A model generated the notes under the pieces. That model was not told the origin of the DNA, made no database searches, and was given only the letters and a program-made list of their open reading frames with translations. Both the position numbers and the translations under genes were made by a program. Positions 1 to 64,000 of a stretch of 64,000 nt of DNA are shown here, piece by piece; position 1 is the stretch's first letter; every line of letters starts with the position of its first letter. This DNA is from an uncultured Maribacter sp. (GTDB taxonomy: Bacteria; Bacteroidota; Bacteroidia; Flavobacteriales; Flavobacteriaceae): NCBI RefSeq assembly GCF_947495965.1, contig NZ_CANMBB010000004.1:62001-126000 (forward strand), written 5' to 3'.

Positions 1-33
1 TTTTTCATTGAAAAGGTATTAATAAGTAGCCAG

Positions 34-798
34 TTACTGGATTACTTTTGTAAAATTACTTTTGTTATTTATGGCGTCTAGAATAAAGTTTTCTTTTAAC
101 CCGTTTACAATCCAAGTTTCAATATTTGCTTTTTGAGCAATAGTTGCAGCTTCAATTTTAGATTGCATACCACCTGTTCCGTGCGATGATTTTTCATCAC
201 TTATTTCCTTTACTAAATTGGATAGGTTATTAACGGATTGGATAGTTTCTGGGGTTTCTTTACTTATAGAGTCTTTAGTGTAAATACCATCTGTATTGGT
301 TGCAATTATAAGCAAATCGGCTTGTAAAAGGCCTGCCGTAAGTGCTGCTAACTTATCATTATCCCCAAATTTTATTTCATCTGTAGAAACGGTATCATTC
401 TCATTAATGATAGGGATAAAGTTGTTAGATACTAATACGTTAATAGTGTTTTTAATATTAATTTGTGATTCTTTTTTTTCAAAATCTGAATAAGACAATA
501 AACATTGCGATGTAAAAAGACCAAGTTCTCTAAAGTTCTCTTGAAAAATGCGCATAAGATGGGGTTGCCCTATAGAAGCTAATGCCTGCTTTACATTAAT
601 TTCTTCTCCGTTGTGTTCTAGTTTTACAAACTGTTTTGCAGCAGCAATAGCTCCAGAGCTAACTATAATAAACTCATAGTCTTCTTTTAAACTAGCAATT
701 TGCCTTCCAATATCTTCAATTTTACCTCTAGATATATGGTTGGTTTCTTTTGTTAGCGTATTAGAACCAATTTTTAGTAAGATTCTTTTTTTATTCAT
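34..798 (-). CDS. proB: Glutamate 5-kinase, short form
   Basis: Phosphorylates L-glutamate to glutamyl-5-phosphate, the first step of proline synthesis, in the cytosol. The amino-acid-kinase fold is clear: a GSNTL phosphate loop at residues 10-14, SSGAIAAAK at 47-55, NENDTVS at 132-138, GDNDKL at 145-150 and GTGGM at 207-211. At 254 residues it consists of the kinase domain only; the C-terminal PUA domain of the roughly 370-residue enterobacterial enzyme is absent, as is common in this phylum. It is the last gene of the arginine/proline operon seen here, 113 bases after proA, and the operon may continue beyond the left edge. Identification is secure. Confidence 0.93.
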   Translation of the reverse strand: MNKKRILLKIGSNTLTKETNHISRGKIEDIGRQIASLKEDYEFIIVSSGAIAAAKQFVKLEHNGEEINVKQALASIGQPHLMRIFQENFRELGLFTSQCLLSYSDFEKKESQINIKNTINVLVSNNFIPIINENDTVSTDEIKFGDNDKLAALTAGLLQADLLIIATNTDGIYTKDSISKETPETIQSVNNLSNLVKEISDEKSSHGTGGMQSKIEAATIAQKANIETWIVNGLKENFILDAINNKSNFTKVIQ

Positions 799-911
799 AT
801 TCTAGTTAACTCTTGAATTTTGGCTCTTCGCCTTTAGCTTTTTGTACTATTTTTTCATATTAACACCTCTAAGTTCATAGAAGTAAAATTTCCCTTTGAA
901 GGATGGGGGCA

Positions 912-2108
912 TTATCTTGTTTGTCCGTTTCCTAAAATATACCATTTATTGGTTACTAAATGCTGTAACCCAATTGGTCCTCGTTGGTGTAATTTATCTG
1001 TGCTAATGGCTAATTCTCCTCCAAGACCAAATTGCCCTCCGTCTGTAAATCTTGTAGATGCGTTATGGTACACAGCAGCAGTATCTACTAATTGCATAAA
1101 GGTGTCTGCATTCTCTTTATTAGCTGTTATAATTGCAGCAGAATGTCCGCCTCCGTATTTATTAATTTTTGTAATAGCTTCTTCTAAAGAAGGTACTTGC
1201 CCAAAAACAATTTTATAATCTAAAAACTCTTCATACCATATGTTTTCATCTTTTAGCATGGAGGTGCCCTCTAAAGAAGAAAAAGCTTCATCGGTAATAA
1301 TCTCTACATTACTTTTCTTAAGCTCAGCCATTAAGTGTTGTACAAAATGTTGCTTTCTAGGCATATCTGCAGCAATAAGAACTTTGTCTAAAGCATTACA
1401 GGCCGATATTTTAGTAGTTTTTGCATTTATAATAATGTCTAAAGCCATTTGTAAATCGGCTTCTGCATCTACATACACAAAATTGTTTCCTCTACCACTT
1501 ACAATAACTGGGCAGGTTGCATGCTGTTTTACAAAAGCAATTAATTTTTCGCCACCTCTAGGGACAATTAAGTCTAATTTTTGGGTTGGTTTTTCTAAAA
1601 ATTCTTGGGTTTGTTTTCTGTCAAATTGCAAATAAGAAACCCAATCTTTAGTACAGTTATGAGACTCTAAAGCTTTATGCCATAAATTTACCAAAACCAA
1701 ATTACTATTTAAAGACTCTTTACCGCCTTTTAAAAGTATTTTATTACCAGATTTAAAAGCAATACCAGCAGCTTCTATGGTAACATCTGGTCTAGATTCA
1801 TAAATAATTAATATAGTTCCAAAAGGCGCTGTTTTATTACTTACTTGAATACCATTATCATGCGTAAAGGCAAAACGCTCAATCCCTAATGGATCTTGCT
1901 CGTTTGCTAATTGTTTTAGAGATAAGACCATACCATCTATTTTAGATTGGTCTACTTTTAAACGGTCACCCATGGCTAAATCTTCACCAGAATAGGCATC
2001 TAAATCTTTTTTGTTTGCGGCAAGGATGGTCAATTTATTTTCAATAATTAAATTGGCCATGGTTAGTAATACCGCGTTACGTTCTTTTATGTTTAGTAAA
2101 ATGCTCAC
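912..2108 (-). CDS. proA: Glutamate-5-semialdehyde dehydrogenase (gamma-glutamyl phosphate reductase)
   Basis: NADPH-dependent reduction of glutamyl-5-phosphate to glutamate-5-semialdehyde, the second proline step. The 398-residue protein has the aldehyde-dehydrogenase-like fold, with YESRPDVT at 103-110, LIVPRGG at 180-186 and the catalytic cysteine at about residue 237 (KISACNAL). The start is GTG (complement of 2106-2108), whose first base is the last base of the argD stop codon TAG. This overlap implies translational coupling to argD. Its product is shared with the ProC substrate pool, and proC lies upstream in the same operon. Confidence 0.94.
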   Translation of the reverse strand: MSILLNIKERNAVLLTMANLIIENKLTILAANKKDLDAYSGEDLAMGDRLKVDQSKIDGMVLSLKQLANEQDPLGIERFAFTHDNGIQVSNKTAPFGTILIIYESRPDVTIEAAGIAFKSGNKILLKGGKESLNSNLVLVNLWHKALESHNCTKDWVSYLQFDRKQTQEFLEKPTQKLDLIVPRGGEKLIAFVKQHATCPVIVSGRGNNFVYVDAEADLQMALDIIINAKTTKISACNALDKVLIAADMPRKQHFVQHLMAELKKSNVEIITDEAFSSLEGTSMLKDENIWYEEFLDYKIVFGQVPSLEEAITKINKYGGGHSAAIITANKENADTFMQLVDTAAVYHNASTRFTDGGQFGLGGELAISTDKLHQRGPIGLQHLVTNKWYILGNGQTR

Positions 2109-3232
2109 TACAATTCTTCTTTAAGGGCATTAAAAAATAAGTCTATATGTTCTTTGGTGCAGTTAAGGGCTGGTAAAAAACGTAGTAGTTTTTTATTCAT
2201 AGCACCACCAGTAAAAATATGTTGGTTGTAAATCATTTTTTTGCGTAGCTCTCCTACTTCAAAATCAAATTCAATTCCAAGCATTAATCCTTTTCCTTTG
2301 ATGTTTTTTATTTGTGGAATTTCCTTTGCTTTTTCTTTAAAATAAGCACCAATTTTAGCGGCATTTTCAATAAGATTTTCACTCTCTAATACTTCTAAAA
2401 CAGCTGTTGTAGCAGCACAAGCTAAATGATTGCCGCCAAAAGTGGTTCCTAACATTCCGTAAGAAGCTTCTATACTCTCGTGTATTAGTACACCACCAAC
2501 AGGAAAGCCGTTACCCATTCCTTTTGCAATACTTATAATATCTGGTTTAATATCATGATGTTGAAATCCAAAGAATTTACCACTTCTGCCAAAGCCACAT
2601 TGTACTTCGTCTGCAATAAGAAGCGCTCCATTTTCTTTGGTTAATTTGGTAATTGTTTGAAAAAATTCTGTATTAGGCTCATCTAAACCTCCAACACCTT
2701 GTATTGCTTCTAAAATAACCCCGCAAATATCTCCTTTACTAATTTCTGCAGTAAAGGCAGCAATATCATTAAAAGGTAAAATAGTTACTTTTTGTTGTTT
2801 GTTTATTGGCGCATTAATTTTCTCATTATCTGTTGCAGCAACTGCTGCAGATGTTCTTCCGTGGAAGCCATTTTTAAATGCAATTACGCGAGATTTCCCA
2901 GTTTTAAAAGAGGCTAATTTTAAAGCATTTTCATTGGCTTCGGCCCCAGAATTACATAAAAATAAGTTGTAATCTTCACAGTTAGATAACTTGCCTAGCT
3001 TGGTAGCAAGCTCTACTTGTAAAGGGTTCTGTACTGCATTGCTATAAAAACCAATTTTGTCTAATTGGTTTTTAAGTTTTTCTGCATAATGAGGGTGCCC
3101 ATGACCAATAGAAATTACAGCGTGTCCGCCATAAAAATCTAAGTATTCTTGTCCTTTATCATCTATAACTACCATTCCTTTTGCAGAAACGGGTGTTACA
3201 TTATAAAGTGGATATACATCAAATAATTTCAT
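2108..3232 (-). CDS. argD: Acylornithine aminotransferase (class III PLP)
   Basis: Class III aminotransferase that converts the N-acylated glutamate semialdehyde to N-acylornithine in arginine synthesis. PLP-fold signatures are NSGAEANE at 94-101, FHGRT at 123-127, DEVQCG at 208-213 and the Schiff-base lysine at about 237 (ISIAKGMG). The length of 374 residues is normal for ArgD. It lies between proC and proA in the arginine/proline operon, so the biosynthetic role is better supported than catabolic ornithine aminotransferase. Bacteroidetes are known to use N-succinyl as well as N-acetyl intermediates, and the acyl group cannot be read from this sequence alone. Confidence 0.9.
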   Translation of the reverse strand: MKLFDVYPLYNVTPVSAKGMVVIDDKGQEYLDFYGGHAVISIGHGHPHYAEKLKNQLDKIGFYSNAVQNPLQVELATKLGKLSNCEDYNLFLCNSGAEANENALKLASFKTGKSRVIAFKNGFHGRTSAAVAATDNEKINAPINKQQKVTILPFNDIAAFTAEISKGDICGVILEAIQGVGGLDEPNTEFFQTITKLTKENGALLIADEVQCGFGRSGKFFGFQHHDIKPDIISIAKGMGNGFPVGGVLIHESIEASYGMLGTTFGGNHLACAATTAVLEVLESENLIENAAKIGAYFKEKAKEIPQIKNIKGKGLMLGIEFDFEVGELRKKMIYNQHIFTGGAMNKKLLRFLPALNCTKEHIDLFFNALKEEL

Positions 3233-3259
3233 ACTATGTTTTTTAAGAATAGGTTGGAT

Positions 3260-4054
3260 TTACCCTTTTTTAATTTGATTTATTTTTTCGAAGGATGCTA
3301 CAATTCCTTGAATTAAGGAAGAGCTTAAGCCTTGATGCTCCATTTCATTTAATCCTTCAATAGTACAGCCTCCAGGAGTGGTTACACGGTCTATTTCTTC
3401 TTCCGGATGATTCCCAGATGCTAATAATAAACCGGCTGCACCATCGCAAGTGTGTTTTGCTAATTCTTGGGCTTCTTTAGCTTCAAAACCTAGTTGTATA
3501 GCACCTTGCGTGGTAGCACGTATTAAACGCATCCAAAAAGCGATACCGCTTGCACAAATTACCGTAGCGGCTTGCATTTGCTCTTCTGGAATAACCATAG
3601 ATGCACCTACTTTATCAAAAATAGATTGCGCTATAGCTATTTTGCTTTTACCAATATCATTACTACACATACAAGTCATAGACTTACCTACCGCAATAGC
3701 AGTGTTTGGCATGCTTCGGATAATATTTTTATCACTACCAACAATACTTTCTATACGAGCAATACTAAACCCAGTAATTACAGAGATTATAATATGGTTT
3801 GACATTAGTAAATCTTTTACATCTTCTAGGATGGCCTCTAAATGGCGCGGTTGAATAGCAAAAATTAGAACGTCAGAATTTTTAACAGCTTCTCTGTTAT
3901 CACTGGTTAAAACTACGTTTTCATAACTAGTGTACTCTTTAATGTCCTCTAGATTTCTTTTGGTTAGGTACATAGAACTAGCTCCTTTGCTATCTAATAT
4001 TCCTTTACCAATGGCTAATCCTAAATTTCCTGTTCCTATGATGGCTACTCTCAT
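3260..4054 (-). CDS. proC: Pyrroline-5-carboxylate reductase
   Basis: Reduces pyrroline-5-carboxylate to proline with NAD(P)H. The N-terminal Rossmann motif GTGNLG is at residues 7-12, and the C-terminal substrate-binding region contains TPGGCTIEGL, typical of ProC. The 264-residue length is normal. It sits between argC and argD with 27 bases to argD, so proline and arginine genes are interleaved in one transcription unit. The 175-base gap upstream, to argC, could hold an internal promoter, although no strong TAnnTTTG match was found there. Confidence 0.93.
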   Translation of the reverse strand: MRVAIIGTGNLGLAIGKGILDSKGASSMYLTKRNLEDIKEYTSYENVVLTSDNREAVKNSDVLIFAIQPRHLEAILEDVKDLLMSNHIIISVITGFSIARIESIVGSDKNIIRSMPNTAIAVGKSMTCMCSNDIGKSKIAIAQSIFDKVGASMVIPEEQMQAATVICASGIAFWMRLIRATTQGAIQLGFEAKEAQELAKHTCDGAAGLLLASGNHPEEEIDRVTTPGGCTIEGLNEMEHQGLSSSLIQGIVASFEKINQIKKG

Positions 4055-4229
4055 ACTCTTAGTATTATGTGGTTAGTACAACGTATTAAGTTTTTAATGC
4101 CTTAAAAATGTACAACTTTTGATGGTTTAAATTTTCTTTTCGTTCCTATTTATTATTGTTAGCAAAATGCGTTAAGTAGTTAGTATTGAGGTTGTTATTT
4201 CAATTCGCAATAATATTTTCATTACTCAT

Positions 4230-5204
4230 TTAAAATACTCCAGCCTTTAAATTTAGACCTTCGTTTTCATTAAACCCAAACATTAAATTCATGTTTTGTA
4301 CTGCTTGGCCAGATGCTCCTTTTAAAAGGTTATCTATGGCAGAAGTAACCAATAAAGTATTGCCATGTTTATGTAAATGAATATGACATTGATTGGTATT
4401 TACAACTTGCTTTAAGTTTATAGGCTCTTCAGAAATTTGCGTAAAAAGTGCATCTTTATAAAAATCATTGAAAATAACTTTGGCACTTTCTAGATCACCC
4501 TCATATTTTGTATAAACTGTTGCTAAAATTCCTCTTGTAAAGTTTCCTCTATTTGGAAGGAAGAAAAGCTCTCCTACATTTTCTTGTAAACTAGCTAGAC
4601 TTTCTCCTATTTCTCCTAAATGCTGATGCGTAAAAGGTTTGTACCAAGACACATTATTATTTCTCCAGCTAAAATGCGATGTTGCCGATGGACTTACGCC
4701 TGCACCTGTACTACCGGTAACAGCATTTATATGTACATCTTTACTTAGTTTGTTTTCTTTTGCTAGTGGTAATAAAGCTAGTTGTATTGCAGTTGCAAAA
4801 CAGCCTGGATTAGCAATATTTTTTGCTTTCTCAATTTCCAATTTTCTTAGTTCTGGAAGTCCATAAACAAAAGTTCTGTCGTTTAAAGTCTCATCCGCAT
4901 TTAACCTAAAATCATTACTTAAATCTATAATCTTGGTATCTTTAGAAAACGCATGCGCATTTAAAAACTTGGTAGAATTACCATGCCCTAAACAAAGGAA
5001 CACTAAATCTGCATTTAGATTTACATCGCCCGTAAAAGCCAAATCGGTAACACCCAATAAATCGGCATGAGCACTGGTAATTTTTTTACCAGCTCTTGTG
5101 GTACTATACACAAAATCTATTTCTGCTTGCGGGTGGTTTAATAAAATTCTAATGAGTTCTCCACCAGTATAACCAGAACCACCAATAATTCCTACTTTAA
5201 TCAT
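4230..5204 (-). CDS. argC: N-acetyl-gamma-glutamyl-phosphate reductase
   Basis: Reduces the N-acylglutamyl-phosphate to the semialdehyde in arginine synthesis. The Rossmann motif GGSGYTGGE is at residues 8-16, and the catalytic cysteine is Cys135 in NPGCFATA. The 324-residue length is normal for the ArgC type 1 family. The start overlaps the end of argG by eight bases, which suggests translational coupling. The next gene down the operon is proC, after 175 bases without a gene. Confidence 0.93.
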   Translation of the reverse strand: MIKVGIIGGSGYTGGELIRILLNHPQAEIDFVYSTTRAGKKITSAHADLLGVTDLAFTGDVNLNADLVFLCLGHGNSTKFLNAHAFSKDTKIIDLSNDFRLNADETLNDRTFVYGLPELRKLEIEKAKNIANPGCFATAIQLALLPLAKENKLSKDVHINAVTGSTGAGVSPSATSHFSWRNNNVSWYKPFTHQHLGEIGESLASLQENVGELFFLPNRGNFTRGILATVYTKYEGDLESAKVIFNDFYKDALFTQISEEPINLKQVVNTNQCHIHLHKHGNTLLVTSAIDNLLKGASGQAVQNMNLMFGFNENEGLNLKAGVF

Positions 5205-6387
5205 TTTTTTGATTTACATGGTTATATATTTTTCCAGAGTTAGAAAGTATTTTAATAAAACCTTTAGCATCATCTGCGGTCCAACCTTTATTTACTTCCC
5301 CATATTTACCAAAAGCATCGGTCATTAAATCGTGTTTAGAAGCTATTCCATTTAATCTAAACTGGAAAGGGTAAAGGCTTAAGAAAACATCACCAGAAAC
5401 ATTCTTTTGTGTATCTGTAAGGAAAGCTTCAATATTTCGCATTACTTCATCTAAGTAATTGCCTTCATGTAATAACATTCCGTAGAAGTTGCCTTGCTGT
5501 TCTTTTTGGTATTGTTGCCATTTGCTTAACGTATGTTTCTCTAGTAAATGGTGTGCTTTTATTATAATTAATGCAGCGGCAGCTTCAAAACCAACTCTAC
5601 CTTTTGTGCCAATAATAGTGTCTCCAACATGAATATCTCTTCCAATAGCATACTTAGAAGCCATAGCTTCTAGCTTTTCTATATTTGCAACAGGACTATC
5701 TTTAGTACCATCAATAGCAACTAATTCTCCTTTTTCAAAAGTTAGTTTTACATCTTTAGGCTCTTTTTCTTGTAACTGACTAGGGTATGCGCTATCTGGC
5801 AATGCTTTTTCAGAAGTTAGCGTTTCTTCACCACCAACAGATGTTCCCCAAAGCCCCCTATTTATAGAATATTTAGCTTTTTCCCATGAATAGTCTACGC
5901 CGTTTTCTTTTAGATATTCTATTTCTGCTTCTCTAGATAGTTTATTATCTCTAATAGGAGTAATAATTTCTATTTCTGGAGCAATAATTTGAAAAATCAT
6001 ATCAAATCTAACCTGGTCATTACCAGCTCCAGTACTACCGTGCGCTATATAATTTGCACCAATTTTTTTAGCATAATTTACAATCTCAATAGCTTGTACA
6101 ATACGCTCCGCGCTAACAGAAAGAGGGTACGTATTGTTTTTTAATACATTTCCAAAAATTAAATATTTAACCACCTTATCATAGAAGGTTTGTACGGCAT
6201 CTAAAGATGTATAACTAGTAGCTCCTAAATCTATAGCTTTAGAATTAATAGTAGCAATTTCTTCTTTAGAAAAACCACCTGTATTTACACTTACAGCATG
6301 TACTTCAAATCCTTTGTCTTTTGATAAATATTTTGCGCAATAGGATGTATCTAAACCTCCACTATATGCTAAAACTAATTTTTTCAT
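5197..6387 (-). CDS. argG: Argininosuccinate synthase
   Basis: ATP-dependent joining of citrulline and aspartate to argininosuccinate. The N-terminal PP-loop AYSGGLDTSYC (about residues 7-17) is diagnostic, and STGAGNDQVRF further in matches the ArgG substrate-binding region. The 396-residue length is normal. It is the second structural gene of the operon, 35 bases after the GNAT gene and overlapping argC by eight bases. argH, argB and the transcarbamylase are not in the window and may lie beyond the left edge. Confidence 0.94.
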   Translation of the reverse strand: MKKLVLAYSGGLDTSYCAKYLSKDKGFEVHAVSVNTGGFSKEEIATINSKAIDLGATSYTSLDAVQTFYDKVVKYLIFGNVLKNNTYPLSVSAERIVQAIEIVNYAKKIGANYIAHGSTGAGNDQVRFDMIFQIIAPEIEIITPIRDNKLSREAEIEYLKENGVDYSWEKAKYSINRGLWGTSVGGEETLTSEKALPDSAYPSQLQEKEPKDVKLTFEKGELVAIDGTKDSPVANIEKLEAMASKYAIGRDIHVGDTIIGTKGRVGFEAAAALIIIKAHHLLEKHTLSKWQQYQKEQQGNFYGMLLHEGNYLDEVMRNIEAFLTDTQKNVSGDVFLSLYPFQFRLNGIASKHDLMTDAFGKYGEVNKGWTADDAKGFIKILSNSGKIYNHVNQKND

Positions 6388-6422
6388 TCTATGTATTATT
6401 TACTCCCGTATAAACGGAAAAT

Positions 6423-7052
6423 CTATTTTTGTTTCTTTTTTAGGAATAATTGTTCCTTTATTTTTTTTAACCTTTGAAAAGCCTTGCTATTCACTTTTTC
6501 TGGTTCTTGTATTTTTTGTTCTTTGGGTGCTACTTTGGGATCATGTAACATTCCTGTGCAGAGACACATTTTTCTTTCGGTACGAGTTAAAATATCGAAA
6601 TTTTTACAGGTTTGGCAGCCTTTCCAGAATTCTGGGTCATCTGTAAGTTCTGAAAATGTAACAGGTTTGTAACCTAGCTCATAGTTAATTTTCATTACAG
6701 CTAATCCGGTAGTTATACCAAATATTTTAGCATCAGGAAATTTTTCTTTAGAGAGGTTAAAAACCGCTTTTTTAATTTTTTTTGCTAGCCCTTGGTTTCT
6801 ATAATCTGGATGAACAATAAGTCCAGAATTGGCAACAAATTTTTCATGCCCCCAAACTTCTATATAGCAGAACCCTGCAAATTTATCCCCATCAAGAGCA
6901 ATTACGGCATTACCGTTCTCCAACTTTTTTTGAATATATTCTGGAGTACGTTTTGCAATACCTGTACCTCTAACTTTTGCAGATTCCCCAATGGTATCGC
7001 AAATAATTTGAGCGTATTTAAAATGTGATGTATTAGCAATTACAATTTTCAT
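6423..7052 (-). CDS. GNAT N-acyltransferase heading the arginine operon, with Cys cluster
   Basis: GNAT-fold acyltransferase of 209 residues. The acyl-CoA-binding motif A lies around HPDYRNQGLAKKIKK (81-95). The C-terminal third carries four cysteines in a C-x2-C...C-x-C arrangement (146, 149, 163, 165) that could bind zinc, followed by a lysine-rich tail. It is the first structural gene after the leader peptide and precedes argG by 35 bases. No classical N-acetylglutamate synthase is visible, so this protein is a candidate for acylating glutamate at the start of arginine synthesis. That role is inferred from position only; it could instead modify another substrate. Confidence 0.75.
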   Translation of the reverse strand: MKIVIANTSHFKYAQIICDTIGESAKVRGTGIAKRTPEYIQKKLENGNAVIALDGDKFAGFCYIEVWGHEKFVANSGLIVHPDYRNQGLAKKIKKAVFNLSKEKFPDAKIFGITTGLAVMKINYELGYKPVTFSELTDDPEFWKGCQTCKNFDILTRTERKMCLCTGMLHDPKVAPKEQKIQEPEKVNSKAFQRLKKIKEQLFLKKKQK

Positions 7053-7102
7053 TGAATGCTTGTTTTATTAAAAATAATGAATAACTTATTGTTTTTGAGA
7101 AG

Positions 7103-7153
7103 GGAAATGGACTCACCTATTTCCATAAATATAACGCACCCCTACGGGCGGCG
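7103..7153 (-). promoter_or_regulatory. Two leader hairpins, candidate attenuator
   Basis: The hairpin at 7135-7153 pairs the CGC and CCC of the Arg/Pro codons with GGG and GCG after the stop codon. A second hairpin at 7103-7124 has stem GGAAAT/ATTTCC with a GG/CC inner step and a five-base loop. No long T-run follows on the minus strand, so a classical intrinsic terminator is not evident. Control could be Rho-dependent or translational. The hairpins are seen; the mechanism is inferred. Confidence 0.45.
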
Positions 7154-7225
7154 GCGAGTGGGAACAAAAGAACATGCTGGAGCAGTTGTCCAGATGTTTG
7201 TATATGTATGTGCTTTTGTTTTCAT
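7142..7225 (-). CDS. Putative arginine/proline leader peptide (27 aa)
   Basis: A short ORF not reported by ORF calling. Reading the minus strand from ATG (complement 7223-7225) gives 27 codons ending CSFVPTRRRP, then TAG. The three arginine codons are consecutive CGC, followed by CCG proline; other prolines are at positions 16 and 22. The ATG lies eight bases after a consensus TAnnTTTG element, so translation would be nearly leaderless. The operon downstream makes arginine and proline, exactly the residues clustered at the end. The RRRP-stop codons form the GC-rich arm of a small hairpin (7135-7153). This architecture is that of an attenuation leader peptide; function is inferred. Confidence 0.72.
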   Translation of the reverse strand: MKTKAHTYTNIWTTAPACSFVPTRRRP

Positions 7226-7232
7226 TAGAGAC

Positions 7233-7261
7233 CAAATGTACAAATTATACTGAAAAAACAA
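7233..7261 (-). promoter_or_regulatory. Promoter of the arginine/proline operon
   Basis: On the minus strand, TTG (complement 7259-7261) is followed after 18 bases by TACATTTG (complement 7233-7240), a full match to the Bacteroidetes TAnnTTTG -7 element. Predicted transcription starts around 7226-7228, at or just before the leader-peptide ATG. This leaves about 175 bases of leader before the GNAT gene. Confidence 0.7.
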
Positions 7262-7271
7262 TACGAACTGT

Positions 7272-8636
7272 TTAATTTTTACAAAAAAGCCGCTTTTTGT
7301 TACGTTGTGTTATTAATTCGTAAAGGATTATTGCAAAAACAGAACTATATTCAATGAAAAGAAACCATAAATTCTCCTTAAAATCTGGTTGACCATATGC
7401 CCAATAGCTTAAAATTACTGCTGAAGACCAGACTACTGCGTATTTGTAATTTGTGAAAAGGGTTAAAAGGGTTAAAAAGATAATATACCAAGGATGCACG
7501 GTTGTAGAGATAAAATAATAGATGGTTAATATAAATAACATGGAAGAAATAAGGGTGTTTAAATTCTTATTATCTCTTAAAAATGTAAAAAGCAGTACTA
7601 TACTAATGGTTATAATGGGGGTTATTTTTCCATACGCTTTAATAAGCTCCCAGGGTTTAGCATCAAAAAATGAAATTGCAGTATGTTTTATAATATTATA
7701 GATACTACCATTAAACTCAAAATTAGAGAACCAAAGTCCAACGGTTTCAGAATAGTTTGCTATAAATTCGGAAGAATAAAAAGGCGCTAAAAGAATAGTT
7801 GTAGTTATGCCTACTATGGCGTAAAACGGAACACTTTTTTTAAATTTAAAATGTGTTAGGAAAAGTGGTAAAAAAAGTAGAGGAACTAATTTTGTTAGTA
7901 TAGAAAGTGCATACACTACGGCACTAGTTTTCCACTTGTCTATAGATAATAAATATAAAGACCAGATAAAGAAAAAGAGCATTACACCTTCAAAATGTAA
8001 ATTGCCAGTAAGTTCTATAAGTACTAACGGGTTTAAAAAATACCAAAATATTAGATGTGGCGAGCGGTTAAGGTTTTTTAAAAGTTTACGTCCAAAATAA
8101 ACAATACCAATATCTGCAAGAATAATACTAATTCTCATTATGGTTATAGAACCTAATATTGTTTTACCGCCAAGTAAAGAAGCTAGAGCAAATATAAGTT
8201 GATTTAAAGGGGGATAGTTACTATAAAATTTTGGGCTTAATTCTCCCATGCCATTATAGAGTTCTTGCGCATTTGCAATTGGTAAATCTTTTTGCTCTAT
8301 AAGTACCTTAGGAAGGTATAAATATGGATTCTTAAAATTATTTAGTAGCTCTCCGTCCCATATAAAGCGATAAAAATCTTGAGATAAATTGGGTTCAGCA
8401 AATAAAAAAACCAATCTAAAAAGAACACCAACACCCAATAGAAATTTAAAATTCCATTTTTGGAATTGTATAATTTTATAACAGAGAAAAAATAATGCAA
8501 TACAGAGCGTAAGAAGTTTTATAAAATCTTCTCTTTGCAAGTTGTAAGCAAACGATGCATATAAAGCAATGCTTGCTAGGACAAGTAATATAGAATATTT
8601 ATGTAGTTTCCAATGGGAAGTTAGTTGCCTCCACAT
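7272..8636 (-). CDS. Polytopic glycosyltransferase (GT87/mannosyltransferase-like)
   Basis: A 454-residue integral membrane protein with about ten hydrophobic segments spread along its whole length. The acidic stretch FAEPNLSQDFYRFIWDGELL in the first periplasmic loop (about residues 76-95) and NPYLYLP resemble polyprenol-phosphate-mannose-dependent GT-C glycosyltransferases (GT87 or PIG-M type). It would transfer a sugar from a lipid-linked donor at the membrane. It stands alone, convergent with nothing and 53 bases from the DUF3291 gene. Acceptor and donor cannot be deduced. Confidence 0.6.
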   Translation of the reverse strand: MWRQLTSHWKLHKYSILLVLASIALYASFAYNLQREDFIKLLTLCIALFFLCYKIIQFQKWNFKFLLGVGVLFRLVFLFAEPNLSQDFYRFIWDGELLNNFKNPYLYLPKVLIEQKDLPIANAQELYNGMGELSPKFYSNYPPLNQLIFALASLLGGKTILGSITIMRISIILADIGIVYFGRKLLKNLNRSPHLIFWYFLNPLVLIELTGNLHFEGVMLFFFIWSLYLLSIDKWKTSAVVYALSILTKLVPLLFLPLFLTHFKFKKSVPFYAIVGITTTILLAPFYSSEFIANYSETVGLWFSNFEFNGSIYNIIKHTAISFFDAKPWELIKAYGKITPIITISIVLLFTFLRDNKNLNTLISSMLFILTIYYFISTTVHPWYIIFLTLLTLFTNYKYAVVWSSAVILSYWAYGQPDFKENLWFLFIEYSSVFAIILYELITQRNKKRLFCKN

Positions 8637-8689
8637 ACGTAAGTTGGTTTACTGCAATATACGAATAACCAATAATACAGATTGTTTTT

Positions 8690-9139
8690 TTAATTAGGTT
8701 TTGGAAATGTATTTTTAAAATTAAAAACACTAGTACTTGCTCCATTTTTTTGAAGCTCGGCAAGCTTTTCTACTGCTTCTTCCACAGAAGGATATTTTCC
8801 TTCTGGAATCCACCACATTGCAGTACTTACATTACCATAATTTTTAAACCACTCTTTGCGTCTTCTTAAAAAATCACTGTGTATTGTTTTATAAACATAA
8901 TTACCTAAAGCTTCTACATTTTCCCAGACAGAAATGTTTATAATAATTTGAACATCATTAAAAGGGTTTAGGTTAGTGGCATTATTAGAATCATCTTTTA
9001 ATCGCCAAATAAAACCATCACTATTTTCTGCAAGAGTATTTATAGTGTCTAGATTTTCTACAAACTCTTTCATTATAGAGTCCTCTATAGTTACTCCTTT
9101 AATTCTTGCAACATTTATTTCTGCTAATTTATATTTCAT
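8690..9139 (-). CDS. DUF3291 domain protein
   Basis: A 149-residue cytosolic protein with no signal peptide. The sequence runs LAEINVARIKG...SVWENVEALGNYVYKTIHSDFLRRRKEWF...MWWIPEGKYPSVEEAVEKL, the pattern of DUF3291 proteins, which belong to the dimeric alpha/beta-barrel (monooxygenase-like) fold. The conserved HSDFLRRRKEWF and WWIPEG motifs lie at about 95-106 and 117-122. Function is unknown. It is separate from its neighbours, with a 186-base intergenic region holding a hairpin upstream. Confidence 0.7.
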   Translation of the reverse strand: MKYKLAEINVARIKGVTIEDSIMKEFVENLDTINTLAENSDGFIWRLKDDSNNATNLNPFNDVQIIINISVWENVEALGNYVYKTIHSDFLRRRKEWFKNYGNVSTAMWWIPEGKYPSVEEAVEKLAELQKNGASTSVFNFKNTFPKPN

Positions 9140-9228
9140 TCTATAGTATTGTTTTAACCCGCTTTATGCATTAGAACATCTGTTACGTATTGAAATTACT
9201 TCAAAATCAAACGCTTCGCTGTACTTTT

Positions 9229-9261
9229 TAATTTAACCATAGCGGTGCTATGCTAAAATTA
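9229..9261. repeat. Intergenic inverted repeat
   Basis: A 15-base arm TAATTTAACCATAGC, a GGT loop and the near-complement GCTATGCTAAAATTA (two mismatches) lie between the AlkB-like gene and the DUF3291 gene. The inner six bases pair perfectly. It could be a transcription terminator for the AlkB-like gene, though it has no T-run, or a dispersed flavobacterial repeat. Confidence 0.45.
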
Positions 9262-9325
9262 ATAAAGCACTTGACTTTATTATACTTTCAATCCTCACGA
9301 CGACTTTCTAATACATAATTCGGGT

Positions 9326-9931
9326 TTAAGAAGTTTCAATAGTTCTAAAAGTTAAATTAATTCTAGTGCTATGTACTTTCTTGGTTGGTGGTAATCGGTG
9401 CAACCAGTGTTTTTGTGTTGTGCCTTTCATTACCAATAAGCTGCCTTTTTCTAGTACTATACTAATATTTTGTTTGGTGGTTTTATGTTTAAAAAGGAAT
9501 TTTCTTTCTGCTCCGAAACTTAAAGAAGCTATAGCTCCATTTTGTTTTAAATCTTTTTCGCCATCGCTATGCCAAGCCATACCTTCTTCTCCACTATGGT
9601 AAAGGTTTAATAAACAAGAATTATAGGTTTCACCAGTCTTATTTTCAACAAGGTTTTTTAGCTCTAAAAGTTCTTTTGTCCAAGGGATAGAAATTTTTGT
9701 GTTGTTAGAATAGGTATATTCAAATGATTTTTCGGCATACCAAGCCACTTTACGTTTTGTAAAAATTTGTTTTCCAAAAATTATAGCTTCATCTGGTTTC
9801 CATTCTATGGTATTTAAGAGAATGTCATAATAATATTGACATTTAGAAAGGTCTAAAATAGTACCATAATAAAGTACTTCTCCATCAAAGGGTAAAATGT
9901 TTGGTGTTTCTTCTGTATTAAATAAATCCAT
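9326..9931 (-). CDS. AlkB-type Fe(II)/2-oxoglutarate dioxygenase
   Basis: Oxidative demethylation of alkylated DNA or RNA bases is the known role of this family. The 201-residue protein has the iron ligands H121-x-D123 in AWHSDGE, a distal histidine at about 178 (LHRLPP), and the 2-oxoglutarate-binding signature RINLTFR at 190-196. SLSFGAERKF at 137-146 is typical of the ABH2/ABH3-like bacterial group. It is a single-gene unit. Identification of the family is secure; the exact lesion specificity is not. Confidence 0.88.
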   Translation of the reverse strand: MDLFNTEETPNILPFDGEVLYYGTILDLSKCQYYYDILLNTIEWKPDEAIIFGKQIFTKRKVAWYAEKSFEYTYSNNTKISIPWTKELLELKNLVENKTGETYNSCLLNLYHSGEEGMAWHSDGEKDLKQNGAIASLSFGAERKFLFKHKTTKQNISIVLEKGSLLVMKGTTQKHWLHRLPPTKKVHSTRINLTFRTIETS

Positions 9932-9979
9932 CTTGCATAAAGATATACAAGATATTAAAATAAGAGTACTATTATTAAA

Positions 9980-11464
9980 TTATGCTCTAGCGGTAAGCGA
10001 TTTAAAAAACACGTATCCAAAACCTAGAAATAGCATAAAATGAAAAGGGAAAAGACCAAAATCATTTAACGGTACCGCACTATACATTCCAAAAAGGAAG
10101 TATAACATAAGGGCTGCTTCTAATATCATGTTCGGAGATAGTTTTTTGGTTAGGTATTTATTGCCTTTCCAACTATCTGTAATATTATTAAGATTAAATT
10201 TTGGAGTACGTACAAACTCACTTCTTTTACCCATGTGGCCTTCTAAAACAGCAATAGAATTGTGTAAAGAGAACCCTAGCGCAATAGAGAAAAAGGTGAA
10301 AAATAGTTTTATATAATCTATAAAATTATCAAAACTACTACCTTGAATACTTTTGTAGGTAAACCAATAACAGATAAATAGTATTATAGTACTTACAATA
10401 AAGAAACTTGTAACTTCAAAAACCCAACCTAGATGACCGTAACTGTTTTTAATATACAGCATAGGTATACTTAGTAATGCAACTATAAAAACGCATAAAA
10501 ACATAGAGCTATTAAGCAAATGCATTACACCATGAAATTTAGTTTTAAAAGGAATGTTTTTAGAAGAAACAACACTTGTAACAGTCTTTCTAAAATTTTC
10601 GGCCCCACCTTTGTTCCATCTAAATTGTTGGGAACGAGCAGCACTAATAACTACAGGTAATTCTGCAGGAGTTTCTACATCTTCTAAATATTTAAACTTC
10701 CAGTTTTTTAATTGCGCTCTATAGCTTAAATCTAAATCTTCTGTTAGGGTATCTCCTTCCCAGTTACCAGCATCTAGAATACATTCTTTACGCCAAATAC
10801 CAGCAGTACCATTAAAGTTAATAAAGTGTCCTTTTGCATTACGCCCAACTTGTTCTAACGTAAAGTGCGCATCTAAAGCAAAAGCTTGTATACGCGTTAA
10901 GGTAGAGTAGTCTCTGTTTATGTGTCCCCAACGTGTTTGTACAACACCAATTTCTTGGTCTTTAAAATAGATAACCGTCTTTTTTAACCAGTCTGAGTCT
11001 GGTAAAAAATCTGCATCAAAAATTGCAATAAACTCTCCTTTTGCAATTTCTAAACCTTCTTTTAAAGCACCTGCTTTAAAACCTTGTCTATTTTCTCTTC
11101 TTATGTGTTTTATATCTAAACCAGTAGCTTGTAATTTTTTTATATGCTTTGCAGTGTCATGAACAGACTCGTCCGTAGAGTCATCTAAAACCTGAATTTC
11201 TAATTTACTTTTAGGATATTCTAGCTTGGCAATATTTTCTAACAATCTATCCATTACATATTCCTCATTATAAACAGGAAGTTGTATGGTAACAAACGGA
11301 ATTTCTTTTGGGTCTAAAAGGTTATATTTTGGAGCGGTTTGGTTTCTCCTTTTATAGCCTAAATAGTTGACTAATAGGTTAAGCTGAGCTAAACTATAAA
11401 AGAATATCAGCAATAACGCAATGCTGTAAATACCAATAATGATGTAAGCAATAGTTAGTCCCAT
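9980..11464 (-). CDS. Processive GT2 glycosyltransferase (cellulose-synthase-like)
   Basis: A 494-residue membrane glycosyltransferase. An N-terminal transmembrane segment (about 5-27) precedes the catalytic domain with DDSTDE at 94-99, DAD at 150-152, TEDLDLSYR at 241-249 and QQFRW at 279-283, the D,D,D,QxxRW set of processive family 2 enzymes. Four or more C-terminal transmembrane segments follow. It probably makes or extends a beta-linked glucan or a glycolipid at the inner membrane. It is the last gene of a run starting with the FAD oxidoreductase and lies one base from the preceding GT2 gene. Confidence 0.85.
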   Translation of the reverse strand: MGLTIAYIIIGIYSIALLLIFFYSLAQLNLLVNYLGYKRRNQTAPKYNLLDPKEIPFVTIQLPVYNEEYVMDRLLENIAKLEYPKSKLEIQVLDDSTDESVHDTAKHIKKLQATGLDIKHIRRENRQGFKAGALKEGLEIAKGEFIAIFDADFLPDSDWLKKTVIYFKDQEIGVVQTRWGHINRDYSTLTRIQAFALDAHFTLEQVGRNAKGHFINFNGTAGIWRKECILDAGNWEGDTLTEDLDLSYRAQLKNWKFKYLEDVETPAELPVVISAARSQQFRWNKGGAENFRKTVTSVVSSKNIPFKTKFHGVMHLLNSSMFLCVFIVALLSIPMLYIKNSYGHLGWVFEVTSFFIVSTIILFICYWFTYKSIQGSSFDNFIDYIKLFFTFFSIALGFSLHNSIAVLEGHMGKRSEFVRTPKFNLNNITDSWKGNKYLTKKLSPNMILEAALMLYFLFGMYSAVPLNDFGLFPFHFMLFLGFGYVFFKSLTARA

Positions 11465-11465
11465 T

Positions 11466-12155
11466 TTATTTGATGCTATATTTAAATATCCAACCTAATA
11501 TTTTTATGCCCGCAAATATACTACCTTTTACTGTTCCAGACACTTTTGAGATACCAATTCTTTTTTTGTAACGCACTGGTACTTCGATATATGCTATTTT
11601 CTTTTTTAGAGCTTTTAATTGCATTTCTACGGTCCAACCATAGGTTTTATCTTCCATGTTTAAAGATAACAACGTATGGTACTCTATAGCTCTAAACGGC
11701 CCTAAGTCCGTAAATGTTGCCCTAAAAAACAACTTCATTAAACTGGTTGCTAGCCAATTACCAAAAATTTGCTGCGGTGTCATACTACCATCTTCTCTTA
11801 GTTCTTTTACTCTGGCACCTACTACAAAGTTTACTTTTTTATCTATAATTGGTTGTATTATTTTAGTGAGTTCTTCTGGATAATCAGAATAATCACCATC
11901 TATAAATACAATTATATCTGGTTTGTTGGGTTGTTTACTAATATAATTCATGCCTGCTAAACAAGCATAACCGTATCCCATTTTTGTTTCTGTTAAAACA
12001 GTTGCTCCAGCATTTTTAGCGTTTTCCACGGTATTGTCTGTAGAATTATTGTTAACAACAATAACTTCAGACACTAAAGATGGTATTTCTTTTATTACAT
12101 GTGCAATAGAATCTGCTTCATTAAAAGCAGGGATAATAACTTTTACATTGGTCAT
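11466..12155 (-). CDS. GT2 glycosyltransferase (dolichyl-phosphate mannose synthase-like)
   Basis: A 229-residue soluble family 2 glycosyltransferase with IPAFNEADSI at 8-17, NNNSTDNT at 35-42 and the DGD metal-binding site at 86-88. It lacks the transmembrane segments of its neighbour and resembles polyprenyl-phosphate hexose synthases. Such enzymes charge a lipid carrier with a hexose, which would fit a donor role for a membrane GT-C enzyme, though no link is shown. Its start shares a base with the end of the MORN-like gene, so the two are translationally coupled. Confidence 0.82.
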   Translation of the reverse strand: MTNVKVIIPAFNEADSIAHVIKEIPSLVSEVIVVNNNSTDNTVENAKNAGATVLTETKMGYGYACLAGMNYISKQPNKPDIIVFIDGDYSDYPEELTKIIQPIIDKKVNFVVGARVKELREDGSMTPQQIFGNWLATSLMKLFFRATFTDLGPFRAIEYHTLLSLNMEDKTYGWTVEMQLKALKKKIAYIEVPVRYKKRIGISKVSGTVKGSIFAGIKILGWIFKYSIK

Positions 12156-12640
12156 TAATACAAATCAGATAATTTATTTTCTTTTTTAAAACTAGAAAAG
12201 CTAGTCCACTCTTTTATTCTTTTACCATTGGAGTATCTTACGGCAGCGGTTATTTTTTTGTTTTTATACTTTAAACAGTAACCGTTTTTTACACCATTGG
12301 TAAGCTGGCATTTATGGGCAATAGCTCCTTTAGAATCATAAAAAAGCCACCATTTAATCATTTGTCCGTTTTTATAATTTCCTTCTTTAACACGAACATT
12401 ATGTTTGTTGTAAAAATACCAGTAGTTTTCTTTTTTGCCATTGTAATAATGCCCTTGTTTAGAGACTACACTATTTTCATGATAAAATTTCCAATATCCT
12501 GTTTTTATATTGTTTTTAAGCCAACCTTCAGACTTTATTTTTCCTGTTTTATAAAATTCCTTATGATAAATAGCGTATTCTTTTTCTTTTAGATTAAGAA
12601 AAAGGCAAAGAAGCGCCATCATGGGTATTTTAAAAATCAT
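12155..12640 (-). CDS. MORN-repeat-like secreted protein
   Basis: A 161-residue protein with an N-terminal hydrophobic segment (about residues 3-16) and a series of roughly 22-residue repeats of the form G-W/Y-x-K-F/Y-Y-x-x-x-x-x, as in KTGYWKFYHENS, KENYWYFYNKHN and MIKWWLFYDSKG. This is the toxin-antitoxin/MORN-2 type repeat common in Bacteroidetes. No enzymatic role can be given. It lies one base from the polyferredoxin gene and overlaps the GT2 gene, which places it in the same operon. Confidence 0.65.
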   Translation of the reverse strand: MIFKIPMMALLCLFLNLKEKEYAIYHKEFYKTGKIKSEGWLKNNIKTGYWKFYHENSVVSKQGHYYNGKKENYWYFYNKHNVRVKEGNYKNGQMIKWWLFYDSKGAIAHKCQLTNGVKNGYCLKYKNKKITAAVRYSNGKRIKEWTSFSSFKKENKLSDLY

Positions 12641-12641
12641 T

Positions 12642-14234
12642 TTATTTTTTATTAACTAATTCCATTAAATCTACATCATTCCCTAATAATACTTCGGTAG
12701 GGTTAATACGTCCTTCTTCTGGTCCGTTTTCCAGTTTTAATACCCCTCTTGGGCATACCGCAGAACATACACCACAACCTACACAACTAGAACGTACAAT
12801 GTTTTCCCCTTTTTGAGCATAAGCTCTAACATCTATACCTTGTTCACAATAGGTAGAACAATTACCACAAGAAATACATTGACCGCCATTGGTTGTTATT
12901 CTAAAACGCGATTTAAAACGTTGTACAAAACCTAAATAGGCAGCTAACGGGCAACCAAATCTGCACCAAACTCTATTCCCAAAAATAGGGTAAAAACCAG
13001 TTCCAATTACACCAGCAAAGATAGCTCCTATTAAAAAGCTGTAGGTATTCATTATACTTTGAACTTTAATGCCTAGTACAGTTCCGGTTTCTGCAAAAAA
13101 GCCATATAATGTAAATCCGGTCATAACTAAAGCAAAAAGCAATACACCATGAATTAACCAACGCTCTACTTTCCATGAAAATAAAGATTTACTAGAGTGT
13201 TGGCGGTACGGGTCTCCTAGAGTTTCAGCAAGTCCTCCACAACCACAAACCCATGAGCAGTACCATCTTTTTCCAAAAAAGTATACCATTACAGGAACAA
13301 TAACTACCGTTAATAAAATACCCCAAACAAGAATAAATAAACCTAAACCACCGCTTGAAATAAGCTCTTTTAAGTTCCAACTGAAAAAGAAATCATAATC
13401 TAATGGGAATGCATTTTTAAAATCGTATCCTTTGGAGTAAGATAACTGTAATCTTACCATGATTTCAGGTATTAAAAAAGCAAATACAATTTGAAAGAAC
13501 AAAACCGATGTTGTTCTTACTATTTGGTACATATTATGGCGATATTTTATATACATACGAATAGCCATAACGGTCATAACAACACAATACATAAAGCCAT
13601 AAACAAACCAGTGACCAGCTAAATTTCCGCTTAAGGACTGGCTTATTGGGTCTACTAAATACGTCCAGTTTACCGCATACTCCGATTTAAAGTATAAAAC
13701 AAGGTAAAAACTTACCAGAAATATAAATACCAACCAAGCAATCCATCCTTTATTCGTAGAACTTTGGTGATAAATATGGTCATTTTTAATTCCTTTTTTT
13801 CCTAAGGTAACTACTTGCGGAAGAATAAACATGAGGGCTCCAATAATACCTAAGCCAAAGGTTAAAAACCACATTAATCCTTTATTTTCAGGTATGAACC
13901 CGTAGCCAGATTTTTTACGGATAGCAGTTGCAAAATCATCACTTCCGGCATATACTTTTTTACCCCATTCTTTGTTTTTAGAATGTACTTTGTTGGCATC
14001 ATTAATAGTAGTTTCTACTATTGGGGCTAGTGATGTTATTCCTGAAAAATCTTTACCAACAATTTTGCTTTTAAGATCTTGTATAAAAATTTCACTTTTA
14101 ATACCTTGATTGGTAATTAATTCCTCAAAGTTTTTTTCATCAAGTTTAAAATTGCCTAAAAATGGGAGGGCGGCAAAAATCCCGAATCCTACTAAAAAGA
14201 TGGTTATCCCTATATTTTGTATTGTTTTCATCAT
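12642..14234 (-). CDS. Membrane polyferredoxin (NapH/NosR/CcoG-like)
   Basis: A 530-residue membrane electron-transfer protein. An N-terminal membrane anchor and extracytoplasmic segment (about 25-110) precede several membrane spans. The motif WCRFGCP at 423-429 and two ferredoxin-type 4Fe-4S clusters at 453-463 (CISCGNCSTYC) and 484-494 (CVGCGVCSAVC) complete the NosR/NapH/CcoG-like pattern. Its start overlaps the stop of the FAD oxidoreductase gene, so the pair probably forms an NAD(P)H or flavin to membrane electron path. The terminal acceptor is unknown. Confidence 0.82.
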   Translation of the reverse strand: MMKTIQNIGITIFLVGFGIFAALPFLGNFKLDEKNFEELITNQGIKSEIFIQDLKSKIVGKDFSGITSLAPIVETTINDANKVHSKNKEWGKKVYAGSDDFATAIRKKSGYGFIPENKGLMWFLTFGLGIIGALMFILPQVVTLGKKGIKNDHIYHQSSTNKGWIAWLVFIFLVSFYLVLYFKSEYAVNWTYLVDPISQSLSGNLAGHWFVYGFMYCVVMTVMAIRMYIKYRHNMYQIVRTTSVLFFQIVFAFLIPEIMVRLQLSYSKGYDFKNAFPLDYDFFFSWNLKELISSGGLGLFILVWGILLTVVIVPVMVYFFGKRWYCSWVCGCGGLAETLGDPYRQHSSKSLFSWKVERWLIHGVLLFALVMTGFTLYGFFAETGTVLGIKVQSIMNTYSFLIGAIFAGVIGTGFYPIFGNRVWCRFGCPLAAYLGFVQRFKSRFRITTNGGQCISCGNCSTYCEQGIDVRAYAQKGENIVRSSCVGCGVCSAVCPRGVLKLENGPEEGRINPTEVLLGNDVDLMELVNKK

Positions 14235-15592
14235 TATGCTCTTGCTTTAGACGTTGCGAAAATTCTTTTCCAGCTTTTTTTCTTTGGAGTTATGTTTGTT
14301 CCGTTTTCATGGTTGTATTTTGCCAGTATTTCTTTTTCATAATGGGCATAAAATTCTGGATCAAAATGGGCATCTTTAAGATACTCTAAAACGTATTCTA
14401 TACTCTTGTTTTCGGTTAGCCAACGGTCAAAAATGTTATGTCGCATGCGAATTCCAAAAGTGTTTATTCCTAAAAATGCTTTGGTATCTTTATGATAAGC
14501 AATGGTTACGCATATTTTTTCTTTGGCATGCCTCCAATGAAAGTGTTTTTCTTCTTCACTTTTACTTCGTTCGCTAAATACCCAACCATAAGTTTGGTAT
14601 TCTAAGTCTAAAAATTTGGCAGAGTTAAACCAGTGTCCTGGCTTGTATTCTGTAGGGTTACCGCATATAGTTTGTGCAAGAGTTTCTCCCATCATTCTTC
14701 CGGTGTACCAAACAGCTTCTATAGGTCTTCGGTTACCAATTGCTTGGTGCTGTTCTGCACAATCTCCAATGGCATAAATATTAGGAATGTTAGTTTCTAA
14801 TAGCCTATTAACTTTAACACCACGACCCAGTTCTATACCAGAATCTTTAAGGAAATTAATGTTAGGAGAAACACCAGCTGTTAAACCAACTACAGAACAC
14901 TTTATTGTATCTCCTTTGTCTGTTACAATAGCTTTAGCATTACCATTTTCATCTGCCAAAATTTCAACTAAATTAGTTTCTAAGCGTAAATCTATATGGT
15001 GTTCTAGTATGTGCTCATTTATCATTTGCGATTCTCCGCTAGGTAATACTCCGTTCCAAAAACTACTTTCACGAACCAAAAATGTAACAGGAATATCTCT
15101 GCTGCGTAGCATTTCAGCCATTTCTATCCCAATTAAACCGCCACCAACAATAACAGCTCTTTTACATACCTCTTTATTAGGAGCATTTTTTTCTAAAGTA
15201 TCTAAATCTTGTTTAGAATATAAGCCTTGTACACCTCCCAAATCTTGCCCTGGCCATCCAAATTTGTTGGGTTTAGAACCAGTAGCTATAATTAATTTGT
15301 CGTAAACAATATCTGTACTGTTTTCTATTTTAAGAATATTGTTTTTGTGGTCTATAGTTTTTACATATCCTTTCACTAAATCTATCCTATTCTTTTTCCA
15401 AAACCAATTTTCATACGGCTGCGTATGTTCAAATTTCATGTGACCCATATACACATACATAAGAGCAGTTCTAGAGAAAAAATAATCTGTCTCCGTAGAT
15501 ATAATTGTAATTTTCTTATCAGATAATTTTCGAATATGGCGAGCGGCTGTTACGCCAGAAATACCATTACCTATAATGACTATATGTTCCAT
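14234..15592 (-). CDS. FAD-dependent pyridine nucleotide-disulfide-type oxidoreductase
   Basis: A 452-residue flavoprotein with GNGISG at 8-13 for FAD, a second dinucleotide-binding motif GGGLIG at 150-155 and an AIGDCAE motif before the dimerisation region. It resembles NADH:rubredoxin or nitrite-reductase-type reductases rather than glutathione reductase, because it lacks the CxxxxC redox pair. It is the first gene of the minus-strand operon and is fused by overlap to the polyferredoxin gene. The upstream region holds two CRP/FNR-like elements, suggesting redox or oxygen control. Confidence 0.82.
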   Translation of the reverse strand: MEHIVIIGNGISGVTAARHIRKLSDKKITIISTETDYFFSRTALMYVYMGHMKFEHTQPYENWFWKKNRIDLVKGYVKTIDHKNNILKIENSTDIVYDKLIIATGSKPNKFGWPGQDLGGVQGLYSKQDLDTLEKNAPNKEVCKRAVIVGGGLIGIEMAEMLRSRDIPVTFLVRESSFWNGVLPSGESQMINEHILEHHIDLRLETNLVEILADENGNAKAIVTDKGDTIKCSVVGLTAGVSPNINFLKDSGIELGRGVKVNRLLETNIPNIYAIGDCAEQHQAIGNRRPIEAVWYTGRMMGETLAQTICGNPTEYKPGHWFNSAKFLDLEYQTYGWVFSERSKSEEEKHFHWRHAKEKICVTIAYHKDTKAFLGINTFGIRMRHNIFDRWLTENKSIEYVLEYLKDAHFDPEFYAHYEKEILAKYNHENGTNITPKKKSWKRIFATSKARA

Positions 15593-15664
15593 AAATTTGA
15601 TTGGTTATTGGGTTTAGGTCGAAGTTAATTATAAAAACTTAACAAAATTTCGAAATTTATTTTT

Positions 15665-15704
15665 GTGATAATCACGTGATATTTTTCGTGATAACTATGT
15701 GATA
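15665..15704. promoter_or_regulatory. Tandem CRP/FNR-like operator
   Basis: Two 17-base copies, 15665-15681 and 15688-15704, of GTGATAAnnAnGTGATA, with three mismatches between them and offset by 23 bases, lie between the divergent FAD-oxidoreductase and DUF547 genes. The first contains the perfect palindromes GTGATAATCAC and ATCACGTGAT. The spacing of about two helix turns puts both on one DNA face. TACTTTTG at 15703-15710 is a full TAnnTTTG match on the plus strand. Binding by a Crp/Fnr-family protein is inferred. Confidence 0.5.
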
Positions 15705-15885
15705 CTTTTGAAGTTCCTTTGACCCAAGAAAGAAAAAGTATTGCTTTGTTAAGTTTTTAAAATATACGCGACATAGCATATGTGAATTGTATTTAAAACG
15801 TAAACAATACAATTTATGTTATAGTTTATCGATATAATTTATAGGAATTTTCTTTCAAAAAAATGAAACAATTAAAAATATAATT

Positions 15886-16599
15886 ATGAAAAAAATAGTA
15901 ATCTTGGCAGTATTATGTCTTATAAGCTATAAAAGTAATGCCCAAAGCACAGATATGTTTTTTACAAAAGCGGAAGCATTTTTTAGTAAACATGTTAAGA
16001 ATGGAAGAGTAGCGTATTCAGAAATTAAAAAGGATACCAAAGAATTAAATGAAATATTAGATTTAGCAAAGTCTATAGAAGTAGATAAAGCAAAGTCTAA
16101 AGAATACAAAGCTTTTTGGATAAACGGTTACAATTTAATTGTAATAAAAAGTATTGTAGCCAATTATCCTATTAAGTCACCTTTAGATAAAGCAGGTTTT
16201 TTTGATAAGATAAAACATAATATTGGGGGTAAAAATATTACGCTTAATGATATAGAGAATAAGCTGTTAAGAGGAAATTTTCCTAAGGAACCTCGTTTTC
16301 ATTTTGTTCTTGTATGTGCAGGTTTAGGCTGCCCACCAATAATAAACACTGCATACAAGCCAAGCACTTTAGAGAAACAATTACAGATGCAAACTGTTGC
16401 AGCACTAAATGATGCTAAGTTTATACAGGTAAATAAAAACAAAGTAAAAATTTCTCAAATATTTGAGTGGTATAAAGGAGATTTTACTAAAAATGGATCC
16501 TTAGTAGACTATATTAATACATATAAAAAGGAAAAATTACCAATGAAAGCTAAGGTGTCTTACTATCCTTATGACTGGACGTTAAATGATTTAAAATAA
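15886..16599 (+). CDS. Secreted DUF547 protein
   Basis: A 237-residue exported protein with a Sec signal peptide ending near SNAQS (about residue 20). The DUF547 signature is present: FWINGYNLIVIK (about 83-94), then LRGNFPKEPRFHFVLVCAGLGCPPI around 130-155 with a conserved cysteine. The family has a transglutaminase-like/papain-like fold, but its function is not established. The next gene, for an outer-membrane barrel, starts 26 bases downstream, so the two are probably co-transcribed. Confidence 0.8.
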   Translation: MKKIVILAVLCLISYKSNAQSTDMFFTKAEAFFSKHVKNGRVAYSEIKKDTKELNEILDLAKSIEVDKAKSKEYKAFWINGYNLIVIKSIVANYPIKSPLDKAGFFDKIKHNIGGKNITLNDIENKLLRGNFPKEPRFHFVLVCAGLGCPPIINTAYKPSTLEKQLQMQTVAALNDAKFIQVNKNKVKISQIFEWYKGDFTKNGSLVDYINTYKKEKLPMKAKVSYYPYDWTLNDLK

Positions 16600-16625
16600 A
16601 ATAATAGCAACCTAAAGAAAATATA

Positions 16626-17534
16626 ATGAAATCAATAAAAAAATATATAGTTGCATCAGCAGTTCTTTTAGCAACTAGTGTAAGTTTTGCTCAAGAAGAA
16701 ATGGAAGATAAAAAAATGATGTCTTCTGAACCAGAACAAGAAAAAAGTAATATTCAACAATACACACCATCTAAATTAATAGGAAAAGGACAGGTAGATA
16801 TTAAATGGTTCAATAATTTATATACGCAAACAAAAAGTACTTTTTCTGATGGAAAAGAACCAAGGCAAACTTTTTTTACATCTACTTTAGAGGCGTATAC
16901 GGGAGTTGGTAAGAATAAAAGATGGAATGTTGGAGCAATTTTTGAATTCCGTTCTAATGTTATAGGAGATAGAGGTGCGTTAGATGTTTTTAAATTTGAT
17001 GGAGAAGATACTACAGCACGTTCTGGATTAACTTCTATAGCGCCATCTGTAAAATTTGTGCCTTTTAAATCGGTTAGTAATTTTAGTATTCAAAGTTCCT
17101 TCTTTATTCCTCTAGTAGATAATGAAACAGAAAATGGAGTTTTTCTAGATCAAAAAGGATATACTTGGCAAAATAGATTCTTTTATGATTACACATTTCC
17201 TGGAGATAAATGGCAGTTATTTACAGAGTTAAACTCGGAGTTAAATTTTGGAGATAAAGCAGATAGTTTTGCTAATAATAGTTTAAACCTTACTCCAGGA
17301 GTGTTTTTAAGCTATTTCCCAAGTTCTAAATTTACAGTTTTGGCATTAGTGCAACACTCACAGCGTATAGATTTAGGAAATAATTTTACACAAGATTTTA
17401 CAGCTGCAGGTGGTGGTGTTAAGTACCAGTTAACAAATGCTTTAAACTTAGAAGCTTTGTATACAAATTTTTTAAGAGGAAATAATACAGGTTTAGGACA
17501 AACTTTTAATTTAGGACTTAGAGTTATCTTATAG
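16626..17534 (+). CDS. Outer-membrane beta-barrel protein
   Basis: A 302-residue protein with a signal peptide (cleavage after SFAQ, about residue 22). Alternating hydrophobic and polar strands and the terminal LGLRVIL are typical of an outer-membrane barrel. It is rich in aromatic residues at strand ends and has no plug or TonB box, so passive transport or a structural role is likelier than active uptake. It follows the DUF547 gene and is followed by a terminator-like hairpin overlapping the next start codon. The specific function is unknown. Confidence 0.6.
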   Translation: MKSIKKYIVASAVLLATSVSFAQEEMEDKKMMSSEPEQEKSNIQQYTPSKLIGKGQVDIKWFNNLYTQTKSTFSDGKEPRQTFFTSTLEAYTGVGKNKRWNVGAIFEFRSNVIGDRGALDVFKFDGEDTTARSGLTSIAPSVKFVPFKSVSNFSIQSSFFIPLVDNETENGVFLDQKGYTWQNRFFYDYTFPGDKWQLFTELNSELNFGDKADSFANNSLNLTPGVFLSYFPSSKFTVLALVQHSQRIDLGNNFTQDFTAAGGGVKYQLTNALNLEALYTNFLRGNNTGLGQTFNLGLRVIL

Positions 17535-17556
17535 AGAAAAATAATTACTGTATTTT

Positions 17557-17603
17557 AGGAGTCTTAATTACTTTAAATGAAAAAATTAGGACTCCTTTTT
17601 TTG
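17557..17603 (+). terminator. Terminator hairpin spanning the next gene's start codon
   Basis: The left arm AGGAGTCTTAAT (17557-17568) pairs with ATTAGGACTCCT (17585-17596) with one wobble and is followed by seven T residues. The 16-base loop contains the ATG (17577-17579) of the GH113-like gene, so the right arm and T-run encode its first residues. It can act as a terminator of the barrel gene or as an attenuator for the following gene. Confidence 0.65.
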
Positions 17604-18575
17604 TTGTTACAATTTTCTTGTGCTAGTCAAAAAAACATAAAAATTAACGGAGTTAGTTTTGTAGCTTCTAGAGCGCAAGTAACACAAGAACATGTAAATA
17701 GTGTTTTAAATGTAAATGCAAATCATGCTGCAATAATGCCATTTGGTTTTGTTAGAGATATAAACTCGTCAGAAATTTTTTTTAATACAGAAAGGCAATG
17801 GTTTGGAGAAACAAAAAATGGAGCAAAGCAATATATAAGTATCTTACATAAGAATAAGATAAAAGTAATGCTTAAGCCTCAAATATGGATAAGAAGAGGA
17901 GAGTTTACAGGAACTCTTAAAATGAAAACAGAAGAAGATTGGCTTGCTTTAGAAAAATCTTATGAGAAATTTATAATTACGTACGCTAAGTTGGCTCAAG
18001 AAAGTAAAACAGATTTACTATGTATAGGTACAGAGTTAGAGCAATTTGTTGTTCGCAGACCAGAATATTGGAAGCAGTTAATTATAAAAATTAGAAGTAT
18101 TTACAAAGGGAAATTAACCTATGCTGCTAATTGGGATGAATACCCTAAAGTTCCTTTTTGGAAAGAATTAGATTTTATAGGAATAGATGCTTATTTTCCA
18201 TTGTCAGAATCTAAAACGCCATCTGTGGAAGAGTTGAAAGAAGGATGGCAACCATGGAAAAGCAAAATGAGGGTTATTTCTGAAGAAAATAATAAGCCTA
18301 TAATTTTTACGGAGTTTGGGTATAGAAGTGTAGATTATAATGCTAAAAAACCATGGACTGTAGATCGTACTAATGAGGCTGTTAATTTAAAAGCACAAGC
18401 TAATGCAAAAGAGGCTATATTTAGTGAGTTTTGGGAAGAAAAATGGTTTGCAGGCGGGTATGTTTGGAAATGGTTTGTAGACCATGAAAGTAGCGGAGGA
18501 AAAAAGGATAATAGGTTTACGCCCCAAAACAAACCAGCCGAAGAAATAATAAAGAGTTTTTATAAGAACAATTAA
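17577..18575 (+). CDS. Lipoprotein glycoside hydrolase, GH113-like
   Basis: A 332-residue lipoprotein (lipobox LQFSC at about residues 11-15) with a TIM-barrel hydrolase domain. The acid/base glutamate region is GTELEQF (about 149-155), and the nucleophile region is IIFTEFGYRS (about 241-250). FIGIDAYFP and the final KWFVDHESSGG match GH113 beta-mannanase-like enzymes. It probably acts on a beta-mannan or related glycan at the outer membrane. It is followed after one base by another lipoprotein gene. Substrate specificity within the family is uncertain. Confidence 0.72.
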   Translation: MKKLGLLFLLLQFSCASQKNIKINGVSFVASRAQVTQEHVNSVLNVNANHAAIMPFGFVRDINSSEIFFNTERQWFGETKNGAKQYISILHKNKIKVMLKPQIWIRRGEFTGTLKMKTEEDWLALEKSYEKFIITYAKLAQESKTDLLCIGTELEQFVVRRPEYWKQLIIKIRSIYKGKLTYAANWDEYPKVPFWKELDFIGIDAYFPLSESKTPSVEELKEGWQPWKSKMRVISEENNKPIIFTEFGYRSVDYNAKKPWTVDRTNEAVNLKAQANAKEAIFSEFWEEKWFAGGYVWKWFVDHESSGGKKDNRFTPQNKPAEEIIKSFYKNN

Positions 18576-18576
18576 A

Positions 18577-19305
18577 ATGAAAAATTATATTCTTTTTATA
18601 TGCTGTATTTTGTTCGTTAGTTGTTCTGAAGATTTAGAAGAAACTAAAGAAACATTACAAAGCAACATAGACGGCAAAAATATTGTTGTAGATAATGTAA
18701 TTGCCTGTGCAGCTAGTGGCAAAAATGAATCTAAAGTTAGCATATTTTTATACCCTAGACCTGGAGCTACCAATATTCAATGTTACGCAACAGCCACAGA
18801 AGATTTTGATAAAAATAATTATAGAAATTATAAGAAAGTTAATGCATCATTATCTAATGTATTTAATGGTTATTTAATGAAGTTTGATGTAGATTTTGAT
18901 TCTGAAAAATGGGTTATTGTAACGTTTGATGAAGAAGATAAAACGCACTTGTGTAACCCAATTAGGTTAAAACAATTTACAAAACCTACAGAGTATTTAG
19001 TAGATAATGTTACTATAGATGCCAGTACCCAAATGCCTAATTTTATATGGGAAGATGGGAGTTTTTTAGATACTAAAATTTATTTTCAAGTAATATCAAA
19101 CACTCAAAATAATCTTTTGTCTGGTACTTATACCTATGAGAAGCAGTTTGTATATTATAATTTAGATAATGTAATTTTAAATGTAACCAGAGATAATCCA
19201 CCAGAGTTAAATAACAATACCAATTATAACTTTACATTAATGGGTGTGAGTGAAGATAATTGGGTAAATTTATTTTCAGAAAAAACTTTTACCACACAAT
19301 TTTAA
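18577..19305 (+). CDS. Lipoprotein of unknown function
   Basis: A 242-residue protein with a clear lipobox (ILFVSCSED, cysteine at about residue 16). The rest is beta-rich and acidic, with no motif I can assign. It might be a surface-exposed ligand-binding or fibronectin-like module. It lies one base after the GH113-like gene and three bases before the BamA/TamA-like gene, so it is co-transcribed with both. Confidence 0.55.
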   Translation: MKNYILFICCILFVSCSEDLEETKETLQSNIDGKNIVVDNVIACAASGKNESKVSIFLYPRPGATNIQCYATATEDFDKNNYRNYKKVNASLSNVFNGYLMKFDVDFDSEKWVIVTFDEEDKTHLCNPIRLKQFTKPTEYLVDNVTIDASTQMPNFIWEDGSFLDTKIYFQVISNTQNNLLSGTYTYEKQFVYYNLDNVILNVTRDNPPELNNNTNYNFTLMGVSEDNWVNLFSEKTFTTQF

Positions 19306-19308
19306 AAA

Positions 19309-20577
19309 ATGTACAAAAGTATTCTTGTTCTAGTATTAATTTTAGCGGTAGCAATAGGTAATGCTCAAGAAGAGAATTTTACAATATCTAAAATAGAAAT
19401 TACAGGAGCAAAGAGAACTAAGACCTCTTTTGTAAAGAATCTCATAAAAATAAAGGAAGGTGTAGTTTTAGACTCTGTTCAATTAGTATCAGACATTGCA
19501 CATTTAAAAAGATTAGCATTTATTGCAAATGCAACATTCAAAGTAACTAAAAATGTAGATAATACCTGTGAGGTAAATTATCATTTAGAAGAGAATATTA
19601 CTTTAATTCCGTTTGCTAATTTGTTTAGTTCCTCTAATGATGATTTTGCTTTTAGAGTTGGTTTGCAAGAGTTTAATTTATTTGGTCGCGGTGTTACCCT
19701 AGGAGGTTTTTATCAATATGATATTTTTAATTCTTATGGAGTTAATGTTAGAGCGCCTTATTTGTTTAGTACTAAATTTGGTTTAGCATTTAGCTATAAA
19801 GACTTAACCACACAAGAACCAGTTTTTTTTGATAACAATACCGCAGATTATAAGTACAACAATAAAGGAGCAGAGCTTTTAGGATTATATCAAATAAACT
19901 TTAAAAACAGAGTAGAGCTTGGTTTTAGTTTGTTTACAGAAGATTATAATTATATTTCTGGAGCTACAAACGCCTCAGTTCCACAGGCGTTAAAGGTAGA
20001 TAAACATTTATTTAAGCTTATTTATAATTATTCAGATATAGAATATCATTACCAATATTTATCTGGTTTTAGGAGTAACCTTAATTTTCAATACGTTGGT
20101 AGTACCAATGAAAATTTACCAGAGTTTTTAATAGGCTTTAATGATTTTGCTTTCTACAAAAGAATTAAAGAAAAAGGAAATTGGGCTAGTAGAGTTCGTT
20201 TAGGATTGGCAACCAATGTAAATACTCCTTTTGCGCCATTTACAGTAGATAATAATATAAATATACGAGGAGTAGGTAATACTATAGATCGTGGTACAGC
20301 AGCAGTTATAATAAATTCAGAATACAGGCATACTTTAATAGACAAAGACTGGTTTGTTTTACAGAGTAATGTATTTATAGATGGTGGTACTTGGAGAAAC
20401 CCTGGAGGAGATTTTGGAGATTTTAGCGATGACCAAAACTTGAGAATATACCCGGGAGTAGGATTGCGCTTTATGCATAAAAAAATCTTTAATGCCATTT
20501 TTAGGATAGATTATGGTTACGGTATTACTAAAAATGCATCTAGAGGCTTAGTCTTTGGTATTGGTCAGTATTTTTAA
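19309..20577 (+). CDS. BamA/TamA-family outer-membrane protein
   Basis: A 422-residue exported protein (signal peptide ending IGNAQE, about residue 20). A single N-terminal POTRA-like domain (ISKIEITGAKRTKTSFV, about 25-41) is followed by a C-terminal barrel of the bacterial surface-antigen family. NNINIRGVG near residue 320 and the last strand ending IGQYF match that family. It is shorter than BamA (which has five POTRAs), so an accessory insertase or a two-partner-type transporter is likely. It closes the 17.6-20.6 kb gene run. Confidence 0.72.
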   Translation: MYKSILVLVLILAVAIGNAQEENFTISKIEITGAKRTKTSFVKNLIKIKEGVVLDSVQLVSDIAHLKRLAFIANATFKVTKNVDNTCEVNYHLEENITLIPFANLFSSSNDDFAFRVGLQEFNLFGRGVTLGGFYQYDIFNSYGVNVRAPYLFSTKFGLAFSYKDLTTQEPVFFDNNTADYKYNNKGAELLGLYQINFKNRVELGFSLFTEDYNYISGATNASVPQALKVDKHLFKLIYNYSDIEYHYQYLSGFRSNLNFQYVGSTNENLPEFLIGFNDFAFYKRIKEKGNWASRVRLGLATNVNTPFAPFTVDNNINIRGVGNTIDRGTAAVIINSEYRHTLIDKDWFVLQSNVFIDGGTWRNPGGDFGDFSDDQNLRIYPGVGLRFMHKKIFNAIFRIDYGYGITKNASRGLVFGIGQYF

Positions 20578-20635
20578 TAGGAATAAAAATTTAATTACTT
20601 TTTTTAAAACCTGTAGCACATTTAAAAAAGTTATA

Positions 20636-20677
20636 TAATTTTGATGCAGAACTTTAAAAAGTTAGGCATTATTTTTG
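20636..20677 (+). promoter_or_regulatory. Promoter elements for the amidase gene
   Basis: Two full matches to TAnnTTTG, TAATTTTG at 20636-20643 and TATTTTTG at 20670-20677, precede the ATG at 20691. The first would give a leader of about 43 bases, the second a very short one. Which is used cannot be decided from sequence. Confidence 0.4.
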
Positions 20678-20690
20678 AATCCTTTTTTAT

Positions 20691-21740
20691 ATGAAATTTA
20701 TCTCTCTTTCTTTTTTTAAAAACGTTATAACACTTGTTTTTCTATGCCTCTCTTTAAGTGTTATGGCTCAAAAAGATTCTTTAGAAACTGTTATTGCAGA
20801 AAAAGGAGAAGGTATTTATGCCTTGTTACGAAAAAAAGGAGTTAATCCTTATGAAACTTTTGATGCTTTTGTAGCACTTAATATAGATAATATTAGAGAT
20901 AGTATTCATGTATACGAAGGGCGTACGTATAAAATACCTAATGTAGAAGAAAAGGTAAAAGTACAAGAGCCACAAAAAGCAATACCTAATGTTGCGCCAA
21001 ATGCAGGAAAAGGATATGGTATTTTTGGAAAAAAGTATAGAAAAGTCCCCATTAAAAGTAGCAAATTAAAAAATGCCGTTTTTTATTTAGTTGCAGGTCA
21101 TGGAGGGCCAGACCCAGGAGCTATGGCTACGTATGCAGGAAAGCCTATTGCAGAAGATGAATATGCTTATGATATAACTTTAAGGTTGGCAAGAGAATTA
21201 ATTTCGCATGGAGCACTTGTTTATATTATTATAAGAGACAATAATGATGGAATAAGAGATAAGCGTATTTTAAAAATAGACCATGATGAGGTTGCGTACC
21301 AAAATAAAGTTATTCCTCTAAACCAACTTGCTAGATTAAAACAGCGTGTAGATATTGTAAATGAATTATACGCAAAGCACAAAGGACAATACCAGCGTTT
21401 AATTGTTACACATGTAGATAGTAGAAGTAAAGGTCAGAATATAGATGTTTTCTTTTACCACCATGAAAAAAGTAAAAGTGGTAAAAATTTAGCAGAAAAT
21501 ATTCATAAAACTTTTCAGAAAAAATATAAAAAGTACCAGCCAAATAGAACTTACTCGGGTACTTTTGAGCATAGAACAGAACTTTATTTGGTAAGAAAAA
21601 CATGGCCAGCAATGACCTTTATAGAAATTGGTAATATTAGAAATAAGAAAGACCAAAAAAGAATTTTAGAACCAGATAACAGGCAAGCCCTTGCTAAATG
21701 GATAAGTGAAGGGGCTATTTTAGATTTCCAAAAAAGATAA
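20691..21740 (+). CDS. N-acetylmuramoyl-L-alanine amidase
   Basis: A 349-residue exported cell-wall hydrolase that cleaves the lactyl-amide bond of peptidoglycan. The signal peptide ends at SVMAQ (about residue 27). An N-terminal LysM-like segment (about 38-83) precedes an Amidase_3 domain. Zinc ligands are His137 (VAGHGGPDPG), Glu157 (AEDEYAYD) and His241 (IVTHVDSR), and the catalytic glutamate is in FIEIGNI near residue 326. It stands alone with its own promoter. Confidence 0.85.
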   Translation: MKFISLSFFKNVITLVFLCLSLSVMAQKDSLETVIAEKGEGIYALLRKKGVNPYETFDAFVALNIDNIRDSIHVYEGRTYKIPNVEEKVKVQEPQKAIPNVAPNAGKGYGIFGKKYRKVPIKSSKLKNAVFYLVAGHGGPDPGAMATYAGKPIAEDEYAYDITLRLARELISHGALVYIIIRDNNDGIRDKRILKIDHDEVAYQNKVIPLNQLARLKQRVDIVNELYAKHKGQYQRLIVTHVDSRSKGQNIDVFFYHHEKSKSGKNLAENIHKTFQKKYKKYQPNRTYSGTFEHRTELYLVRKTWPAMTFIEIGNIRNKKDQKRILEPDNRQALAKWISEGAILDFQKR

Positions 21741-21803
21741 TAAGTATTAATTTTTAAGAAGGCAAAAATTACCTTTTTAATAAAGAATTAGTGTCTCTAA
21801 ATT

Positions 21804-21830
21804 AAATTAGTTAACTTAGTTAACTAATTT
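21804..21830. promoter_or_regulatory. Catabolic-regulon operator, PCC/MCM operon
   Basis: A 27-base perfect palindrome about a central base: two GTTAAC half-sites separated by TTA, with AAATTA and TAATTT wings. It sits immediately upstream of TATTTTTG (21836-21843), a full TAnnTTTG element, so a bound protein would cover the -33 region. It is the reverse complement of the site at 44659-44685, 22.9 kb away. Confidence 0.75.
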
Positions 21831-21835
21831 TTAAG

Positions 21836-21843
21836 TATTTTTG
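21836..21843 (+). promoter_or_regulatory. -7 element of the PCC/MCM operon
   Basis: TATTTTTG matches TAnnTTTG and lies six bases after the operator. Predicted transcription starts about 49 bases before the biotin-carrier ATG. Confidence 0.6.
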
Positions 21844-21897
21844 TTGTAGTTCCATTTTATATAAAAAGATAGAAGTAAAAAAATAAACCTAAAAAAT

Positions 21898-22377
21898 ATG
21901 GCCAACTATCGTATCACTATTGATAAAGAAGAAATTTTAATTGATAAACAGGCAGTAGAAAAAATAGATGTAAGTAGTATTAATGATACTCATTTTCATG
22001 TGTTAAAAAATGCAAAAGCTTATAATGTAGAGTTAATTAGTTCTAATTTTTTAGAAAAGGAAGTAACCATTGCCGTAAATGGGAACACACATGTTCTTAA
22101 AATAGAAGATAGTTATGACCAAATGGTTAAAGAGATGGGATTGTTTTCTAATGCTTCTCAAAAATTAAATAATGTAAAAGCACCAATGCCAGGTCTTATT
22201 ATAGATATTCTTGTAGAAGAAGGGCAAGAAATAGAAGAAGGCACACCGCTATTAATTCTATCCGCAATGAAAATGGAAAATATAATCTTATCGCAAGGAG
22301 AAGGTACTATAACATCTATAGGTGTTAAAAAGGATGATGCTGTAGATAAAGGTCAAATAATAATTGAGGTAGAATAA
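21898..22377 (+). CDS. Biotin carboxyl carrier protein of an acyl-CoA carboxylase
   Basis: A 159-residue biotin carrier. The C-terminal biotinyl domain has the AMKM motif with the biotinylated lysine at about residue 125. The N-terminal half (about 1-85) is the extra region found in propionyl-CoA or methylcrotonyl-CoA carboxylase carriers. It is the first gene of a five-gene operon that ends with methylmalonyl-CoA mutase, so it probably carries CO2 for propionyl-CoA carboxylation. The biotin carboxylase gene follows after nine bases. Confidence 0.85.
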   Translation: MANYRITIDKEEILIDKQAVEKIDVSSINDTHFHVLKNAKAYNVELISSNFLEKEVTIAVNGNTHVLKIEDSYDQMVKEMGLFSNASQKLNNVKAPMPGLIIDILVEEGQEIEEGTPLLILSAMKMENIILSQGEGTITSIGVKKDDAVDKGQIIIEVE

Positions 22378-22386
22378 TATAATAGG

Positions 22387-23859
22387 ATGAAAAAAATAGT
22401 AATAGCCAACCGTGGAGAAATAGCATTGCGTATAATGAAAACTGCCCAAAAAATGGGTATTAAAACCGTTGCAGTATATTCAGATGTAGACCGTAATTCG
22501 CCTCATGTAAAATTTGCAGATGAAGCAGTTCTTTTAGGAGCGGCACCATCCTCAGAGTCTTACTTAGTAATGGAAAAAATTATTGATGCAGCGAAGACTA
22601 CTGGAGCACAAGGAATTCACCCAGGATATGGGTTTTTAAGTGAAAATGCTGTTTTTGCGCAAATGGTAAAGGATAACGGACTAACCTTTATTGGTCCTAA
22701 ACCTCATGCTATAAAAGTAATGGGTAATAAATTAGCAGCAAAAGAAGCCGTAAAGGATTATAACATTCCAATGGTTCCAGGTATAGAAGAGGCCATTACA
22801 GATATAGATTTAGCTAAGAAAATAGCAAAACAAATAGGCTTTCCTATACTAATAAAAGCATCTGCTGGTGGCGGTGGTAAGGGTATGCGTGTTGTAGAAG
22901 CACTAGAAGAGCTTCAAGAGCAAATGGAAAGAGCCATTAGTGAAGCCGTTGCTGCTTTTGGAGACGGAGCCGTTTTTATAGAAAAATATGTAACCTCACC
23001 AAGGCATATAGAAATTCAAGTATTAGCAGATAATCATGGAAATGTTGTGCATTTATTTGAAAGAGAATGTAGTGTACAACGTAGACACCAAAAAGTAGTA
23101 GAAGAAGCACCATCTATAGTATTAACTCCTGAGATTAGAAAAGAAATGGGAGAAGCTGCTATAAAAGTAGCAAAAGCTTGTGATTATGTTGGAGCAGGTA
23201 CTGTAGAGTTTCTTTTAGATGGCGATAAGAATTTTTATTTCTTAGAAATGAATACTAGGTTACAGGTAGAGCATCCTGTAACAGAGTTAATTTCAGGATT
23301 AGATTTGGTAGAGCAACAAATTAAAGTGGCTCGTAATCAAGAGTTAGAGTTTAAACAAGAAGACCTTAGTATAAATGGCCATGCCTTAGAAATTAGAGTG
23401 TATGCAGAGGATCCATTAGAAAATTTTATGCCAAGTATAGGAACCTTAGAAACATATATAAGACCAACAGGGGAAGGTGTTCGTGTAGATGATGGTTTTG
23501 AGCAAGGCATGCCAGTTCCTATTTACTATGATCCAATGTTATCTAAGTTAATTACTTATGGTAAAAATAGAGACGAAGCAATACAGTTAATGATTAAAGC
23601 AATAGAAGGGTATAAGATAGAAGGGGTTTCTACCACCTTACCTTTTGGAAAATTTGTGTGCGAGCATGAAGCTTTTCAATCTGGTGATTTTGATACTCAT
23701 TTTGTAAAAAAATATTATAACCCAGAAAGCTTAGAAAAAGAATTTTCTAAAGAGAGAGAAGTAGCTGCCGAAGTTGGTTTGTGGTTATATCTAGAAAATC
23801 AAAAAAAGATTAAAACAAGCAAAGTACTAGCATCTAACTGGAAAAAAAATAGAATCTAG
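22387..23859 (+). CDS. Biotin carboxylase subunit of propionyl-CoA carboxylase
   Basis: ATP-dependent carboxylation of biotin. The 490-residue protein has the ATP-grasp glycine loop ([13 protein letters not shown], about 158-170), GYGFLSEN near 80 and [14 protein letters not shown] near 290, which are standard for AccC/PccA. It lacks a fused carrier domain, matching the separate carrier encoded upstream. The carboxyltransferase gene follows after 29 bases. The operon context favours propionyl-CoA over acetyl-CoA as the final substrate. Confidence 0.9.
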
Positions 23860-23888
23860 TTTTTCTAAAGAAAGGTAAAAAGCATACA

Positions 23889-25430
23889 ATGAAAGACAAT
23901 CAAACAATATTACAAGATAAATTAAAAGCATCTAAATTAGGTGGTGGTCAAGAACGTATTAAAAAACAGCATGCTAAAGGAAAACTAACGGCACATGAGC
24001 GTATTCATTTTTTATTAGATGAGGGTTCTTTTGAAGAAATGGGTGCTTTAGTAACGCACCGTACTAAAGATTTTGGTATGGATAAGCAGGTTTTTTACGG
24101 AGATGGTGTAGTTACAGGTTACGGTACAATTAATAGTAGACAGGTATATGTTTTTGCGCAAGATTTTACTGTTTTTGGAGGAGCTTTATCCGAAACACAT
24201 GCCGAAAAAATATGCAAAGTAATGGATATGGCTATGAAAATAGGGGTGCCATTAATTGGTTTAAATGATAGTGGAGGGGCACGTATTCAAGAAGGAGTTA
24301 GGTCTTTAGGAGGATATGCCGATATTTTTCATAAAAACGTAATGGCATCGGGAGTAATTCCTCAAATTTCTGCTATTATGGGACCCTGTGCAGGTGGTGC
24401 TGTTTATTCTCCTGCAATGACAGATTTTACGTTAATGGTAGAAAACTCTAGTTATATGTTTGTTACTGGACCCAATGTGGTAAAAACAGTAACAAATGAA
24501 GAAGTAACATCAGAAGAATTAGGAGGAGCTAGTACACACGCTACCAAATCTGGGGTTACCCATTTAACTGCTGCTAATGATATTGCATGTATAAACCAAA
24601 TAAAGCAATTGGTTAGTTATATGCCACAAAATTGTGAGGATACTCCAGAACAATTACCTTATGTATTAGGAGAAGAAATAAGAGACGTTTTAGAAGAAAT
24701 AGTGCCAGAAAATGCAAATCAGCCTTATGATATGCGTCATGTAATTAATGGTATTATTGATGAAGAATCTTTTTTTGAAATACATAAAGATTACGCAGAA
24801 AATATTGTAGTTGGTTTTGCTAGAATTGCAGGAAAAAGTATTGGTATTGTTGCCAATCAGCCTATAAGTTTAGCTGGTGTTTTAGATGTAGAAGCATCTA
24901 AAAAAGCGGCAAGATTTACACGTTTTTGCGATTGTTTTAATATTCCTTTATTAGTATTAGTAGATGTCCCAGGGTTTTTGCCAGGAACAGATCAAGAATG
25001 GAATGGGATTATTACTAACGGCGCAAAATTATTATACGCTTTAAGTGAAGCTACGGTACCAAAAATTACAGTAATTACTCGTAAAGCTTATGGTGGTGCC
25101 TATGATGTAATGAATTCTAAACATATTGGTGCCGATATGAATTATGCATGGCCAGGAGCAGAAATTGCTGTGATGGGAGCAAAAGGCGCAAGTGAAATTA
25201 TTTTTAGAAAAGAAATAGCTTCTGCAGAAGATTCAGAAGCAAAACTTATAGAAAAAGAAAAAGAGTATGCAGATAAATTTGCAAACCCTTATAGTGCAGC
25301 AGAAAGAGGTTTTATAGATGAGGTTATTTTACCTAAGGACACCCGTAAAAAACTTATAAAAGCTTTTGCAATGTTAGAAAATAAAAGTGTTACATTGCCT
25401 AAAAAGAAGCATGGAAACATCCCTTTATAA
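23889..25430 (+). CDS. pccB: Propionyl-CoA carboxylase carboxyltransferase (beta subunit)
   Basis: Transfers CO2 from biotin to propionyl-CoA to give methylmalonyl-CoA. The 513-residue crotonase-fold protein carries the expected motifs [32 protein letters not shown] and [12 protein letters not shown], plus the acyl-CoA-binding region [10 protein letters not shown]. Its length is typical of PccB. The mutase genes follow in the same operon, which makes propionyl-CoA a better fit than methylcrotonyl-CoA or geranyl-CoA. Confidence 0.88.
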
Positions 25431-25482
25431 GTAAGTAACTTAGGGGAAAGACACTGCGTTTATAGGAAAATAATTTAAAATT

Positions 25483-25496
25483 CGAGGCTATCCTCG
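25483..25496 (+). other. Intercistronic hairpin between PCC and mutase genes
   Basis: CGAGG (25483-25487) pairs with CCTCG (25492-25496) around a CTAT loop inside the 104-base gap. Flanking TTTAAA and ATTTAAA can extend the stem. There is no T-run, so RNA processing or stability is likelier than termination. No cobalamin-riboswitch features are visible. Confidence 0.4.
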
Positions 25497-25534
25497 GAGC
25501 ATTTAAATCTCAATTATCGAGTAAATAAAATAGA

Positions 25535-26911
25535 ATGGATACAAAAACGATGTTTAAAGAATTTTCAGAAACATCTTCTAAGGAATGGACTTCTATTATT
25601 GAGGAAAATTTAAAAGGAGCCAGTTTTGAAGAAACTTTAGTTTGGCAATCTGCAGAAGGGATACAAGTAGCTCCTTTTTACCATAAAGATTTAAAAGGTT
25701 CAGAAACGCTAACGTCACTACAAACTAAAACTTGGAAAATTGGTCAGTTCATTACGGTAATAGATGCTGTTAGTGCAAATAAACAAGCAGTATCTTCCTT
25801 AAATGGCGGCGCGGAAAATTTATGTTTCTATATTACATCCGAAGAAATAAATATAAGTTTATTACTCTACGAAATCGATTTAGATAAGATTTCCATATAC
25901 TTTAATTTTTCTTTTTTATCCTCTAATTATATTAAAGATATACTAAGTTTTATAGGTAAATCTAGGAACAATATATTCTTTAATGTTGCTATTCTAAGTA
26001 ACCTTGGCACCTCTGGAAACTGGTTTACAAATAAAGAAACCGATTTTAAAATTTTAGATGAAATTGTAGATTTGGGTGTGCCAAATGTGTTAATGGTTAA
26101 TGCAGCATCTTACCAAAATGCAGGAGCAAATATGGTAGAGCAGTTAGCAATATCTATAGCCCATGTAAATGAGTATTTTTCTTATTTTGAGGAAAGAAAA
26201 GAATTGGAGAAAATAAAAACCATAACTTTTAAATTAGCTATTGGTACCAATTATTTTTTTGAAATAGCAAAACTTAGAGCACTTCGCATCTTATGTAATG
26301 TATTACAAGAGGTTTATAATACCACAATTCAAATACATATTATAACAGAACCTACAAAGCGTAATAAAACATTGTATGACTATAATGTAAATATGCTTAG
26401 AACTACAACAGAGGGTATGTCTGCAGTTTTAGGAGGGGCAAATACAGTATTTAATATGCCTTATGACGCTATTTTTCATGCTAGTAATGATTTTGGAGAG
26501 AGAATAGCTTTAAATCAACTTTTGTTATTAAAAGAAGAAAGCTCTTTAGATAAAGTAAATAACCCTGCAGATGGTTCTTATTATATAGAAAGTATTACAA
26601 ATCAGTTAGCAGAAAAAGCATTAGAACTATTTAAAGAAATAGAAAATGGTGGCGGCTTTATAGAATCTTTGAAAAAAGGAGAAATTCAAAAGATAATATA
26701 CAAAAGCGCATTAAAGGAACAAGAAAAATTTAATACAAATGAAGAGGTTCTTGTTGGTACTAATAAGTATAGAAATCTTACGGATAAAATGAAGCAAAAT
26801 TTAGATTTTGTACCATTTGCATCAGATATTTTAAAAAATACAGAAGTAGAGCCTATTGTAGAGAGAAGGTTAGCTGAAAAACTAGAACAAGAAATTTTAA
26901 AAGATGAGTAG
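25535..26911 (+). CDS. mutA: Methylmalonyl-CoA mutase small subunit
   Basis: The 458-residue MutA-type subunit resembles the mutase barrel but lacks the C-terminal cobalamin-binding domain and is not catalytic in the known heterodimers. The shared features [21 protein letters not shown] near the N-terminus and [13 protein letters not shown] near residue 347 are visible. Its last eight bases overlap the start of mutB, which implies coupled synthesis of the two subunits. Confidence 0.88.
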
Positions 26912-29069
26912 AAAAGATTTTCAACATATAACCTTAAAAGAAAGTTCTAAAAGTTCTGTGTCAATAACAGAGGAAGAAAAACATACTACTGCAGAAGGTA
27001 TTGCAATTAAAAAACAATATGAGGAAGATGCAATTAAAGGGGTTCCTCATTTAAATTTTGTTGCAGGAACACCTCCTTTTCTTAGGGGGCCTTATGCAAC
27101 CATGTATGTGCAACGCCCATGGACAATAAGGCAATATGCAGGTTTTTCTACTGCAGAAGAAAGTAATGCTTTTTATAAACGAAATTTAAAAGGTGGTCAA
27201 AAAGGATTATCTGTTGCTTTTGATTTGCCAACCCATAGAGGTTATGATAGCGATCATGAAAGAGTAGTTGGCGATGTTGGTAAGGCAGGTGTAGCAATAG
27301 ATTCTGTTGAGGATATGAAAATTTTGTTTGATAGTATACCGTTAGATAAGATGTCGGTTTCTATGACCATGAATGGTGCCGTATTACCAATTATGGCATT
27401 TTATATTGTAGCAGCAGAAGAACAAGGAGTAGATGCTAAATTACTTTCTGGAACAATACAAAATGATATTTTAAAGGAGTTTATGGTTCGTAATACCTAT
27501 ATATATCCACCAAAACCATCTATGCAAATTGTTTCCGATATTTTTGAATATACGAGTAAAAACATGCCTAAATTTAATAGCATTAGTATCTCTGGATATC
27601 ATATGCATGAAGCTGGAGCAACTGCAGATATAGAGTTGGCTTATACTTTGGCAGATGGTTTAGAGTATATTAGAACAGGACTTGCTGCAGGCATGAAAAT
27701 TGACGATTTTGCACCAAGACTTTCTTTTTTCTGGGGAATAGGAATGAACCATTTTATGGAAATTGCTAAAATGCGTGCAGGTCGTATGTTATGGGCAAAA
27801 TTGGTAAATCAATTTAACCCAACAAATAAAAAATCATTAGCATTACGTACACATTGCCAAACTAGCGGATGGAGTCTTACAGAGCAAGATCCATTTAATA
27901 ATGTAGCAAGAACAACTATAGAGGCTGCAGCTGCTGTTTTTGGAGGAACACAAAGCTTACATACCAATGCTTTAGATGAGGCTATAGCATTACCTACAGA
28001 CTTCTCGGCAAGAATAGCAAGAGAAACACAAATATTTTTACAAGAAGAAACCAAAATTACGAAGACTGTAGATCCATGGGCAGGTAGTTATTATGTAGAA
28101 AGTTTAACCAATGACCTTGTTGCAAAAGCATGGGAATTGTTAGAAGAAGTAGAAGGCCTTGGAGGAATGACAAAAGCTATTGAAGCTGGTATTCCTAAAA
28201 TGAGGATAGAAGAAGCTGCTGCAAGAAAACAAGCTCGTATAGATAGTGGGCAAGATGTTATTGTTGGAGTAAATAAATATATTTTAGAAGAAGATGAGGA
28301 GCTCCAAATTTTAGAGGTAGATAATGCTGAGGTACGCCGTAAGCAATTAGAACGTTTAAAGAATATAAAAGGAAAGAGAAATTCTGTAAAAGTAAAAGAA
28401 GCTTTAGATAAACTAACCCAAGCGGCAGATTATAAAATGAATTCTCCTTCTAAGATTATAGATAAAGATGAATTTAATTTATTAGCTTTAGCTGTAAATG
28501 CAGCAAGAGAAAGAGCTACATTAGGAGAAATAAGTGACGCTTTAGAGAAAGTTTTTGGGCGTCATAAAGCAATAATAAAAGCAATATCTGGAGTGTATTC
28601 TAAAGAGATTAAAAATGATGATGGTTTTGAGAAAGCCAAAAAAATGACAGATGCTTTTGCAAAACAAGACGGCCGTAGACCAAGAATTATGATTGCCAAA
28701 ATGGGACAAGATGGTCATGATCGTGGAGCAAAAGTAATTGCAACTGGTTACGCAGATATTGGTTTTGATGTAGATATAGGACCACTTTTTCAGACTCCAG
28801 AAGAAGTTGCCAGGCAGGCGGTAGAGAATGATGTACACATACTAGGAGTTTCATCATTAGCAGCGGGGCATAAAACTTTAGTGCCTACAGTAATAAAGGA
28901 ACTAAAAAAATATGGAAGAGAAGATATAATGGTAATTGTTGGGGGCGTTATACCAAAACAAGATTATCCTTTTTTATTAGAGGCTGGAGCCGTAGCTGTA
29001 TTTGGACCAGGGACAAAAATAAGTGCTGCCGCAATACAAATATTAGAGATTTTATTAGACAACGATTAA
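26904..29069 (+). CDS. mutB: Methylmalonyl-CoA mutase large subunit
   Basis: Cobalamin-dependent rearrangement of (R)-methylmalonyl-CoA to succinyl-CoA. The 721-residue protein has a TIM-barrel substrate domain (for example [26 protein letters not shown] near 53-78, and [12 protein letters not shown] near 320) and a C-terminal B12 domain with the DxHxxG motif at 603-608. It is the last gene of the operon; its stop codon abuts a hairpin shared with marR. No methylmalonyl-CoA epimerase gene is evident in the window. Confidence 0.94.
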
Positions 29070-29088
29070 GCCTGTTTTTAGGCTTTTT
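29068..29088. terminator. Bidirectional terminator between mutB and marR
   Basis: AAGCCT (29068-29073) pairs with AGGCTT (29080-29085) around a six-base loop and is followed by T residues on the plus strand. It overlaps the mutB stop (29067-29069) and the last codons of marR (stop at 29078), so the converging units share it. Confidence 0.65.
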
Positions 29089-29596
29089 CAGCATCAATAA
29101 GTTTGTGAAAAGATTTAATCTTTTCGTCTTCATTAACTAATTTAGTAGTGCATTGTTCTAAAAACCTAAGAAAAGAATCTTTTTCATCAGAAGAAAATCC
29201 TTCGGTAAGGAAATGAATAACACCTAGTCTTGAGGGTTGCGTTTTATCTATTAAAGCAATTCCTTTTTTAGTTAATCTAAGACGTTTTTTTCTACGGTCT
29301 TGCCCATCTTCAAACTGTTTTATCAATTTCTTATCTAAAAGTACATTGATAAGATTCGTTATATTTGCTCTAGAAACATTTAAAGATTCTGCTAATTCGC
29401 TAGCCATAAGGTCTTTAACGTGTTTTTCTCTTTTGAAAAAAGGAAGATTAGGATTGCCTGAAAGGTGCAATAATATAAGCCATTGTTGTGTGGTTAGACC
29501 AACTTTTAAATAGACATCATCACCAATCTTTTTAAGTTGATTAGCTAAATCAAAAATACTTAATACAATAGATTCTTCAATGCTTTTATTAATCAT
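29078..29596 (-). CDS. MarR-family transcriptional regulator
   Basis: A 172-residue winged-helix regulator with the MarR order of an N-terminal dimerisation helix, HTH recognition region (about 60-100, LAESLNVSRANITNLINVLLDKKLI) and wing (DGQDRRKKRLRLTKKG). Proteins of this family bind palindromic DNA as dimers and respond to small ligands. It is the only regulator seen inside the catabolic region, and palindromes of one type precede nearly all promoters from 21.8 to 62.9 kb. It is therefore the leading candidate for their regulator. It has its own TATATTTG element (complement 29629-29636). Confidence 0.87.
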   Translation of the reverse strand: MINKSIEESIVLSIFDLANQLKKIGDDVYLKVGLTTQQWLILLHLSGNPNLPFFKREKHVKDLMASELAESLNVSRANITNLINVLLDKKLIKQFEDGQDRRKKRLRLTKKGIALIDKTQPSRLGVIHFLTEGFSSDEKDSFLRFLEQCTTKLVNEDEKIKSFHKLIDAEKA

Positions 29597-29628
29597 GGTG
29601 TGTTTAGTTTATGTATAAAAATGGCGTG

Positions 29629-29669
29629 CAAATATATAATTTATATGCTTAATTATATAGTTTGTTAAC
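29629..29669 (-). promoter_or_regulatory. marR promoter with partial operator
   Basis: TATATTTG (complement 29629-29636) is a full TAnnTTTG match, 33 bases before the marR start. A single half-site GTTAAC (29664-29669) flanked by imperfect repeats lies over the expected -33 region, inside the last codons of the nitrilase gene. Autoregulation is plausible but the site is weaker than the others. Confidence 0.4.
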
Positions 29670-30662
29670 TACTTTTAGTTGGGTTTGTATAAATAATTCT
29701 TTATTAGGAATTTTATCTTCAAAAGAATTAGCAGGATAATGTTTATAAGTAGCATAAGAATAAGAGTATAGTTCAAATCTTTGTCTTGCAATATAGTTTT
29801 GCATGGATATTTTGGAACGATAATCTCTTAATGCATTAATGTCTATATAACTGTTTGCTACCATACTATCTCCCGTGCCAGCTTCAGAAAGTACATGTCC
29901 TTCAAAATGTACAATTTTAGATAATCCATCCGTACTTGCAAATGGGAATTCTATTCCAGAAATACCTGCAGAGTTTGCAGAAACGGTGTAGGCCATATTT
30001 TCAATAGAACGAGCTCTTTTTGCAATATCTTTATGTGTTAAATTAGGGCTGCCGGCTTCAGAAGAAGAATGTAAAAATATTTCTGCTCCTCGCATCATTA
30101 AGCAGCGTGCAATTTCTGGGTATAATATTTCTTCAGATGCAATACAGGCTAATTTTCCAAGTTTTGTATTTGCAACAGGAAACAAGGATTCTTCACCATA
30201 TAGTTTTATATATTTATCCAGAACATCATGAGGTGTGGGGGCAAACATAGAATTTAAACGTCTATATTTTAAAATAAGTTCTCCTTCATCATCTATAATA
30301 AAGCTACTTTGGAAATATAAGTCTGGAAAATTTTCATCCAATTCATAAAAATTACCAGATAAAAAAATAGATTCTTTTTTACAGAACTCTTTCATTTGCG
30401 AAAAAAGAGTATGATCTGTAGTTATACAAGCTTTGTTATGCCATTCTTTTATAGATTCTCCAAAAGGGAAGCTAGTTAAAAAATATTCTGGTAATACAAC
30501 TAGTTTTAAATCTGGGCCTATAAATTTTTTAGAACCACTAGTTTGTGCTAATACAGTATTTAATGTTTTTTGCATTAATGCATGAGCAGATTCCTTGTCT
30601 TTACAAGAGTTTATTGCTGCACATTCTATTTGTAGCGCTAAAGCTTTGTATCTTTTTATCAA
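29649..30662 (-). CDS. Carbon-nitrogen hydrolase (nitrilase superfamily)
   Basis: A 337-residue cytosolic amidase or nitrilase. The Glu-Lys-Cys triad is visible at Glu59 (VLPEYF), Lys132 (LILKYRR) and Cys173 (KLACIASEE). The family hydrolyses amides, N-carbamoyl amides or nitriles. Its promoter carries the longest operator in the region and marR lies 52 bases downstream, so it is co-regulated with the catabolic genes. A role in cleaving an amide or nitrile group of the substrate or a side product is inferred; the exact substrate is unknown. Confidence 0.78.
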   Translation of the reverse strand: MIKRYKALALQIECAAINSCKDKESAHALMQKTLNTVLAQTSGSKKFIGPDLKLVVLPEYFLTSFPFGESIKEWHNKACITTDHTLFSQMKEFCKKESIFLSGNFYELDENFPDLYFQSSFIIDDEGELILKYRRLNSMFAPTPHDVLDKYIKLYGEESLFPVANTKLGKLACIASEEILYPEIARCLMMRGAEIFLHSSSEAGSPNLTHKDIAKRARSIENMAYTVSANSAGISGIEFPFASTDGLSKIVHFEGHVLSEAGTGDSMVANSYIDINALRDYRSKISMQNYIARQRFELYSYSYATYKHYPANSFEDKIPNKELFIQTQLKVVNKLYN

Positions 30663-30691
30663 TGGATATTTTTTTAATGATTTTCTTAAAG

Positions 30692-30730
30692 TTACATAAA
30701 ATAGTTAACATTATTAACTATTTTATGTAA
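30692..30730. promoter_or_regulatory. Catabolic-regulon operator, nitrilase-marR
   Basis: An inverted repeat of 39 bases with two 17-base arms (TTACATAAAATAGTTAA and its complement) around a five-base centre. The core is GTTAAC-ATT-ATTAAC. On the minus strand it runs directly into TAACTTTA, a near match to TAnnTTTG, ahead of the nitrilase gene. The stem is A/T-rich with no T-run, so an operator fits better than a terminator. Confidence 0.7.
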
Positions 30731-30768
30731 GAAATTCATTCTTTCTGTGATAAAAGATATTAAAGTTA

Positions 30769-31881
30769 TTAATTAGTAAGTTTAAACTCTAATTCTTGAA
30801 TTGGGGTATTTTTTGTTGGTTCTGTTTTTTCAATAATTTGCCAGCTTACACCTGCAGTATCTTTAAAAACAAAAGCATTTTCTTCAAATTCATTCTTTAG
30901 TATTTGTGTAGGGTTTAGTTTATGTTCTAAAACTAATTTATGAACCATTTTTAGTTTGGGGGTATAAAAAGAATGAAGTGTAATTCCTTTTTCGCCTACT
31001 TTTTGTTTATCAGATTTATTGGTTTTATCTCCTCTTGGAATAAAAAATTTCATTTTACCACAAATATTATTAGGAGACACAAATCCTTGGTACCAATGAC
31101 TATAGCCAGGTTCCATTTGAAAAACACGTTTAGGACCTTTTAACCAATCGCCATCTATAGCAGGCGCTTCTTCTGCCTGTAGTCCTAAAGCAGAAGATAA
31201 ATAAGACATTTGTTCTAAAGATGTGGCATTAATAACAAAATCATGATGTGTAAATTCACTTGTTTTAAGAGCAGTATCATCTTCAATAGTACCATAACCT
31301 GGAATTTTGTACCCATAACGTTGAAAGAAAATATGATTAAAAAACTCTCCATAAACAGCATTTTCACGGACTATTATTGGTCTATTAAAAAAATCTTTCT
31401 CTTCAGTATTTAATCCAAAAAGGTCATCTGCAATAGGCTCTGTAGGTAGCCATGGTTTCTTACCATCTTCTCTTGCAGTTTGGTATATATCAAATAATCT
31501 AAAAATATCATTGGTGCGCATAACAGCTATTCTTGAACCAATAGTTTCTACAGGAGCATAACCAATACCTTCTCCAAGTGGTTTTTCCCATTCTAATATA
31601 CGTAACAAGCCATGGCTATCTATGGTACCATTTTGTAAACGGTATGAGGTAAGTTTAGAGTCTACACCATAAAGTGTTTTAGCTTTTTTTGCAGTAATAG
31701 AAGAACTATCTATTACTTTAAAACCAAAGTCTCCAAAGTATTTTTTTGCATATTCCGCATTACTTACACCAATCATTACTTCATATAATCCACTAATGCC
31801 AGTGTCTGGCAGTTTTTGTGTTACAGCTTTTGTTGTCATAAAATGTATAGTTAATAGTAAAGTGTATTTTCTTAAAAACAT
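30769..31881 (-). CDS. Two-domain VOC-family protein (glyoxalase/extradiol-dioxygenase fold)
   Basis: A 370-residue protein with two VOC modules: GLYEVMIGVSNAEYAKKYFGDFGFKV (about 31-56) and EFTHHDFVINATSLEQMSYLSSALGL near 215-240. The second module's HHDF gives a candidate metal ligand, and a glutamate near AGVSWQIIE may be another. Type I extradiol dioxygenases and glyoxalases share this fold; which reaction applies is not clear. The N-terminus (FLRKYTLLLTIHFMTTKAVTQ) could be a signal peptide; if not, the start is the internal Met at 31839. It ends an operon with the MDR reductase. Confidence 0.65.
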   Translation of the reverse strand: MFLRKYTLLLTIHFMTTKAVTQKLPDTGISGLYEVMIGVSNAEYAKKYFGDFGFKVIDSSSITAKKAKTLYGVDSKLTSYRLQNGTIDSHGLLRILEWEKPLGEGIGYAPVETIGSRIAVMRTNDIFRLFDIYQTAREDGKKPWLPTEPIADDLFGLNTEEKDFFNRPIIVRENAVYGEFFNHIFFQRYGYKIPGYGTIEDDTALKTSEFTHHDFVINATSLEQMSYLSSALGLQAEEAPAIDGDWLKGPKRVFQMEPGYSHWYQGFVSPNNICGKMKFFIPRGDKTNKSDKQKVGEKGITLHSFYTPKLKMVHKLVLEHKLNPTQILKNEFEENAFVFKDTAGVSWQIIEKTEPTKNTPIQELEFKLTN

Positions 31882-31890
31882 AGTACAGTT

Positions 31891-32916
31891 TTAAGAACCA
31901 ATGTTAAGTATAAGTTTTCCAAAATTTTCTCCTGTATATAACATTTTCAAAGCAGATGAAAAGTTTTCTAGCCCAAAAATGGTATGCTCTTTTACTTTAA
32001 TTTTACCGTCATTAATCCATTCCGCAATTTCTTTTACTGCAGCAGGCCATTGCTCAACATAATCAAAAACAATAATGCCGTTCATTTTGCCTCTTGCAGA
32101 TACTATTTTCATATAATTTTTAGGGCCGTGAATATTTGCCATATCATTATATTGTGAAATAGCGCCACAGATAACAACACGTGCACCACGAGCTAAGTTT
32201 AAAAGAGCAATATCTAAGGTAGGACCGCCAACATTATCAAAAAATATGTGAATACCGTTAGGAGCAAACTTTTTTAATTGTTGGTCAATATCTTCTGTTT
32301 TGTAATTAATGGCATAATCAAATCCACATTCTTCTATTAGGAATTTGCATTTTGCATCACTACCTGCAGAGCCAATAACAGTGCAACCTTTTATTTTTGC
32401 AATTTGCCCTACAGTAGAACCCACTATACCTGCTGCACCAGAAATATATACTATATCTCCAGAAACTGGTTCTCCTCTTTTTAGAAGTCCAAAATAGGCG
32501 GTCATTCCCGGCATTCCTAAAATTCCTAAGTGATGAGAAATTTTACTGTTAGATATATCTAAAGGAGTAAGTCCTTCTCCATTAGAAATACAATAATTTT
32601 GTGCGCCTAATAATCCAGATAGATAGCTACCTTCTTTAAATTTGGAGTTTTTAGATTGTATTACTTGTCCTGCAGAAAATGTTCTAACAACAGCTCCAAT
32701 TTCTATTCCTTTAATGTAGGTTGTTCCCTCGTTCATCCAACCTCTAATGGCTGGGTCTAAAGAAATATCATGTATTTTAATTAAGATTTCTCCGTCCTTA
32801 ATTTCATTTAGTTCTTCAATTATAACGTCAAAATTACTATCTTCTATTTCTCTTTTTGGTCTATTAGCTAAAATTACCTTTGTGTTTTTCATTTCATCTG
32901 GTATTTGTAAAAGCAT
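31891..32916 (-). CDS. NADP-dependent MDR oxidoreductase (CurA/prostaglandin-reductase-like)
   Basis: A 341-residue zinc-independent MDR enzyme. The cofactor motif is GAAGIVGSTVGQIAKIKG near 155, and the DPAIRGWM motif near 50 is typical of the CurA/leukotriene-B4-dehydrogenase group, which reduces alpha,beta-unsaturated carbonyls. Residues 1-8 may not be part of the protein: an internal Met at 32892 (MKNTKVILANRP) matches the family start better. It is first in the operon with the VOC gene and diverges from the alpha/beta-hydrolase gene across a shared operator. Confidence 0.8.
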   Translation of the reverse strand: MLLQIPDEMKNTKVILANRPKREIEDSNFDVIIEELNEIKDGEILIKIHDISLDPAIRGWMNEGTTYIKGIEIGAVVRTFSAGQVIQSKNSKFKEGSYLSGLLGAQNYCISNGEGLTPLDISNSKISHHLGILGMPGMTAYFGLLKRGEPVSGDIVYISGAAGIVGSTVGQIAKIKGCTVIGSAGSDAKCKFLIEECGFDYAINYKTEDIDQQLKKFAPNGIHIFFDNVGGPTLDIALLNLARGARVVICGAISQYNDMANIHGPKNYMKIVSARGKMNGIIVFDYVEQWPAAVKEIAEWINDGKIKVKEHTIFGLENFSSALKMLYTGENFGKLILNIGS

Positions 32917-32988
32917 ACGTAGGTTTTATACTTCATTTTTATAGAAGCATGTTAAATGTGCTTCAATTTTATCTAAAAATACAAAAAA

Positions 32989-33024
32989 ATAGTTAACATT
33001 GTAAATAATTAACTATATTAACTA
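32989..33024. promoter_or_regulatory. Catabolic-regulon operator, divergent MDR and alpha/beta-fold genes
   Basis: ATAGTTAA (32989-32996) and TTAACTAT (33009-33016) form an inverted repeat with GTTAAC and ATTAAC half-sites ten bases apart, and another TTAACTA follows at 33018-33024. TACATTTG at 33038-33045 is a full TAnnTTTG element for the plus-strand gene. One site could serve both divergent units. Confidence 0.6.
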
Positions 33025-33047
33025 AAATTTTAAATATTACATTTGTT

Positions 33048-34085
33048 TTGATAAGGAGAAGGAAAGTTACAATAGACAATAAAAACATCCATTTTTACAT
33101 TTTGGGTGCAGGCCCTGCTTTAGTAATGTTTCATCCATCTCCTCATTCTGGAGAGTTGCTACTGCCTTTGGCTAAAGAGTTAGCTTTAGATTATACCGTT
33201 ATTTGTGTAGATACCCCAGGTTATGGTAAGTCTGATGCATTACCTAATAAGCCTATTGATTTAACAAATTATACTGCGGTATTTCATGCGTTTTTTAATA
33301 AACTTAATATGGAACAACCAGTTTTATATGGTTCTGCAACGGGAGCTCAAATAGCAATAAGATATGCTTTAGACTATCCTAATGAAGTGTCTCATATTTT
33401 TTTAGATAATGCAGCTCATTTTAATGATGCTTTAAGAGCAAGAATATTAAAACATTATTTTCCAGATTTAACTCCAGAATTAAGTGGTAGTCATATTAGA
33501 AAAGTTTGGGAAATTACAAATAAAATGTTTCAGTATTTTCCTTGGTGTTTTAATGAAGAAGAATATGCATTACATAGACCACAATTACCCAAAGAAGCTT
33601 TGCATGGTATAGCATTAGATTTTTTTAAGGCAGGAAAAGATTATTATGTAGCATATGAAACTGCTTTTAAACATGAAAAAGCAGAATATGTGCAAGAACT
33701 TAAAGTGCCTACTACTATTTTTAGATGGAAAGGAAGTATCATTAAGCCTTATATAGATGATTTGCTAAGTTTTAAATTTCCAAGTTGTGTAGAAACAGTT
33801 TCAATACCTGAAAGCCATGTAGAAAGAAATTTAGAAATGATAAAGCAACTGCGTAATAAAACAAAAAGGCTCGTAAGTTATAGTCTTCCTGAAGCATTAA
33901 ATATAGAACCCAAAAAAGAAGCTAAAGCTAAAGGAGTTACGCCTAAAAAGACTTTGCCAAAGGTTTTAGAAAACGGCTCTCATTTTATAGAAGCGTGGGA
34001 ATTACTTAAACGCTATAACCCAGAACTTAATGCTGTAGAATTACAAGATTTAATGATTGAATGGTTTTCAAAAAGTAAAAATTAG
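33048..34085 (+). CDS. Alpha/beta-hydrolase-fold protein lacking the Ser nucleophile
   Basis: A 345-residue protein with the alpha/beta-hydrolase fold: HPSPHSG near 29-35 as oxyanion region, then the nucleophile elbow LYGSATGAQ, in which alignment to GxSxG puts alanine (Ala97) at the nucleophile position. A C-terminal His257 (PESHVER) is in place, and Asp120 follows strand 6. Cofactor-free ring-cleaving dioxygenases of this fold rely on a His/Asp pair without needing the serine. No ATG start exists; TTG at 33048 is the only canonical choice but lies within a few bases of the predicted transcription start. It heads a three-gene plus-strand unit. Confidence 0.7.
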   Translation: MIRRRKVTIDNKNIHFYILGAGPALVMFHPSPHSGELLLPLAKELALDYTVICVDTPGYGKSDALPNKPIDLTNYTAVFHAFFNKLNMEQPVLYGSATGAQIAIRYALDYPNEVSHIFLDNAAHFNDALRARILKHYFPDLTPELSGSHIRKVWEITNKMFQYFPWCFNEEEYALHRPQLPKEALHGIALDFFKAGKDYYVAYETAFKHEKAEYVQELKVPTTIFRWKGSIIKPYIDDLLSFKFPSCVETVSIPESHVERNLEMIKQLRNKTKRLVSYSLPEALNIEPKKEAKAKGVTPKKTLPKVLENGSHFIEAWELLKRYNPELNAVELQDLMIEWFSKSKN

Positions 34086-34089
34086 TAAT

Positions 34090-34839
34090 ATGAAATCTAT
34101 ATTTAAATTTCTAGGAATAAATTTTCCTGTTTTTTTTAGTGCAGAAAGTTTTAGTAAAAATAATGAAGAAATATCCAGTGACCTTTCTTTAATAGAAGGA
34201 GAGTGGGATAATTTTCAACAATACTGGCAAGAAAATACAGAAGAAGAAATTCATGGTATTAAAACGGATGATTTACACAGGCATTTATCATTAAAAATAA
34301 AAAAAGAAAAGAAGGGAACTTTTTTAATAGAAGTAAGAGAGGGTAGAAACGGAGAAAATTTTATAGAAAATCTACATTTCTCAATAGAAGACCTAAAAAA
34401 TAATAATGTTAAACTAAGGGGAGATACTCTTTTTATAAAAGGAGAAAATCATTTTAAAAACAAAGATGCCTATAAGTTTATTAGAGTAAGAAAATTTTCT
34501 GGTTGGATAGAATATCCTATAACAGAAGATAATGTACATCATCAAGGAAATCTTGAAATTCATGATCAAGGAGGTATGGCAGAGTTAGCTATTGATGGTG
34601 TAGATTATACCGTAGAATTAACGCAATTAATTTATGGTAAAAAATTAGAAATCATGAAGCTTGCTGTTTATGACATGCCCTTAAATAAGGTGGGTATTAA
34701 TAGCACTTCTATTAGCTATACTTGGGTAAACCCAGATGCAAAAAGAATAGGAATAAATTTAAGGAAAGTTATTTCTGGCTGGACATTTATTGAGCCAGGT
34801 TTAGTTAATCAGAATACCTGGAGAAAAAAAGAAGAATAA
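34090..34839 (+). CDS. Beta-rich protein of unknown function
   Basis: A 249-residue protein; the ATG at 34090 is chosen because the TTG at 34057 lies inside the upstream gene. It opens with LIEGEWDNFQQYW (about 34-46), echoing the GEYDNHEQ opening of the CpcT/CpeT-family protein at 59.4 kb, but it lacks the later PGC motif of that family. The rest is predicted beta strands with repeated GWIEYP and GWTFIEPG segments, suggesting a lipocalin-like barrel. It shares one base with the SDR start. I cannot assign a family with confidence. Confidence 0.55.
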   Translation: MKSIFKFLGINFPVFFSAESFSKNNEEISSDLSLIEGEWDNFQQYWQENTEEEIHGIKTDDLHRHLSLKIKKEKKGTFLIEVREGRNGENFIENLHFSIEDLKNNNVKLRGDTLFIKGENHFKNKDAYKFIRVRKFSGWIEYPITEDNVHHQGNLEIHDQGGMAELAIDGVDYTVELTQLIYGKKLEIMKLAVYDMPLNKVGINSTSISYTWVNPDAKRIGINLRKVISGWTFIEPGLVNQNTWRKKEE

Positions 34840-35582
34840 TGAATGCTATTTATAAGTCTAAAGGAAATCATATAGTTGTTATTGGCAGTAATAGCGGAAT
34901 AGGAGTAGCTTTAGTACAACAACTATTAGAAACCGGAGCAATAGTAATTGGTGCAGATATACAGGACAAATCTAAAATAACAAATAAAGAAGGTTACTTC
35001 TATTTAAAAACAAATCCGTTAGATACAGAATCTGTTAAACAGTTAGTGAGTTTTGTAAAAAATAAGACAGATGAAATTATTGGCTTAGTAAATTTATCTG
35101 GAGCTATTACGCATTTTAAATCTATAGAAGAAATAAGTCAAGAAGAATGGAACCACACCTATGATATTAGTTTTAAAAGTTGTTTTAATTCTTGTAAAGC
35201 ATTTTTACCTTTATTAAGAAAAAACACCAATTCTTCTATTGTAAACATGTCTTCTGGTTTAGCCTTTATAGGGCAAAAAAACTATGGCCCTTATACTGCA
35301 GGAAAAGCATCTGTTATAGCTTTTAGCAAAACTTTAGCTGCAGAAGTTGCGCCAGAAATTAGAGTAAACACTCTTGCTCCAGGAGCAGTAGACACTAATT
35401 TTATTTATAAAGAAGATGGTACTACGCGTTTTAACAAAGAGCAATATAAAAAGATAGTCCCTTTAGGAAATGTAGGTAAATCAGAAGAAATTAGTTCTGT
35501 TATCCTATTTTTATTAAGTGATGGTGCAGTACATATAACAGGGCAATGTTTGCATGTTAATGGCGGTGCGGGAATGCATTAA
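34839..35582 (+). CDS. Short-chain dehydrogenase/reductase
   Basis: A 247-residue classical SDR with the cofactor loop GSNSGIG (about 16-22), the NLSG motif near 86 and the catalytic YTAGK (YxxxK). Its C-terminal VNGGAGMH is usual for FabG-like SDRs. It oxidises or reduces a hydroxyl or carbonyl group of an unknown substrate. It is the last gene of the plus-strand unit with the alpha/beta-fold protein and converges with the operon ending at 35588. Confidence 0.85.
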   Translation: MNAIYKSKGNHIVVIGSNSGIGVALVQQLLETGAIVIGADIQDKSKITNKEGYFYLKTNPLDTESVKQLVSFVKNKTDEIIGLVNLSGAITHFKSIEEISQEEWNHTYDISFKSCFNSCKAFLPLLRKNTNSSIVNMSSGLAFIGQKNYGPYTAGKASVIAFSKTLAAEVAPEIRVNTLAPGAVDTNFIYKEDGTTRFNKEQYKKIVPLGNVGKSEEISSVILFLLSDGAVHITGQCLHVNGGAGMH

Positions 35583-35587
35583 TAAGT

Positions 35588-36361
35588 TTATCCCATGGTT
35601 CCTTTTACCAAACCACCATCTACAGAAATAGTTTGTCCAGAGATATAACTACTATGTGGCGATAATAGCCAAAGTGCTAAAGATGCAAAATCTTCTGGCT
35701 TTCCTATTTTTTCCATTGCAGCTTGTTTAGCTACAGAAGCTCTAACCTCAGATTCCGGAATTCCTTTAAGTTCACTATTTTTCTTAAATAAATTTTCCAT
35801 GCGTTGTGTAGCATGAAATCCAGGGCCAAGAATGTTTAAGGTAACCCCAGAAGTTCCTATTTCTTGAGAAAGTGTTTTTACATAACCCACTACAGCTAAT
35901 CGCATGGCGTTGCTAAGTACTAAATTTTCTATAGGCTGTTTTACAGAGACACTTTCTATGTAAAGTAAACGCCCATATTGTTGCTCCATCATTTTAGGTA
36001 GTAGGGCTTGTGTTAACCCAATTTTCCAACGTACTACAGTTTTGTAAGCATCATCCCAATCTGTTAATTTTGTTTCCAAAACAGGCATTGCCGGTGGTCC
36101 GCCAGAGTTAATAACTGCTCCTGTTAAAACTCTATTTCCTATAGTATTTAAGATAGTATCCAAAACTTTTTCATCCGATAAATCGCCAGCAATTATTTCT
36201 ATGTTATCACTTAATTTTTGAAGTTCTTTTAGTTTTTCAATAGTACGGGCAACTGCAATAACTTTAGCGTTCTCAGAAATTAATTGTTCTGTAATTGCTT
36301 TACCAAAACCGCTTGTTGCACCACCAACTAAAAACAGTTTATTGTTAAGATGTAAGTTCAT
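35588..36361 (-). CDS. Divergent SDR lacking the catalytic Tyr and Lys
   Basis: A 257-residue SDR with the Rossmann motif GGATSGFGKAI near 13-23. At the active-site helix the usual YxxxK is replaced: SNAMRLAVVG aligns with YSASKAAVIG, giving Ser for Tyr and Arg for Lys. A recognised subgroup of SDRs has this S-N-x-x-R pattern, so the protein may still be active with different chemistry. Its start overlaps the end of the transporter gene by 17 bases. It is the last gene of the eleven-gene operon. Confidence 0.8.
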   Translation of the reverse strand: MNLHLNNKLFLVGGATSGFGKAITEQLISENAKVIAVARTIEKLKELQKLSDNIEIIAGDLSDEKVLDTILNTIGNRVLTGAVINSGGPPAMPVLETKLTDWDDAYKTVVRWKIGLTQALLPKMMEQQYGRLLYIESVSVKQPIENLVLSNAMRLAVVGYVKTLSQEIGTSGVTLNILGPGFHATQRMENLFKKNSELKGIPESEVRASVAKQAAMEKIGKPEDFASLALWLLSPHSSYISGQTISVDGGLVKGTMG

Positions 36362-37247
36362 TTTGTTTATTTATTATTTTTTTGAAAAAGAAAATTACTC
36401 CCACAGCAATTATACACATTACTACACCATAAACACCTGCTGTAGCGGCCATCTTTGGTTCGTTTAATAATCCTGCAGAAAGTGCAATTGTCATTCCTAG
36501 AACATTATTTTGCATACCAGTCTCTATAGCAATAGTAGCGGCTTGTTTGGTAGATACCTTTAAGGCTTTAGCGCTAAAAAAACCAACAGATAAAGTTATA
36601 ATATTAAGTAAAATAACCCCTAAAAAAGAAGCTTTAATAAAAAACCAACTATCGCCAATTTCTTCAAGTTTCATAACCATTAGTACTAGAGCTAAAACAA
36701 TTACTATTCCAGAACCCCAAGAAATTACGGGTTTGCTTTTTTCTGAGAAATCTGGAAATTTATTATTAATGTACATACCAATAAGTACTGGTAGCGCAGT
36801 TAATTTAAAAATATTTAGAATTGTTGGTCCAATTGGTAATTGTATGTTTTTAGAGGCTGCCCCTAAAATAGTATCTAACGAAAAGTTTATAATAAAAGGA
36901 ATTGTAACAATGGTAACTAAACTTGTAATAGCAGTTAAGCTTATAGATAAGGCTGTGTCTCCTTTAGCTAAGTGCGAAAATAAATTAGAAACAGCGCCGC
37001 CAGGACAAGAGGCTACAACCATTAACCCCATTGCAATCATAGGTTGCATAGGGATAATAGAAATAATGGTGAATGCTATTATAGGAACCATAACAATTTG
37101 ATTAAATAAACCAATAAAAATGGCTTTTGGAGCTGTACCAACACGTTTAAAATCTTTAGCGGTTAGTGTAAGTCCCATTCCTAACATAACTAGAAATAAA
37201 ATAGTTTGAAGAATGACAGGTATGTATGTTAAAATTTGCTCTGTCAT
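36345..37247 (-). CDS. BASS-family (bile acid:sodium symporter-like) transporter
   Basis: A 300-residue membrane protein with about nine or ten hydrophobic segments, matching the BASS/SBF family that imports organic anions with sodium. Conserved features include the ASCPGGAVSNLFSHLAKGDTALS region (about 79-101) and the later AIETGMQNN motif near 237. Its position after the imidase-like genes suggests that it moves a small carboxylate substrate or product of the pathway across the inner membrane. Confidence 0.82.
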   Translation of the reverse strand: MTEQILTYIPVILQTILFLVMLGMGLTLTAKDFKRVGTAPKAIFIGLFNQIVMVPIIAFTIISIIPMQPMIAMGLMVVASCPGGAVSNLFSHLAKGDTALSISLTAITSLVTIVTIPFIINFSLDTILGAASKNIQLPIGPTILNIFKLTALPVLIGMYINNKFPDFSEKSKPVISWGSGIVIVLALVLMVMKLEEIGDSWFFIKASFLGVILLNIITLSVGFFSAKALKVSTKQAATIAIETGMQNNVLGMTIALSAGLLNEPKMAATAGVYGVVMCIIAVGVIFFFKKIINKQNELTS

Positions 37248-37255
37248 TTAGTTTT

Positions 37256-38176
37256 TTAATTATTTTTCCAAGCGTTTAAAATAGTATTAGATGAAGCAGA
37301 CCAAACTGCTTCATGACTACCAAGATACTCTAAAATTTTTTCTAAATATTTTATTCTATGCGGTTGCCCTAGTACCCATGGATGAATATTTATACTTAAA
37401 ATTCTTCCTCCTTGCGTTTCCGTTTCTTGTAACAGAAAATGAAAAGCATCTATTACTTGATGTTTCCAATCTTCAGCGGAATGAAGATTGTTTAAAATAA
37501 TAAAATGATCATCTAATTCTGTAGTCAATGGCATAGCTGTTAAGATACCATTTTTTGTTTTAAAATTGTATGGCATTTCATCATTTACCCAATCGCAAAA
37601 ATAAGTAATGCCATTTTCTGCTAATATATCTGGGGTGTTTTCCGATTCATTTTTTGCAGGACTAACCCAACCATTAATTTCTTGACCAGTAAGTTTTCGT
37701 AAACTATCTAAAGAACGTTTTACAAGTTCTTCTTCCTCCTTTATGTTTTGCCCTCCATAATGTAATTTGTCCATGTCATAACCATGACATAAAATTTCAT
37801 TACCTCTATCTTTTAATGTTCCTGTTAGATAGGGTAGACGTTCTGCCAATCTAGTGTTCATAGCAAAAGTAGGAGTAATGTTATATTTGTCTAATGCTTT
37901 TAAAAAGCGATAAATTCCAATTCTGTTACCATAATCTCGTAAGCTGTAGTGTCTTAAATCGGGATAAGGCTTTGTCATACCACCAGGAACTTTAAATGGT
38001 ATTCCTTTTTGATTTAATGGAAAAAATTGAACACCAACATTTACCCAAAGAGCTATTTTTTTACCATTAGGCCAAGTAATAGGTTTTCTGTTACTAAGCA
38101 TATCCCAATCATAACGGTCGTGATCCATGCCATACGAGCGTTCCGGATACTCTAGGTAGGTTTTATTTAGTGCCAT
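37256..38176 (-). CDS. Polysaccharide-deacetylase-family protein, PuuE/imidase type (second copy)
   Basis: A NodB-homology domain protein of about 306 residues. The start is set at the Met of MALNKTYLEY (38176), because the longer reading adds 14 residues that overlap the upstream gene. YSLRDYGNRIG is characteristic of the PuuE/allantoinase and cyclic-imide-hydrolase branch rather than chitin deacetylases, and LTTELDDHF sits where those enzymes have their second metal-region motif. There is no signal peptide, so cytosolic C-N ring hydrolysis is favoured. Its ATG overlaps the end of the preceding paralog, indicating tandem duplication and coupling. Confidence 0.75.
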   Translation of the reverse strand: MALNKTYLEYPERSYGMDHDRYDWDMLSNRKPITWPNGKKIALWVNVGVQFFPLNQKGIPFKVPGGMTKPYPDLRHYSLRDYGNRIGIYRFLKALDKYNITPTFAMNTRLAERLPYLTGTLKDRGNEILCHGYDMDKLHYGGQNIKEEEELVKRSLDSLRKLTGQEINGWVSPAKNESENTPDILAENGITYFCDWVNDEMPYNFKTKNGILTAMPLTTELDDHFIILNNLHSAEDWKHQVIDAFHFLLQETETQGGRILSINIHPWVLGQPHRIKYLEKILEYLGSHEAVWSASSNTILNAWKNN

Positions 38177-39113
38177 ATTTCTTGTTTTTTTGATGAATGT
38201 CTTCCAAAGAGGCATCATAATAATTGTCTAAATAGTAAGAAGCTATTTCTTTCCCTGTTGTTATCCAAACATCAGAATGTCCTGTAATATATTCTAAAGC
38301 CTCTTCATAAGCTTTTATTCTATGCGCATTGGTTACCTGGTAATTGTGGGTAGGAATACACATAATGGTTCCACTTTCGGCTCCTTCTGCATAAAGGCGG
38401 TCAAAATTATCTTTAAGTTCTTGTCCGTATCTACGAGGAGTTATTTTTTGCACTAAATATGCTATTGTATCATTCATTTCTAAAGAATACGGAATAGAAG
38501 CAAAACGTTTCCCACTTCTTAAATTAATGGGAGTTGGTTGGTCATCGTGAAACAAATCACAAGAATAGAACCCTGCTTCATCTCCAAAAAGTTCTGTACC
38601 AACTTCTGCGAATAAATCTAAGGTGTTTTCGGAATGTGAAAGTGCGGGAGCTAAATATCCTGCACATTTTTGCCCTGTATGTTTATATATAGTTTCTATA
38701 GAATCTTTAATCATTTCTCTTTCCTGAGTTTCAGACATCCCGTAGGTATAGCGTGTATTATAAATACCATGGCTAAAAAATTCCCAATTACGTTCTTTAC
38801 ACAATTCTATTATTTCAGGATGATGGTCACATAAAGCAGTAGATAAAGAAATAGAACCACGAATACCGTATTTTTCTAAAAGCTTCATCTGGCGAATATG
38901 GCCAACTCTATTACCCCAATCTCTACTGGTATAACCAGGTAAAGCAGGACTAGGTTGCGGCCAAGGTTTCCTAAACGGATTATCTGGCGGGTTAAGCTCA
39001 TAAAATTCAATATTTGGAGCTACCCAAAAAGCAACTTTAGCGCCATTTGGCCATTTTATTTTTGGTCTGTTTTCATAAGGCCAATAATCGTAATATCCTG
39101 GGTCTTCCTTCAT
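38163..39113 (-). CDS. Polysaccharide-deacetylase-family protein, PuuE/imidase type (first copy)
   Basis: A 316-residue NodB-fold protein with no signal peptide. YTSRDWGNRVG (about 80-90) and SLEMNDTIAYL near 215 match the PuuE and cyclic-imide-hydrolase branch. Enzymes of this branch open cyclic ureides or imides, and some members hydrolyse maleimide or succinimide to half-amides. Its neighbour encodes an isochorismatase-family hydrolase that could cleave such a half-amide. It lies two bases from that gene, and its stop overlaps the start of the second copy. Substrate is inferred from family and context. Confidence 0.76.
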   Translation of the reverse strand: MKEDPGYYDYWPYENRPKIKWPNGAKVAFWVAPNIEFYELNPPDNPFRKPWPQPSPALPGYTSRDWGNRVGHIRQMKLLEKYGIRGSISLSTALCDHHPEIIELCKERNWEFFSHGIYNTRYTYGMSETQEREMIKDSIETIYKHTGQKCAGYLAPALSHSENTLDLFAEVGTELFGDEAGFYSCDLFHDDQPTPINLRSGKRFASIPYSLEMNDTIAYLVQKITPRRYGQELKDNFDRLYAEGAESGTIMCIPTHNYQVTNAHRIKAYEEALEYITGHSDVWITTGKEIASYYLDNYYDASLEDIHQKNKKYGTK

Positions 39114-39115
39114 AA

Positions 39116-39778
39116 TTATATACTATTTAGCCATGTAAAAACTTCATCCACTTCAAGTACGTCACAATATTTTAAAGATAAATCTGTAAGATTTGCATAA
39201 TGGTAACTCTCATGTTTATCTGCAACGCATTCTTCAGGAATTATAGTTCTATATCCTCTAGAAAGAGAATCTACTCCTGCAGCTCTAATACAGCCAGAAG
39301 TAGAGCCACCAGTAAGAATAATAGTATCTACCTGATGCCATACTAAAAGGGATTGTAATGGAGTTTCAAAAAAAGGAGAAGGCATTTTCTTTTCATAAAA
39401 AACATCGGTGCTCCTATCTAAAATTAAACGATCATCTAATTCCGAACGTTCGGAACCAAATTTTATGTTTTGTAAACTATCTGGAGTGTCGGTTCGGGTT
39501 CCCCAGATACCAGCATCTGCAGCAGTATCCATATAAGCAACATTGGTCCAGACTACTGGCCATCCTAATTTTCTGAATTTTGCAGCAAGCTCGTTTACGT
39601 AATCTAATTGTTTGGGATCCGCTTCATAGGCTGTTTTAAAAAGGTCTGTTCTTGTGTATGCTTTTTGAATATCTATATTAACCAGGGCAGCTTTTTTTCC
39701 AAATCCAAAACGTTTACGAGCAGGGTTGGCCTTTACTTCAAAATAAAGTTCTTTTGCGGTTTTATTTGTAGTCTGCAT
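39116..39778 (-). CDS. Isochorismatase-family cysteine hydrolase (maleamate/carbamoylsarcosine amidase-like)
   Basis: A 220-residue cytosolic amidohydrolase with the Asp36-Lys130/131-Cys163 set: NIDIQKAYT, YEKKMPSPFFET and TGGSTSGCIRAAGVDSL. The STSGC-x-RA signature is typical of N-carbamoylsarcosine amidase and maleamate amidohydrolase (NicF type) rather than true isochorismatase. Maleamate amidases release ammonia from the half-amide of an unsaturated diacid. It lies between the SnoaL-like gene and the imidase-like pair, the order expected if it takes their product. Confidence 0.84.
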   Translation of the reverse strand: MQTTNKTAKELYFEVKANPARKRFGFGKKAALVNIDIQKAYTRTDLFKTAYEADPKQLDYVNELAAKFRKLGWPVVWTNVAYMDTAADAGIWGTRTDTPDSLQNIKFGSERSELDDRLILDRSTDVFYEKKMPSPFFETPLQSLLVWHQVDTIILTGGSTSGCIRAAGVDSLSRGYRTIIPEECVADKHESYHYANLTDLSLKYCDVLEVDEVFTWLNSI

Positions 39779-39801
39779 ATTGTTATTTTTTTAATAGGTT
39801 T

Positions 39802-40239
39802 TTACCTTTTATTTTTCTTCTTAATTTTTGAGGATTGCATAGAAATTATAACCCAATTAGTTTCTTGTTTTTTCCATACTACAGTAAGTCTATATTCCCC
39901 TTCATCAAGCCCTTTAAACTTTCGTTTGTTACTATAATTTGTTAGAATTACATTAGTATCAATATTTAAAAAGGAAATATCCGAATTCTCATAACTTTCA
40001 AAAGCGTTCTTAATATTAGCTAAGGCTTCTTTTTTACTATATTTTTTTCCACTTTGTGAAGTAAGAATAAGATTATCATGGTATATTTTATCTGCCAAGA
40101 CTGCATCGCTATTTAGATGTGCGGTTTTTAAATTCGTAATCTGAAGTAATATTTGTTCTTTTTCAGCAGTACTTATTTCTTGAGAAATACAACCCATGTA
40201 AATAAATAACGTACAAAATATGGTAGCTACTAATTTCAT
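39802..40239 (-). CDS. SnoaL/DUF4440-like lipoprotein
   Basis: A 145-residue protein with a lipobox (IYMGCIS, Cys at about residue 17) and an NTF2/SnoaL-like fold of the DUF4440 type. Such folds bind or cyclise small hydrophobic molecules, or serve as scaffolds. The tail KIKKKNKR is basic. It is exported although the surrounding operon is otherwise cytosolic. It lies four bases from the CoA-transferase gene. Role in the pathway is unknown. Confidence 0.65.
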   Translation of the reverse strand: MKLVATIFCTLFIYMGCISQEISTAEKEQILLQITNLKTAHLNSDAVLADKIYHDNLILTSQSGKKYSKKEALANIKNAFESYENSDISFLNIDTNVILTNYSNKRKFKGLDEGEYRLTVVWKKQETNWVIISMQSSKIKKKNKR

Positions 40240-40243
40240 AAGA

Positions 40244-41422
40244 TTATTCTGTTTTAATTATTCCTTCTGCAATCATTTTTTCAATAGTTGCATCATCTAT
40301 ATTTAGGCCTTTTAAAACTTCAGTTGTATGCTCTCCAATTTTTGGAGGATCTAATCTTTTTTCAACTCTAGTGCCTTTATATTCTATAGGGAATTTTGGT
40401 AGTTTGGTAATTTTACCACCTCCCATATCAACCTCCATAAGACTATTGCCTTTATTTAATTGTTCATCTTCAAAAAGGTCTTCGGGTCTACTTATTGGAG
40501 CAAAAGGAATATGTCCTTTTTCGCATTTTTCTATAATTTCTTGTTTGGTAAATTGTTTAACTCTTTCTTCTAATGCGGGGATAAACCATTCTCGTTCATC
40601 AATGCGTAGGTTGTTGGTTTTTAAGCGCTCGTCGGCTAACCAATCTTGCCAGTTAAAAACTTCGCAAAAACGTTCCCAATGTTTTTCACTTATAATGCCA
40701 ATAAAAGTTTTGTCATTGTCCTTAGTGTCAAAAACTTTATAAATAGACCAAGCACTTACTCTAGATGGCATTGGCGGAATTTTATAATCTATTTGTGAAG
40801 AATATGCCATGTGTTGCCCCATTAAAAATGCACAGGTTTCAAACAAAGCAGATTTTACAAAGCCGCCTTCTCCTGTTTTCTCACGTTCGTATAATGCTTG
40901 TAAAATGCCAATATAACCAAACATACCGCCTGTAATATCTATTACGGATGTTCCTGCACGTAAAGGGTCTCCTTCACGACCGGTCATATATGCAAGGCCT
41001 CCCATCATCTGAACAACCTCATCCATTGCATGACGCTTCTCATAAGGGCCACTTAAAAAACCCTTAAGAGAGCAATAGATGAGGCGTTTGTTTAGATGTT
41101 TTAATTTATCATACCCAAGTCCCAAACGATCCATAGTTCCAGGACCAAAATTTTCTACAACAACGTCATATTCTTTTACAAGGTCATAAATAATTTTACG
41201 ACCTTCTTCTGTTTTAATATTTACAGCAAGACTTTTTTTATTTCTATTATAAAACCAGAAATACCCTGTTCCAAAACCTTGTAGCCTTCTGGTACTATCG
41301 CCATGTACGGGTTCTACATGCAATACATCGGCACCCATATCTGCAAGCATAAGCCCAGCACAAGGCCCCATAACTGCATGTGTAAATTCTAATACTTTTA
41401 TACCTTTTAAAGGAGAACTCAT
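40244..41422 (-). CDS. CaiB/BaiF family CoA-transferase
   Basis: A 392-residue type III CoA-transferase that moves CoA between carboxylates. The N-terminal MSSPLKGIKVLEFTH and GPCAGLMLADMGADVLHVEP are family hallmarks, and the catalytic aspartate is Asp134 in RHAMDEVVQ. In this operon it can activate the hydrated diacid made by the LeuCD-like enzyme so that the lyase can cleave it. It lies directly after the AhpD-like gene. Donor and acceptor acids are not readable from sequence. Confidence 0.88.
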   Translation of the reverse strand: MSSPLKGIKVLEFTHAVMGPCAGLMLADMGADVLHVEPVHGDSTRRLQGFGTGYFWFYNRNKKSLAVNIKTEEGRKIIYDLVKEYDVVVENFGPGTMDRLGLGYDKLKHLNKRLIYCSLKGFLSGPYEKRHAMDEVVQMMGGLAYMTGREGDPLRAGTSVIDITGGMFGYIGILQALYEREKTGEGGFVKSALFETCAFLMGQHMAYSSQIDYKIPPMPSRVSAWSIYKVFDTKDNDKTFIGIISEKHWERFCEVFNWQDWLADERLKTNNLRIDEREWFIPALEERVKQFTKQEIIEKCEKGHIPFAPISRPEDLFEDEQLNKGNSLMEVDMGGGKITKLPKFPIEYKGTRVEKRLDPPKIGEHTTEVLKGLNIDDATIEKMIAEGIIKTE

Positions 41423-41983
41423 TTATTTTGAATTTAAAGATTTATAAAAAGTTTCTGGAGCATCTTCAATTTGTGTATCTAATGTAGCGTTCCATCTATT
41501 TAAAAAGCCGAACATAGAAATTACACCTACTATTTCTACAATAGCTTCACTGTCATAATGTTTTTTTAGCTCTATAAAATCGGCATCGGTAGTTTGGTTA
41601 GGAACCATACTGCCATTAACCGCAATATTTAGAGCAGCTTTTTCTGCTTCAGAAAAGATAGGGGAGGTTTTATATTCCCATAGTTTTTCTAATTTTTCTT
41701 TTTCTACACCTTGCTCGTTAGCTCCATAGGCAGTGTGGGCACTACAATATTGGCAACCACTTACTTTGCTAGAAAGGTGTCCTATCATTCTTTTTAGGCC
41801 AGCATTAACTTTACCTTCTTCATATACTGCTTTTGCTAATAAAAAAAAGGATTTTAGAACCTCTGGTTTATGTGCCATAATAAGTCCGTCATTAGGTAAA
41901 AAACCCATCCATTTTTCAGCATTAGAAAATAGGGAGCCTAACTCGCTTTCTTTTGGGTTTGCTATGGGATCTATTCTACTCAT
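41423..41983 (-). CDS. AhpD/carboxymuconolactone-decarboxylase-like protein
   Basis: A 186-residue protein of the AhpD-like peroxidase-related or carboxymuconolactone decarboxylase superfamily. The CQYCSAHT motif (Cys77, Cys80 and His83) is the AhpD-type redox-active or lactone-processing site. It lies between LeuD and the CoA-transferase gene, one base from the latter. Both a protective redox function and a carbon-chain isomerase or decarboxylase role are possible. Confidence 0.78.
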   Translation of the reverse strand: MSRIDPIANPKESELGSLFSNAEKWMGFLPNDGLIMAHKPEVLKSFFLLAKAVYEEGKVNAGLKRMIGHLSSKVSGCQYCSAHTAYGANEQGVEKEKLEKLWEYKTSPIFSEAEKAALNIAVNGSMVPNQTTDADFIELKKHYDSEAIVEIVGVISMFGFLNRWNATLDTQIEDAPETFYKSLNSK

Positions 41984-41986
41984 AAT

Positions 41987-42496
41987 TTATAAAGTATAAT
42001 TTCCATTTTTATTAAGATATGGTACTAATCCGCCTTCGTTTAAGATAGCTATCATTATATCTGGCAATTTTGTTGCAGTATATATTTTATTGGCAGTAAT
42101 ATCTGTAACTGTTCCTTCTTTTAGATTTACTGCAATTTTTGCTCCTTTTTGAATAGTATGTTTGCCAATTTCAAGAACAGGGAGTCCAATATTAATAGCA
42201 TTTCTAAAAAAAATACGAGCAAAATCTTCTGCTATAACTACGGATATTCCGGATTGCTTTAATGCTAAAGGTGCTTGTTCTCTAGAGGAACCACAGCCAA
42301 AATTTATCCCAGCAATAAGTATATCTCCTTTTTGTACTATTTTATTAAAATTTGGGTCTAAATCTTCTAAAACATGATTTGCTAGCGTAGATAAATCTAG
42401 AGTTTTGGTGTATTTTCCTGGGATAATACGATCCGTATCAATATGGTCGCCATACACATGTGCTTTAGCTTCTATTATTGTATTTATGGAGCTCAT
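41987..42496 (-). CDS. LeuD-like aconitase-family hydratase, small subunit
   Basis: A 169-residue small subunit of the isopropylmalate/homoaconitate/dimethylmaleate hydratase family. YGDHIDTDRIIPGKY near 15-29 and NFGCGSSREQAPLALK near 66-81 are the substrate-binding segments, and the length matches the short archaeal-type or DmdB-type subunits. The start overlaps the LeuC stop by four bases, so the two subunits are made together. Context points to hydration of an alkylmaleate-type diacid rather than leucine synthesis. Confidence 0.86.
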   Translation of the reverse strand: MSSINTIIEAKAHVYGDHIDTDRIIPGKYTKTLDLSTLANHVLEDLDPNFNKIVQKGDILIAGINFGCGSSREQAPLALKQSGISVVIAEDFARIFFRNAINIGLPVLEIGKHTIQKGAKIAVNLKEGTVTDITANKIYTATKLPDIMIAILNEGGLVPYLNKNGNYTL

Positions 42497-43728
42497 ATTA
42501 AATATTTTTTGGGGTTCATAATTTTACCTTCTAAAGCAGATGCAGCTACAGTGGCTGGTGCTCCTAAGTATATGTTAGAATTTGGGTTACCCATTCTTCC
42601 TCTAAAATTCCTGTTTGCTGCAGAAATAACAACTTCGCCATCCGCAGGAACCCCTTGGTGTGTGCCAACACATGGGCCACAACCCGATGTTATTAAAGAT
42701 GCGCCAGATTCTATAAGCGTAGCCATAGTACCATTACTCATAGCATCTAGTAAAACACTTTGAGAAGCAGGAGCAATAATTAATCGCACATCTGGATGTA
42801 TTTTTTTGCCTTTTAAAATCTTAGCAGCAATATCTAAATCTTCTAGCCTACCATTGCAGCAAGTACCTATAAAAGCATAGTCTACTTTTGTTCCTTCGTA
42901 GTTAGATATATTATGTACGTTATCTGGAGATTCAGGCGCACTTACTTGCGGTTCTAAATCAGAAACATCAAAGGAAAATGTTTTTATATAATTAGCATCT
43001 TCGTCTGGAGTTATAGCACTAAAATCATAGTCGAGTTCTAAACCAGTAGGATGTACTATACCGGTTTTGGCTCCCATTTCTGAAGACATATTTGCAATAG
43101 TCATTCTACTAGCAAGACTTAAACTTTCAAAAGCTTCTCCGCAAAATTCAATAGCTTGGTAAGTAGCTCCTGAAACGGTTATTTTACCAACTAAAAAAAG
43201 GATTAAATCTTTAGCAGTAACACCATCTTTTAATTTTCCTGAGCAATGTACCTTTATGGTTTGTGGTACTTTTAACCATATTTTTCCGGTCATCATTACC
43301 GCAGCTAAATCCGTAGAGCCAACCCCACAAGCAAACGCATTTAACGCACCGTAAGTTGGGGTATGAGAATCTGCACCAATAAAAATATCACCTGGTTTTA
43401 CATATTCATTTTCTACCATAACTTGATGGCAAATACCTTCTCCAATCTCAAATAAGCGCATGCCTTGTTCTTTGGCAAAATCGCGCATCATTTTATGTAA
43501 ATTGGCAATACGCTCGTTAGGAGATGGCGCGGCATGGTCAATAATTAAAGCACATTTATCAGGATTAAAAACCTTTGTGCCTCCCATTTCTTTAAATGCT
43601 TTTATAGTCAAAGGACCAGTAGTATCACTAGCCATACAACCATCTACTTTACTAATAACTAGTTCGCCTGCAAATACTTTACGGCCAACGTGATTAGATA
43701 TTATCTTTTCTGAAATTGTTTGTCCCAT
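42493..43728 (-). CDS. LeuC-like aconitase-family hydratase, large subunit
   Basis: A 411-residue large subunit with the three 4Fe-4S ligands in place: Cys290 (GTCCNGR), Cys350 and Cys353 (SGCGPCVGTH). The size fits the archaeal-type isopropylmalate isomerase, homoaconitase or dimethylmaleate hydratase (DmdA) group rather than the longer LeuC of proteobacteria. Sandwiched between a CoA-lyase-like gene and LeuD, it likely hydrates an unsaturated diacid to an alkyl-malate. Its start shares a base with the lyase stop. Confidence 0.87.
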   Translation of the reverse strand: MGQTISEKIISNHVGRKVFAGELVISKVDGCMASDTTGPLTIKAFKEMGGTKVFNPDKCALIIDHAAPSPNERIANLHKMMRDFAKEQGMRLFEIGEGICHQVMVENEYVKPGDIFIGADSHTPTYGALNAFACGVGSTDLAAVMMTGKIWLKVPQTIKVHCSGKLKDGVTAKDLILFLVGKITVSGATYQAIEFCGEAFESLSLASRMTIANMSSEMGAKTGIVHPTGLELDYDFSAITPDEDANYIKTFSFDVSDLEPQVSAPESPDNVHNISNYEGTKVDYAFIGTCCNGRLEDLDIAAKILKGKKIHPDVRLIIAPASQSVLLDAMSNGTMATLIESGASLITSGCGPCVGTHQGVPADGEVVISAANRNFRGRMGNPNSNIYLGAPATVAASALEGKIMNPKKYLI

Positions 43729-44639
43729 TAAATTATTTTAATGTCATTATTATCTATTAACTGGTACATTTGTCCTGGTAGTTTATGACCAAGAGTAGTT
43801 TCCAATTCTCTACTTATTTTTGCAATCTTATTAATGTCTATACCGGTTTCATAACCCATTTGATGTATCATATGCACACTATCTTCAGTAGCTATATTAC
43901 CAGTTGCATTTTTTATAAAAGGGCACCCACCTAAACCACCAAAAGCAGTATCAAAAATTTGAACACCAGCTTCTATAGCGGCATATAAGTTGGCATATCC
44001 TTTATTTTCTGTATTATGTAGATGAAGAATTACTGGAATATCTCCTGCTTTTTCAACTACTTTTTGCATTAGTTCTCTTAATTGTTTTGGGTTTCCCATT
44101 CCTGTAGAATCTGCTAATGCAAGCTCATTTATTCCAGAGTCTAAATGGTGATCTACCATGTCTAAGACATGAGACTCCTCTATTTTTCCTTCATACCTGC
44201 AACCAAAAGCACATTGAATTCCTCCTCTAACAGTAATATGATTTTCTTTAGAGAGTTGTACCATTTTTTTAAAAGCAAGTTTCGCCTCTGAAAGTGTTAA
44301 GCGAGCGTTTTTTTGACTATGCGTATTACTAGCAGAAATAGAACACGAAAGATGATCAAGTTTGGCAGCAATAGCACGTTCTACTCCTTTTAAGTTTAGT
44401 ACAAGTCCGCTATAGATTACATTTTCCTTTTTGTCTAATTGGTTACATAATTCCTCTGCATCTGCCATTTGTGGAACCAATTTTGGATGCACAAAAGATG
44501 CAACTTGTATACGTGTAACACCAGCATCTACTAATTGATCTATATAATCTAGTTTTTTTTGGGTAAGAATAGTTTTAGAGAGGGTCTGAAAACCATCTCT
44601 TAAACCTTGTTCTTCTATAATAATGTGTTTATTATTCAT
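43728..44639 (-). CDS. HMG-CoA-lyase-like acyl-CoA lyase
   Basis: A 303-residue DRE-TIM barrel lyase. The motif QGLRDGFQ at 11-18 and metal-binding HLH at 206-208 are standard for the family. GGLGGCPF at 234-241 with Cys239 is specific to HMG-CoA-lyase-type enzymes. As first gene of the operon with a LeuCD-like hydratase and a CoA-transferase, it more likely cleaves a hydroxy-diacyl-CoA such as a citramalyl- or dimethylmalyl-type CoA to a 2-oxoacid and acyl-CoA. True HMG-CoA lyase activity cannot be excluded. Confidence 0.84.
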   Translation of the reverse strand: MNNKHIIIEEQGLRDGFQTLSKTILTQKKLDYIDQLVDAGVTRIQVASFVHPKLVPQMADAEELCNQLDKKENVIYSGLVLNLKGVERAIAAKLDHLSCSISASNTHSQKNARLTLSEAKLAFKKMVQLSKENHITVRGGIQCAFGCRYEGKIEESHVLDMVDHHLDSGINELALADSTGMGNPKQLRELMQKVVEKAGDIPVILHLHNTENKGYANLYAAIEAGVQIFDTAFGGLGGCPFIKNATGNIATEDSVHMIHQMGYETGIDINKIAKISRELETTLGHKLPGQMYQLIDNNDIKII

Positions 44640-44658
44640 AAAATAAATAGTAACAGCT

Positions 44659-44685
44659 AAATTAGTTAACTAAGTTAACTAATTT
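44659..44685. promoter_or_regulatory. Catabolic-regulon operator, eleven-gene minus operon
   Basis: A 27-base perfect palindrome, GTTAAC-TAA-GTTAAC... with AAATTA and TAATTT wings around a central base. It is the exact reverse complement of the site at 21804-21830. It lies 20 bases upstream of the HMG-CoA-lyase-like start, so the transcript leader must be very short. No strong TAnnTTTG is seen in the intervening bases. Confidence 0.72.
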
Positions 44686-44787
44686 TATTGAAATAGCCTA
44701 TTTTAAAATAGAAAAGTAGGTTTTATAGGTATAAAAAAAGTAACTTATATATGGTATGTTTTATATAAAAAGAAGCTAAAGTGCTAA

Positions 44788-44814
44788 AAATTAGTTAACT
44801 TAGTTAACTAATTG
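44788..44814. promoter_or_regulatory. Catabolic-regulon operator, ALDH-VOC unit
   Basis: The same palindrome in the 21804 orientation, identical in 26 of 27 positions (G instead of T at the last base). TATTTTAC at 44816-44823 is a weak -7 candidate. A TTG at 44812 lies inside the site, which argues against that start for the ALDH gene. Confidence 0.7.
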
Positions 44815-44853
44815 CTATTTTACATAAAAATAGTTCTCATAGAATTTTTGAAA

Positions 44854-46290
44854 ATGTATAACATGATGAAGATAAGAAACCCGTATACAGGAATTTATGA
44901 TTATAATTTGAAGACCGATACTATAGTTGAAATTCAGGATAAATCAAAAGAGCTTAGAAGTAATAAAAAATCTTGGCAAAATGCAGGAGTAACGTATAGA
45001 GCACAGATTCTTCAAAAATGGAAAAAAAGTATTGAAAAATATGAAGAAGAAATTGTACTAGCTTTAAGTGAAGATACTGGCAGAAATTATATTTCTAAAT
45101 ATGAAGTAAAAGGTATTTTAGGGATGATAGATGGTTGGTGTTATAAAGCGCCATTAATTATGAAAGATATTGATGAAAAGCCTTCTGTTTTTGATCCTAA
45201 TGTTACCATAGTAGAAAAAAGAATATCTTTTGATTTAGTAGGGGTAATAGGGCCATGGAATTTTCCTATTACACTTTCTCTTATTGATGCAATACCTGCA
45301 TTAATGGCTGGTTCTGCAGTACTTTTAAAACCAAGTGAAGTAACCCCAAGGTATTTAGACCCTTTAGAAAAGAGTATTAAAGAAGTTCCAGAGCTAGACG
45401 CCGTTTTAAAATTGGTAAGGGGTGGCGCAGAAGTAGGCAAGGAAGTAGTAAATACATCAGACGCTATTTGTTTTACAGGCAGTGTGGCAACAGGAGAACA
45501 TATTGCTTTGGCTTGTGCAAAGCGTTTAATACCTGCTTTTTTAGAATTAGGAGGAAAAGACCCAGCCATTGTTTTAGAAGATGCAGATATAGAAATTGCA
45601 ACAGATGCGGTTTTGCGTTCAGCTGTAGGAGCAACAGGGCAAGCTTGCCAGTCTTTAGAAAGGATATATGTGCATAAAAATATATACAGCAGTTTTTTAG
45701 AATTATTAATTAAGAAAGCCAAAGAAGCTACGTTAAATACAGGAGAAAAATCTAAAGGACAAATAGGTCCAATAATCTTTGAAAAACAAGCAACAGCAAT
45801 CCAGGAACAAATTAATGATGCAAAGAGTAAAGAGGCAGTTATTCATTGTGGTGGAAAAATAGAAAACCATAATGGAGGATTATGGTGTAGACCAACAGTT
45901 TTATCTAATGTGAATCATGGTATGAAAGTTATGTCCGAAGAAACTTTTGGACCTTTAATTCCTGTAATGTCTTTTTCAACAATAGAGGAGGCAATAGAAT
46001 TAGCAAACGATTCTGAATTTGGATTATCTGCATCTTTATTCTCAAGTAATACAGATGCAATTAATAAAATTTCTTTTGAGATTGAAGCTGGCGCAATTAG
46101 TATTAATGATGGTAGCTTAACTAATAAAATATATGATGCAGAGAAAAATGCATTTAAAAAATCTGGATTAAATGGTTCTAGAATGGGAGATGCAGGTTTG
46201 TTACGTTTTTTTAGAAAAAGAACATTACTTATTCAAACAGGAAAACCACAAAGTATACTAGATTTTGAGGAAATAAAATTAGAAAAATAA
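44854..46290 (+). CDS. Aldehyde dehydrogenase
   Basis: An NAD(P)-dependent aldehyde dehydrogenase of about 478 residues. The start is set at ATG 44854 (MYNMMKIRNP), because the upstream TTG lies within the operator; ATG 44863 is also possible. Active-site features are LELGGKDPAIVL (Glu), GQACQSLERIYV (catalytic Cys) and FTGSVATG. The C-terminal RFFRKRTLLIQ resembles the coniferyl-aldehyde-type group. It probably oxidises an aldehyde released in the pathway. The VOC gene follows after 18 bases. Confidence 0.84.
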   Translation: MYNMMKIRNPYTGIYDYNLKTDTIVEIQDKSKELRSNKKSWQNAGVTYRAQILQKWKKSIEKYEEEIVLALSEDTGRNYISKYEVKGILGMIDGWCYKAPLIMKDIDEKPSVFDPNVTIVEKRISFDLVGVIGPWNFPITLSLIDAIPALMAGSAVLLKPSEVTPRYLDPLEKSIKEVPELDAVLKLVRGGAEVGKEVVNTSDAICFTGSVATGEHIALACAKRLIPAFLELGGKDPAIVLEDADIEIATDAVLRSAVGATGQACQSLERIYVHKNIYSSFLELLIKKAKEATLNTGEKSKGQIGPIIFEKQATAIQEQINDAKSKEAVIHCGGKIENHNGGLWCRPTVLSNVNHGMKVMSEETFGPLIPVMSFSTIEEAIELANDSEFGLSASLFSSNTDAINKISFEIEAGAISINDGSLTNKIYDAEKNAFKKSGLNGSRMGDAGLLRFFRKRTLLIQTGKPQSILDFEEIKLEK

Positions 46291-46308
46291 ATTAAATATT
46301 AGGAAAGT

Positions 46309-46872
46309 ATGAAAAGGTTGAAAGCATTTACAGTCGTAATTTTATTATTCTATTGTTGCTTCGTGCGATCTCAAGACGCTAAAGATATAAATGATGTATG
46401 GATTGAAGCAAAATTATCTGGAGCAGCCTTTGTAACTCATGATATTGAAGGTAGTGTTCAGTTTTATCAAGATTTCTTGGGCTTTAAAGAGTACAAAAGA
46501 ATGTATTTAAATACTCCAACGGGTTTAGCTCCGTTTGGAGTTACTAAGGAAGAAAAATTATTATATGTAGCTTTAGTTCCTGCTGCTTGGTCTAAGGAAA
46601 ACTCAAACTTTCCAGGTTTAAATTTTGTAGAAATAAAGAAAGCAAAAGTTGGTTCTCTTGAACAAAATGCTAAACGCAAGCCAATAGCAGGTGAAATATT
46701 AAAAGCATACGCGGTAAAGGGTTTAACAGAAATAGCTAAAAGAATGGAAGCTAAAAAAATCCCAATTGTTACACCTTTGGCTCTTTCCATTACTGGGAAG
46801 TCAATGACATTAACTGTGATTGATCCTAATGGAGTTAGGGTTCAAATGTATGAGTATATAAAGAAAGAATAA
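46309..46872 (+). CDS. Exported VOC-family protein
   Basis: A 187-residue protein with a signal peptide (about 1-22, ending FVRSQDA) and one VOC module, AFVTHDIEGSVQFYQDFLGFKEYKRM (about 44-69) and a C-terminal SMTLTVIDPNGVRVQMYEY. It is a single-domain glyoxalase/dioxygenase-fold protein placed in the periplasm or outside the cell. It is co-transcribed with the ALDH gene and has a terminator 24 bases downstream. Whether it is catalytic is not known. Confidence 0.68.
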   Translation: MKRLKAFTVVILLFYCCFVRSQDAKDINDVWIEAKLSGAAFVTHDIEGSVQFYQDFLGFKEYKRMYLNTPTGLAPFGVTKEEKLLYVALVPAAWSKENSNFPGLNFVEIKKAKVGSLEQNAKRKPIAGEILKAYAVKGLTEIAKRMEAKKIPIVTPLALSITGKSMTLTVIDPNGVRVQMYEYIKKE

Positions 46873-46896
46873 TCTGATATCCAAATATTAAAAAAG

Positions 46897-46923
46897 GTAC
46901 TATCGTAATGGTAGTGCTTTTTT
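46897..46923 (+). terminator. Intrinsic terminator after the ALDH-VOC unit
   Basis: GTACTATC (46897-46904) pairs with GGTAGTGC (46910-46917), two wobbles, around a five-base loop and is followed by six T residues. Confidence 0.7.
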
Positions 46924-47190
46924 ATTCCCTTTTTTGGAGGCAATGTAATATGAAACGCATCTAATTTTGTGAAAGTTATAAAGTATAAAGGAGACTTTTT
47001 ATGCGGTTGGGCATGAAATTCAATTAACTAATAAAATATAAGATGTAAAAAATTAGATATAAATATTAGGGTTAAAATAGTTTGTGTATTATAAGAAAGA
47101 GCTTCATTAAATTGTTTTAGAAAGTTTACTTTAATTTTTAGAATAAGAGCGCTATTGTATATTAAAAATATTTATGAAATGTGCTTAAGA

Positions 47191-47228
47191 AAAAAATGCC
47201 TTTTTGATAACATTATCAAAAAGGCATT
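47191..47228 (-). terminator. Terminator of the TonB-receptor gene
   Basis: AATGCCTTTTTGATAA (47195-47210) pairs perfectly over 16 bases with TTATCAAAAAGGCATT (47213-47228). On the minus strand the stem is followed by TTTTTT, 138 bases after the receptor stop. Confidence 0.72.
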
Positions 47229-47247
47229 AATTAGAATTCAAAAAAAA

Positions 47248-47331
47248 GAAAGTGTTGAAAATATCAATGCTTTCTTTTTTATATATAAGTTGGAAAAATT
47301 AAAGACATCTTGAAAAATCATAAACAAGATG
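47248..47331. terminator. Two further hairpins in the convergent region
   Basis: A 14-base stem with two wobble pairs lies at about 47248-47280 (AAAGAAAGTGTTGA pairing with TCAATGCTTTCTTT) and is followed by T residues on the plus strand. Another, CATCTTG (47306-47312) with CAAGATG (47325-47331), lies beyond it. Both may act as back-up terminators. Confidence 0.45.
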
Positions 47332-47365
47332 CCTTTTAAGACTTACTAACTCAAAAAATATTTTT

Positions 47366-50020
47366 TTAAAAGGTATACCCTAAAGTAAATAATACTCTTT
47401 TAGGATTTTGGAATACAGCAGATGATATTCTTCCTATACCATCTGGATTAGCTTGTAATTCTCTTAAACTAGCATCTCCATCCTGCCCTCCAACAACAAG
47501 TTGTCTTGCATTGGCTCCATCAAAAAGATTCTTAATACGCATACTAATTTTTAATTCGTTTTTACCCATAGGGAAGGTATAATATGCGCCAAGATTATAT
47601 TCAGATAATGTTGGTAATTCAACAAGATTTAGCACATCTGCGTAAGCTCCTGAATATGTAATACCTCCAAAGTCTGCACCCCATCTATCTGTGCCATAGC
47701 CAATATTTACATTATAAATAGTATTGGGTCTATTTTGTGCTTTTAATCCGCCTATATCAAAAGCTTGCGAACCATCATCTGCAGTAATTACGGTAAGCCC
47801 ATATACATTGTCTGGATCCGTACTAGAACTTAATGGAACTAAGAATGTTTCATATTCAGAATTAGATAATGTAACAGCTCCTCTTATTAAAAGTCCTTTT
47901 ATAGCTTTTGGCGTATATATGGCAGAAAGTTCACCACCAAATACTTTATTAGAACCAGCTGGCTCCTCTACAAACTCGCCTAAGTCACCATTAAAAATAG
48001 TTGCAGTTCTATTGTCTATAGTAGTATTAAACATCGTTATATCAACCGTTAAATCTCCTAAACCTGCTCTATATCCTATCTCTAAATTATTAACTACTTC
48101 GTTATCATCAGGTAGTTCTGTAGTTAAATTAATAGACCCAGGTAATGAAAATGCTCTAACAAAATTTCCATAAATAGCGGAGGATTTTCCTAATAAATAA
48201 TTAGCACCTATAGAATATGATAAATCCTTGAATTTTAATTCATTTTCTTCAAATGTACCAGGGTCGTAATTTATTCCAGTAGATCTAATTTCTTCAGGAT
48301 CATTGTTAAACCTTGTTTTTAACCAATCATAACGAAAAGATACATTAACACTTAATTTGTCGTTAAAAACCATTTCATCCCCAATAAAAATAGCCGTGCT
48401 TGTTTCCTCTCTATTGGATGAAGTGTTAGAAATGTAAGAGGTACTTGGTAAATTTGGATTACTAAAACTACCTCTAGTAAAACCATTTGGACCTACAGTT
48501 GGATTTCTAAAGGCAACGCTAGATCCGTAAATAAAGTTTAGCCCTAAACGATCTCTTTCGGCAGTACTATAGTAAACACCTCCACTAATATTGTGTTCAG
48601 TATTGGCTCCTTTAATCTGTTTTGAAATTCGATGTTCTGTAATTAAATCTCTATTTTGGTTATCTGCCTGACCATTAAATCTGCTGACAGTAGTATTAAC
48701 ATCGTAAAAAGTAGAGAAGTTAAACTCATTTATGTCTAGGTATTTAAAGTCATTATATCTAAACCTTTCATTCCAGAACCATCCGTTTCCTAAATCAATA
48801 TTAAAATCAACACCGACTGTTGTTCCACGAGATTTCTCCTTGTTTCTTCCAGGATTATCTCTAAGAGCAGCACCAGTATTAGCATCTGTCGCAGCAGAAG
48901 TATCAAAGAAACCATTTCTAACTCCTACTTCACCAAAAGCCTGAGTAAGATTTCCTGCATCATTAAAGAATGTATTTGCGGGGTGCCATCCATCAAGTAT
49001 TTTGCCATTTTCTAAATCCCAAGGAGCATCTGTAATATTTTGAAACTGGTTATTAAAAGTACTACCATAAACACGAATGGAAGATGTTTCCGTAATTAAC
49101 CAATCAAAATTAGCTCTTATTTGCGCTCCTCTATCTTTTTCAAATTGTTCTTTTACACCAGAATCTTCTAAAAGGTACCCACCAATATTATAGCGAATTT
49201 TTTCAGTAAGAGGGCCATTAAAGTTAAAATCTGTACGAAAATCTACTTCATCTTCAAACTGGTGTCCTTCTCTTGAATTATTACTATACTTTGTTAAAGA
49301 AAAAGAACCTTTGTGTTCTGTTCCACCTGTTTTAGATATAATATTTATGGCACCAGCTGCTGCTGCTCTACCAAATAAAGTTGCCGCCGCACCACGAACT
49401 ACTTCAATATTTTGAATACTTGGGTCAATACCATAGAATTCTTGAGTACCTCCAGTTAATCCTTGCGTACCAGAAATTGGTAAACCATCTATTAAGGTCG
49501 TTGTATAACTTGATCCACCAGGAAAACCACGAATGTTAAATCCACCTTTTCTACCTTGTGTTTCGTCAATGGTAACACCTGGTGTATTTTGAATTGCCTC
49601 TGTAAAGGATTCAGGTTTTAAAATATTTAATTCTTGTGTCCCAATAGTATTAATGGCAGTTGTAGCTTGTAGTTTTCTTACTGGTTTTCTTGTAGAAGAT
49701 ACTACTACTTCATTTAATAAACTAACATCTTCTTTAAGTTGAATGTTAACTACCGGCCCATTTACTTCAACTTTTTTACGGCCAAAACCAATATAAGAGA
49801 TAACTAGAATATCTCCGTTTGCTGCTTGTATGCTATACATACCATTTTCATCAGTAATTACACCATTAGAGGTGCCTTGTTGCTGTACCGTTGCTCCCAA
49901 AATTGGAACATTGTTGTCGTCTGTTACTGTTCCTGTTACTGTTCCTTGAGCAAAAGCTCCTATGGAACATAGTAAAAAACTAAGGAAACAAATCAAATGT
50001 GAAATTTTGTACGTTTTCAT
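47366..50020 (-). CDS. TonB-dependent outer-membrane receptor
   Basis: An 884-residue TonB-dependent transporter. A signal peptide (about 1-24, ending GAFAQ) precedes a carboxypeptidase-regulatory-like domain (TGTVTDDNNVPILGATV), a plug domain with NTIGTQELNIL...FNIRGFPGG, and a large barrel ending FTLGYTF. It lacks a paired SusD gene, so a siderophore/heme/vitamin-type uptake role fits better than polysaccharide import. A diverged operator-like palindrome lies about 130 bases upstream. In this locus it may import the catabolic substrate; the ligand is unknown. Confidence 0.85.
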   Translation of the reverse strand: MKTYKISHLICFLSFLLCSIGAFAQGTVTGTVTDDNNVPILGATVQQQGTSNGVITDENGMYSIQAANGDILVISYIGFGRKKVEVNGPVVNIQLKEDVSLLNEVVVSSTRKPVRKLQATTAINTIGTQELNILKPESFTEAIQNTPGVTIDETQGRKGGFNIRGFPGGSSYTTTLIDGLPISGTQGLTGGTQEFYGIDPSIQNIEVVRGAAATLFGRAAAAGAINIISKTGGTEHKGSFSLTKYSNNSREGHQFEDEVDFRTDFNFNGPLTEKIRYNIGGYLLEDSGVKEQFEKDRGAQIRANFDWLITETSSIRVYGSTFNNQFQNITDAPWDLENGKILDGWHPANTFFNDAGNLTQAFGEVGVRNGFFDTSAATDANTGAALRDNPGRNKEKSRGTTVGVDFNIDLGNGWFWNERFRYNDFKYLDINEFNFSTFYDVNTTVSRFNGQADNQNRDLITEHRISKQIKGANTEHNISGGVYYSTAERDRLGLNFIYGSSVAFRNPTVGPNGFTRGSFSNPNLPSTSYISNTSSNREETSTAIFIGDEMVFNDKLSVNVSFRYDWLKTRFNNDPEEIRSTGINYDPGTFEENELKFKDLSYSIGANYLLGKSSAIYGNFVRAFSLPGSINLTTELPDDNEVVNNLEIGYRAGLGDLTVDITMFNTTIDNRTATIFNGDLGEFVEEPAGSNKVFGGELSAIYTPKAIKGLLIRGAVTLSNSEYETFLVPLSSSTDPDNVYGLTVITADDGSQAFDIGGLKAQNRPNTIYNVNIGYGTDRWGADFGGITYSGAYADVLNLVELPTLSEYNLGAYYTFPMGKNELKISMRIKNLFDGANARQLVVGGQDGDASLRELQANPDGIGRISSAVFQNPKRVLFTLGYTF

Positions 50021-50153
50021 AGGTGTTTAATTATTAGTTCAATTTAGTTGATTTAACATAGTGTTTTTGGTGGTTACAAGCTTTTCTATTGGTGTATTTA
50101 TAATAGATTAGGCTCTAAATTCTTTACCAATATAATAATTAATAATGTTAATC

Positions 50154-50168
50154 GTTAATTAAATTAAC
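50154..50168. promoter_or_regulatory. Operator-like palindrome upstream of the TonB receptor
   Basis: GTTAATT, a central A, and AATTAAC form a perfect 15-base palindrome that matches the regulon core with C/T and A/G exchanges (GTTAAy-TwA-rTTAAC). It is flanked by further TTAAC half-sites. Confidence 0.5.
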
Positions 50169-50386
50169 TATTTTTTTAAAAAAAAGTTGATTTTTATAAT
50201 TTTTAAGGTAAATTTTTAATATTATTTAATATTTAGCACGTATTTTTAATTATTATTCAATGGTTACTATATTACGTTGCTAATATTCTATAAATAATAG
50301 CCTATATATTAAGGTATATTTTTTCATTTTTTAGAATAATTAGTGGTAAAAATTCTTAACAATAAAATTAATTAATTATATGAACT

Positions 50387-50401
50387 ATTAATTAAGTTAA
50401 T
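50387..50401. promoter_or_regulatory. Operator-like palindrome upstream of the DUF1838-like gene
   Basis: ATTAATTAAGTTAAT is symmetric apart from one pair of positions and resembles the diverged site at 50154. TATTTTG just downstream is a -7 candidate with one base fewer between TA and TTTG. Confidence 0.42.
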
Positions 50402-50485
50402 TATTTATTTTGTACATTAGGATTGTAAAAATAATTTACGTTTACAGTTTAAATAACTAAGATTACCTAATTTAAAATATTTAAT

Positions 50486-51352
50486 ATGAGACTAATTAGT
50501 AGTTTATTCCTTATCTTTTTTATTCTTATAGGTTGTAAAGAAGAAAAACAATTAAATATCCAGAAAGAAAAAAAAGAAGTATTACATCCATCTCAAGATA
50601 AAATATCTTACCAAAATGCTCCAGAACCTCTTAAAATATGGGTTAATGCAAGAGCAGGTACTGGAGAACCTGTACACTGGATGGCAGAAGGTAGTGTATA
50701 TGAATACCCATCAGGTAAAAAGCTTTTTGGAATGATAGGTTTTGATAGTTCTACAATTATTTGGCCAGAAGAAGAGAATGGAGAAATAACTCATTTAACC
50801 AGAAAAACTTTTGCATACACAGATCCTGAAACAGGAGATGTTATTACAGAATATAATGGAAATAAAGTAGCACCAATTGCATATCCATATCAAATGATAA
50901 CTTATAGGTTAGAAAATAATAAAATTTATGGAGATGTAGAACAAGGAGTTGGAGATAGAGTTCAGAATATTAAGGCTAAAGAGGGTATACCATACAGAAA
51001 AATGGGAAATACATATGTTTATAATGCATCTGTTTTTTTAGATTTTCCTTTACCCTCAGGAACTCAATATCAGGCATGGGAAAATTATGATTTTTTTATT
51101 CACCCAGAGGGTAGTGTAGAAGAACCACACCAAATGAGTTGGCAGCGGTATGGGCAATTACCTAAATGGGCAGGCGGTGGCCCAGCTATTATTCAATTAT
51201 ATTCTTGGCGTGTAGAGAGTCAGGAAGAGTTTCCTGTTAATCTTTTAAAATGGGCAAAAGAAAATAAACCAAATTGGCTTAGTCCTCCAAAAAATATAGA
51301 AGAAGTAAGAATGTTACAGAAAGGAAAAGGAGGCCCAGGGTGGGGAGGTTAA
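50486..51352 (+). CDS. DUF1838-like lipoprotein
   Basis: A 288-residue lipoprotein (lipobox LIGCKEE, Cys at about residue 17). The core KIWVNARAGTGEPVHWMAEGSVYEYPSGK (about 49-77) and RKMGNTYVYNASVFLDFPLPSGTQYQAWENYDFF (around 170-203) resemble the DUF1838 family, whose function is unknown. Many conserved Trp and Tyr residues suggest a ligand-binding beta structure. It is a single-gene unit with its own operator and a strong terminator. The family call is from memory and not certain. Confidence 0.62.
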   Translation: MRLISSLFLIFFILIGCKEEKQLNIQKEKKEVLHPSQDKISYQNAPEPLKIWVNARAGTGEPVHWMAEGSVYEYPSGKKLFGMIGFDSSTIIWPEEENGEITHLTRKTFAYTDPETGDVITEYNGNKVAPIAYPYQMITYRLENNKIYGDVEQGVGDRVQNIKAKEGIPYRKMGNTYVYNASVFLDFPLPSGTQYQAWENYDFFIHPEGSVEEPHQMSWQRYGQLPKWAGGGPAIIQLYSWRVESQEEFPVNLLKWAKENKPNWLSPPKNIEEVRMLQKGKGGPGWGG

Positions 51353-51372
51353 AGAAATAAAAAAATGATTCA

Positions 51373-51413
51373 AAAAACCTTGTTTGTAAATATTTACAAG
51401 CAAGGTTTTTTTT
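51373..51413 (+). terminator. Intrinsic terminator after the DUF1838-like gene
   Basis: AAAAACCTTGTTTGTAAA (51373-51390) pairs over 18 bases with its near-complement (51393-51410, one wobble) around a two-base loop and is followed by T residues. Confidence 0.8.
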
Positions 51414-51486
51414 ATGGTTTCTATATAAATTTAGTAAAACCTATAGTACTAGCACTCTATATAATTAATTTTTATTGCATAAAAAC

Positions 51487-51538
51487 ATAGTTAACATTAT
51501 TAATAGTTAACATTATTAATTAATTTTTATTACCTTTA
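51487..51538 (+). promoter_or_regulatory. Operator and promoter of the pyruvate dehydrogenase unit
   Basis: A 16-base sequence ATAGTTAACATTATTA is tandemly repeated (51487-51502 and 51503-51518). Each copy contains GTTAAC-ATT-ATTAAT, the same core as the nitrilase operator. TACCTTTA at 51531-51538 is a near match to TAnnTTTG; the predicted transcript starts about 27 bases before the ATG. Confidence 0.65.
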
Positions 51539-51569
51539 TACAGTATTTAACATACTCAATAGTAAGATT

Positions 51570-54239
51570 ATGAATAAAACAGAGGTAACTAACGATTTAG
51601 AGTGGAATCAAGAAATAAAAGAATGGATAACATCTTTAGATGAAGTTATTCAGGATATGGGAGATGAGCAGGCAGCGAAACTTATTCGCCGTTTACGAGC
51701 ATTTGCAATTAAAAAAGGAGTAAAATTAGCAGGAGAAGCACTCAATTCCCCATACATAAATACTATAAATGTAAAACACCAGCCTCCATATCCAGGAGAT
51801 ACGGTGTTAGAAACTAAAATAGAAAACATTAACCGTTGGAATGCTATGGCAATGGTATTACAAGGTTATGATAGTGGTGCGGGAGTAGGCGGGCATATTG
51901 CAACCTACGCATCGGCTGCAAGTATGTATGAAGTTGGGTTAAATCACTTTTTTAGAAAAAAATCGGAAGATTATGGAGGAGATTTAGTTTCTTTTCAGCC
52001 ACATGCTGCGCCAGGAATTTATGCACGGGCATTACTAGAAGGAAGATTAACAGAAGATAATCTTAAAAATTTTAGAAGAGAACTACAGGAAGAAGGTGGC
52101 TTGCCATCGTATCCACATCCAAGAAGAATGCCATCATTTTGGGAAATACCTGCGGCTTCTATGGGGCTTATAGGTGTTAGCGCAATATACCAAGCACGTT
52201 TTCAAAAATATTTAGAAAACAGAGGTTTAAAAGAGAAAAAAGGAGGTAAAATTTGGGCATTTGTTGGGGATGGAGAAATGGATGAGCCAGAAACTCTTGG
52301 AACTTTAAATATTGCCGTAAGAGAGCAGTTAGATAATTTAGTGCTTGTAGTAAATTGTAATCTACAGCGATTAGATGGTCCTGTTCGTGGTAATGGAAAA
52401 GTTATTCAAGAATTAGAAAGAAGTTTCTTGGGAGCAGGTTGGAATGTAACCAAAGTTATTTGGGGTAGTGAGTGGGATTCTTTAATAGAAAGAGACCATA
52501 AAGGTATTCTGGTAGATAGAATGAATGAAGCCTTAGATGGTGATTACCAAATGTACTCTGTTTTACCAGGCGATGAAGTTCGTAAACATTGGATAAAAGA
52601 TAATCCAGAGTTAGAGCAATTAATGCAATCTTTATCGGATGAGGAAATAAGAACTATTAGACGTGGAGGGCATGATTATAAAAAAATATTTGCAGCATTT
52701 GATAAAGCAGCAAAACCAAATGGAAAGCCAAGCGTAATCTTAATGAAAACCCTAAAAGGGTATGGAATGGGAGATTCTGGTGAAGGAAAAAATACCACGC
52801 ACCAGAAAAAAAGTATGACGGCAGAAGAACGTATAGATGCTGCTGCAAGATTTGGTATTCCAATGAGTAAGGAAGATGCTGCAAAAGCTAAATTTTATAT
52901 TCCCTCTCCAGATAGTCCAGAGATTAAATACCTTAAAGAAAAGAGAGAAGCTTTAGGGGGCTACTTACCAGAGCGTAAAGATGAAAGTATTACAATAAAA
53001 ACTCCTGGAGACGATTTATTTGGAGAGTTTTATGAAGGTACAGGAGATAGAGAAGTTTCTACCACTATGGTTTTAGTAAGGTTAATAACAAAACTAATTA
53101 GGCATGATGGTATTAAAGAATATATAGTTCCTATTATTCCTGATGAGGCAAGAACTTTTGGTTTAGATGGCCTTTTCCGTTATGCAGGAATTTATCAACC
53201 CAAAGGGCAATTATACAAACCAGTAGATGCTGGTAGTGTATCTTATTACAGAGAAAGTGTAGATGGTCAAATACTACAAGAGGGTATTTGTGAAGCTGGT
53301 GCAATAGCTTCTTTCATGGCAGCAGGTTCTGCTTATGCTATGCATGGTTTACCAATGATTCCTTTTTATGTTTTTTATTCCATTTTTGGTTTCCAGCGTG
53401 TGGGAGATATGATTTGGGCCTGTGGAGATATGCTTTGTAAAGGTTTCTTAATTGGAGGAACTTCAGGAAGAACAACTCTTAATGGTGAAGGAGTACAACA
53501 CCAAGATGGACATTCACATATGTTATCTAGCGTGGTTCCAAACATGAAAAGTTATGACCCTTCCTTTGCGTATGAATTGGCGCTTATTATTAAAGATGGT
53601 ATCTATAGAATGTATGAGATGCAAGAAAAAATCTTTTATTATATCACCGTAACTAATGAAAATTATACCATGCCTGTAATGCCAAAAGGTATAGAAGAAG
53701 GGGTAATTAAAGGTATGTATCGCTACCAAAAATCAACTAAAAAATCTAAAAAGAAGGCGCATTTAATGGGAAGTGGTTCTATAATGAGTCAGGTTTTAGA
53801 AGCTAAAGAGTTGTTAGAAGGTATGAATATTTCTACAGATATTTGGAGCGTTACAAGTTACACAGAGTTACAAAGAGATGCTTTAAATGTAGAAAGAGAA
53901 ACATTACTTTCTACAACTACTAAGAAAGCTAAATCTTATGTAGAAACTTTAGTAGAAAAAGAAACTGGAGTTTTTGTTTCGGTATCTGATTATATGAAAT
54001 CTTGGGGTATGAGTATTTCTAAATGGATGCCAGATGCGTATCATGTTTTAGGGACAGATGGTTATGGTTTAAGCGAGTCTAGAACCGATTTAAGAGACTA
54101 TTTTGAAATTAGTCCTAAGTACATTGCTTTAGCAGCACTTCAATTACTAAGAAAAGAAGGAGAGGTTACGGCAAAAGAAGTTAAAGATTTTATTAAAGCA
54201 CAAAATATTGATAGTGCTAAAATTAACCCTGCATTGTAA
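51570..54239 (+). CDS. aceE: Pyruvate dehydrogenase E1, homodimeric (AceE type)
   Basis: Thiamine-diphosphate-dependent decarboxylation of pyruvate or a close 2-oxoacid and acetylation of E2. The 889-residue length and the motifs RYDSG-like GYDSGAGVGGHIATYAS, WAFVGDGEMDEPETLG and NCNLQRLDGPVRGNG are those of the single-chain AceE enzyme. Homodimeric AceE contrasts with the alpha/beta E1 common in this phylum, so this may be a pathway-specific addition. The promoter carries two copies of the regulon operator and the E2 gene follows after 20 bases. Confidence 0.9.
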   Translation: MNKTEVTNDLEWNQEIKEWITSLDEVIQDMGDEQAAKLIRRLRAFAIKKGVKLAGEALNSPYINTINVKHQPPYPGDTVLETKIENINRWNAMAMVLQGYDSGAGVGGHIATYASAASMYEVGLNHFFRKKSEDYGGDLVSFQPHAAPGIYARALLEGRLTEDNLKNFRRELQEEGGLPSYPHPRRMPSFWEIPAASMGLIGVSAIYQARFQKYLENRGLKEKKGGKIWAFVGDGEMDEPETLGTLNIAVREQLDNLVLVVNCNLQRLDGPVRGNGKVIQELERSFLGAGWNVTKVIWGSEWDSLIERDHKGILVDRMNEALDGDYQMYSVLPGDEVRKHWIKDNPELEQLMQSLSDEEIRTIRRGGHDYKKIFAAFDKAAKPNGKPSVILMKTLKGYGMGDSGEGKNTTHQKKSMTAEERIDAAARFGIPMSKEDAAKAKFYIPSPDSPEIKYLKEKREALGGYLPERKDESITIKTPGDDLFGEFYEGTGDREVSTTMVLVRLITKLIRHDGIKEYIVPIIPDEARTFGLDGLFRYAGIYQPKGQLYKPVDAGSVSYYRESVDGQILQEGICEAGAIASFMAAGSAYAMHGLPMIPFYVFYSIFGFQRVGDMIWACGDMLCKGFLIGGTSGRTTLNGEGVQHQDGHSHMLSSVVPNMKSYDPSFAYELALIIKDGIYRMYEMQEKIFYYITVTNENYTMPVMPKGIEEGVIKGMYRYQKSTKKSKKKAHLMGSGSIMSQVLEAKELLEGMNISTDIWSVTSYTELQRDALNVERETLLSTTTKKAKSYVETLVEKETGVFVSVSDYMKSWGMSISKWMPDAYHVLGTDGYGLSESRTDLRDYFEISPKYIALAALQLLRKEGEVTAKEVKDFIKAQNIDSAKINPAL

Positions 54240-54259
54240 TAAAGCATAATTCTAGAAAG

Positions 54260-55543
54260 ATGATTGAATTTAAATTACCATCCTTAGGAGAAGGCATAGA
54301 AAAAGGAACTATAATTTCTATCTTAGTAAAAGAAGGGGATACCATAGAGGCAGAACAATCTTTAATAGAGGTAGAAACAGATAAAGTAGTAGTAGAGGTA
54401 CCTGCAGAGCAAGGTGGCGTAATAGCCTCTGTTTTAGTTGCTATTGGCGATGAAATAGGAGAAGGAACTCCTTTTTTAAAATTAACAGGAGGAGGAGATA
54501 CTTCTGCTGCAAAAGAACCTATTAAAGAAGAAAAACACGTTGCTAAAAAAGAAGAGCTTAAACCTAAAGAGGAACCTGTAATAGAAGAACCTGCTAAAGT
54601 TGCGGTTGCAGCGCCTGTTGTTGCGTCACCAAAAATAGAGATACAAACAGAACTTAAAAAAGGGTATAGAGCATCTCCTTTAGCAAGAAAAATGGCAAAA
54701 GAAATTGGCATTAATTTGGCTAATGTTCCGTTAACCAGAGAAACTAAAAGAATTTCTTTACAAGATGTAAAAGATTTTGCCAAACAATTAAATGAGGGTA
54801 GAGCAAAAGGAATAGGCACTACGAATTTACCAGACTTTACTAAATGGGGAAGTATTTCTAAAAAGCCTTTATCAGGAATATCGCAAGCTACAAGTAAAAA
54901 CATGAGTGGGTCTTGGTCTGTTATTCCGCATGCATGGTTACAGGAAAAAGTAGATATTACTAAATTAGAAGCAAAGCGTCAGGAGCATAAAATTGCTATA
55001 AAAGAAAAAGGAGGAGCATTAACAATTACTAGTATTTTGGTAAAGGTGGTTGCCAAGGCATTAGAAAATTATCCTATTTTTAATTGTAGTTATGATACTA
55101 ATACTAATGAAATAATCTATAAAGATTTTATTAATGTTGGAGTAGCAGTAGATACAGATCGTGGACTTTTAGTGCCAGGTTTAAAAAGCCCAAATACTAA
55201 AAGTATTAGCCAAATAGCCATGGAATTAACAGATGTTTCTACCAAGGTAAAGCAAAAGAAAGTTTCTAAAGAAGATTTAGAGGGTATTACTTTTACTATT
55301 TCTAATCTTGGTGGAATTGGAACTACAGCTATTTTTCCTTTAGTAGCTTTTCCTCAAGTTGCTATTTTAGGAGTTGCTGCTAGTGCAACGGAGCCGGTTT
55401 GGGTAGATGGGGAGTTTAAACCCAGACTACTAATGCCTATTACTATTGGTTTTGACCATAGAATAATTAATGGAGCAGATGCAGCACGTTTCATAAAACA
55501 TATAAAAGAGCTTTTAGAAGACTGGTTTTTGCTAAGCTTATAA
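54260..55543 (+). CDS. aceF: Dihydrolipoamide acyltransferase E2
   Basis: The 427-residue E2 core of a 2-oxoacid dehydrogenase. A lipoyl domain with the modified Lys42 (VETDKVVVEVP) is followed by a linker, an E1/E3-binding domain (YRASPLARKMAKEIGINL, about 134-151) and the catalytic domain. The active site is His400 in DHRIINGAD, with Asn404 where many E2 enzymes have Asp; this HRxxNG form occurs in AceF-type enzymes. Only one lipoyl domain is present. No E3 gene is in the window, so a shared E3 is likely. Confidence 0.88.
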   Translation: MIEFKLPSLGEGIEKGTIISILVKEGDTIEAEQSLIEVETDKVVVEVPAEQGGVIASVLVAIGDEIGEGTPFLKLTGGGDTSAAKEPIKEEKHVAKKEELKPKEEPVIEEPAKVAVAAPVVASPKIEIQTELKKGYRASPLARKMAKEIGINLANVPLTRETKRISLQDVKDFAKQLNEGRAKGIGTTNLPDFTKWGSISKKPLSGISQATSKNMSGSWSVIPHAWLQEKVDITKLEAKRQEHKIAIKEKGGALTITSILVKVVAKALENYPIFNCSYDTNTNEIIYKDFINVGVAVDTDRGLLVPGLKSPNTKSISQIAMELTDVSTKVKQKKVSKEDLEGITFTISNLGGIGTTAIFPLVAFPQVAILGVAASATEPVWVDGEFKPRLLMPITIGFDHRIINGADAARFIKHIKELLEDWFLLSL

Positions 55544-55562
55544 TAATTAAAAAAGAAATAAC

Positions 55563-56225
55563 ATGAGCGTATTTTTAATTCTTAAATATTTTCACATTTT
55601 GTTATTTGTATTTTGGTTAGGGACAGATATGGGAACCTATTATTCTAGCAAGTTTGTAATAAACTCAAAACTTACGGCTCCGCAACGAGCAACAGCATTA
55701 CAAATTTTATTAGGTTGTGATTTGGGTCCCCGTATGGCTATGCCTTTAATTATGCCTACAGGAATTCATATGGCTAGTATAATGGGAGCTGTAAAAATTA
55801 GTAATCTTGGACTTGGCCTACTATGGGGGGCAGCGTTACTCTGGCTGTTTTTAGTTTTAAAAGTCCATTTTGGAAAAGATGAAACAAAAAAAAAGAATCT
55901 AAAAGAGATAGATTTTTGGATACGTCCTATTATTGTATTTGGAGTATCTGCTTTTGCTATATATTCCTTATTCGTTCCAACATATATTGTAGCGCCTTGG
56001 ATATCGTATAAATTATTAATTGTCTGTGCATTAATACTTTTTGGTTTAGGAATAAGACATCAATTAGGAATATTTACACCTGCATTTGTGAATCTAATGC
56101 AAGGAAAAAATATAGAGGAATCTAATGCTATTATGAAGACTAGAATGGATAAATGCCTTCCTTATGTTTATGGTATTTGGATTGGTCTACTACTTAATGC
56201 CGCTTTTGGAGTACACTTAATTTAA
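55563..56225 (+). CDS. Integral membrane protein, CopD/DUF2269-like
   Basis: A 220-residue membrane protein with six or so hydrophobic segments and conserved histidines (YFHILLFVFWLGTDMG near 9-24, PTGIHMAS near 72-79). This resembles the CopD/DUF2269 group, in which such histidines may bind heme or copper. It lies between the E2 gene (19 bases) and an uncharacterised soluble-protein gene (7 bases), so it belongs to the pyruvate dehydrogenase unit. Function is unknown. Confidence 0.6.
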   Translation: MSVFLILKYFHILLFVFWLGTDMGTYYSSKFVINSKLTAPQRATALQILLGCDLGPRMAMPLIMPTGIHMASIMGAVKISNLGLGLLWGAALLWLFLVLKVHFGKDETKKKNLKEIDFWIRPIIVFGVSAFAIYSLFVPTYIVAPWISYKLLIVCALILFGLGIRHQLGIFTPAFVNLMQGKNIEESNAIMKTRMDKCLPYVYGIWIGLLLNAAFGVHLI

Positions 56226-56232
56226 TTTAAAT

Positions 56233-56955
56233 ATGAAGCATAAAACCATAAGAGGATATATTAGGTATACTAGTAAAAAGCCAGAACGATTAAATGAAGA
56301 AAGAGGACGAGAGTTTTTTACTATAACTACACAGCGTGATGCAAAAGTAGTTATGCAAGCACATTGTGAAATTGATGACGCTCCTAATGTGGTTCGTGAT
56401 GTGGTTTTAGCAATGGAAAAAGATGGCACGCCCATAGATTGTAGTGTTCGTTTATCTGTTGGAGATCAATTTGAGGGCTCAGGATGGTTTCGTATTACAC
56501 CTACTTATGCAGAATGCGAAATGATTAACCGTAGCGATGGCCGCATTTCTCAAAAAATTGAAGTTACCTCACCTGTTCGTTGGTTACAAGCGCATCCTAT
56601 TGTAGGCGATGGTATTTTAATGAAAACCTATGATTTATCTAAAGGCCCAGGAAAGCAAGTTTTAAAAGATTTTATGCTTACCTCTCCAGACCATAGAGGT
56701 GCTACTGGGCCAATGCTCTTTAAAATGACAAAAATGAGTATAGAATATATAGGCGAAGAAGAAATCACTATTGCTGCAGGGACATTTAAAGCGCGTCATT
56801 TTGCCGTGGGAGACACTGCAGGGAGTCTTCTAGAAGAACATCCGCCTTACCATGTTTGGGTAACAGCAGATGAGGATTACTTATTCTTAAAGGCAAGTGC
56901 TGCAGGGTATATGCAAACACATTATGAACTAGAGAGTGTAGAATATTTTAATTGA
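56233..56955 (+). CDS. Uncharacterised beta-rich protein
   Basis: A 240-residue protein with no signal peptide, rich in predicted beta strands. It has no motif I can assign. Conserved-looking segments are SVRLSVGDQFEGSGWFRI near 77-94 and EEEITIAAGTFKARHFAVGDTAG near 175-197, the latter like the C-terminal half of DUF3108-type proteins. It closes the four-gene pyruvate dehydrogenase unit and converges with the quinone-reductase gene 21 bases away. Confidence 0.5.
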   Translation: MKHKTIRGYIRYTSKKPERLNEERGREFFTITTQRDAKVVMQAHCEIDDAPNVVRDVVLAMEKDGTPIDCSVRLSVGDQFEGSGWFRITPTYAECEMINRSDGRISQKIEVTSPVRWLQAHPIVGDGILMKTYDLSKGPGKQVLKDFMLTSPDHRGATGPMLFKMTKMSIEYIGEEEITIAAGTFKARHFAVGDTAGSLLEEHPPYHVWVTADEDYLFLKASAAGYMQTHYELESVEYFN

Positions 56956-56976
56956 TTTATTCTTTCTTAATGAAAA

Positions 56977-57624
56977 TTATAAAAGCTGTTTTTTGATGTG
57001 TAATTCATATTCCTTCAAAATATCTTTTCGGTCTTCCTCACTTATCCTAGAAGCACCAAACGCAACAAAATCAGGTAGTATATCAAACCCAATTAAGTTA
57101 AAAATTCCTTGATGTATGTTTTTTAGAATATCAGAAATAGTTCTTTCATGTGCACCATTTTTAGAATAAAAATCCGCAGGACTACCAGTTGTTATACAGA
57201 GCAATGCTTTTTTATTTTTAAAGCGACCTTCCTTGTAAAAACCATAATCTCCCCCATAAGCAAAACCATATGCTAAAACACGGTCTACCCAACCTTTTAA
57301 AATAGCAGGCATACCAAACCACCAAAGCGGAAAATTAAAAATAAGAACATCGGCCTTGCTCAAAAGTTCCATTTCTTGTTTTAGCTCCTCAGAAAACAAA
57401 TTATTTTGCTGTGCATATATTTGCTCTGAAGCATATTTGTAATAGGGAGCTTCGGAAGTCTTTTTAAAGTCGTGTTTACCGCCAACAGGGTTAAAATTCT
57501 TTTTATATAAATCTGAAACAGTTACGGTATGGCCGGCTTTTTCAAAAGTAGATTTAGCAATATTTACCAGAGCAGAACAAAAGGAATCTGCGTTTTCATG
57601 AGCATGTACAATTAGTATATTCAT
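56977..57624 (-). CDS. Flavodoxin-fold NAD(P)H quinone reductase
   Basis: A 215-residue cytosolic flavoprotein of the NQO/MdaB type. HAHENADSFCSALVN near the N-terminus binds the FMN phosphate, and FPLWWFGMPAILKGWVDRVLAYGFAYG (about 98-124) is the flavin-binding stretch. The family reduces quinones or electrophiles with two electrons. It is the last gene of the minus operon that begins with the MFS carriers, with a 12-base gap to the preceding MDR gene. Confidence 0.85.
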   Translation of the reverse strand: MNILIVHAHENADSFCSALVNIAKSTFEKAGHTVTVSDLYKKNFNPVGGKHDFKKTSEAPYYKYASEQIYAQQNNLFSEELKQEMELLSKADVLIFNFPLWWFGMPAILKGWVDRVLAYGFAYGGDYGFYKEGRFKNKKALLCITTGSPADFYSKNGAHERTISDILKNIHQGIFNLIGFDILPDFVAFGASRISEEDRKDILKEYELHIKKQLL

Positions 57625-57636
57625 AGTGTTTTTTAG

Positions 57637-58644
57637 TTAAAGAGCAACAACTACTTTACCACAACTTTTACCTTCTAGTAAGTATTTAGATGCATCTATA
57701 ATAGATTCAATTCCGTTAAAGATAGTTGGGTCAACTTTTATTTGAAGTTTTTTCTGTTGGTATAAATCAAATAAATAAGCACGTGCTTCTGGGTGTTGTT
57801 CCTTGTACAAATGATTCATAAAACAACGAACAGAAGCTCCTTTCCAATACATACTTTCATATACTCTAGGACCATGTACTTGCTCAAATTCTGGAGCAGT
57901 TAATTCTGTTGCTAGACCACTAACAACTAAACGACCTAAAGGAGCTAAGTTTTGTAAAAAAGCATCGAACATATAACTACCTACAGAATCAAATCCAACA
58001 TCAATTTTATTGGCATATTCAGATTGAAGTATTTCCGAAATATTTTCTTTTCTGTAGTTAATAATTCTATCACAAGCATTAAGGTTTTTAAGTAATTCTA
58101 CTTTTTTATCATTACCACAAATAGCAACCACATGGCAGTTTTTTTGTTCAGCAAGTTGCACTACAATATGTCCTAAACCACCAGAAGCAGCAGAAACAAC
58201 AATGGTTTCTCCTTCTTTTAATTCTGCAGTGTTTTTTAAAGCTAAATAAGCAGAAACCCCAGTAGGATTCATAGTTAAATATTCTGGTGTTGCTTCTGGA
58301 ATTTTAATAGCATTGTTTTCTAATACAACTTGATATTCTTGGTAAGCGGTACCAACTTTTACCGTGGAAATTGCATCTCCAATTTTTATATTTTTTACCG
58401 CTGTTCCAATATCAGAAACTATTCCAACAGATTCTACTCCAAATACATATGGAAATTGAACATTTATGTATGGTACTTTTCCTTTATAGAGTTCTCTATC
58501 ATAAATAGCATTAATACCAATAAAGGTGTTTTTAATTAGAACCTCAGAACCCTTTAATTTAGAAATGGGAGATTCTATGATGTTACTAGCTTTATGAATG
58601 CTTTCTGAAAATTGTTGTATTACAAGTTGTTTGTTTAAAATCAT
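57637..58644 (-). CDS. MDR quinone-oxidoreductase/enoyl-reductase-like protein
   Basis: A 335-residue medium-chain dehydrogenase/reductase without structural-zinc cysteines. VVSAASGGLGHIVVQLAEQKNCHVVAICG (about 148-176) is the NADPH-binding region. The family reduces quinones or alpha,beta-unsaturated carbonyls. It follows the lipoprotein gene by seven bases in the 62.6-57.0 kb operon. Together with the 31.9 kb homolog and the flavodoxin-type reductase it points to conjugated carbonyl intermediates. Confidence 0.8.
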   Translation of the reverse strand: MILNKQLVIQQFSESIHKASNIIESPISKLKGSEVLIKNTFIGINAIYDRELYKGKVPYINVQFPYVFGVESVGIVSDIGTAVKNIKIGDAISTVKVGTAYQEYQVVLENNAIKIPEATPEYLTMNPTGVSAYLALKNTAELKEGETIVVSAASGGLGHIVVQLAEQKNCHVVAICGNDKKVELLKNLNACDRIINYRKENISEILQSEYANKIDVGFDSVGSYMFDAFLQNLAPLGRLVVSGLATELTAPEFEQVHGPRVYESMYWKGASVRCFMNHLYKEQHPEARAYLFDLYQQKKLQIKVDPTIFNGIESIIDASKYLLEGKSCGKVVVAL

Positions 58645-58651
58645 ATATTAA

Positions 58652-59398
58652 TTACTTTAGAATAAACAAACTGTCTGGCAAGTTTTCATTTACCTCAAAA
58701 TTTTTCCAAATAACTTCATTAGCTATCTTTTTGTCATAAAAGAGCTCTACTCTTCCTGCTTGCAACCAAGAATATTCGTCTTTACTAAAGAATTCAGAGT
58801 ATTCTCTATGATGCCATCCGCGAGGAGTGTTAAAAGCTACTTTTACAATTTTAAAATCTTCTTTATCAATACCAAAGAAAGTTTCTCCCTTGTTTGGGTC
58901 GGTAACTTGTATAGTATATGCTGGCTTTGTTTTTACAGTGTCATCTGGCATAATTTTTAAGGAATAGCCTTTGTCTAGGGCATGGCGTATTGCACCGTAT
59001 CCAAAGTTAGATGCCCATCTATTATCTGCTGCCGATTTTTCTTGCTTACCATTAAGATCATACGTGTTTTCACCATCATAGCTAACCATAAAAACTGGAG
59101 TACTATCTTTAAAGGATTCTATGCGTACTTTTCCGTTTGCTTTATGCGCAGCATCTTTTGTTTCTGCAAATTTACGCCACATATTATGGGTTTCATGAGT
59201 TACAGGCTTTCCTTCATAATAGAAAATTCCATACCCTTTTAGAGTTAAACTTTTAGGTTTTTGCCAAAAAATACCACCTGCTTTTTCATGTGCTTTTTGC
59301 ATAATTTGCGTTGCAGTTAGCGGCTCTATAGTTTTGTTTTCTTTACAGCTATATAGAAATACTATTGCTAAAGAAATTAGAAAGAGTAATTTTTTCAT
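58652..59398 (-). CDS. Lipoprotein, LolA-like or DUF6503-like
   Basis: A 248-residue lipoprotein with lipobox FLYSCKEN (Cys at about residue 18). A pattern of beta strands and the stretch THETHNMWRKFAETKDAAHKANGKVRIES look like outer-membrane lipoprotein carriers that bind hydrophobic ligands in a half-barrel. The family assignment is uncertain. It lies eleven bases after the CpcT/CpeT gene and seven before the MDR gene. Confidence 0.5.
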   Translation of the reverse strand: MKKLLFLISLAIVFLYSCKENKTIEPLTATQIMQKAHEKAGGIFWQKPKSLTLKGYGIFYYEGKPVTHETHNMWRKFAETKDAAHKANGKVRIESFKDSTPVFMVSYDGENTYDLNGKQEKSAADNRWASNFGYGAIRHALDKGYSLKIMPDDTVKTKPAYTIQVTDPNKGETFFGIDKEDFKIVKVAFNTPRGWHHREYSEFFSKDEYSWLQAGRVELFYDKKIANEVIWKNFEVNENLPDSLFILK

Positions 59399-59409
59399 GG
59401 ATTATAGTT

Positions 59410-60120
59410 TTATTTACAAGTTTGTTCTTTTAGGTTAATTGTTGGTCCTTTATCATGTACCCCAAAAACAGCGTTTCCATCATTATCTGTGGCAGTATCT
59501 TCTAATAGTAAAGCGTCTTTTCTTAAGATTAAGGTTTCATTTAGGTATACTTGTTTTCCAAACCTATCTGAGTAATAATTACATTCGTTTTTCTTTAAAT
59601 ACCCTTTAAAAAAAGAGTCTTCTTTTTTCCAAAAAACATCGCATCCTGGTTTAAGGAAAAAATCATCTTCTGTTAAATCTTCAAACACTTCAGGATTTAA
59701 ATGACCGTTTATTAGTTTCTTAGGTTCTTTTGGAGTGTATATTCTTAGTCTAATAGCTTGTTCTTTTTTAACAATCTCAAAAGCATATATTCTTTGACGA
59801 TACAAATCATTTAAATCATAATGCTGTGATTGCTGTGCGTAAAGTTTTCGGCCTGGAATAAAATCTAATGGTACTTCATGAAATATATGATGTGTTTGTC
59901 GGTGCCTTTTATTTGCTTCTATTTTATCTGTAGCTTCTTTATATACCTGTTCATGATTATCATACTCTCCAGGAAACCATGCTAAAAGGGTATCTAAGTC
60001 TTGTTGTAAGGTGTTATAAGTACTTTCTTTTGAAGAGTTAGTGGTACTATTTTTTGTTTTTGAAGCACTAATTAGAGTACTTACAAGTACTAAAAATAAA
60101 ATTGTTTTATATTTTTTCAT
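59410..60120 (-). CDS. CpcT/CpeT-family (bilin lyase-like) exported protein
   Basis: A 236-residue protein with a Sec signal peptide (about 1-20). The mature part follows the CpcT/CpeT pattern: LLAWFPGEYDNHEQ (about 46-59), then YAQQSQHYDL and YRQRIYAF (about 95-117), LKPGCDVFWKKED (about 156-168) and a C-terminal GPTI. In cyanobacteria the family attaches or holds bilin chromophores; here there are no phycobiliproteins. It lies between MFS-carrier and lipoprotein genes in a regulated catabolic operon, so bilin or tetrapyrrole binding in the cell envelope is the inferred role. Confidence 0.75.
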   Translation of the reverse strand: MKKYKTILFLVLVSTLISASKTKNSTTNSSKESTYNTLQQDLDTLLAWFPGEYDNHEQVYKEATDKIEANKRHRQTHHIFHEVPLDFIPGRKLYAQQSQHYDLNDLYRQRIYAFEIVKKEQAIRLRIYTPKEPKKLINGHLNPEVFEDLTEDDFFLKPGCDVFWKKEDSFFKGYLKKNECNYYSDRFGKQVYLNETLILRKDALLLEDTATDNDGNAVFGVHDKGPTINLKEQTCK

Positions 60121-60125
60121 GAGAT

Positions 60126-61382
60126 TTATTTGTTATTAAATATTGGTTGTATTCTTGGGATAAAAATCATTATAAATAATGCCGATATAATATGTAGAAA
60201 TGCTACTATAATAAATACAGGAGAATAAGAAATAGTGTCTACTAGCCAGCCAATAATTGGAGTAAAAAGCATGGCACCAAAACTACCTGCAGAACCAGTA
60301 ATGCCCCAAATGGAAGCGGCATCTTTTTTGGAAAAAACATCAATAGGTAAAGTAAATAAAGAAGATTGTTTAAACTGCGTAGCAAAAAGTGAAATACTAA
60401 TAAGTGCAATTGCTATGTATGGAGACTCTACATATAAACAACCTAACACGGGAACAACTAAGATGGCACCAATCCATAACACCCATTTTCTAGAAGCGTT
60501 TAAGGAAAACCCTTTGGATATTAATTTTTCACCGGTCCAACCACCAATAAAGCTACCTATATCTGAAAAAAGGAAAGGTATCCAAGCAAACATTCCAATT
60601 TCTGTTAAACTAAAACCCTTTTCATCTGCTAGCCATGATGGTAGCCAGAAAACAAAAAAGTAAAATGCCCCGTCTGATATAAATCTTGCTAATGCTAAAC
60701 CCCAGACTTCTTTATACTTAAAATAATGTAGCCAAGGCAGTTTTTCGTTTTTTTGTTCTACTTGCTTTTCTGCTTGAATTAGTCTTAATTCTTCTTTAGA
60801 TATTCTAGGATGCTCTTCAGGTTCATAGTAAATCCAACGCCATAAGAGTAGCCATAAAAAACCTAGAGCACCAGTTACTACAAATGCCATTTTCCAGCCA
60901 AAAGAAAGAATAAGCCAAGCTAATAATGGAGGGGCAATTATAGCGCCTAAACCAGGCCCCATATTTAAAATACCAACAGCTTTGGAGCGTTCCTCTTTTG
61001 GGAACCATTCGGATATGGCTTTCATTCCTGCGGGATAGTTGCCAGCTTCTCCTATTCCTAATAAAAATCTAAAAATACCAAGGCTTAGCATTCCTTTACC
61101 AAATGCATGTAACATATTTGCAATAGACCACCAGATAATAGCTAGAGAAAATCCTTTTTTTGTTCCTAAAACATCAATTAACCTGCCAGAGATTATTTGC
61201 ATAATAGTGTAAGACAATAAAAAGGCACTTACAATCCAGCTATATTGTTCGTTAGAAAGGTTTAAATCTTTACGCATGACAGGAGCAGCAACAGAAAGAG
61301 CTTGCCTATCTATATAGTTAATAGTTGTAGCCAAAAAGATGGTTCCTACAATCCACCAGCGAAGATTTTTTTGATTTTTCAT
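60126..61382 (-). CDS. MFS transporter, ACS/ExuT-like
   Basis: A 418-residue major facilitator with twelve predicted membrane spans. The N-terminal NYIDRQALSVAAPVMRKDL and the RFLLGIGEAGNYPAGMKAISEWFPKEERSKAVGI segment are typical of the anion:cation symporter family, which moves hexuronates, tartrate or related carboxylates. It follows the other MFS gene by two bases. The substrate is probably an organic acid of the pathway. Confidence 0.85.
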   Translation of the reverse strand: MKNQKNLRWWIVGTIFLATTINYIDRQALSVAAPVMRKDLNLSNEQYSWIVSAFLLSYTIMQIISGRLIDVLGTKKGFSLAIIWWSIANMLHAFGKGMLSLGIFRFLLGIGEAGNYPAGMKAISEWFPKEERSKAVGILNMGPGLGAIIAPPLLAWLILSFGWKMAFVVTGALGFLWLLLWRWIYYEPEEHPRISKEELRLIQAEKQVEQKNEKLPWLHYFKYKEVWGLALARFISDGAFYFFVFWLPSWLADEKGFSLTEIGMFAWIPFLFSDIGSFIGGWTGEKLISKGFSLNASRKWVLWIGAILVVPVLGCLYVESPYIAIALISISLFATQFKQSSLFTLPIDVFSKKDAASIWGITGSAGSFGAMLFTPIIGWLVDTISYSPVFIIVAFLHIISALFIMIFIPRIQPIFNNK

Positions 61383-61384
61383 TA

Positions 61385-62650
61385 TTAAAAATCATTCTTT
61401 TTTTCTCCAAAATTTCTATACTTACCTAAAAATAATAAGGGAAATGAGCCTGCAAGAAACGCAATCATGGCATAATATAAAATAGTATCATAACTACCAG
61501 TAGCAGTAAAGAATTTGCCAAAAATTACAGGTCCAAAGCCAGCTCCCATAGCAAAAAAGCCATATAAAAACCCGTAGATAGCAGCGTAGTTTTTCATGCC
61601 AAAATAACGAGAAACTAAATAGGCCATAAGATCATATTCTACACCAGCTCCAAAGCCTAAAATAACAACAGCAATAAGTGCATTTGTATAGGATAAATCT
61701 GCTCCTTGTAAAATATAACAAGATATGGCTGGTATACTTAATAATACAAAAGCCACGGCAGGAGCCCAAAATCTATCTATTAAATAACCTCCAAGCAATC
61801 TACCAACTAAAACTGCGTACCCAATAACACTTGCTAAGATAACAGCATCACCAGTATTAAAACCTTTAGTAGATAACATGTTTTCTAAATTTGGTATAGG
61901 CCCACCAACTGCAAATGATATTAAAATAAAACAGAAAGCTAGTAACCAAAATTTCCAATCCTTAAAGGCCTCTTTTACAGTCATTCCAGAGTCGTTATTT
62001 TTTCCATGGTTTGGAATTTCGGCACGTAATTTGGCAGCTTTTTTAGCTACTTTAGGGTCATTAATATCTCTAAAAAAGAAAAATGCAAGAGGAAGGGCTA
62101 TTAGTAAGGGAAGTAGACCAACACCTAGGTATGCAGTTCTCCACCCAAAATTTTCAATCAATGAAAATGCATAAAGTTTTGCAAATGCACCAAACAAGCC
62201 AGTACCAAGTAAGGAAAGCCCTAGAGCTAAACCTCTATTTTCATTAAACCAGTTATTTATAGCACGTGTCCATGTCATTGGTAGCGTTCCTGCTCCTGCA
62301 AATGCCATTAATCCCCAAAGTATATAATATAAAAGAGGAGAACCGTTATTAAAATTAAAAGAAATAAAAATAAGTCCAAATAATAATAAAGAGCATAGAG
62401 CTGTTTTTCTTGCTCCAATTTTATCTGCTACATAACCAATTAATGGACTAGCTATTAATGCCGAAATAGTGAAAACCGTAAGTCCTCCCATTACAGTATC
62501 CATTCCCCACCCAAAATTTTTAGTTAATGGAATAGCAAATACACCTATGGTATAAAATGGTAAAGGAGACATTCCTAATCCAATACCAAAAGTAGAAGAT
62601 AATATTACTGGCCATCCATATTTAAATTCTTTAAGGTTAGAAAATTTCAT
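61385..62650 (-). CDS. MFS transporter, OFA-like
   Basis: A 421-residue twelve-span major facilitator resembling the oxalate/formate antiporter (OFA) group. The motif ADKIGARKTALCS (about 83-95) fits the loop 2-3 signature. It is the first gene of the operon that continues with the ExuT-like carrier, the CpcT/CpeT protein, a lipoprotein, an MDR enzyme and a quinone reductase. Two adjacent carboxylate carriers suggest import of two acids or one import and one export. Confidence 0.82.
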   Translation of the reverse strand: MKFSNLKEFKYGWPVILSSTFGIGLGMSPLPFYTIGVFAIPLTKNFGWGMDTVMGGLTVFTISALIASPLIGYVADKIGARKTALCSLLLFGLIFISFNFNNGSPLLYYILWGLMAFAGAGTLPMTWTRAINNWFNENRGLALGLSLLGTGLFGAFAKLYAFSLIENFGWRTAYLGVGLLPLLIALPLAFFFFRDINDPKVAKKAAKLRAEIPNHGKNNDSGMTVKEAFKDWKFWLLAFCFILISFAVGGPIPNLENMLSTKGFNTGDAVILASVIGYAVLVGRLLGGYLIDRFWAPAVAFVLLSIPAISCYILQGADLSYTNALIAVVILGFGAGVEYDLMAYLVSRYFGMKNYAAIYGFLYGFFAMGAGFGPVIFGKFFTATGSYDTILYYAMIAFLAGSFPLLFLGKYRNFGEKKNDF

Positions 62651-62958
62651 AGTTTATCTATTTAATTAGTAGTTCATTTTTTATTTAAAAAGCCTTTTTT
62701 CACGAAAAAATTACTCAATTTCCATCAAAAACAGGTAATTAGATTAGTTTTTTTTATTTTGTTTACTAGTTTTTAAGCAACACTTTTTTTGTTTTAAATA
62801 TCTGACAATTAATTAATTGCAATGCTTTTAAGAGTGTTTTTTTAAATTGTTAGACCAAAAATTATTTATAAATTTAATGATTAAGTATGTTAATTATTAA
62901 TAAAATTAACTATTTTTATGAAGTAAATGCAAAACACCTGACTTATAAATAAATTAAT
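62651..62958. other. Divergent intergenic region
   Basis: The 308 bases between the MFS and calycin-like genes hold no ORF. They contain A/T-rich stretches, several T-runs and the operator-like repeat at 62889-62913. On the minus strand TAATTTTTG near the repeat is one base off the TAnnTTTG spacing. Confidence 0.55.
62889..62918. promoter_or_regulatory. Operator-like repeat and -7 element
   Basis: GTTAAT (62889-62894) and ATTAAC (62905-62910) are inverted half-sites ten bases apart, the same spacing as at 32992-33013. TATTTTTA (62911-62918), a near match to TAnnTTTG, follows at once, 41 bases before the ATG at 62959. Confidence 0.45.
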
Positions 62959-63477
62959 ATGAAGAATTATGAATTAAAATTATTTCCTAAACATACAGGG
63001 ATTTGGGAAGGTACATATAGAAGAATAGGAGCAGACGGAATTCTGATAGATCAATGGAAAAGTAGACTTACAATTAGATTTTTACCCGATGGAAGATACC
63101 ATCAAGTAAATCAATATTTCTGGGAAGATGGTTTTGAAGAATGCTTAGATTTTGGAATAAATAGTTTTAATGATAAAGGAGAGCTAATTTTTGAAAATCC
63201 AAGATTATCAGGAAAAGCATGGGAAACTGGTAGGAGTGTGGTTCTTATTTGGGATTATAAACACAGACCAGGAATGACTCTTTTTGAACAAATAGATTTA
63301 ATAGGCAATGACGATCATAGAATAAGAGTTTGGAAATGGTCCGAAAAAGATACCTTCAATGGTGTAACCATGATTGAAGAACGTAAAGTTGCTACAGAAG
63401 AAGAAATAGACCCTCAATTCTGGGTAGACCTTCCTAACAAAAGAACAAACGGACAAGCTTCAAGATCTGATAGTTAA
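62959..63477 (+). CDS. Calycin-like (possibly DUF3598) protein
   Basis: A 172-residue cytosolic protein with no signal peptide. It is beta-rich, with HTGIWEGTYRRIGADGILIDQWKSRLTIRF near 12-41 and a series of Trp and Phe at strand ends, reminiscent of lipocalin-fold proteins such as DUF3598. Such folds bind hydrophobic ligands; the family call is tentative. It starts a plus-strand unit with the second LeuC-like gene 39 bases downstream, under an operator-like repeat. Confidence 0.5.
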   Translation: MKNYELKLFPKHTGIWEGTYRRIGADGILIDQWKSRLTIRFLPDGRYHQVNQYFWEDGFEECLDFGINSFNDKGELIFENPRLSGKAWETGRSVVLIWDYKHRPGMTLFEQIDLIGNDDHRIRVWKWSEKDTFNGVTMIEERKVATEEEIDPQFWVDLPNKRTNGQASRSDS

Positions 63478-63516
63478 TTTCTAACATCAGCTAATAAAAT
63501 TTAAAATACTCATAAT

Positions 63517-64000
63517 ATGGGAATGACCATTACTGAAAAAATTATGGCCCGCAATAGCGGAAGAGACCATGTAGTGCCAGGAGAATTAGTGTGGACAGAT
63601 GTGCATACAGTAATGACAATGGATTACCTTGGTAAAACTTGTTTTGATAAATTTAGATCCCTTGGTAAAACCGAGGTGTTTAATAAAGATAGGGTAATAT
63701 GTGTGTCGGATCACTTAGTGCCTCCTCCAAACCAAAAGTTTGCTACAATGTTAAACGAGTGGAGAGAGGTTGTAAAACAACATGATATTACTAATTTTTA
63801 TGATTTAGGTAGGCAAGGTATTGCACACCAAATTATGGTAGAACAAGGCCATGTACTTCCTGGAACAATAAGTATTGGGACAGATTCTCATGCAAATACA
63901 TATGGTGCCGTTGGTGCCGTTGGTAATGCAATAGGAGTTACTGATGCCGCTGTAGCTATGGCTACTGGAAAAGCATGGTTTAGAATTCCAAAAACAGTAA
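63517..64000 (+). CDS. LeuC-like aconitase-family hydratase, second paralog (partial)
   Basis: The N-terminal 161 codons of a large subunit that runs off the right edge. ITEKIMARNSGRDHVVPGELVW and IGTDSHANTYGAVGAVGNAIGVTDAAVAMATGKAW match the family and align with the 42.5 kb LeuC over the same regions, but the sequences differ substantially. It lies after the calycin-like gene. A small-subunit gene would be expected beyond the edge. Either a second hydratase of the pathway or an ordinary isopropylmalate isomerase is possible. Confidence 0.83.
   Translation, partial: MGMTITEKIMARNSGRDHVVPGELVWTDVHTVMTMDYLGKTCFDKFRSLGKTEVFNKDRVICVSDHLVPPPNQKFATMLNEWREVVKQHDITNFYDLGRQGIAHQIMVEQGHVLPGTISIGTDSHANTYGAVGAVGNAIGVTDAAVAMATGKAWFRIPKTV

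Follow-up and report, generated by a model that had tools for sequence, protein, structure and literature searches.

Bacterial cyclic-imide pathways, described for succinimide or maleimide, use an imidase and then a half-amidase, and the tail of anaerobic nicotinate fermentation comprises dimethylmaleate hydratase (DmdAB) and 2,3-dimethylmalate lyase. Chlorophylls and bilins are made and destroyed on a huge scale. A bacterial gene set that takes their monopyrrole fragments to central metabolism is not described in the available parts of the open-access literature matches listed. We analysed a stretch of 64,000 nucleotides (the window) from a Maribacter-type flavobacterium. An island spanning approximately 77 kb (about 84-161 kb of the contig) begins 22 kb into the window and continues for about 35 kb beyond it. 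It is most likely a substrate-inducible regulon for the catabolism of dialkylmaleimides and lactams, fed by tetrapyrroles. The features in the window are as follows.

22387..29069, + strand: propionyl-CoA carboxylase (PCC) subunits and methylmalonyl-CoA mutase (MCM)
29078..30662, - strand: MarR regulator and carbon-nitrogen hydrolase
30769..31881, - strand: two-domain VOC-like protein, so called by eye on an alignment only
34057..34839, + strand: CpeT-like protein (E 2.4e-27 against a profile of other CpeT proteins; no Pfam family)
36345..37247, - strand: SBF/BASS organic-anion:sodium symporter (PF01758)
37256..38218, - strand: PuuE-type (polysaccharide-deacetylase fold) hydrolase A (PuuA), putative imide hydrolase (TIGR03212, E 3.4e-33)
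38163..39113, - strand: PuuE-type hydrolase B (PuuB), second putative imide hydrolase (TIGR03212, E 1.5e-29)
39116..39778, - strand: isochorismatase-type amidase, putative half-amide (maleamate-like) hydrolase (PF00857)
39802..40239, - strand: DUF4440/SnoaL-like protein with a signal-like N-terminus (PF14534)
40244..41422, - strand: CaiB family III CoA-transferase, putatively for alkylmalate activation (PF02515, E 8.9e-108)
41423..41983, - strand: CMD/peroxidase-related protein (PF02627; TIGR01926 below cut-off)
41987..42496, - strand: LeuD/DmdB-type hydratase small subunit (TIGR02087, 199 bits, cut-off 109)
42493..43728, - strand: LeuC/HacA-type hydratase large subunit, putative dialkylmaleate hydratase (TIGR02086, 548 bits, cut-off 410)
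43728..44639, - strand: HMG-CoA-lyase family protein, putative 2,3-dialkylmalyl-CoA lyase (NF004283, 299.2 bits, cut-off 246)
44663..44810: two perfect operator palindromes, at 44663 and 44792, between the lyase and aldehyde dehydrogenase genes
44812..46290, + strand: aldehyde dehydrogenase (protein cluster of n=26, window copy included)
46309..46872, + strand: VOC-family protein (PF00903)
47366..50020, - strand: SusC/RagA-type TonB-dependent receptor, putatively for uptake (TIGR04056, E 2.9e-45, 155 bits, below the cut-off of 368)
50486..51352, + strand: divergent DUF1838 protein (PF08894)
51570..54239, + strand: AceE, homodimeric 2-oxoacid dehydrogenase E1 (TIGR00759, 1232 bits, cut-off 860)
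54260..55543, + strand: 2-oxoacid dehydrogenase E2 acyltransferase (TIGR01348, 404 bits, below the cut-off of 552)
55563..56955, + strand: two proteins without assigned function
59410..60120, - strand: CpeT/CpcT-family protein (PF06206, E 5e-28), with a signal-like N-terminus by eye
62959..64000, + strand: start of a second module, with a second LeuC gene from 63517 that runs past the window end

The open reading frame list and HMM scans place the enzymes of the original prediction where it had put them. It had also counted PCC/MCM within 29078-64000; these genes are real and lie at 22387-29069.

Both PuuE-type proteins belong to the PuuE/polysaccharide-deacetylase superfamily (PF01522, 41.7 and 36.1 bits; gathering threshold 23.1) and match the PuuE allantoinase 3cl6 (E 2.9e-24 for A, 3.3e-23 for B). 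They fall outside the allantoinases proper, with TIGR03212 scores of 115 (A) and 103 (B) bits against a curated cut-off of 424.6. The true start of PuuA may lie downstream of the listed ATG, because many homologue alignments begin only at residue 10-17. Membership of the isochorismatase-type amidase in its family is supported by PF00857 (98.6 bits, cut-off 27) and by conserved Asp, Lys and Cys residues, which we take to be the catalytic triad and which are at least 95% conserved across 66 aligned members. Its relatives in the PDB are N-carbamoylsarcosine amidase, 4l07 and 3uao, and the HMM scan gave only 23.9 for the RutB model (cut-off 378) and 26 for biuret hydrolase (cut-off 370).

The original prediction proposed a search for the same gene set in other phytoplankton-associated bacteria. 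We found it in bacteria both marine and non-marine, among Bacteroidota and Alpha-, Beta- and Gammaproteobacteria. Loci were picked for their similarity to PuuA, so hydrolase A is present by selection in all 80 of the best 80 of 121 loci. Among these, hydrolase B adjoins hydrolase A in 78, and the order isochorismatase, PuuE-type B, PuuE-type A is complete, adjacent and conserved in 78/80. Around this triad, again in the best 80 of 121 loci, we counted LeuC or LeuD in 30, an HMG-CoA-lyase-type gene (HMGL) in 29, CaiB in 34, an isocitrate-lyase (ICL)-type lyase in 9 and MmgE/PrpD in 11; no downstream lyase or hydratase gene was seen in 30 of the 80, whose flanks are often incomplete. Counts were made with protein clusters instead of a strict identity threshold, at which LeuCD occurs together with the ICL-type lyase in 1 of 20 LeuC loci. 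Clusters c24, c54 and c57, from high-GC loci, are probably reverse-strand artefacts of naive ORF calling and were ignored, so some high-GC loci are under-counted.

The set also occurs on plasmids, whose hosts come from soil, plants and activated sludge. A B. plantarii plasmid carries LeuCD, an ICL-type lyase and the triad; an A. multivorum plasmid carries CaiB, HMGL, the triad and LeuCD; and Sphingomonas pJE1 has two LeuCD pairs, CaiB, HMGL, an ICL-type lyase and the triad. Relatives of both proteins at 55563..56955 are encoded near the triad on pJE1. The second of these two proteins is 63-70% identical to counterparts in 12 gammaproteobacterial loci and is weakly DUF3108-like (20.2 bits for a homologue; gathering threshold 26). 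The island further encodes HyuAB, of the hydantoinase/caprolactamase type, which in Salipiger adjoins the triad.

The LeuC cysteine motifs are kept in 23 members. The window hydratase passes only subfamily models and falls below those for the 3-isopropylmalate dehydratase of leucine synthesis (LEU2, 468 against 611; leud, 188.5 against 246), and elsewhere in this genome, at C2:370508, there is another LeuC-like gene. The LeuC proteins of proteobacteria come in two types, with 39-40% and 29-33% identity to the window LeuC. We considered whether the triad-side LeuCD genes of gammaproteobacteria are plain leucine genes and rejected this, as all five genomes with the 29-33% type that were checked (L047, L049, L066, L067 and L077; L048 was left out) carry an additional full-length LeuC-like gene outside the cluster, and the copies within it therefore appear to be paralogous. 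The HMG-CoA-lyase-family protein exceeds the subfamily cut-off, its substrate assignment being putative, and matches PDB 6nds (E 1e-69). The ICL-type lyases of proteobacterial loci belong to the dimethylmalate-lyase type (ICL/PEP mutase; PF13714, E 1.5e-41), match petal death protein (E 7.7e-55) and 2,3-dimethylmalate lyase (E 2.1e-43), and keep in 9/9 the residues K-R-C-G-H, presumably the lyase motif of this type; their substrate is likewise putative.

A palindrome, TAGTTAAC-N3-GTTAACTA, lies upstream of the island's operons, PCC/MCM and AceE/E2 included. The window contains nine matches in seven separate places, against 1.25 expected, all between listed ORFs. Perfect copies include one at 21808, preceding the PCC/MCM operon; others are found at 30702, upstream of the MarR and carbon-nitrogen hydrolase pair, at 51504 with two mismatches, ahead of AceE, and, as an operator-like site with three mismatches, at 50152 with the DUF1838 gene. 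Because the motif was derived from the window itself, the independent test comes from related loci, where it falls in 50 intergenic and 2 coding places. In 13 of the 22 related Bacteroidota loci, the gap separating the lyase gene from the aldehyde dehydrogenase gene likewise holds one or two operators, and the motif was not found in the 58 other loci among the best 80 of 121. A single regulon was at first no more than supposed; judged by this shared operator, the regulon of the flavobacterial group is real.

The prediction of a CpeT/CpcT-family protein encoded alongside is borne out at 59410..60120 (PF06206, 98.7 bits, gathering threshold 21; CpcT 4o4o, E 2.7e-7), for which bilin binding is putative, and the island holds five CpeT-family genes. 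Among 299 Flavobacteriaceae, at least three CpeT copies occur in exactly the three genomes with hydrolase A at E 1e-60; single copies occur in 19 of the other 296, and possession of a CpeT gene is therefore not diagnostic by itself. DUF1838 is present in exactly the 6 of 60 relatives that have a close hydrolase A. In the gammaproteobacterial order of NOR5-3, CpeT occurs in 6 and DUF1838 in 8 of 194 genomes, all within the 13 whose hydrolase A match is better than 1e-100. This cut was set after the list had been inspected: 21 of the 194 genomes match at 1e-40, 13 of them with E values of 5.4e-114 or lower and the remaining 8 with values of 3e-52 or higher, and neither CpeT nor DUF1838 is present in those 8. 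The corresponding probabilities (2.5e-8, 3e-11, 2.3e-7 and 2e-8) treat genomes as independent and, since the genomes are related, are descriptive only. Within the examined flanks of the best 80 of 121 loci, a CpeT-like gene occurs in 23 and none in 57; anywhere in the genome, CpeT occurs in 14 of 30 chosen triad genomes, and it can lie about 1 Mb (G425) or 200 kb (G513) from hydrolase A.

Sequence searches returned no meaningful PDB match for c14 or DUF1838, and neither a Pfam family nor a PDB match for the VOC-like protein at 30769..31881. Profile-profile comparison did not relate DUF1838 to either CpeT or the DUF3108-like protein (probabilities 3.6 and 0.2), and hence we make no claim that these proteins have a fold in common. 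Annotation of the island yielded no heme oxygenase, bilin reductase or chlorophyll-specific enzyme. Staygreen (Mg-dechelatase), the one such enzyme sought by name, matched none of 60 genomes, but neither did the control of that search.

The conserved triad and the recurring LeuCD, CaiB, HMGL or ICL-type lyase genes support a route from imide through half-amide, diacid and alkylmalate to carbon-carbon cleavage. The two PuuE-type hydrolases would open substituted cyclic imides, the amidase would release ammonia from the half-amide, and LeuCD would hydrate the dialkylmaleate to a dialkylmalate. CaiB may then transfer CoA to this product for cleavage by the HMG-CoA-lyase-type enzyme to a 2-oxoacid and propionyl-CoA, which AceE/E2 and PCC/MCM would consume; in some proteobacteria a dimethylmalate-lyase-type enzyme may act in place of, or besides, the CoA route. 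The chemistry first proposed, from imide to 2-oxoacid and propionyl-CoA, is well supported by gene conservation, by the substitution of lyases from the dimethylmalate-lyase superfamily and by the operator that links PCC/MCM and AceE/E2 to it. The feed proposed with it, most likely bilin- or chlorophyll-derived fragments, gains strong indirect support from the way CpeT-family and DUF1838 genes track the hydrolases in two phyla. This putative bilin link is stronger than when it was first suggested, although no enzyme that opens or cleaves a tetrapyrrole was identified. Periplasmic CpeT-like, DUF1838, VOC and FAD proteins would bind the larger pigment or break it up, and HyuAB would open its lactam rings.

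A fuller version of this scheme, which we hold tentatively and at slightly under an even chance, has bacteria mineralising linear tetrapyrroles, either bilins or opened chlorophylls, by a pathway dedicated to this purpose that has crossed phyla partly via plasmids. CpeT-like and DUF1838 proteins would be secreted and, along with VOC proteins and FAD oxidases, would bind the pigment and cut it to monopyrrole imides and lactams; from these the triad and HyuAB, together with two LeuCD pairs and lyases to match, would make 2-oxoacids, propionyl-CoA and ammonia; and in flavobacteria a single palindromic operator would govern the pathway.

MVM arises from bilirubin oxidation, according to PMC5997574. 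The core chemistry could be correct and the imide come from another natural product or a xenobiotic, the CpeT-like and DUF1838 proteins binding some other hydrophobic ligand. CpeT is missing from many triad loci and genomes, the plasmid versions reside in soil, plant and activated-sludge bacteria, and the available parts of the literature matches listed assign no function to non-cyanobacterial members of the CpeT family. We nevertheless regard this source as unlikely, at perhaps one chance in a few, since CpeT and DUF1838 follow the hydrolases across two phyla and, to our knowledge, tetrapyrroles are the chief source of dialkylmaleimides among abundant natural compounds.

It is considerably less probable that ureides, hydantoins or pyrimidine products are the substrates of the PuuE-type enzymes and that LeuCD, CaiB and the lyase form a separate pathway that merely has the operator in common. 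PuuE, RutB, and biuret and N-carbamoylsarcosine hydrolases are indeed relatives, and hydantoinase-type genes are close by, but the TIGR03212, RutB and biuret hydrolase scores are far under their cut-offs and the triad is found again with LeuCD and a lyase in remote lineages as well as on plasmids. HMG-CoA lyase and CaiB are known from leucine and itaconate breakdown and the operator is common to the propionyl-CoA genes, which would suit the breakdown of a carbocyclic or amino-acid-like substrate of that kind with the hydrolases in a side role. This we think the least probable, by a little: the near-constant unit, in loci selected by one hydrolase, is the three C-N hydrolases and not the CoA enzymes, which may be missing where an ICL-type lyase is present.

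Read as a tetrapyrrole-fed imide regulon, the conserved set would give a pathway context to DUF1838 and the non-cyanobacterial CpeT-family proteins, and its presence in cultivable bacteria such as Maribacter vaceletii DSM 25230 (L024) would make the monopyrrole-fragment question directly testable. As in the cyclic-imide pathway, ring opening is predicted from the genes to precede half-amide hydrolysis; the island differs in having two PuuE-type hydrolases and a hydratase/lyase tail, which, taken together with propionyl-CoA genes that share its operator, points to a methyl-substituted imide. The PuuE-type hydrolases share the fold family of PuuE allantoinase and align with it across the catalytic region, but score far under its model cut-off, and no ureide genes are named in the annotated part. 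The CpeT-like proteins are detectably related to the CpcT/CpeT phycobiliprotein lyases (4o4o; PF06206), yet they are multi-copy, with N-termini that look signal-like by eye, and no phycobiliprotein gene is named in the annotated part. The tail resembles that of nicotinate fermentation in its LeuD/DmdB-family hydratase and putative dialkylmalate lyase, the same lyase superfamily being used in several proteobacteria. It differs in that imide hydrolases and an amidase would supply its substrate and in mostly having a CoA-transferase/HMG-CoA-lyase-type step, and annotation of the island named no nicotinate enzymes.

At the centre of the proposed cyclic-imide regulon, an island of about 77 kb in a 3.9 Mb host genome of 35 contigs (window = C4:62001-126000), is a triad of hydrolase genes:

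39116-39778, minus strand, isochorismatase-type amidase
38163-39113, minus strand, PuuE-type hydrolase B
37256-38218, minus strand, PuuE-type hydrolase A

ORF calls and HMM scans bore out the earlier gene calls in the window. Outside the island, an arginine and proline synthesis run (proB, proA, argD-type, proC, argC and argG) occupies 34-6387. Hydrolases A and B are of the PuuE type, but at 115 and 103 bits they do not count as PuuE allantoinase under that model's curated cut-off of 424.6. In the isochorismatase-type enzyme the family's characteristic Asp, Lys and Cys are conserved. Its relatives in the PDB are N-carbamoylsarcosine amidase and isochorismatase-type entries, among them 4l07 and 3uao, which are probably maleamate amidases.

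Genome-wide searches used hydrolase A, not the whole triad, as the query. One genome per species was scanned, giving 121 relatives, and the best 80 of these 121 were analysed as loci. All three genes are present in 78 of these best 80, and in all 78 complete loci they are adjacent, ordered isochorismatase-B-A, on one strand. Record titles assign the loci to Maribacter, Aquimarina, Croceitalea, Saprospiraceae, SAR92, Paraglaciecola, Halioglobus/NOR5, Kordiimonadaceae, Comamonadaceae and others. The nearest named relatives of hydrolase A are from Maribacter, that of Maribacter vaceletii being 91% identical, which marks the host as a Maribacter-like flavobacterium. Within Flavobacteriaceae hydrolase A is rare: of 299 genomes sampled, 3 have it at E 1e-60.

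Scanning of the island's intergenic DNA revealed a shared palindrome, TAGTTAACNNNGTTAACTA, which we used as a query with up to 3 mismatches. The window holds 9 matches against 1.25 expected, a number reached in 0 of 100 shuffles. They include:

21808, exact, ahead of the PCC/MCM operon
30702, ahead of a carbon-nitrogen hydrolase/MarR pair
33.0 kb, in a divergent promoter
44663 and 44792, both exact, between the lyase and aldehyde dehydrogenase genes
50152, 3 mismatches, ahead of a DUF1838 gene
51504, 2 mismatches, ahead of AceE

The island continues beyond the window into L008 and L009 (contig 122-162 kb). L008 has two matches, an exact one ahead of the hydantoinase-B gene and one between DUF1838 and VOC genes (0.24 expected; 2 reached in 5 of 200 shuffles), and L009 has one, ahead of cytochrome c/FAD-oxidase genes (0.30 expected; reached in 52 of 200 shuffles). 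There were none in two 20 kb control stretches (0.38 and 0.45 expected). Because the motif was derived from this DNA, other genomes provide the fair test. In 22 Bacteroidota loci (L024-L043, L055 and L074), searched with at most 2 mismatches, 50 matches fall in 24 kb of intergenic DNA versus 2 in 397 kb of ORFs, and L042 is the sole locus of the 22 with no match. The other 58 loci (1.0 Mb, of unmatched base composition), Saprospiraceae loci L045 and L046 among them, have none. The MarR protein gene at 29078 sits downstream of an operator, and its product is likely the regulator of the operator-bearing genes.

L008/L009 encode a second LeuCD (identities to the first, 44% and 28%) together with the following:

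HpaI-type aldolase; caprolactamase/hydantoinase-type A and B
flavocytochrome-c-like FAD protein; three Amino_oxidase-family proteins
methyltransferase (by clustering with L051, another locus)
three further CpeT proteins; three further DUF1838 proteins; several VOC proteins
FGE protein; rhodanese; YjgF; cytochrome c
second carbon-nitrogen hydrolase; amidohydrolase; MFS carriers

A further stretch, L010, looks by eye like ordinary housekeeping genes. VOC-fold proteins, candidates for oxidative or binding steps, are encoded at 46309-46872 and 30769-31881 (the latter by eye) in the window and at L008:18035-18991 and L009:2048-3049, 9153-9641 and 10748-11749 beyond it. At 62959-63477 lies a gene for a 172-aa protein with no match in the NCBIfam scan; its HTGIWEGTYRR stretch may resemble DUF3598-type calycins. 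No tetrapyrrole-cleaving enzyme was recognised among those island proteins that were annotated, Staygreen being the one such enzyme sought by name.

The host genome has four CpeT/CpcT-family genes at the Pfam level, all within contig 121-157 kb. A profile of other CpeT proteins adds one more, CpeT-like, at window 34057-34839, with an E-value of 2.4e-27. Among 60 relatives, the six whose hydrolase A match is close (G000, G001, G003, G005, G007 and G033; E 6.9e-169 or better) each have 3 or 4 CpeT genes, all on the hydrolases' contig, and exactly these six carry DUF1838, in 3 or 4 copies each. Four further genomes have a single CpeT, one being G040, which, like G028, gives only a weak hydrolase A match (1e-21 and 2e-18, respectively). 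Across the 299 Flavobacteriaceae, all 3 genomes with hydrolase A carry 3 or 4 CpeT genes, and 19 of the 296 lacking a close one have one CpeT of a higher-scoring type, a second non-cyanobacterial CpeT group apart from the hydrolases. Of 194 genomes in the order to which gamma proteobacterium NOR5-3 belongs, 13 have hydrolase A at better than 1e-100; all 6 genomes with CpeT and all 8 with DUF1838 fall within these 13, CpeT being distant from hydrolase A in G425 (~1 Mb) and G513 (~200 kb). CpeT was also present in 14 genomes of 30 chosen from the 80 triad loci, and CpeT-like proteins lie in the available flanks of 23 of the 80, 19 of these among the 24 Bacteroidota loci. The association with hydrolase A agrees in two distant groups, with the genomes' shared ancestry making the counts non-independent draws. 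Belonging to the CpeT family is no proof of bilin binding.

We infer the candidate substrate and every reaction of the pathway. A malate bearing R on its hydroxylated carbon and methyl on the neighbouring one would, from its structure, be cleaved to R-CO-COOH and propionyl-CoA, so that ethylmethylmaleimide would yield 2-oxobutyrate and propionyl-CoA, and hematinic imide 2-oxoglutarate and propionyl-CoA. The original prediction gave the range 29078-64000; the PCC/MCM genes lie outside it, at 22387-29069. PCC/MCM and AceE/E2 share the operator, which fits a methyl-substituted imide such as ethylmethylmaleimide or hematinic imide. An unsubstituted imide would have no need of PCC/MCM. The two hydrolases, two LeuCD pairs and lactam hydrolase suggest that more than one ring type may be processed, through reactions that are likewise putative.

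Neighbour counts by protein clusters across the 80 loci, many of whose contigs end early, found CaiB in 34, LeuC or LeuD in 30, an HMG-CoA-lyase type (HMGL) in 29, MmgE/PrpD in 11 and an isocitrate lyase (ICL)/PEP-mutase-type lyase in 9; 30 loci, again with many truncated contigs, have none of these. LeuC/D occurs with CaiB and HMGL without the ICL-type lyase at 21 loci, with the ICL-type lyase without CaiB or HMGL at 4, with all three at 2, with CaiB and the ICL-type lyase at 1, and with CaiB alone at 2.

Plasmid records match at 1e-40 in 43 cases, and three of the five inspected repeat the gene logic (Burkholderia plantarii, Sphingomonas sp. JE1 and Acidiphilium multivorum). The Sphingomonas plasmid, pJE1, has two LeuCD pairs with CaiB/HMGL and the ICL-type lyase, as well as relatives (33% and 47% identity) of the window's uncharacterised pair at 55563-56955. 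In Salipiger abyssi the triad accompanies hydantoinase A/B, FAD, VOC and sulfurtransferase genes, with no LeuCD and no such lyase within the stretch examined; on a Comamonas plasmid it accompanies acyl-CoA genes, and the LeuCD-associated lyases were not found within the stretch examined. The triad cassette appears mobile, because the B. plantarii (L118) and A. multivorum (L122) plasmids that carry it are typed as conjugative and have transposase genes no more than a few kb from it.

Comamonadaceae loci have a second hydrolase set, MmgE/PrpD and an Asp/Glu-racemase-family protein, presumably of the same family as maleate isomerase. L090 (10001-20945) is one of the Comamonadaceae loci in which a triad-like set is duplicated, alongside genes for Asp/Glu-racemase, PhyH, SnoaL and a branched-chain-type ABC transporter; this makes it a separate version of the pathway. 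Directly next to the NOR5-3 triad, at L077:6210-8195, is the gene for a 661-aa flavoprotein of the old-yellow-enzyme type (PF00724), a broad family to which we take the bilirubin reductase BilR to belong. The ICL-type lyase has petal death protein (7.7e-55) and 2,3-dimethylmalate lyase (2.1e-43) among its matches, along with 2-methylisocitrate lyases. Petal death protein reportedly cleaves 2,3-dialkylmalates, including 2-ethyl-3-methylmalate, the compound that hydration of ethylmethylmaleate would give.
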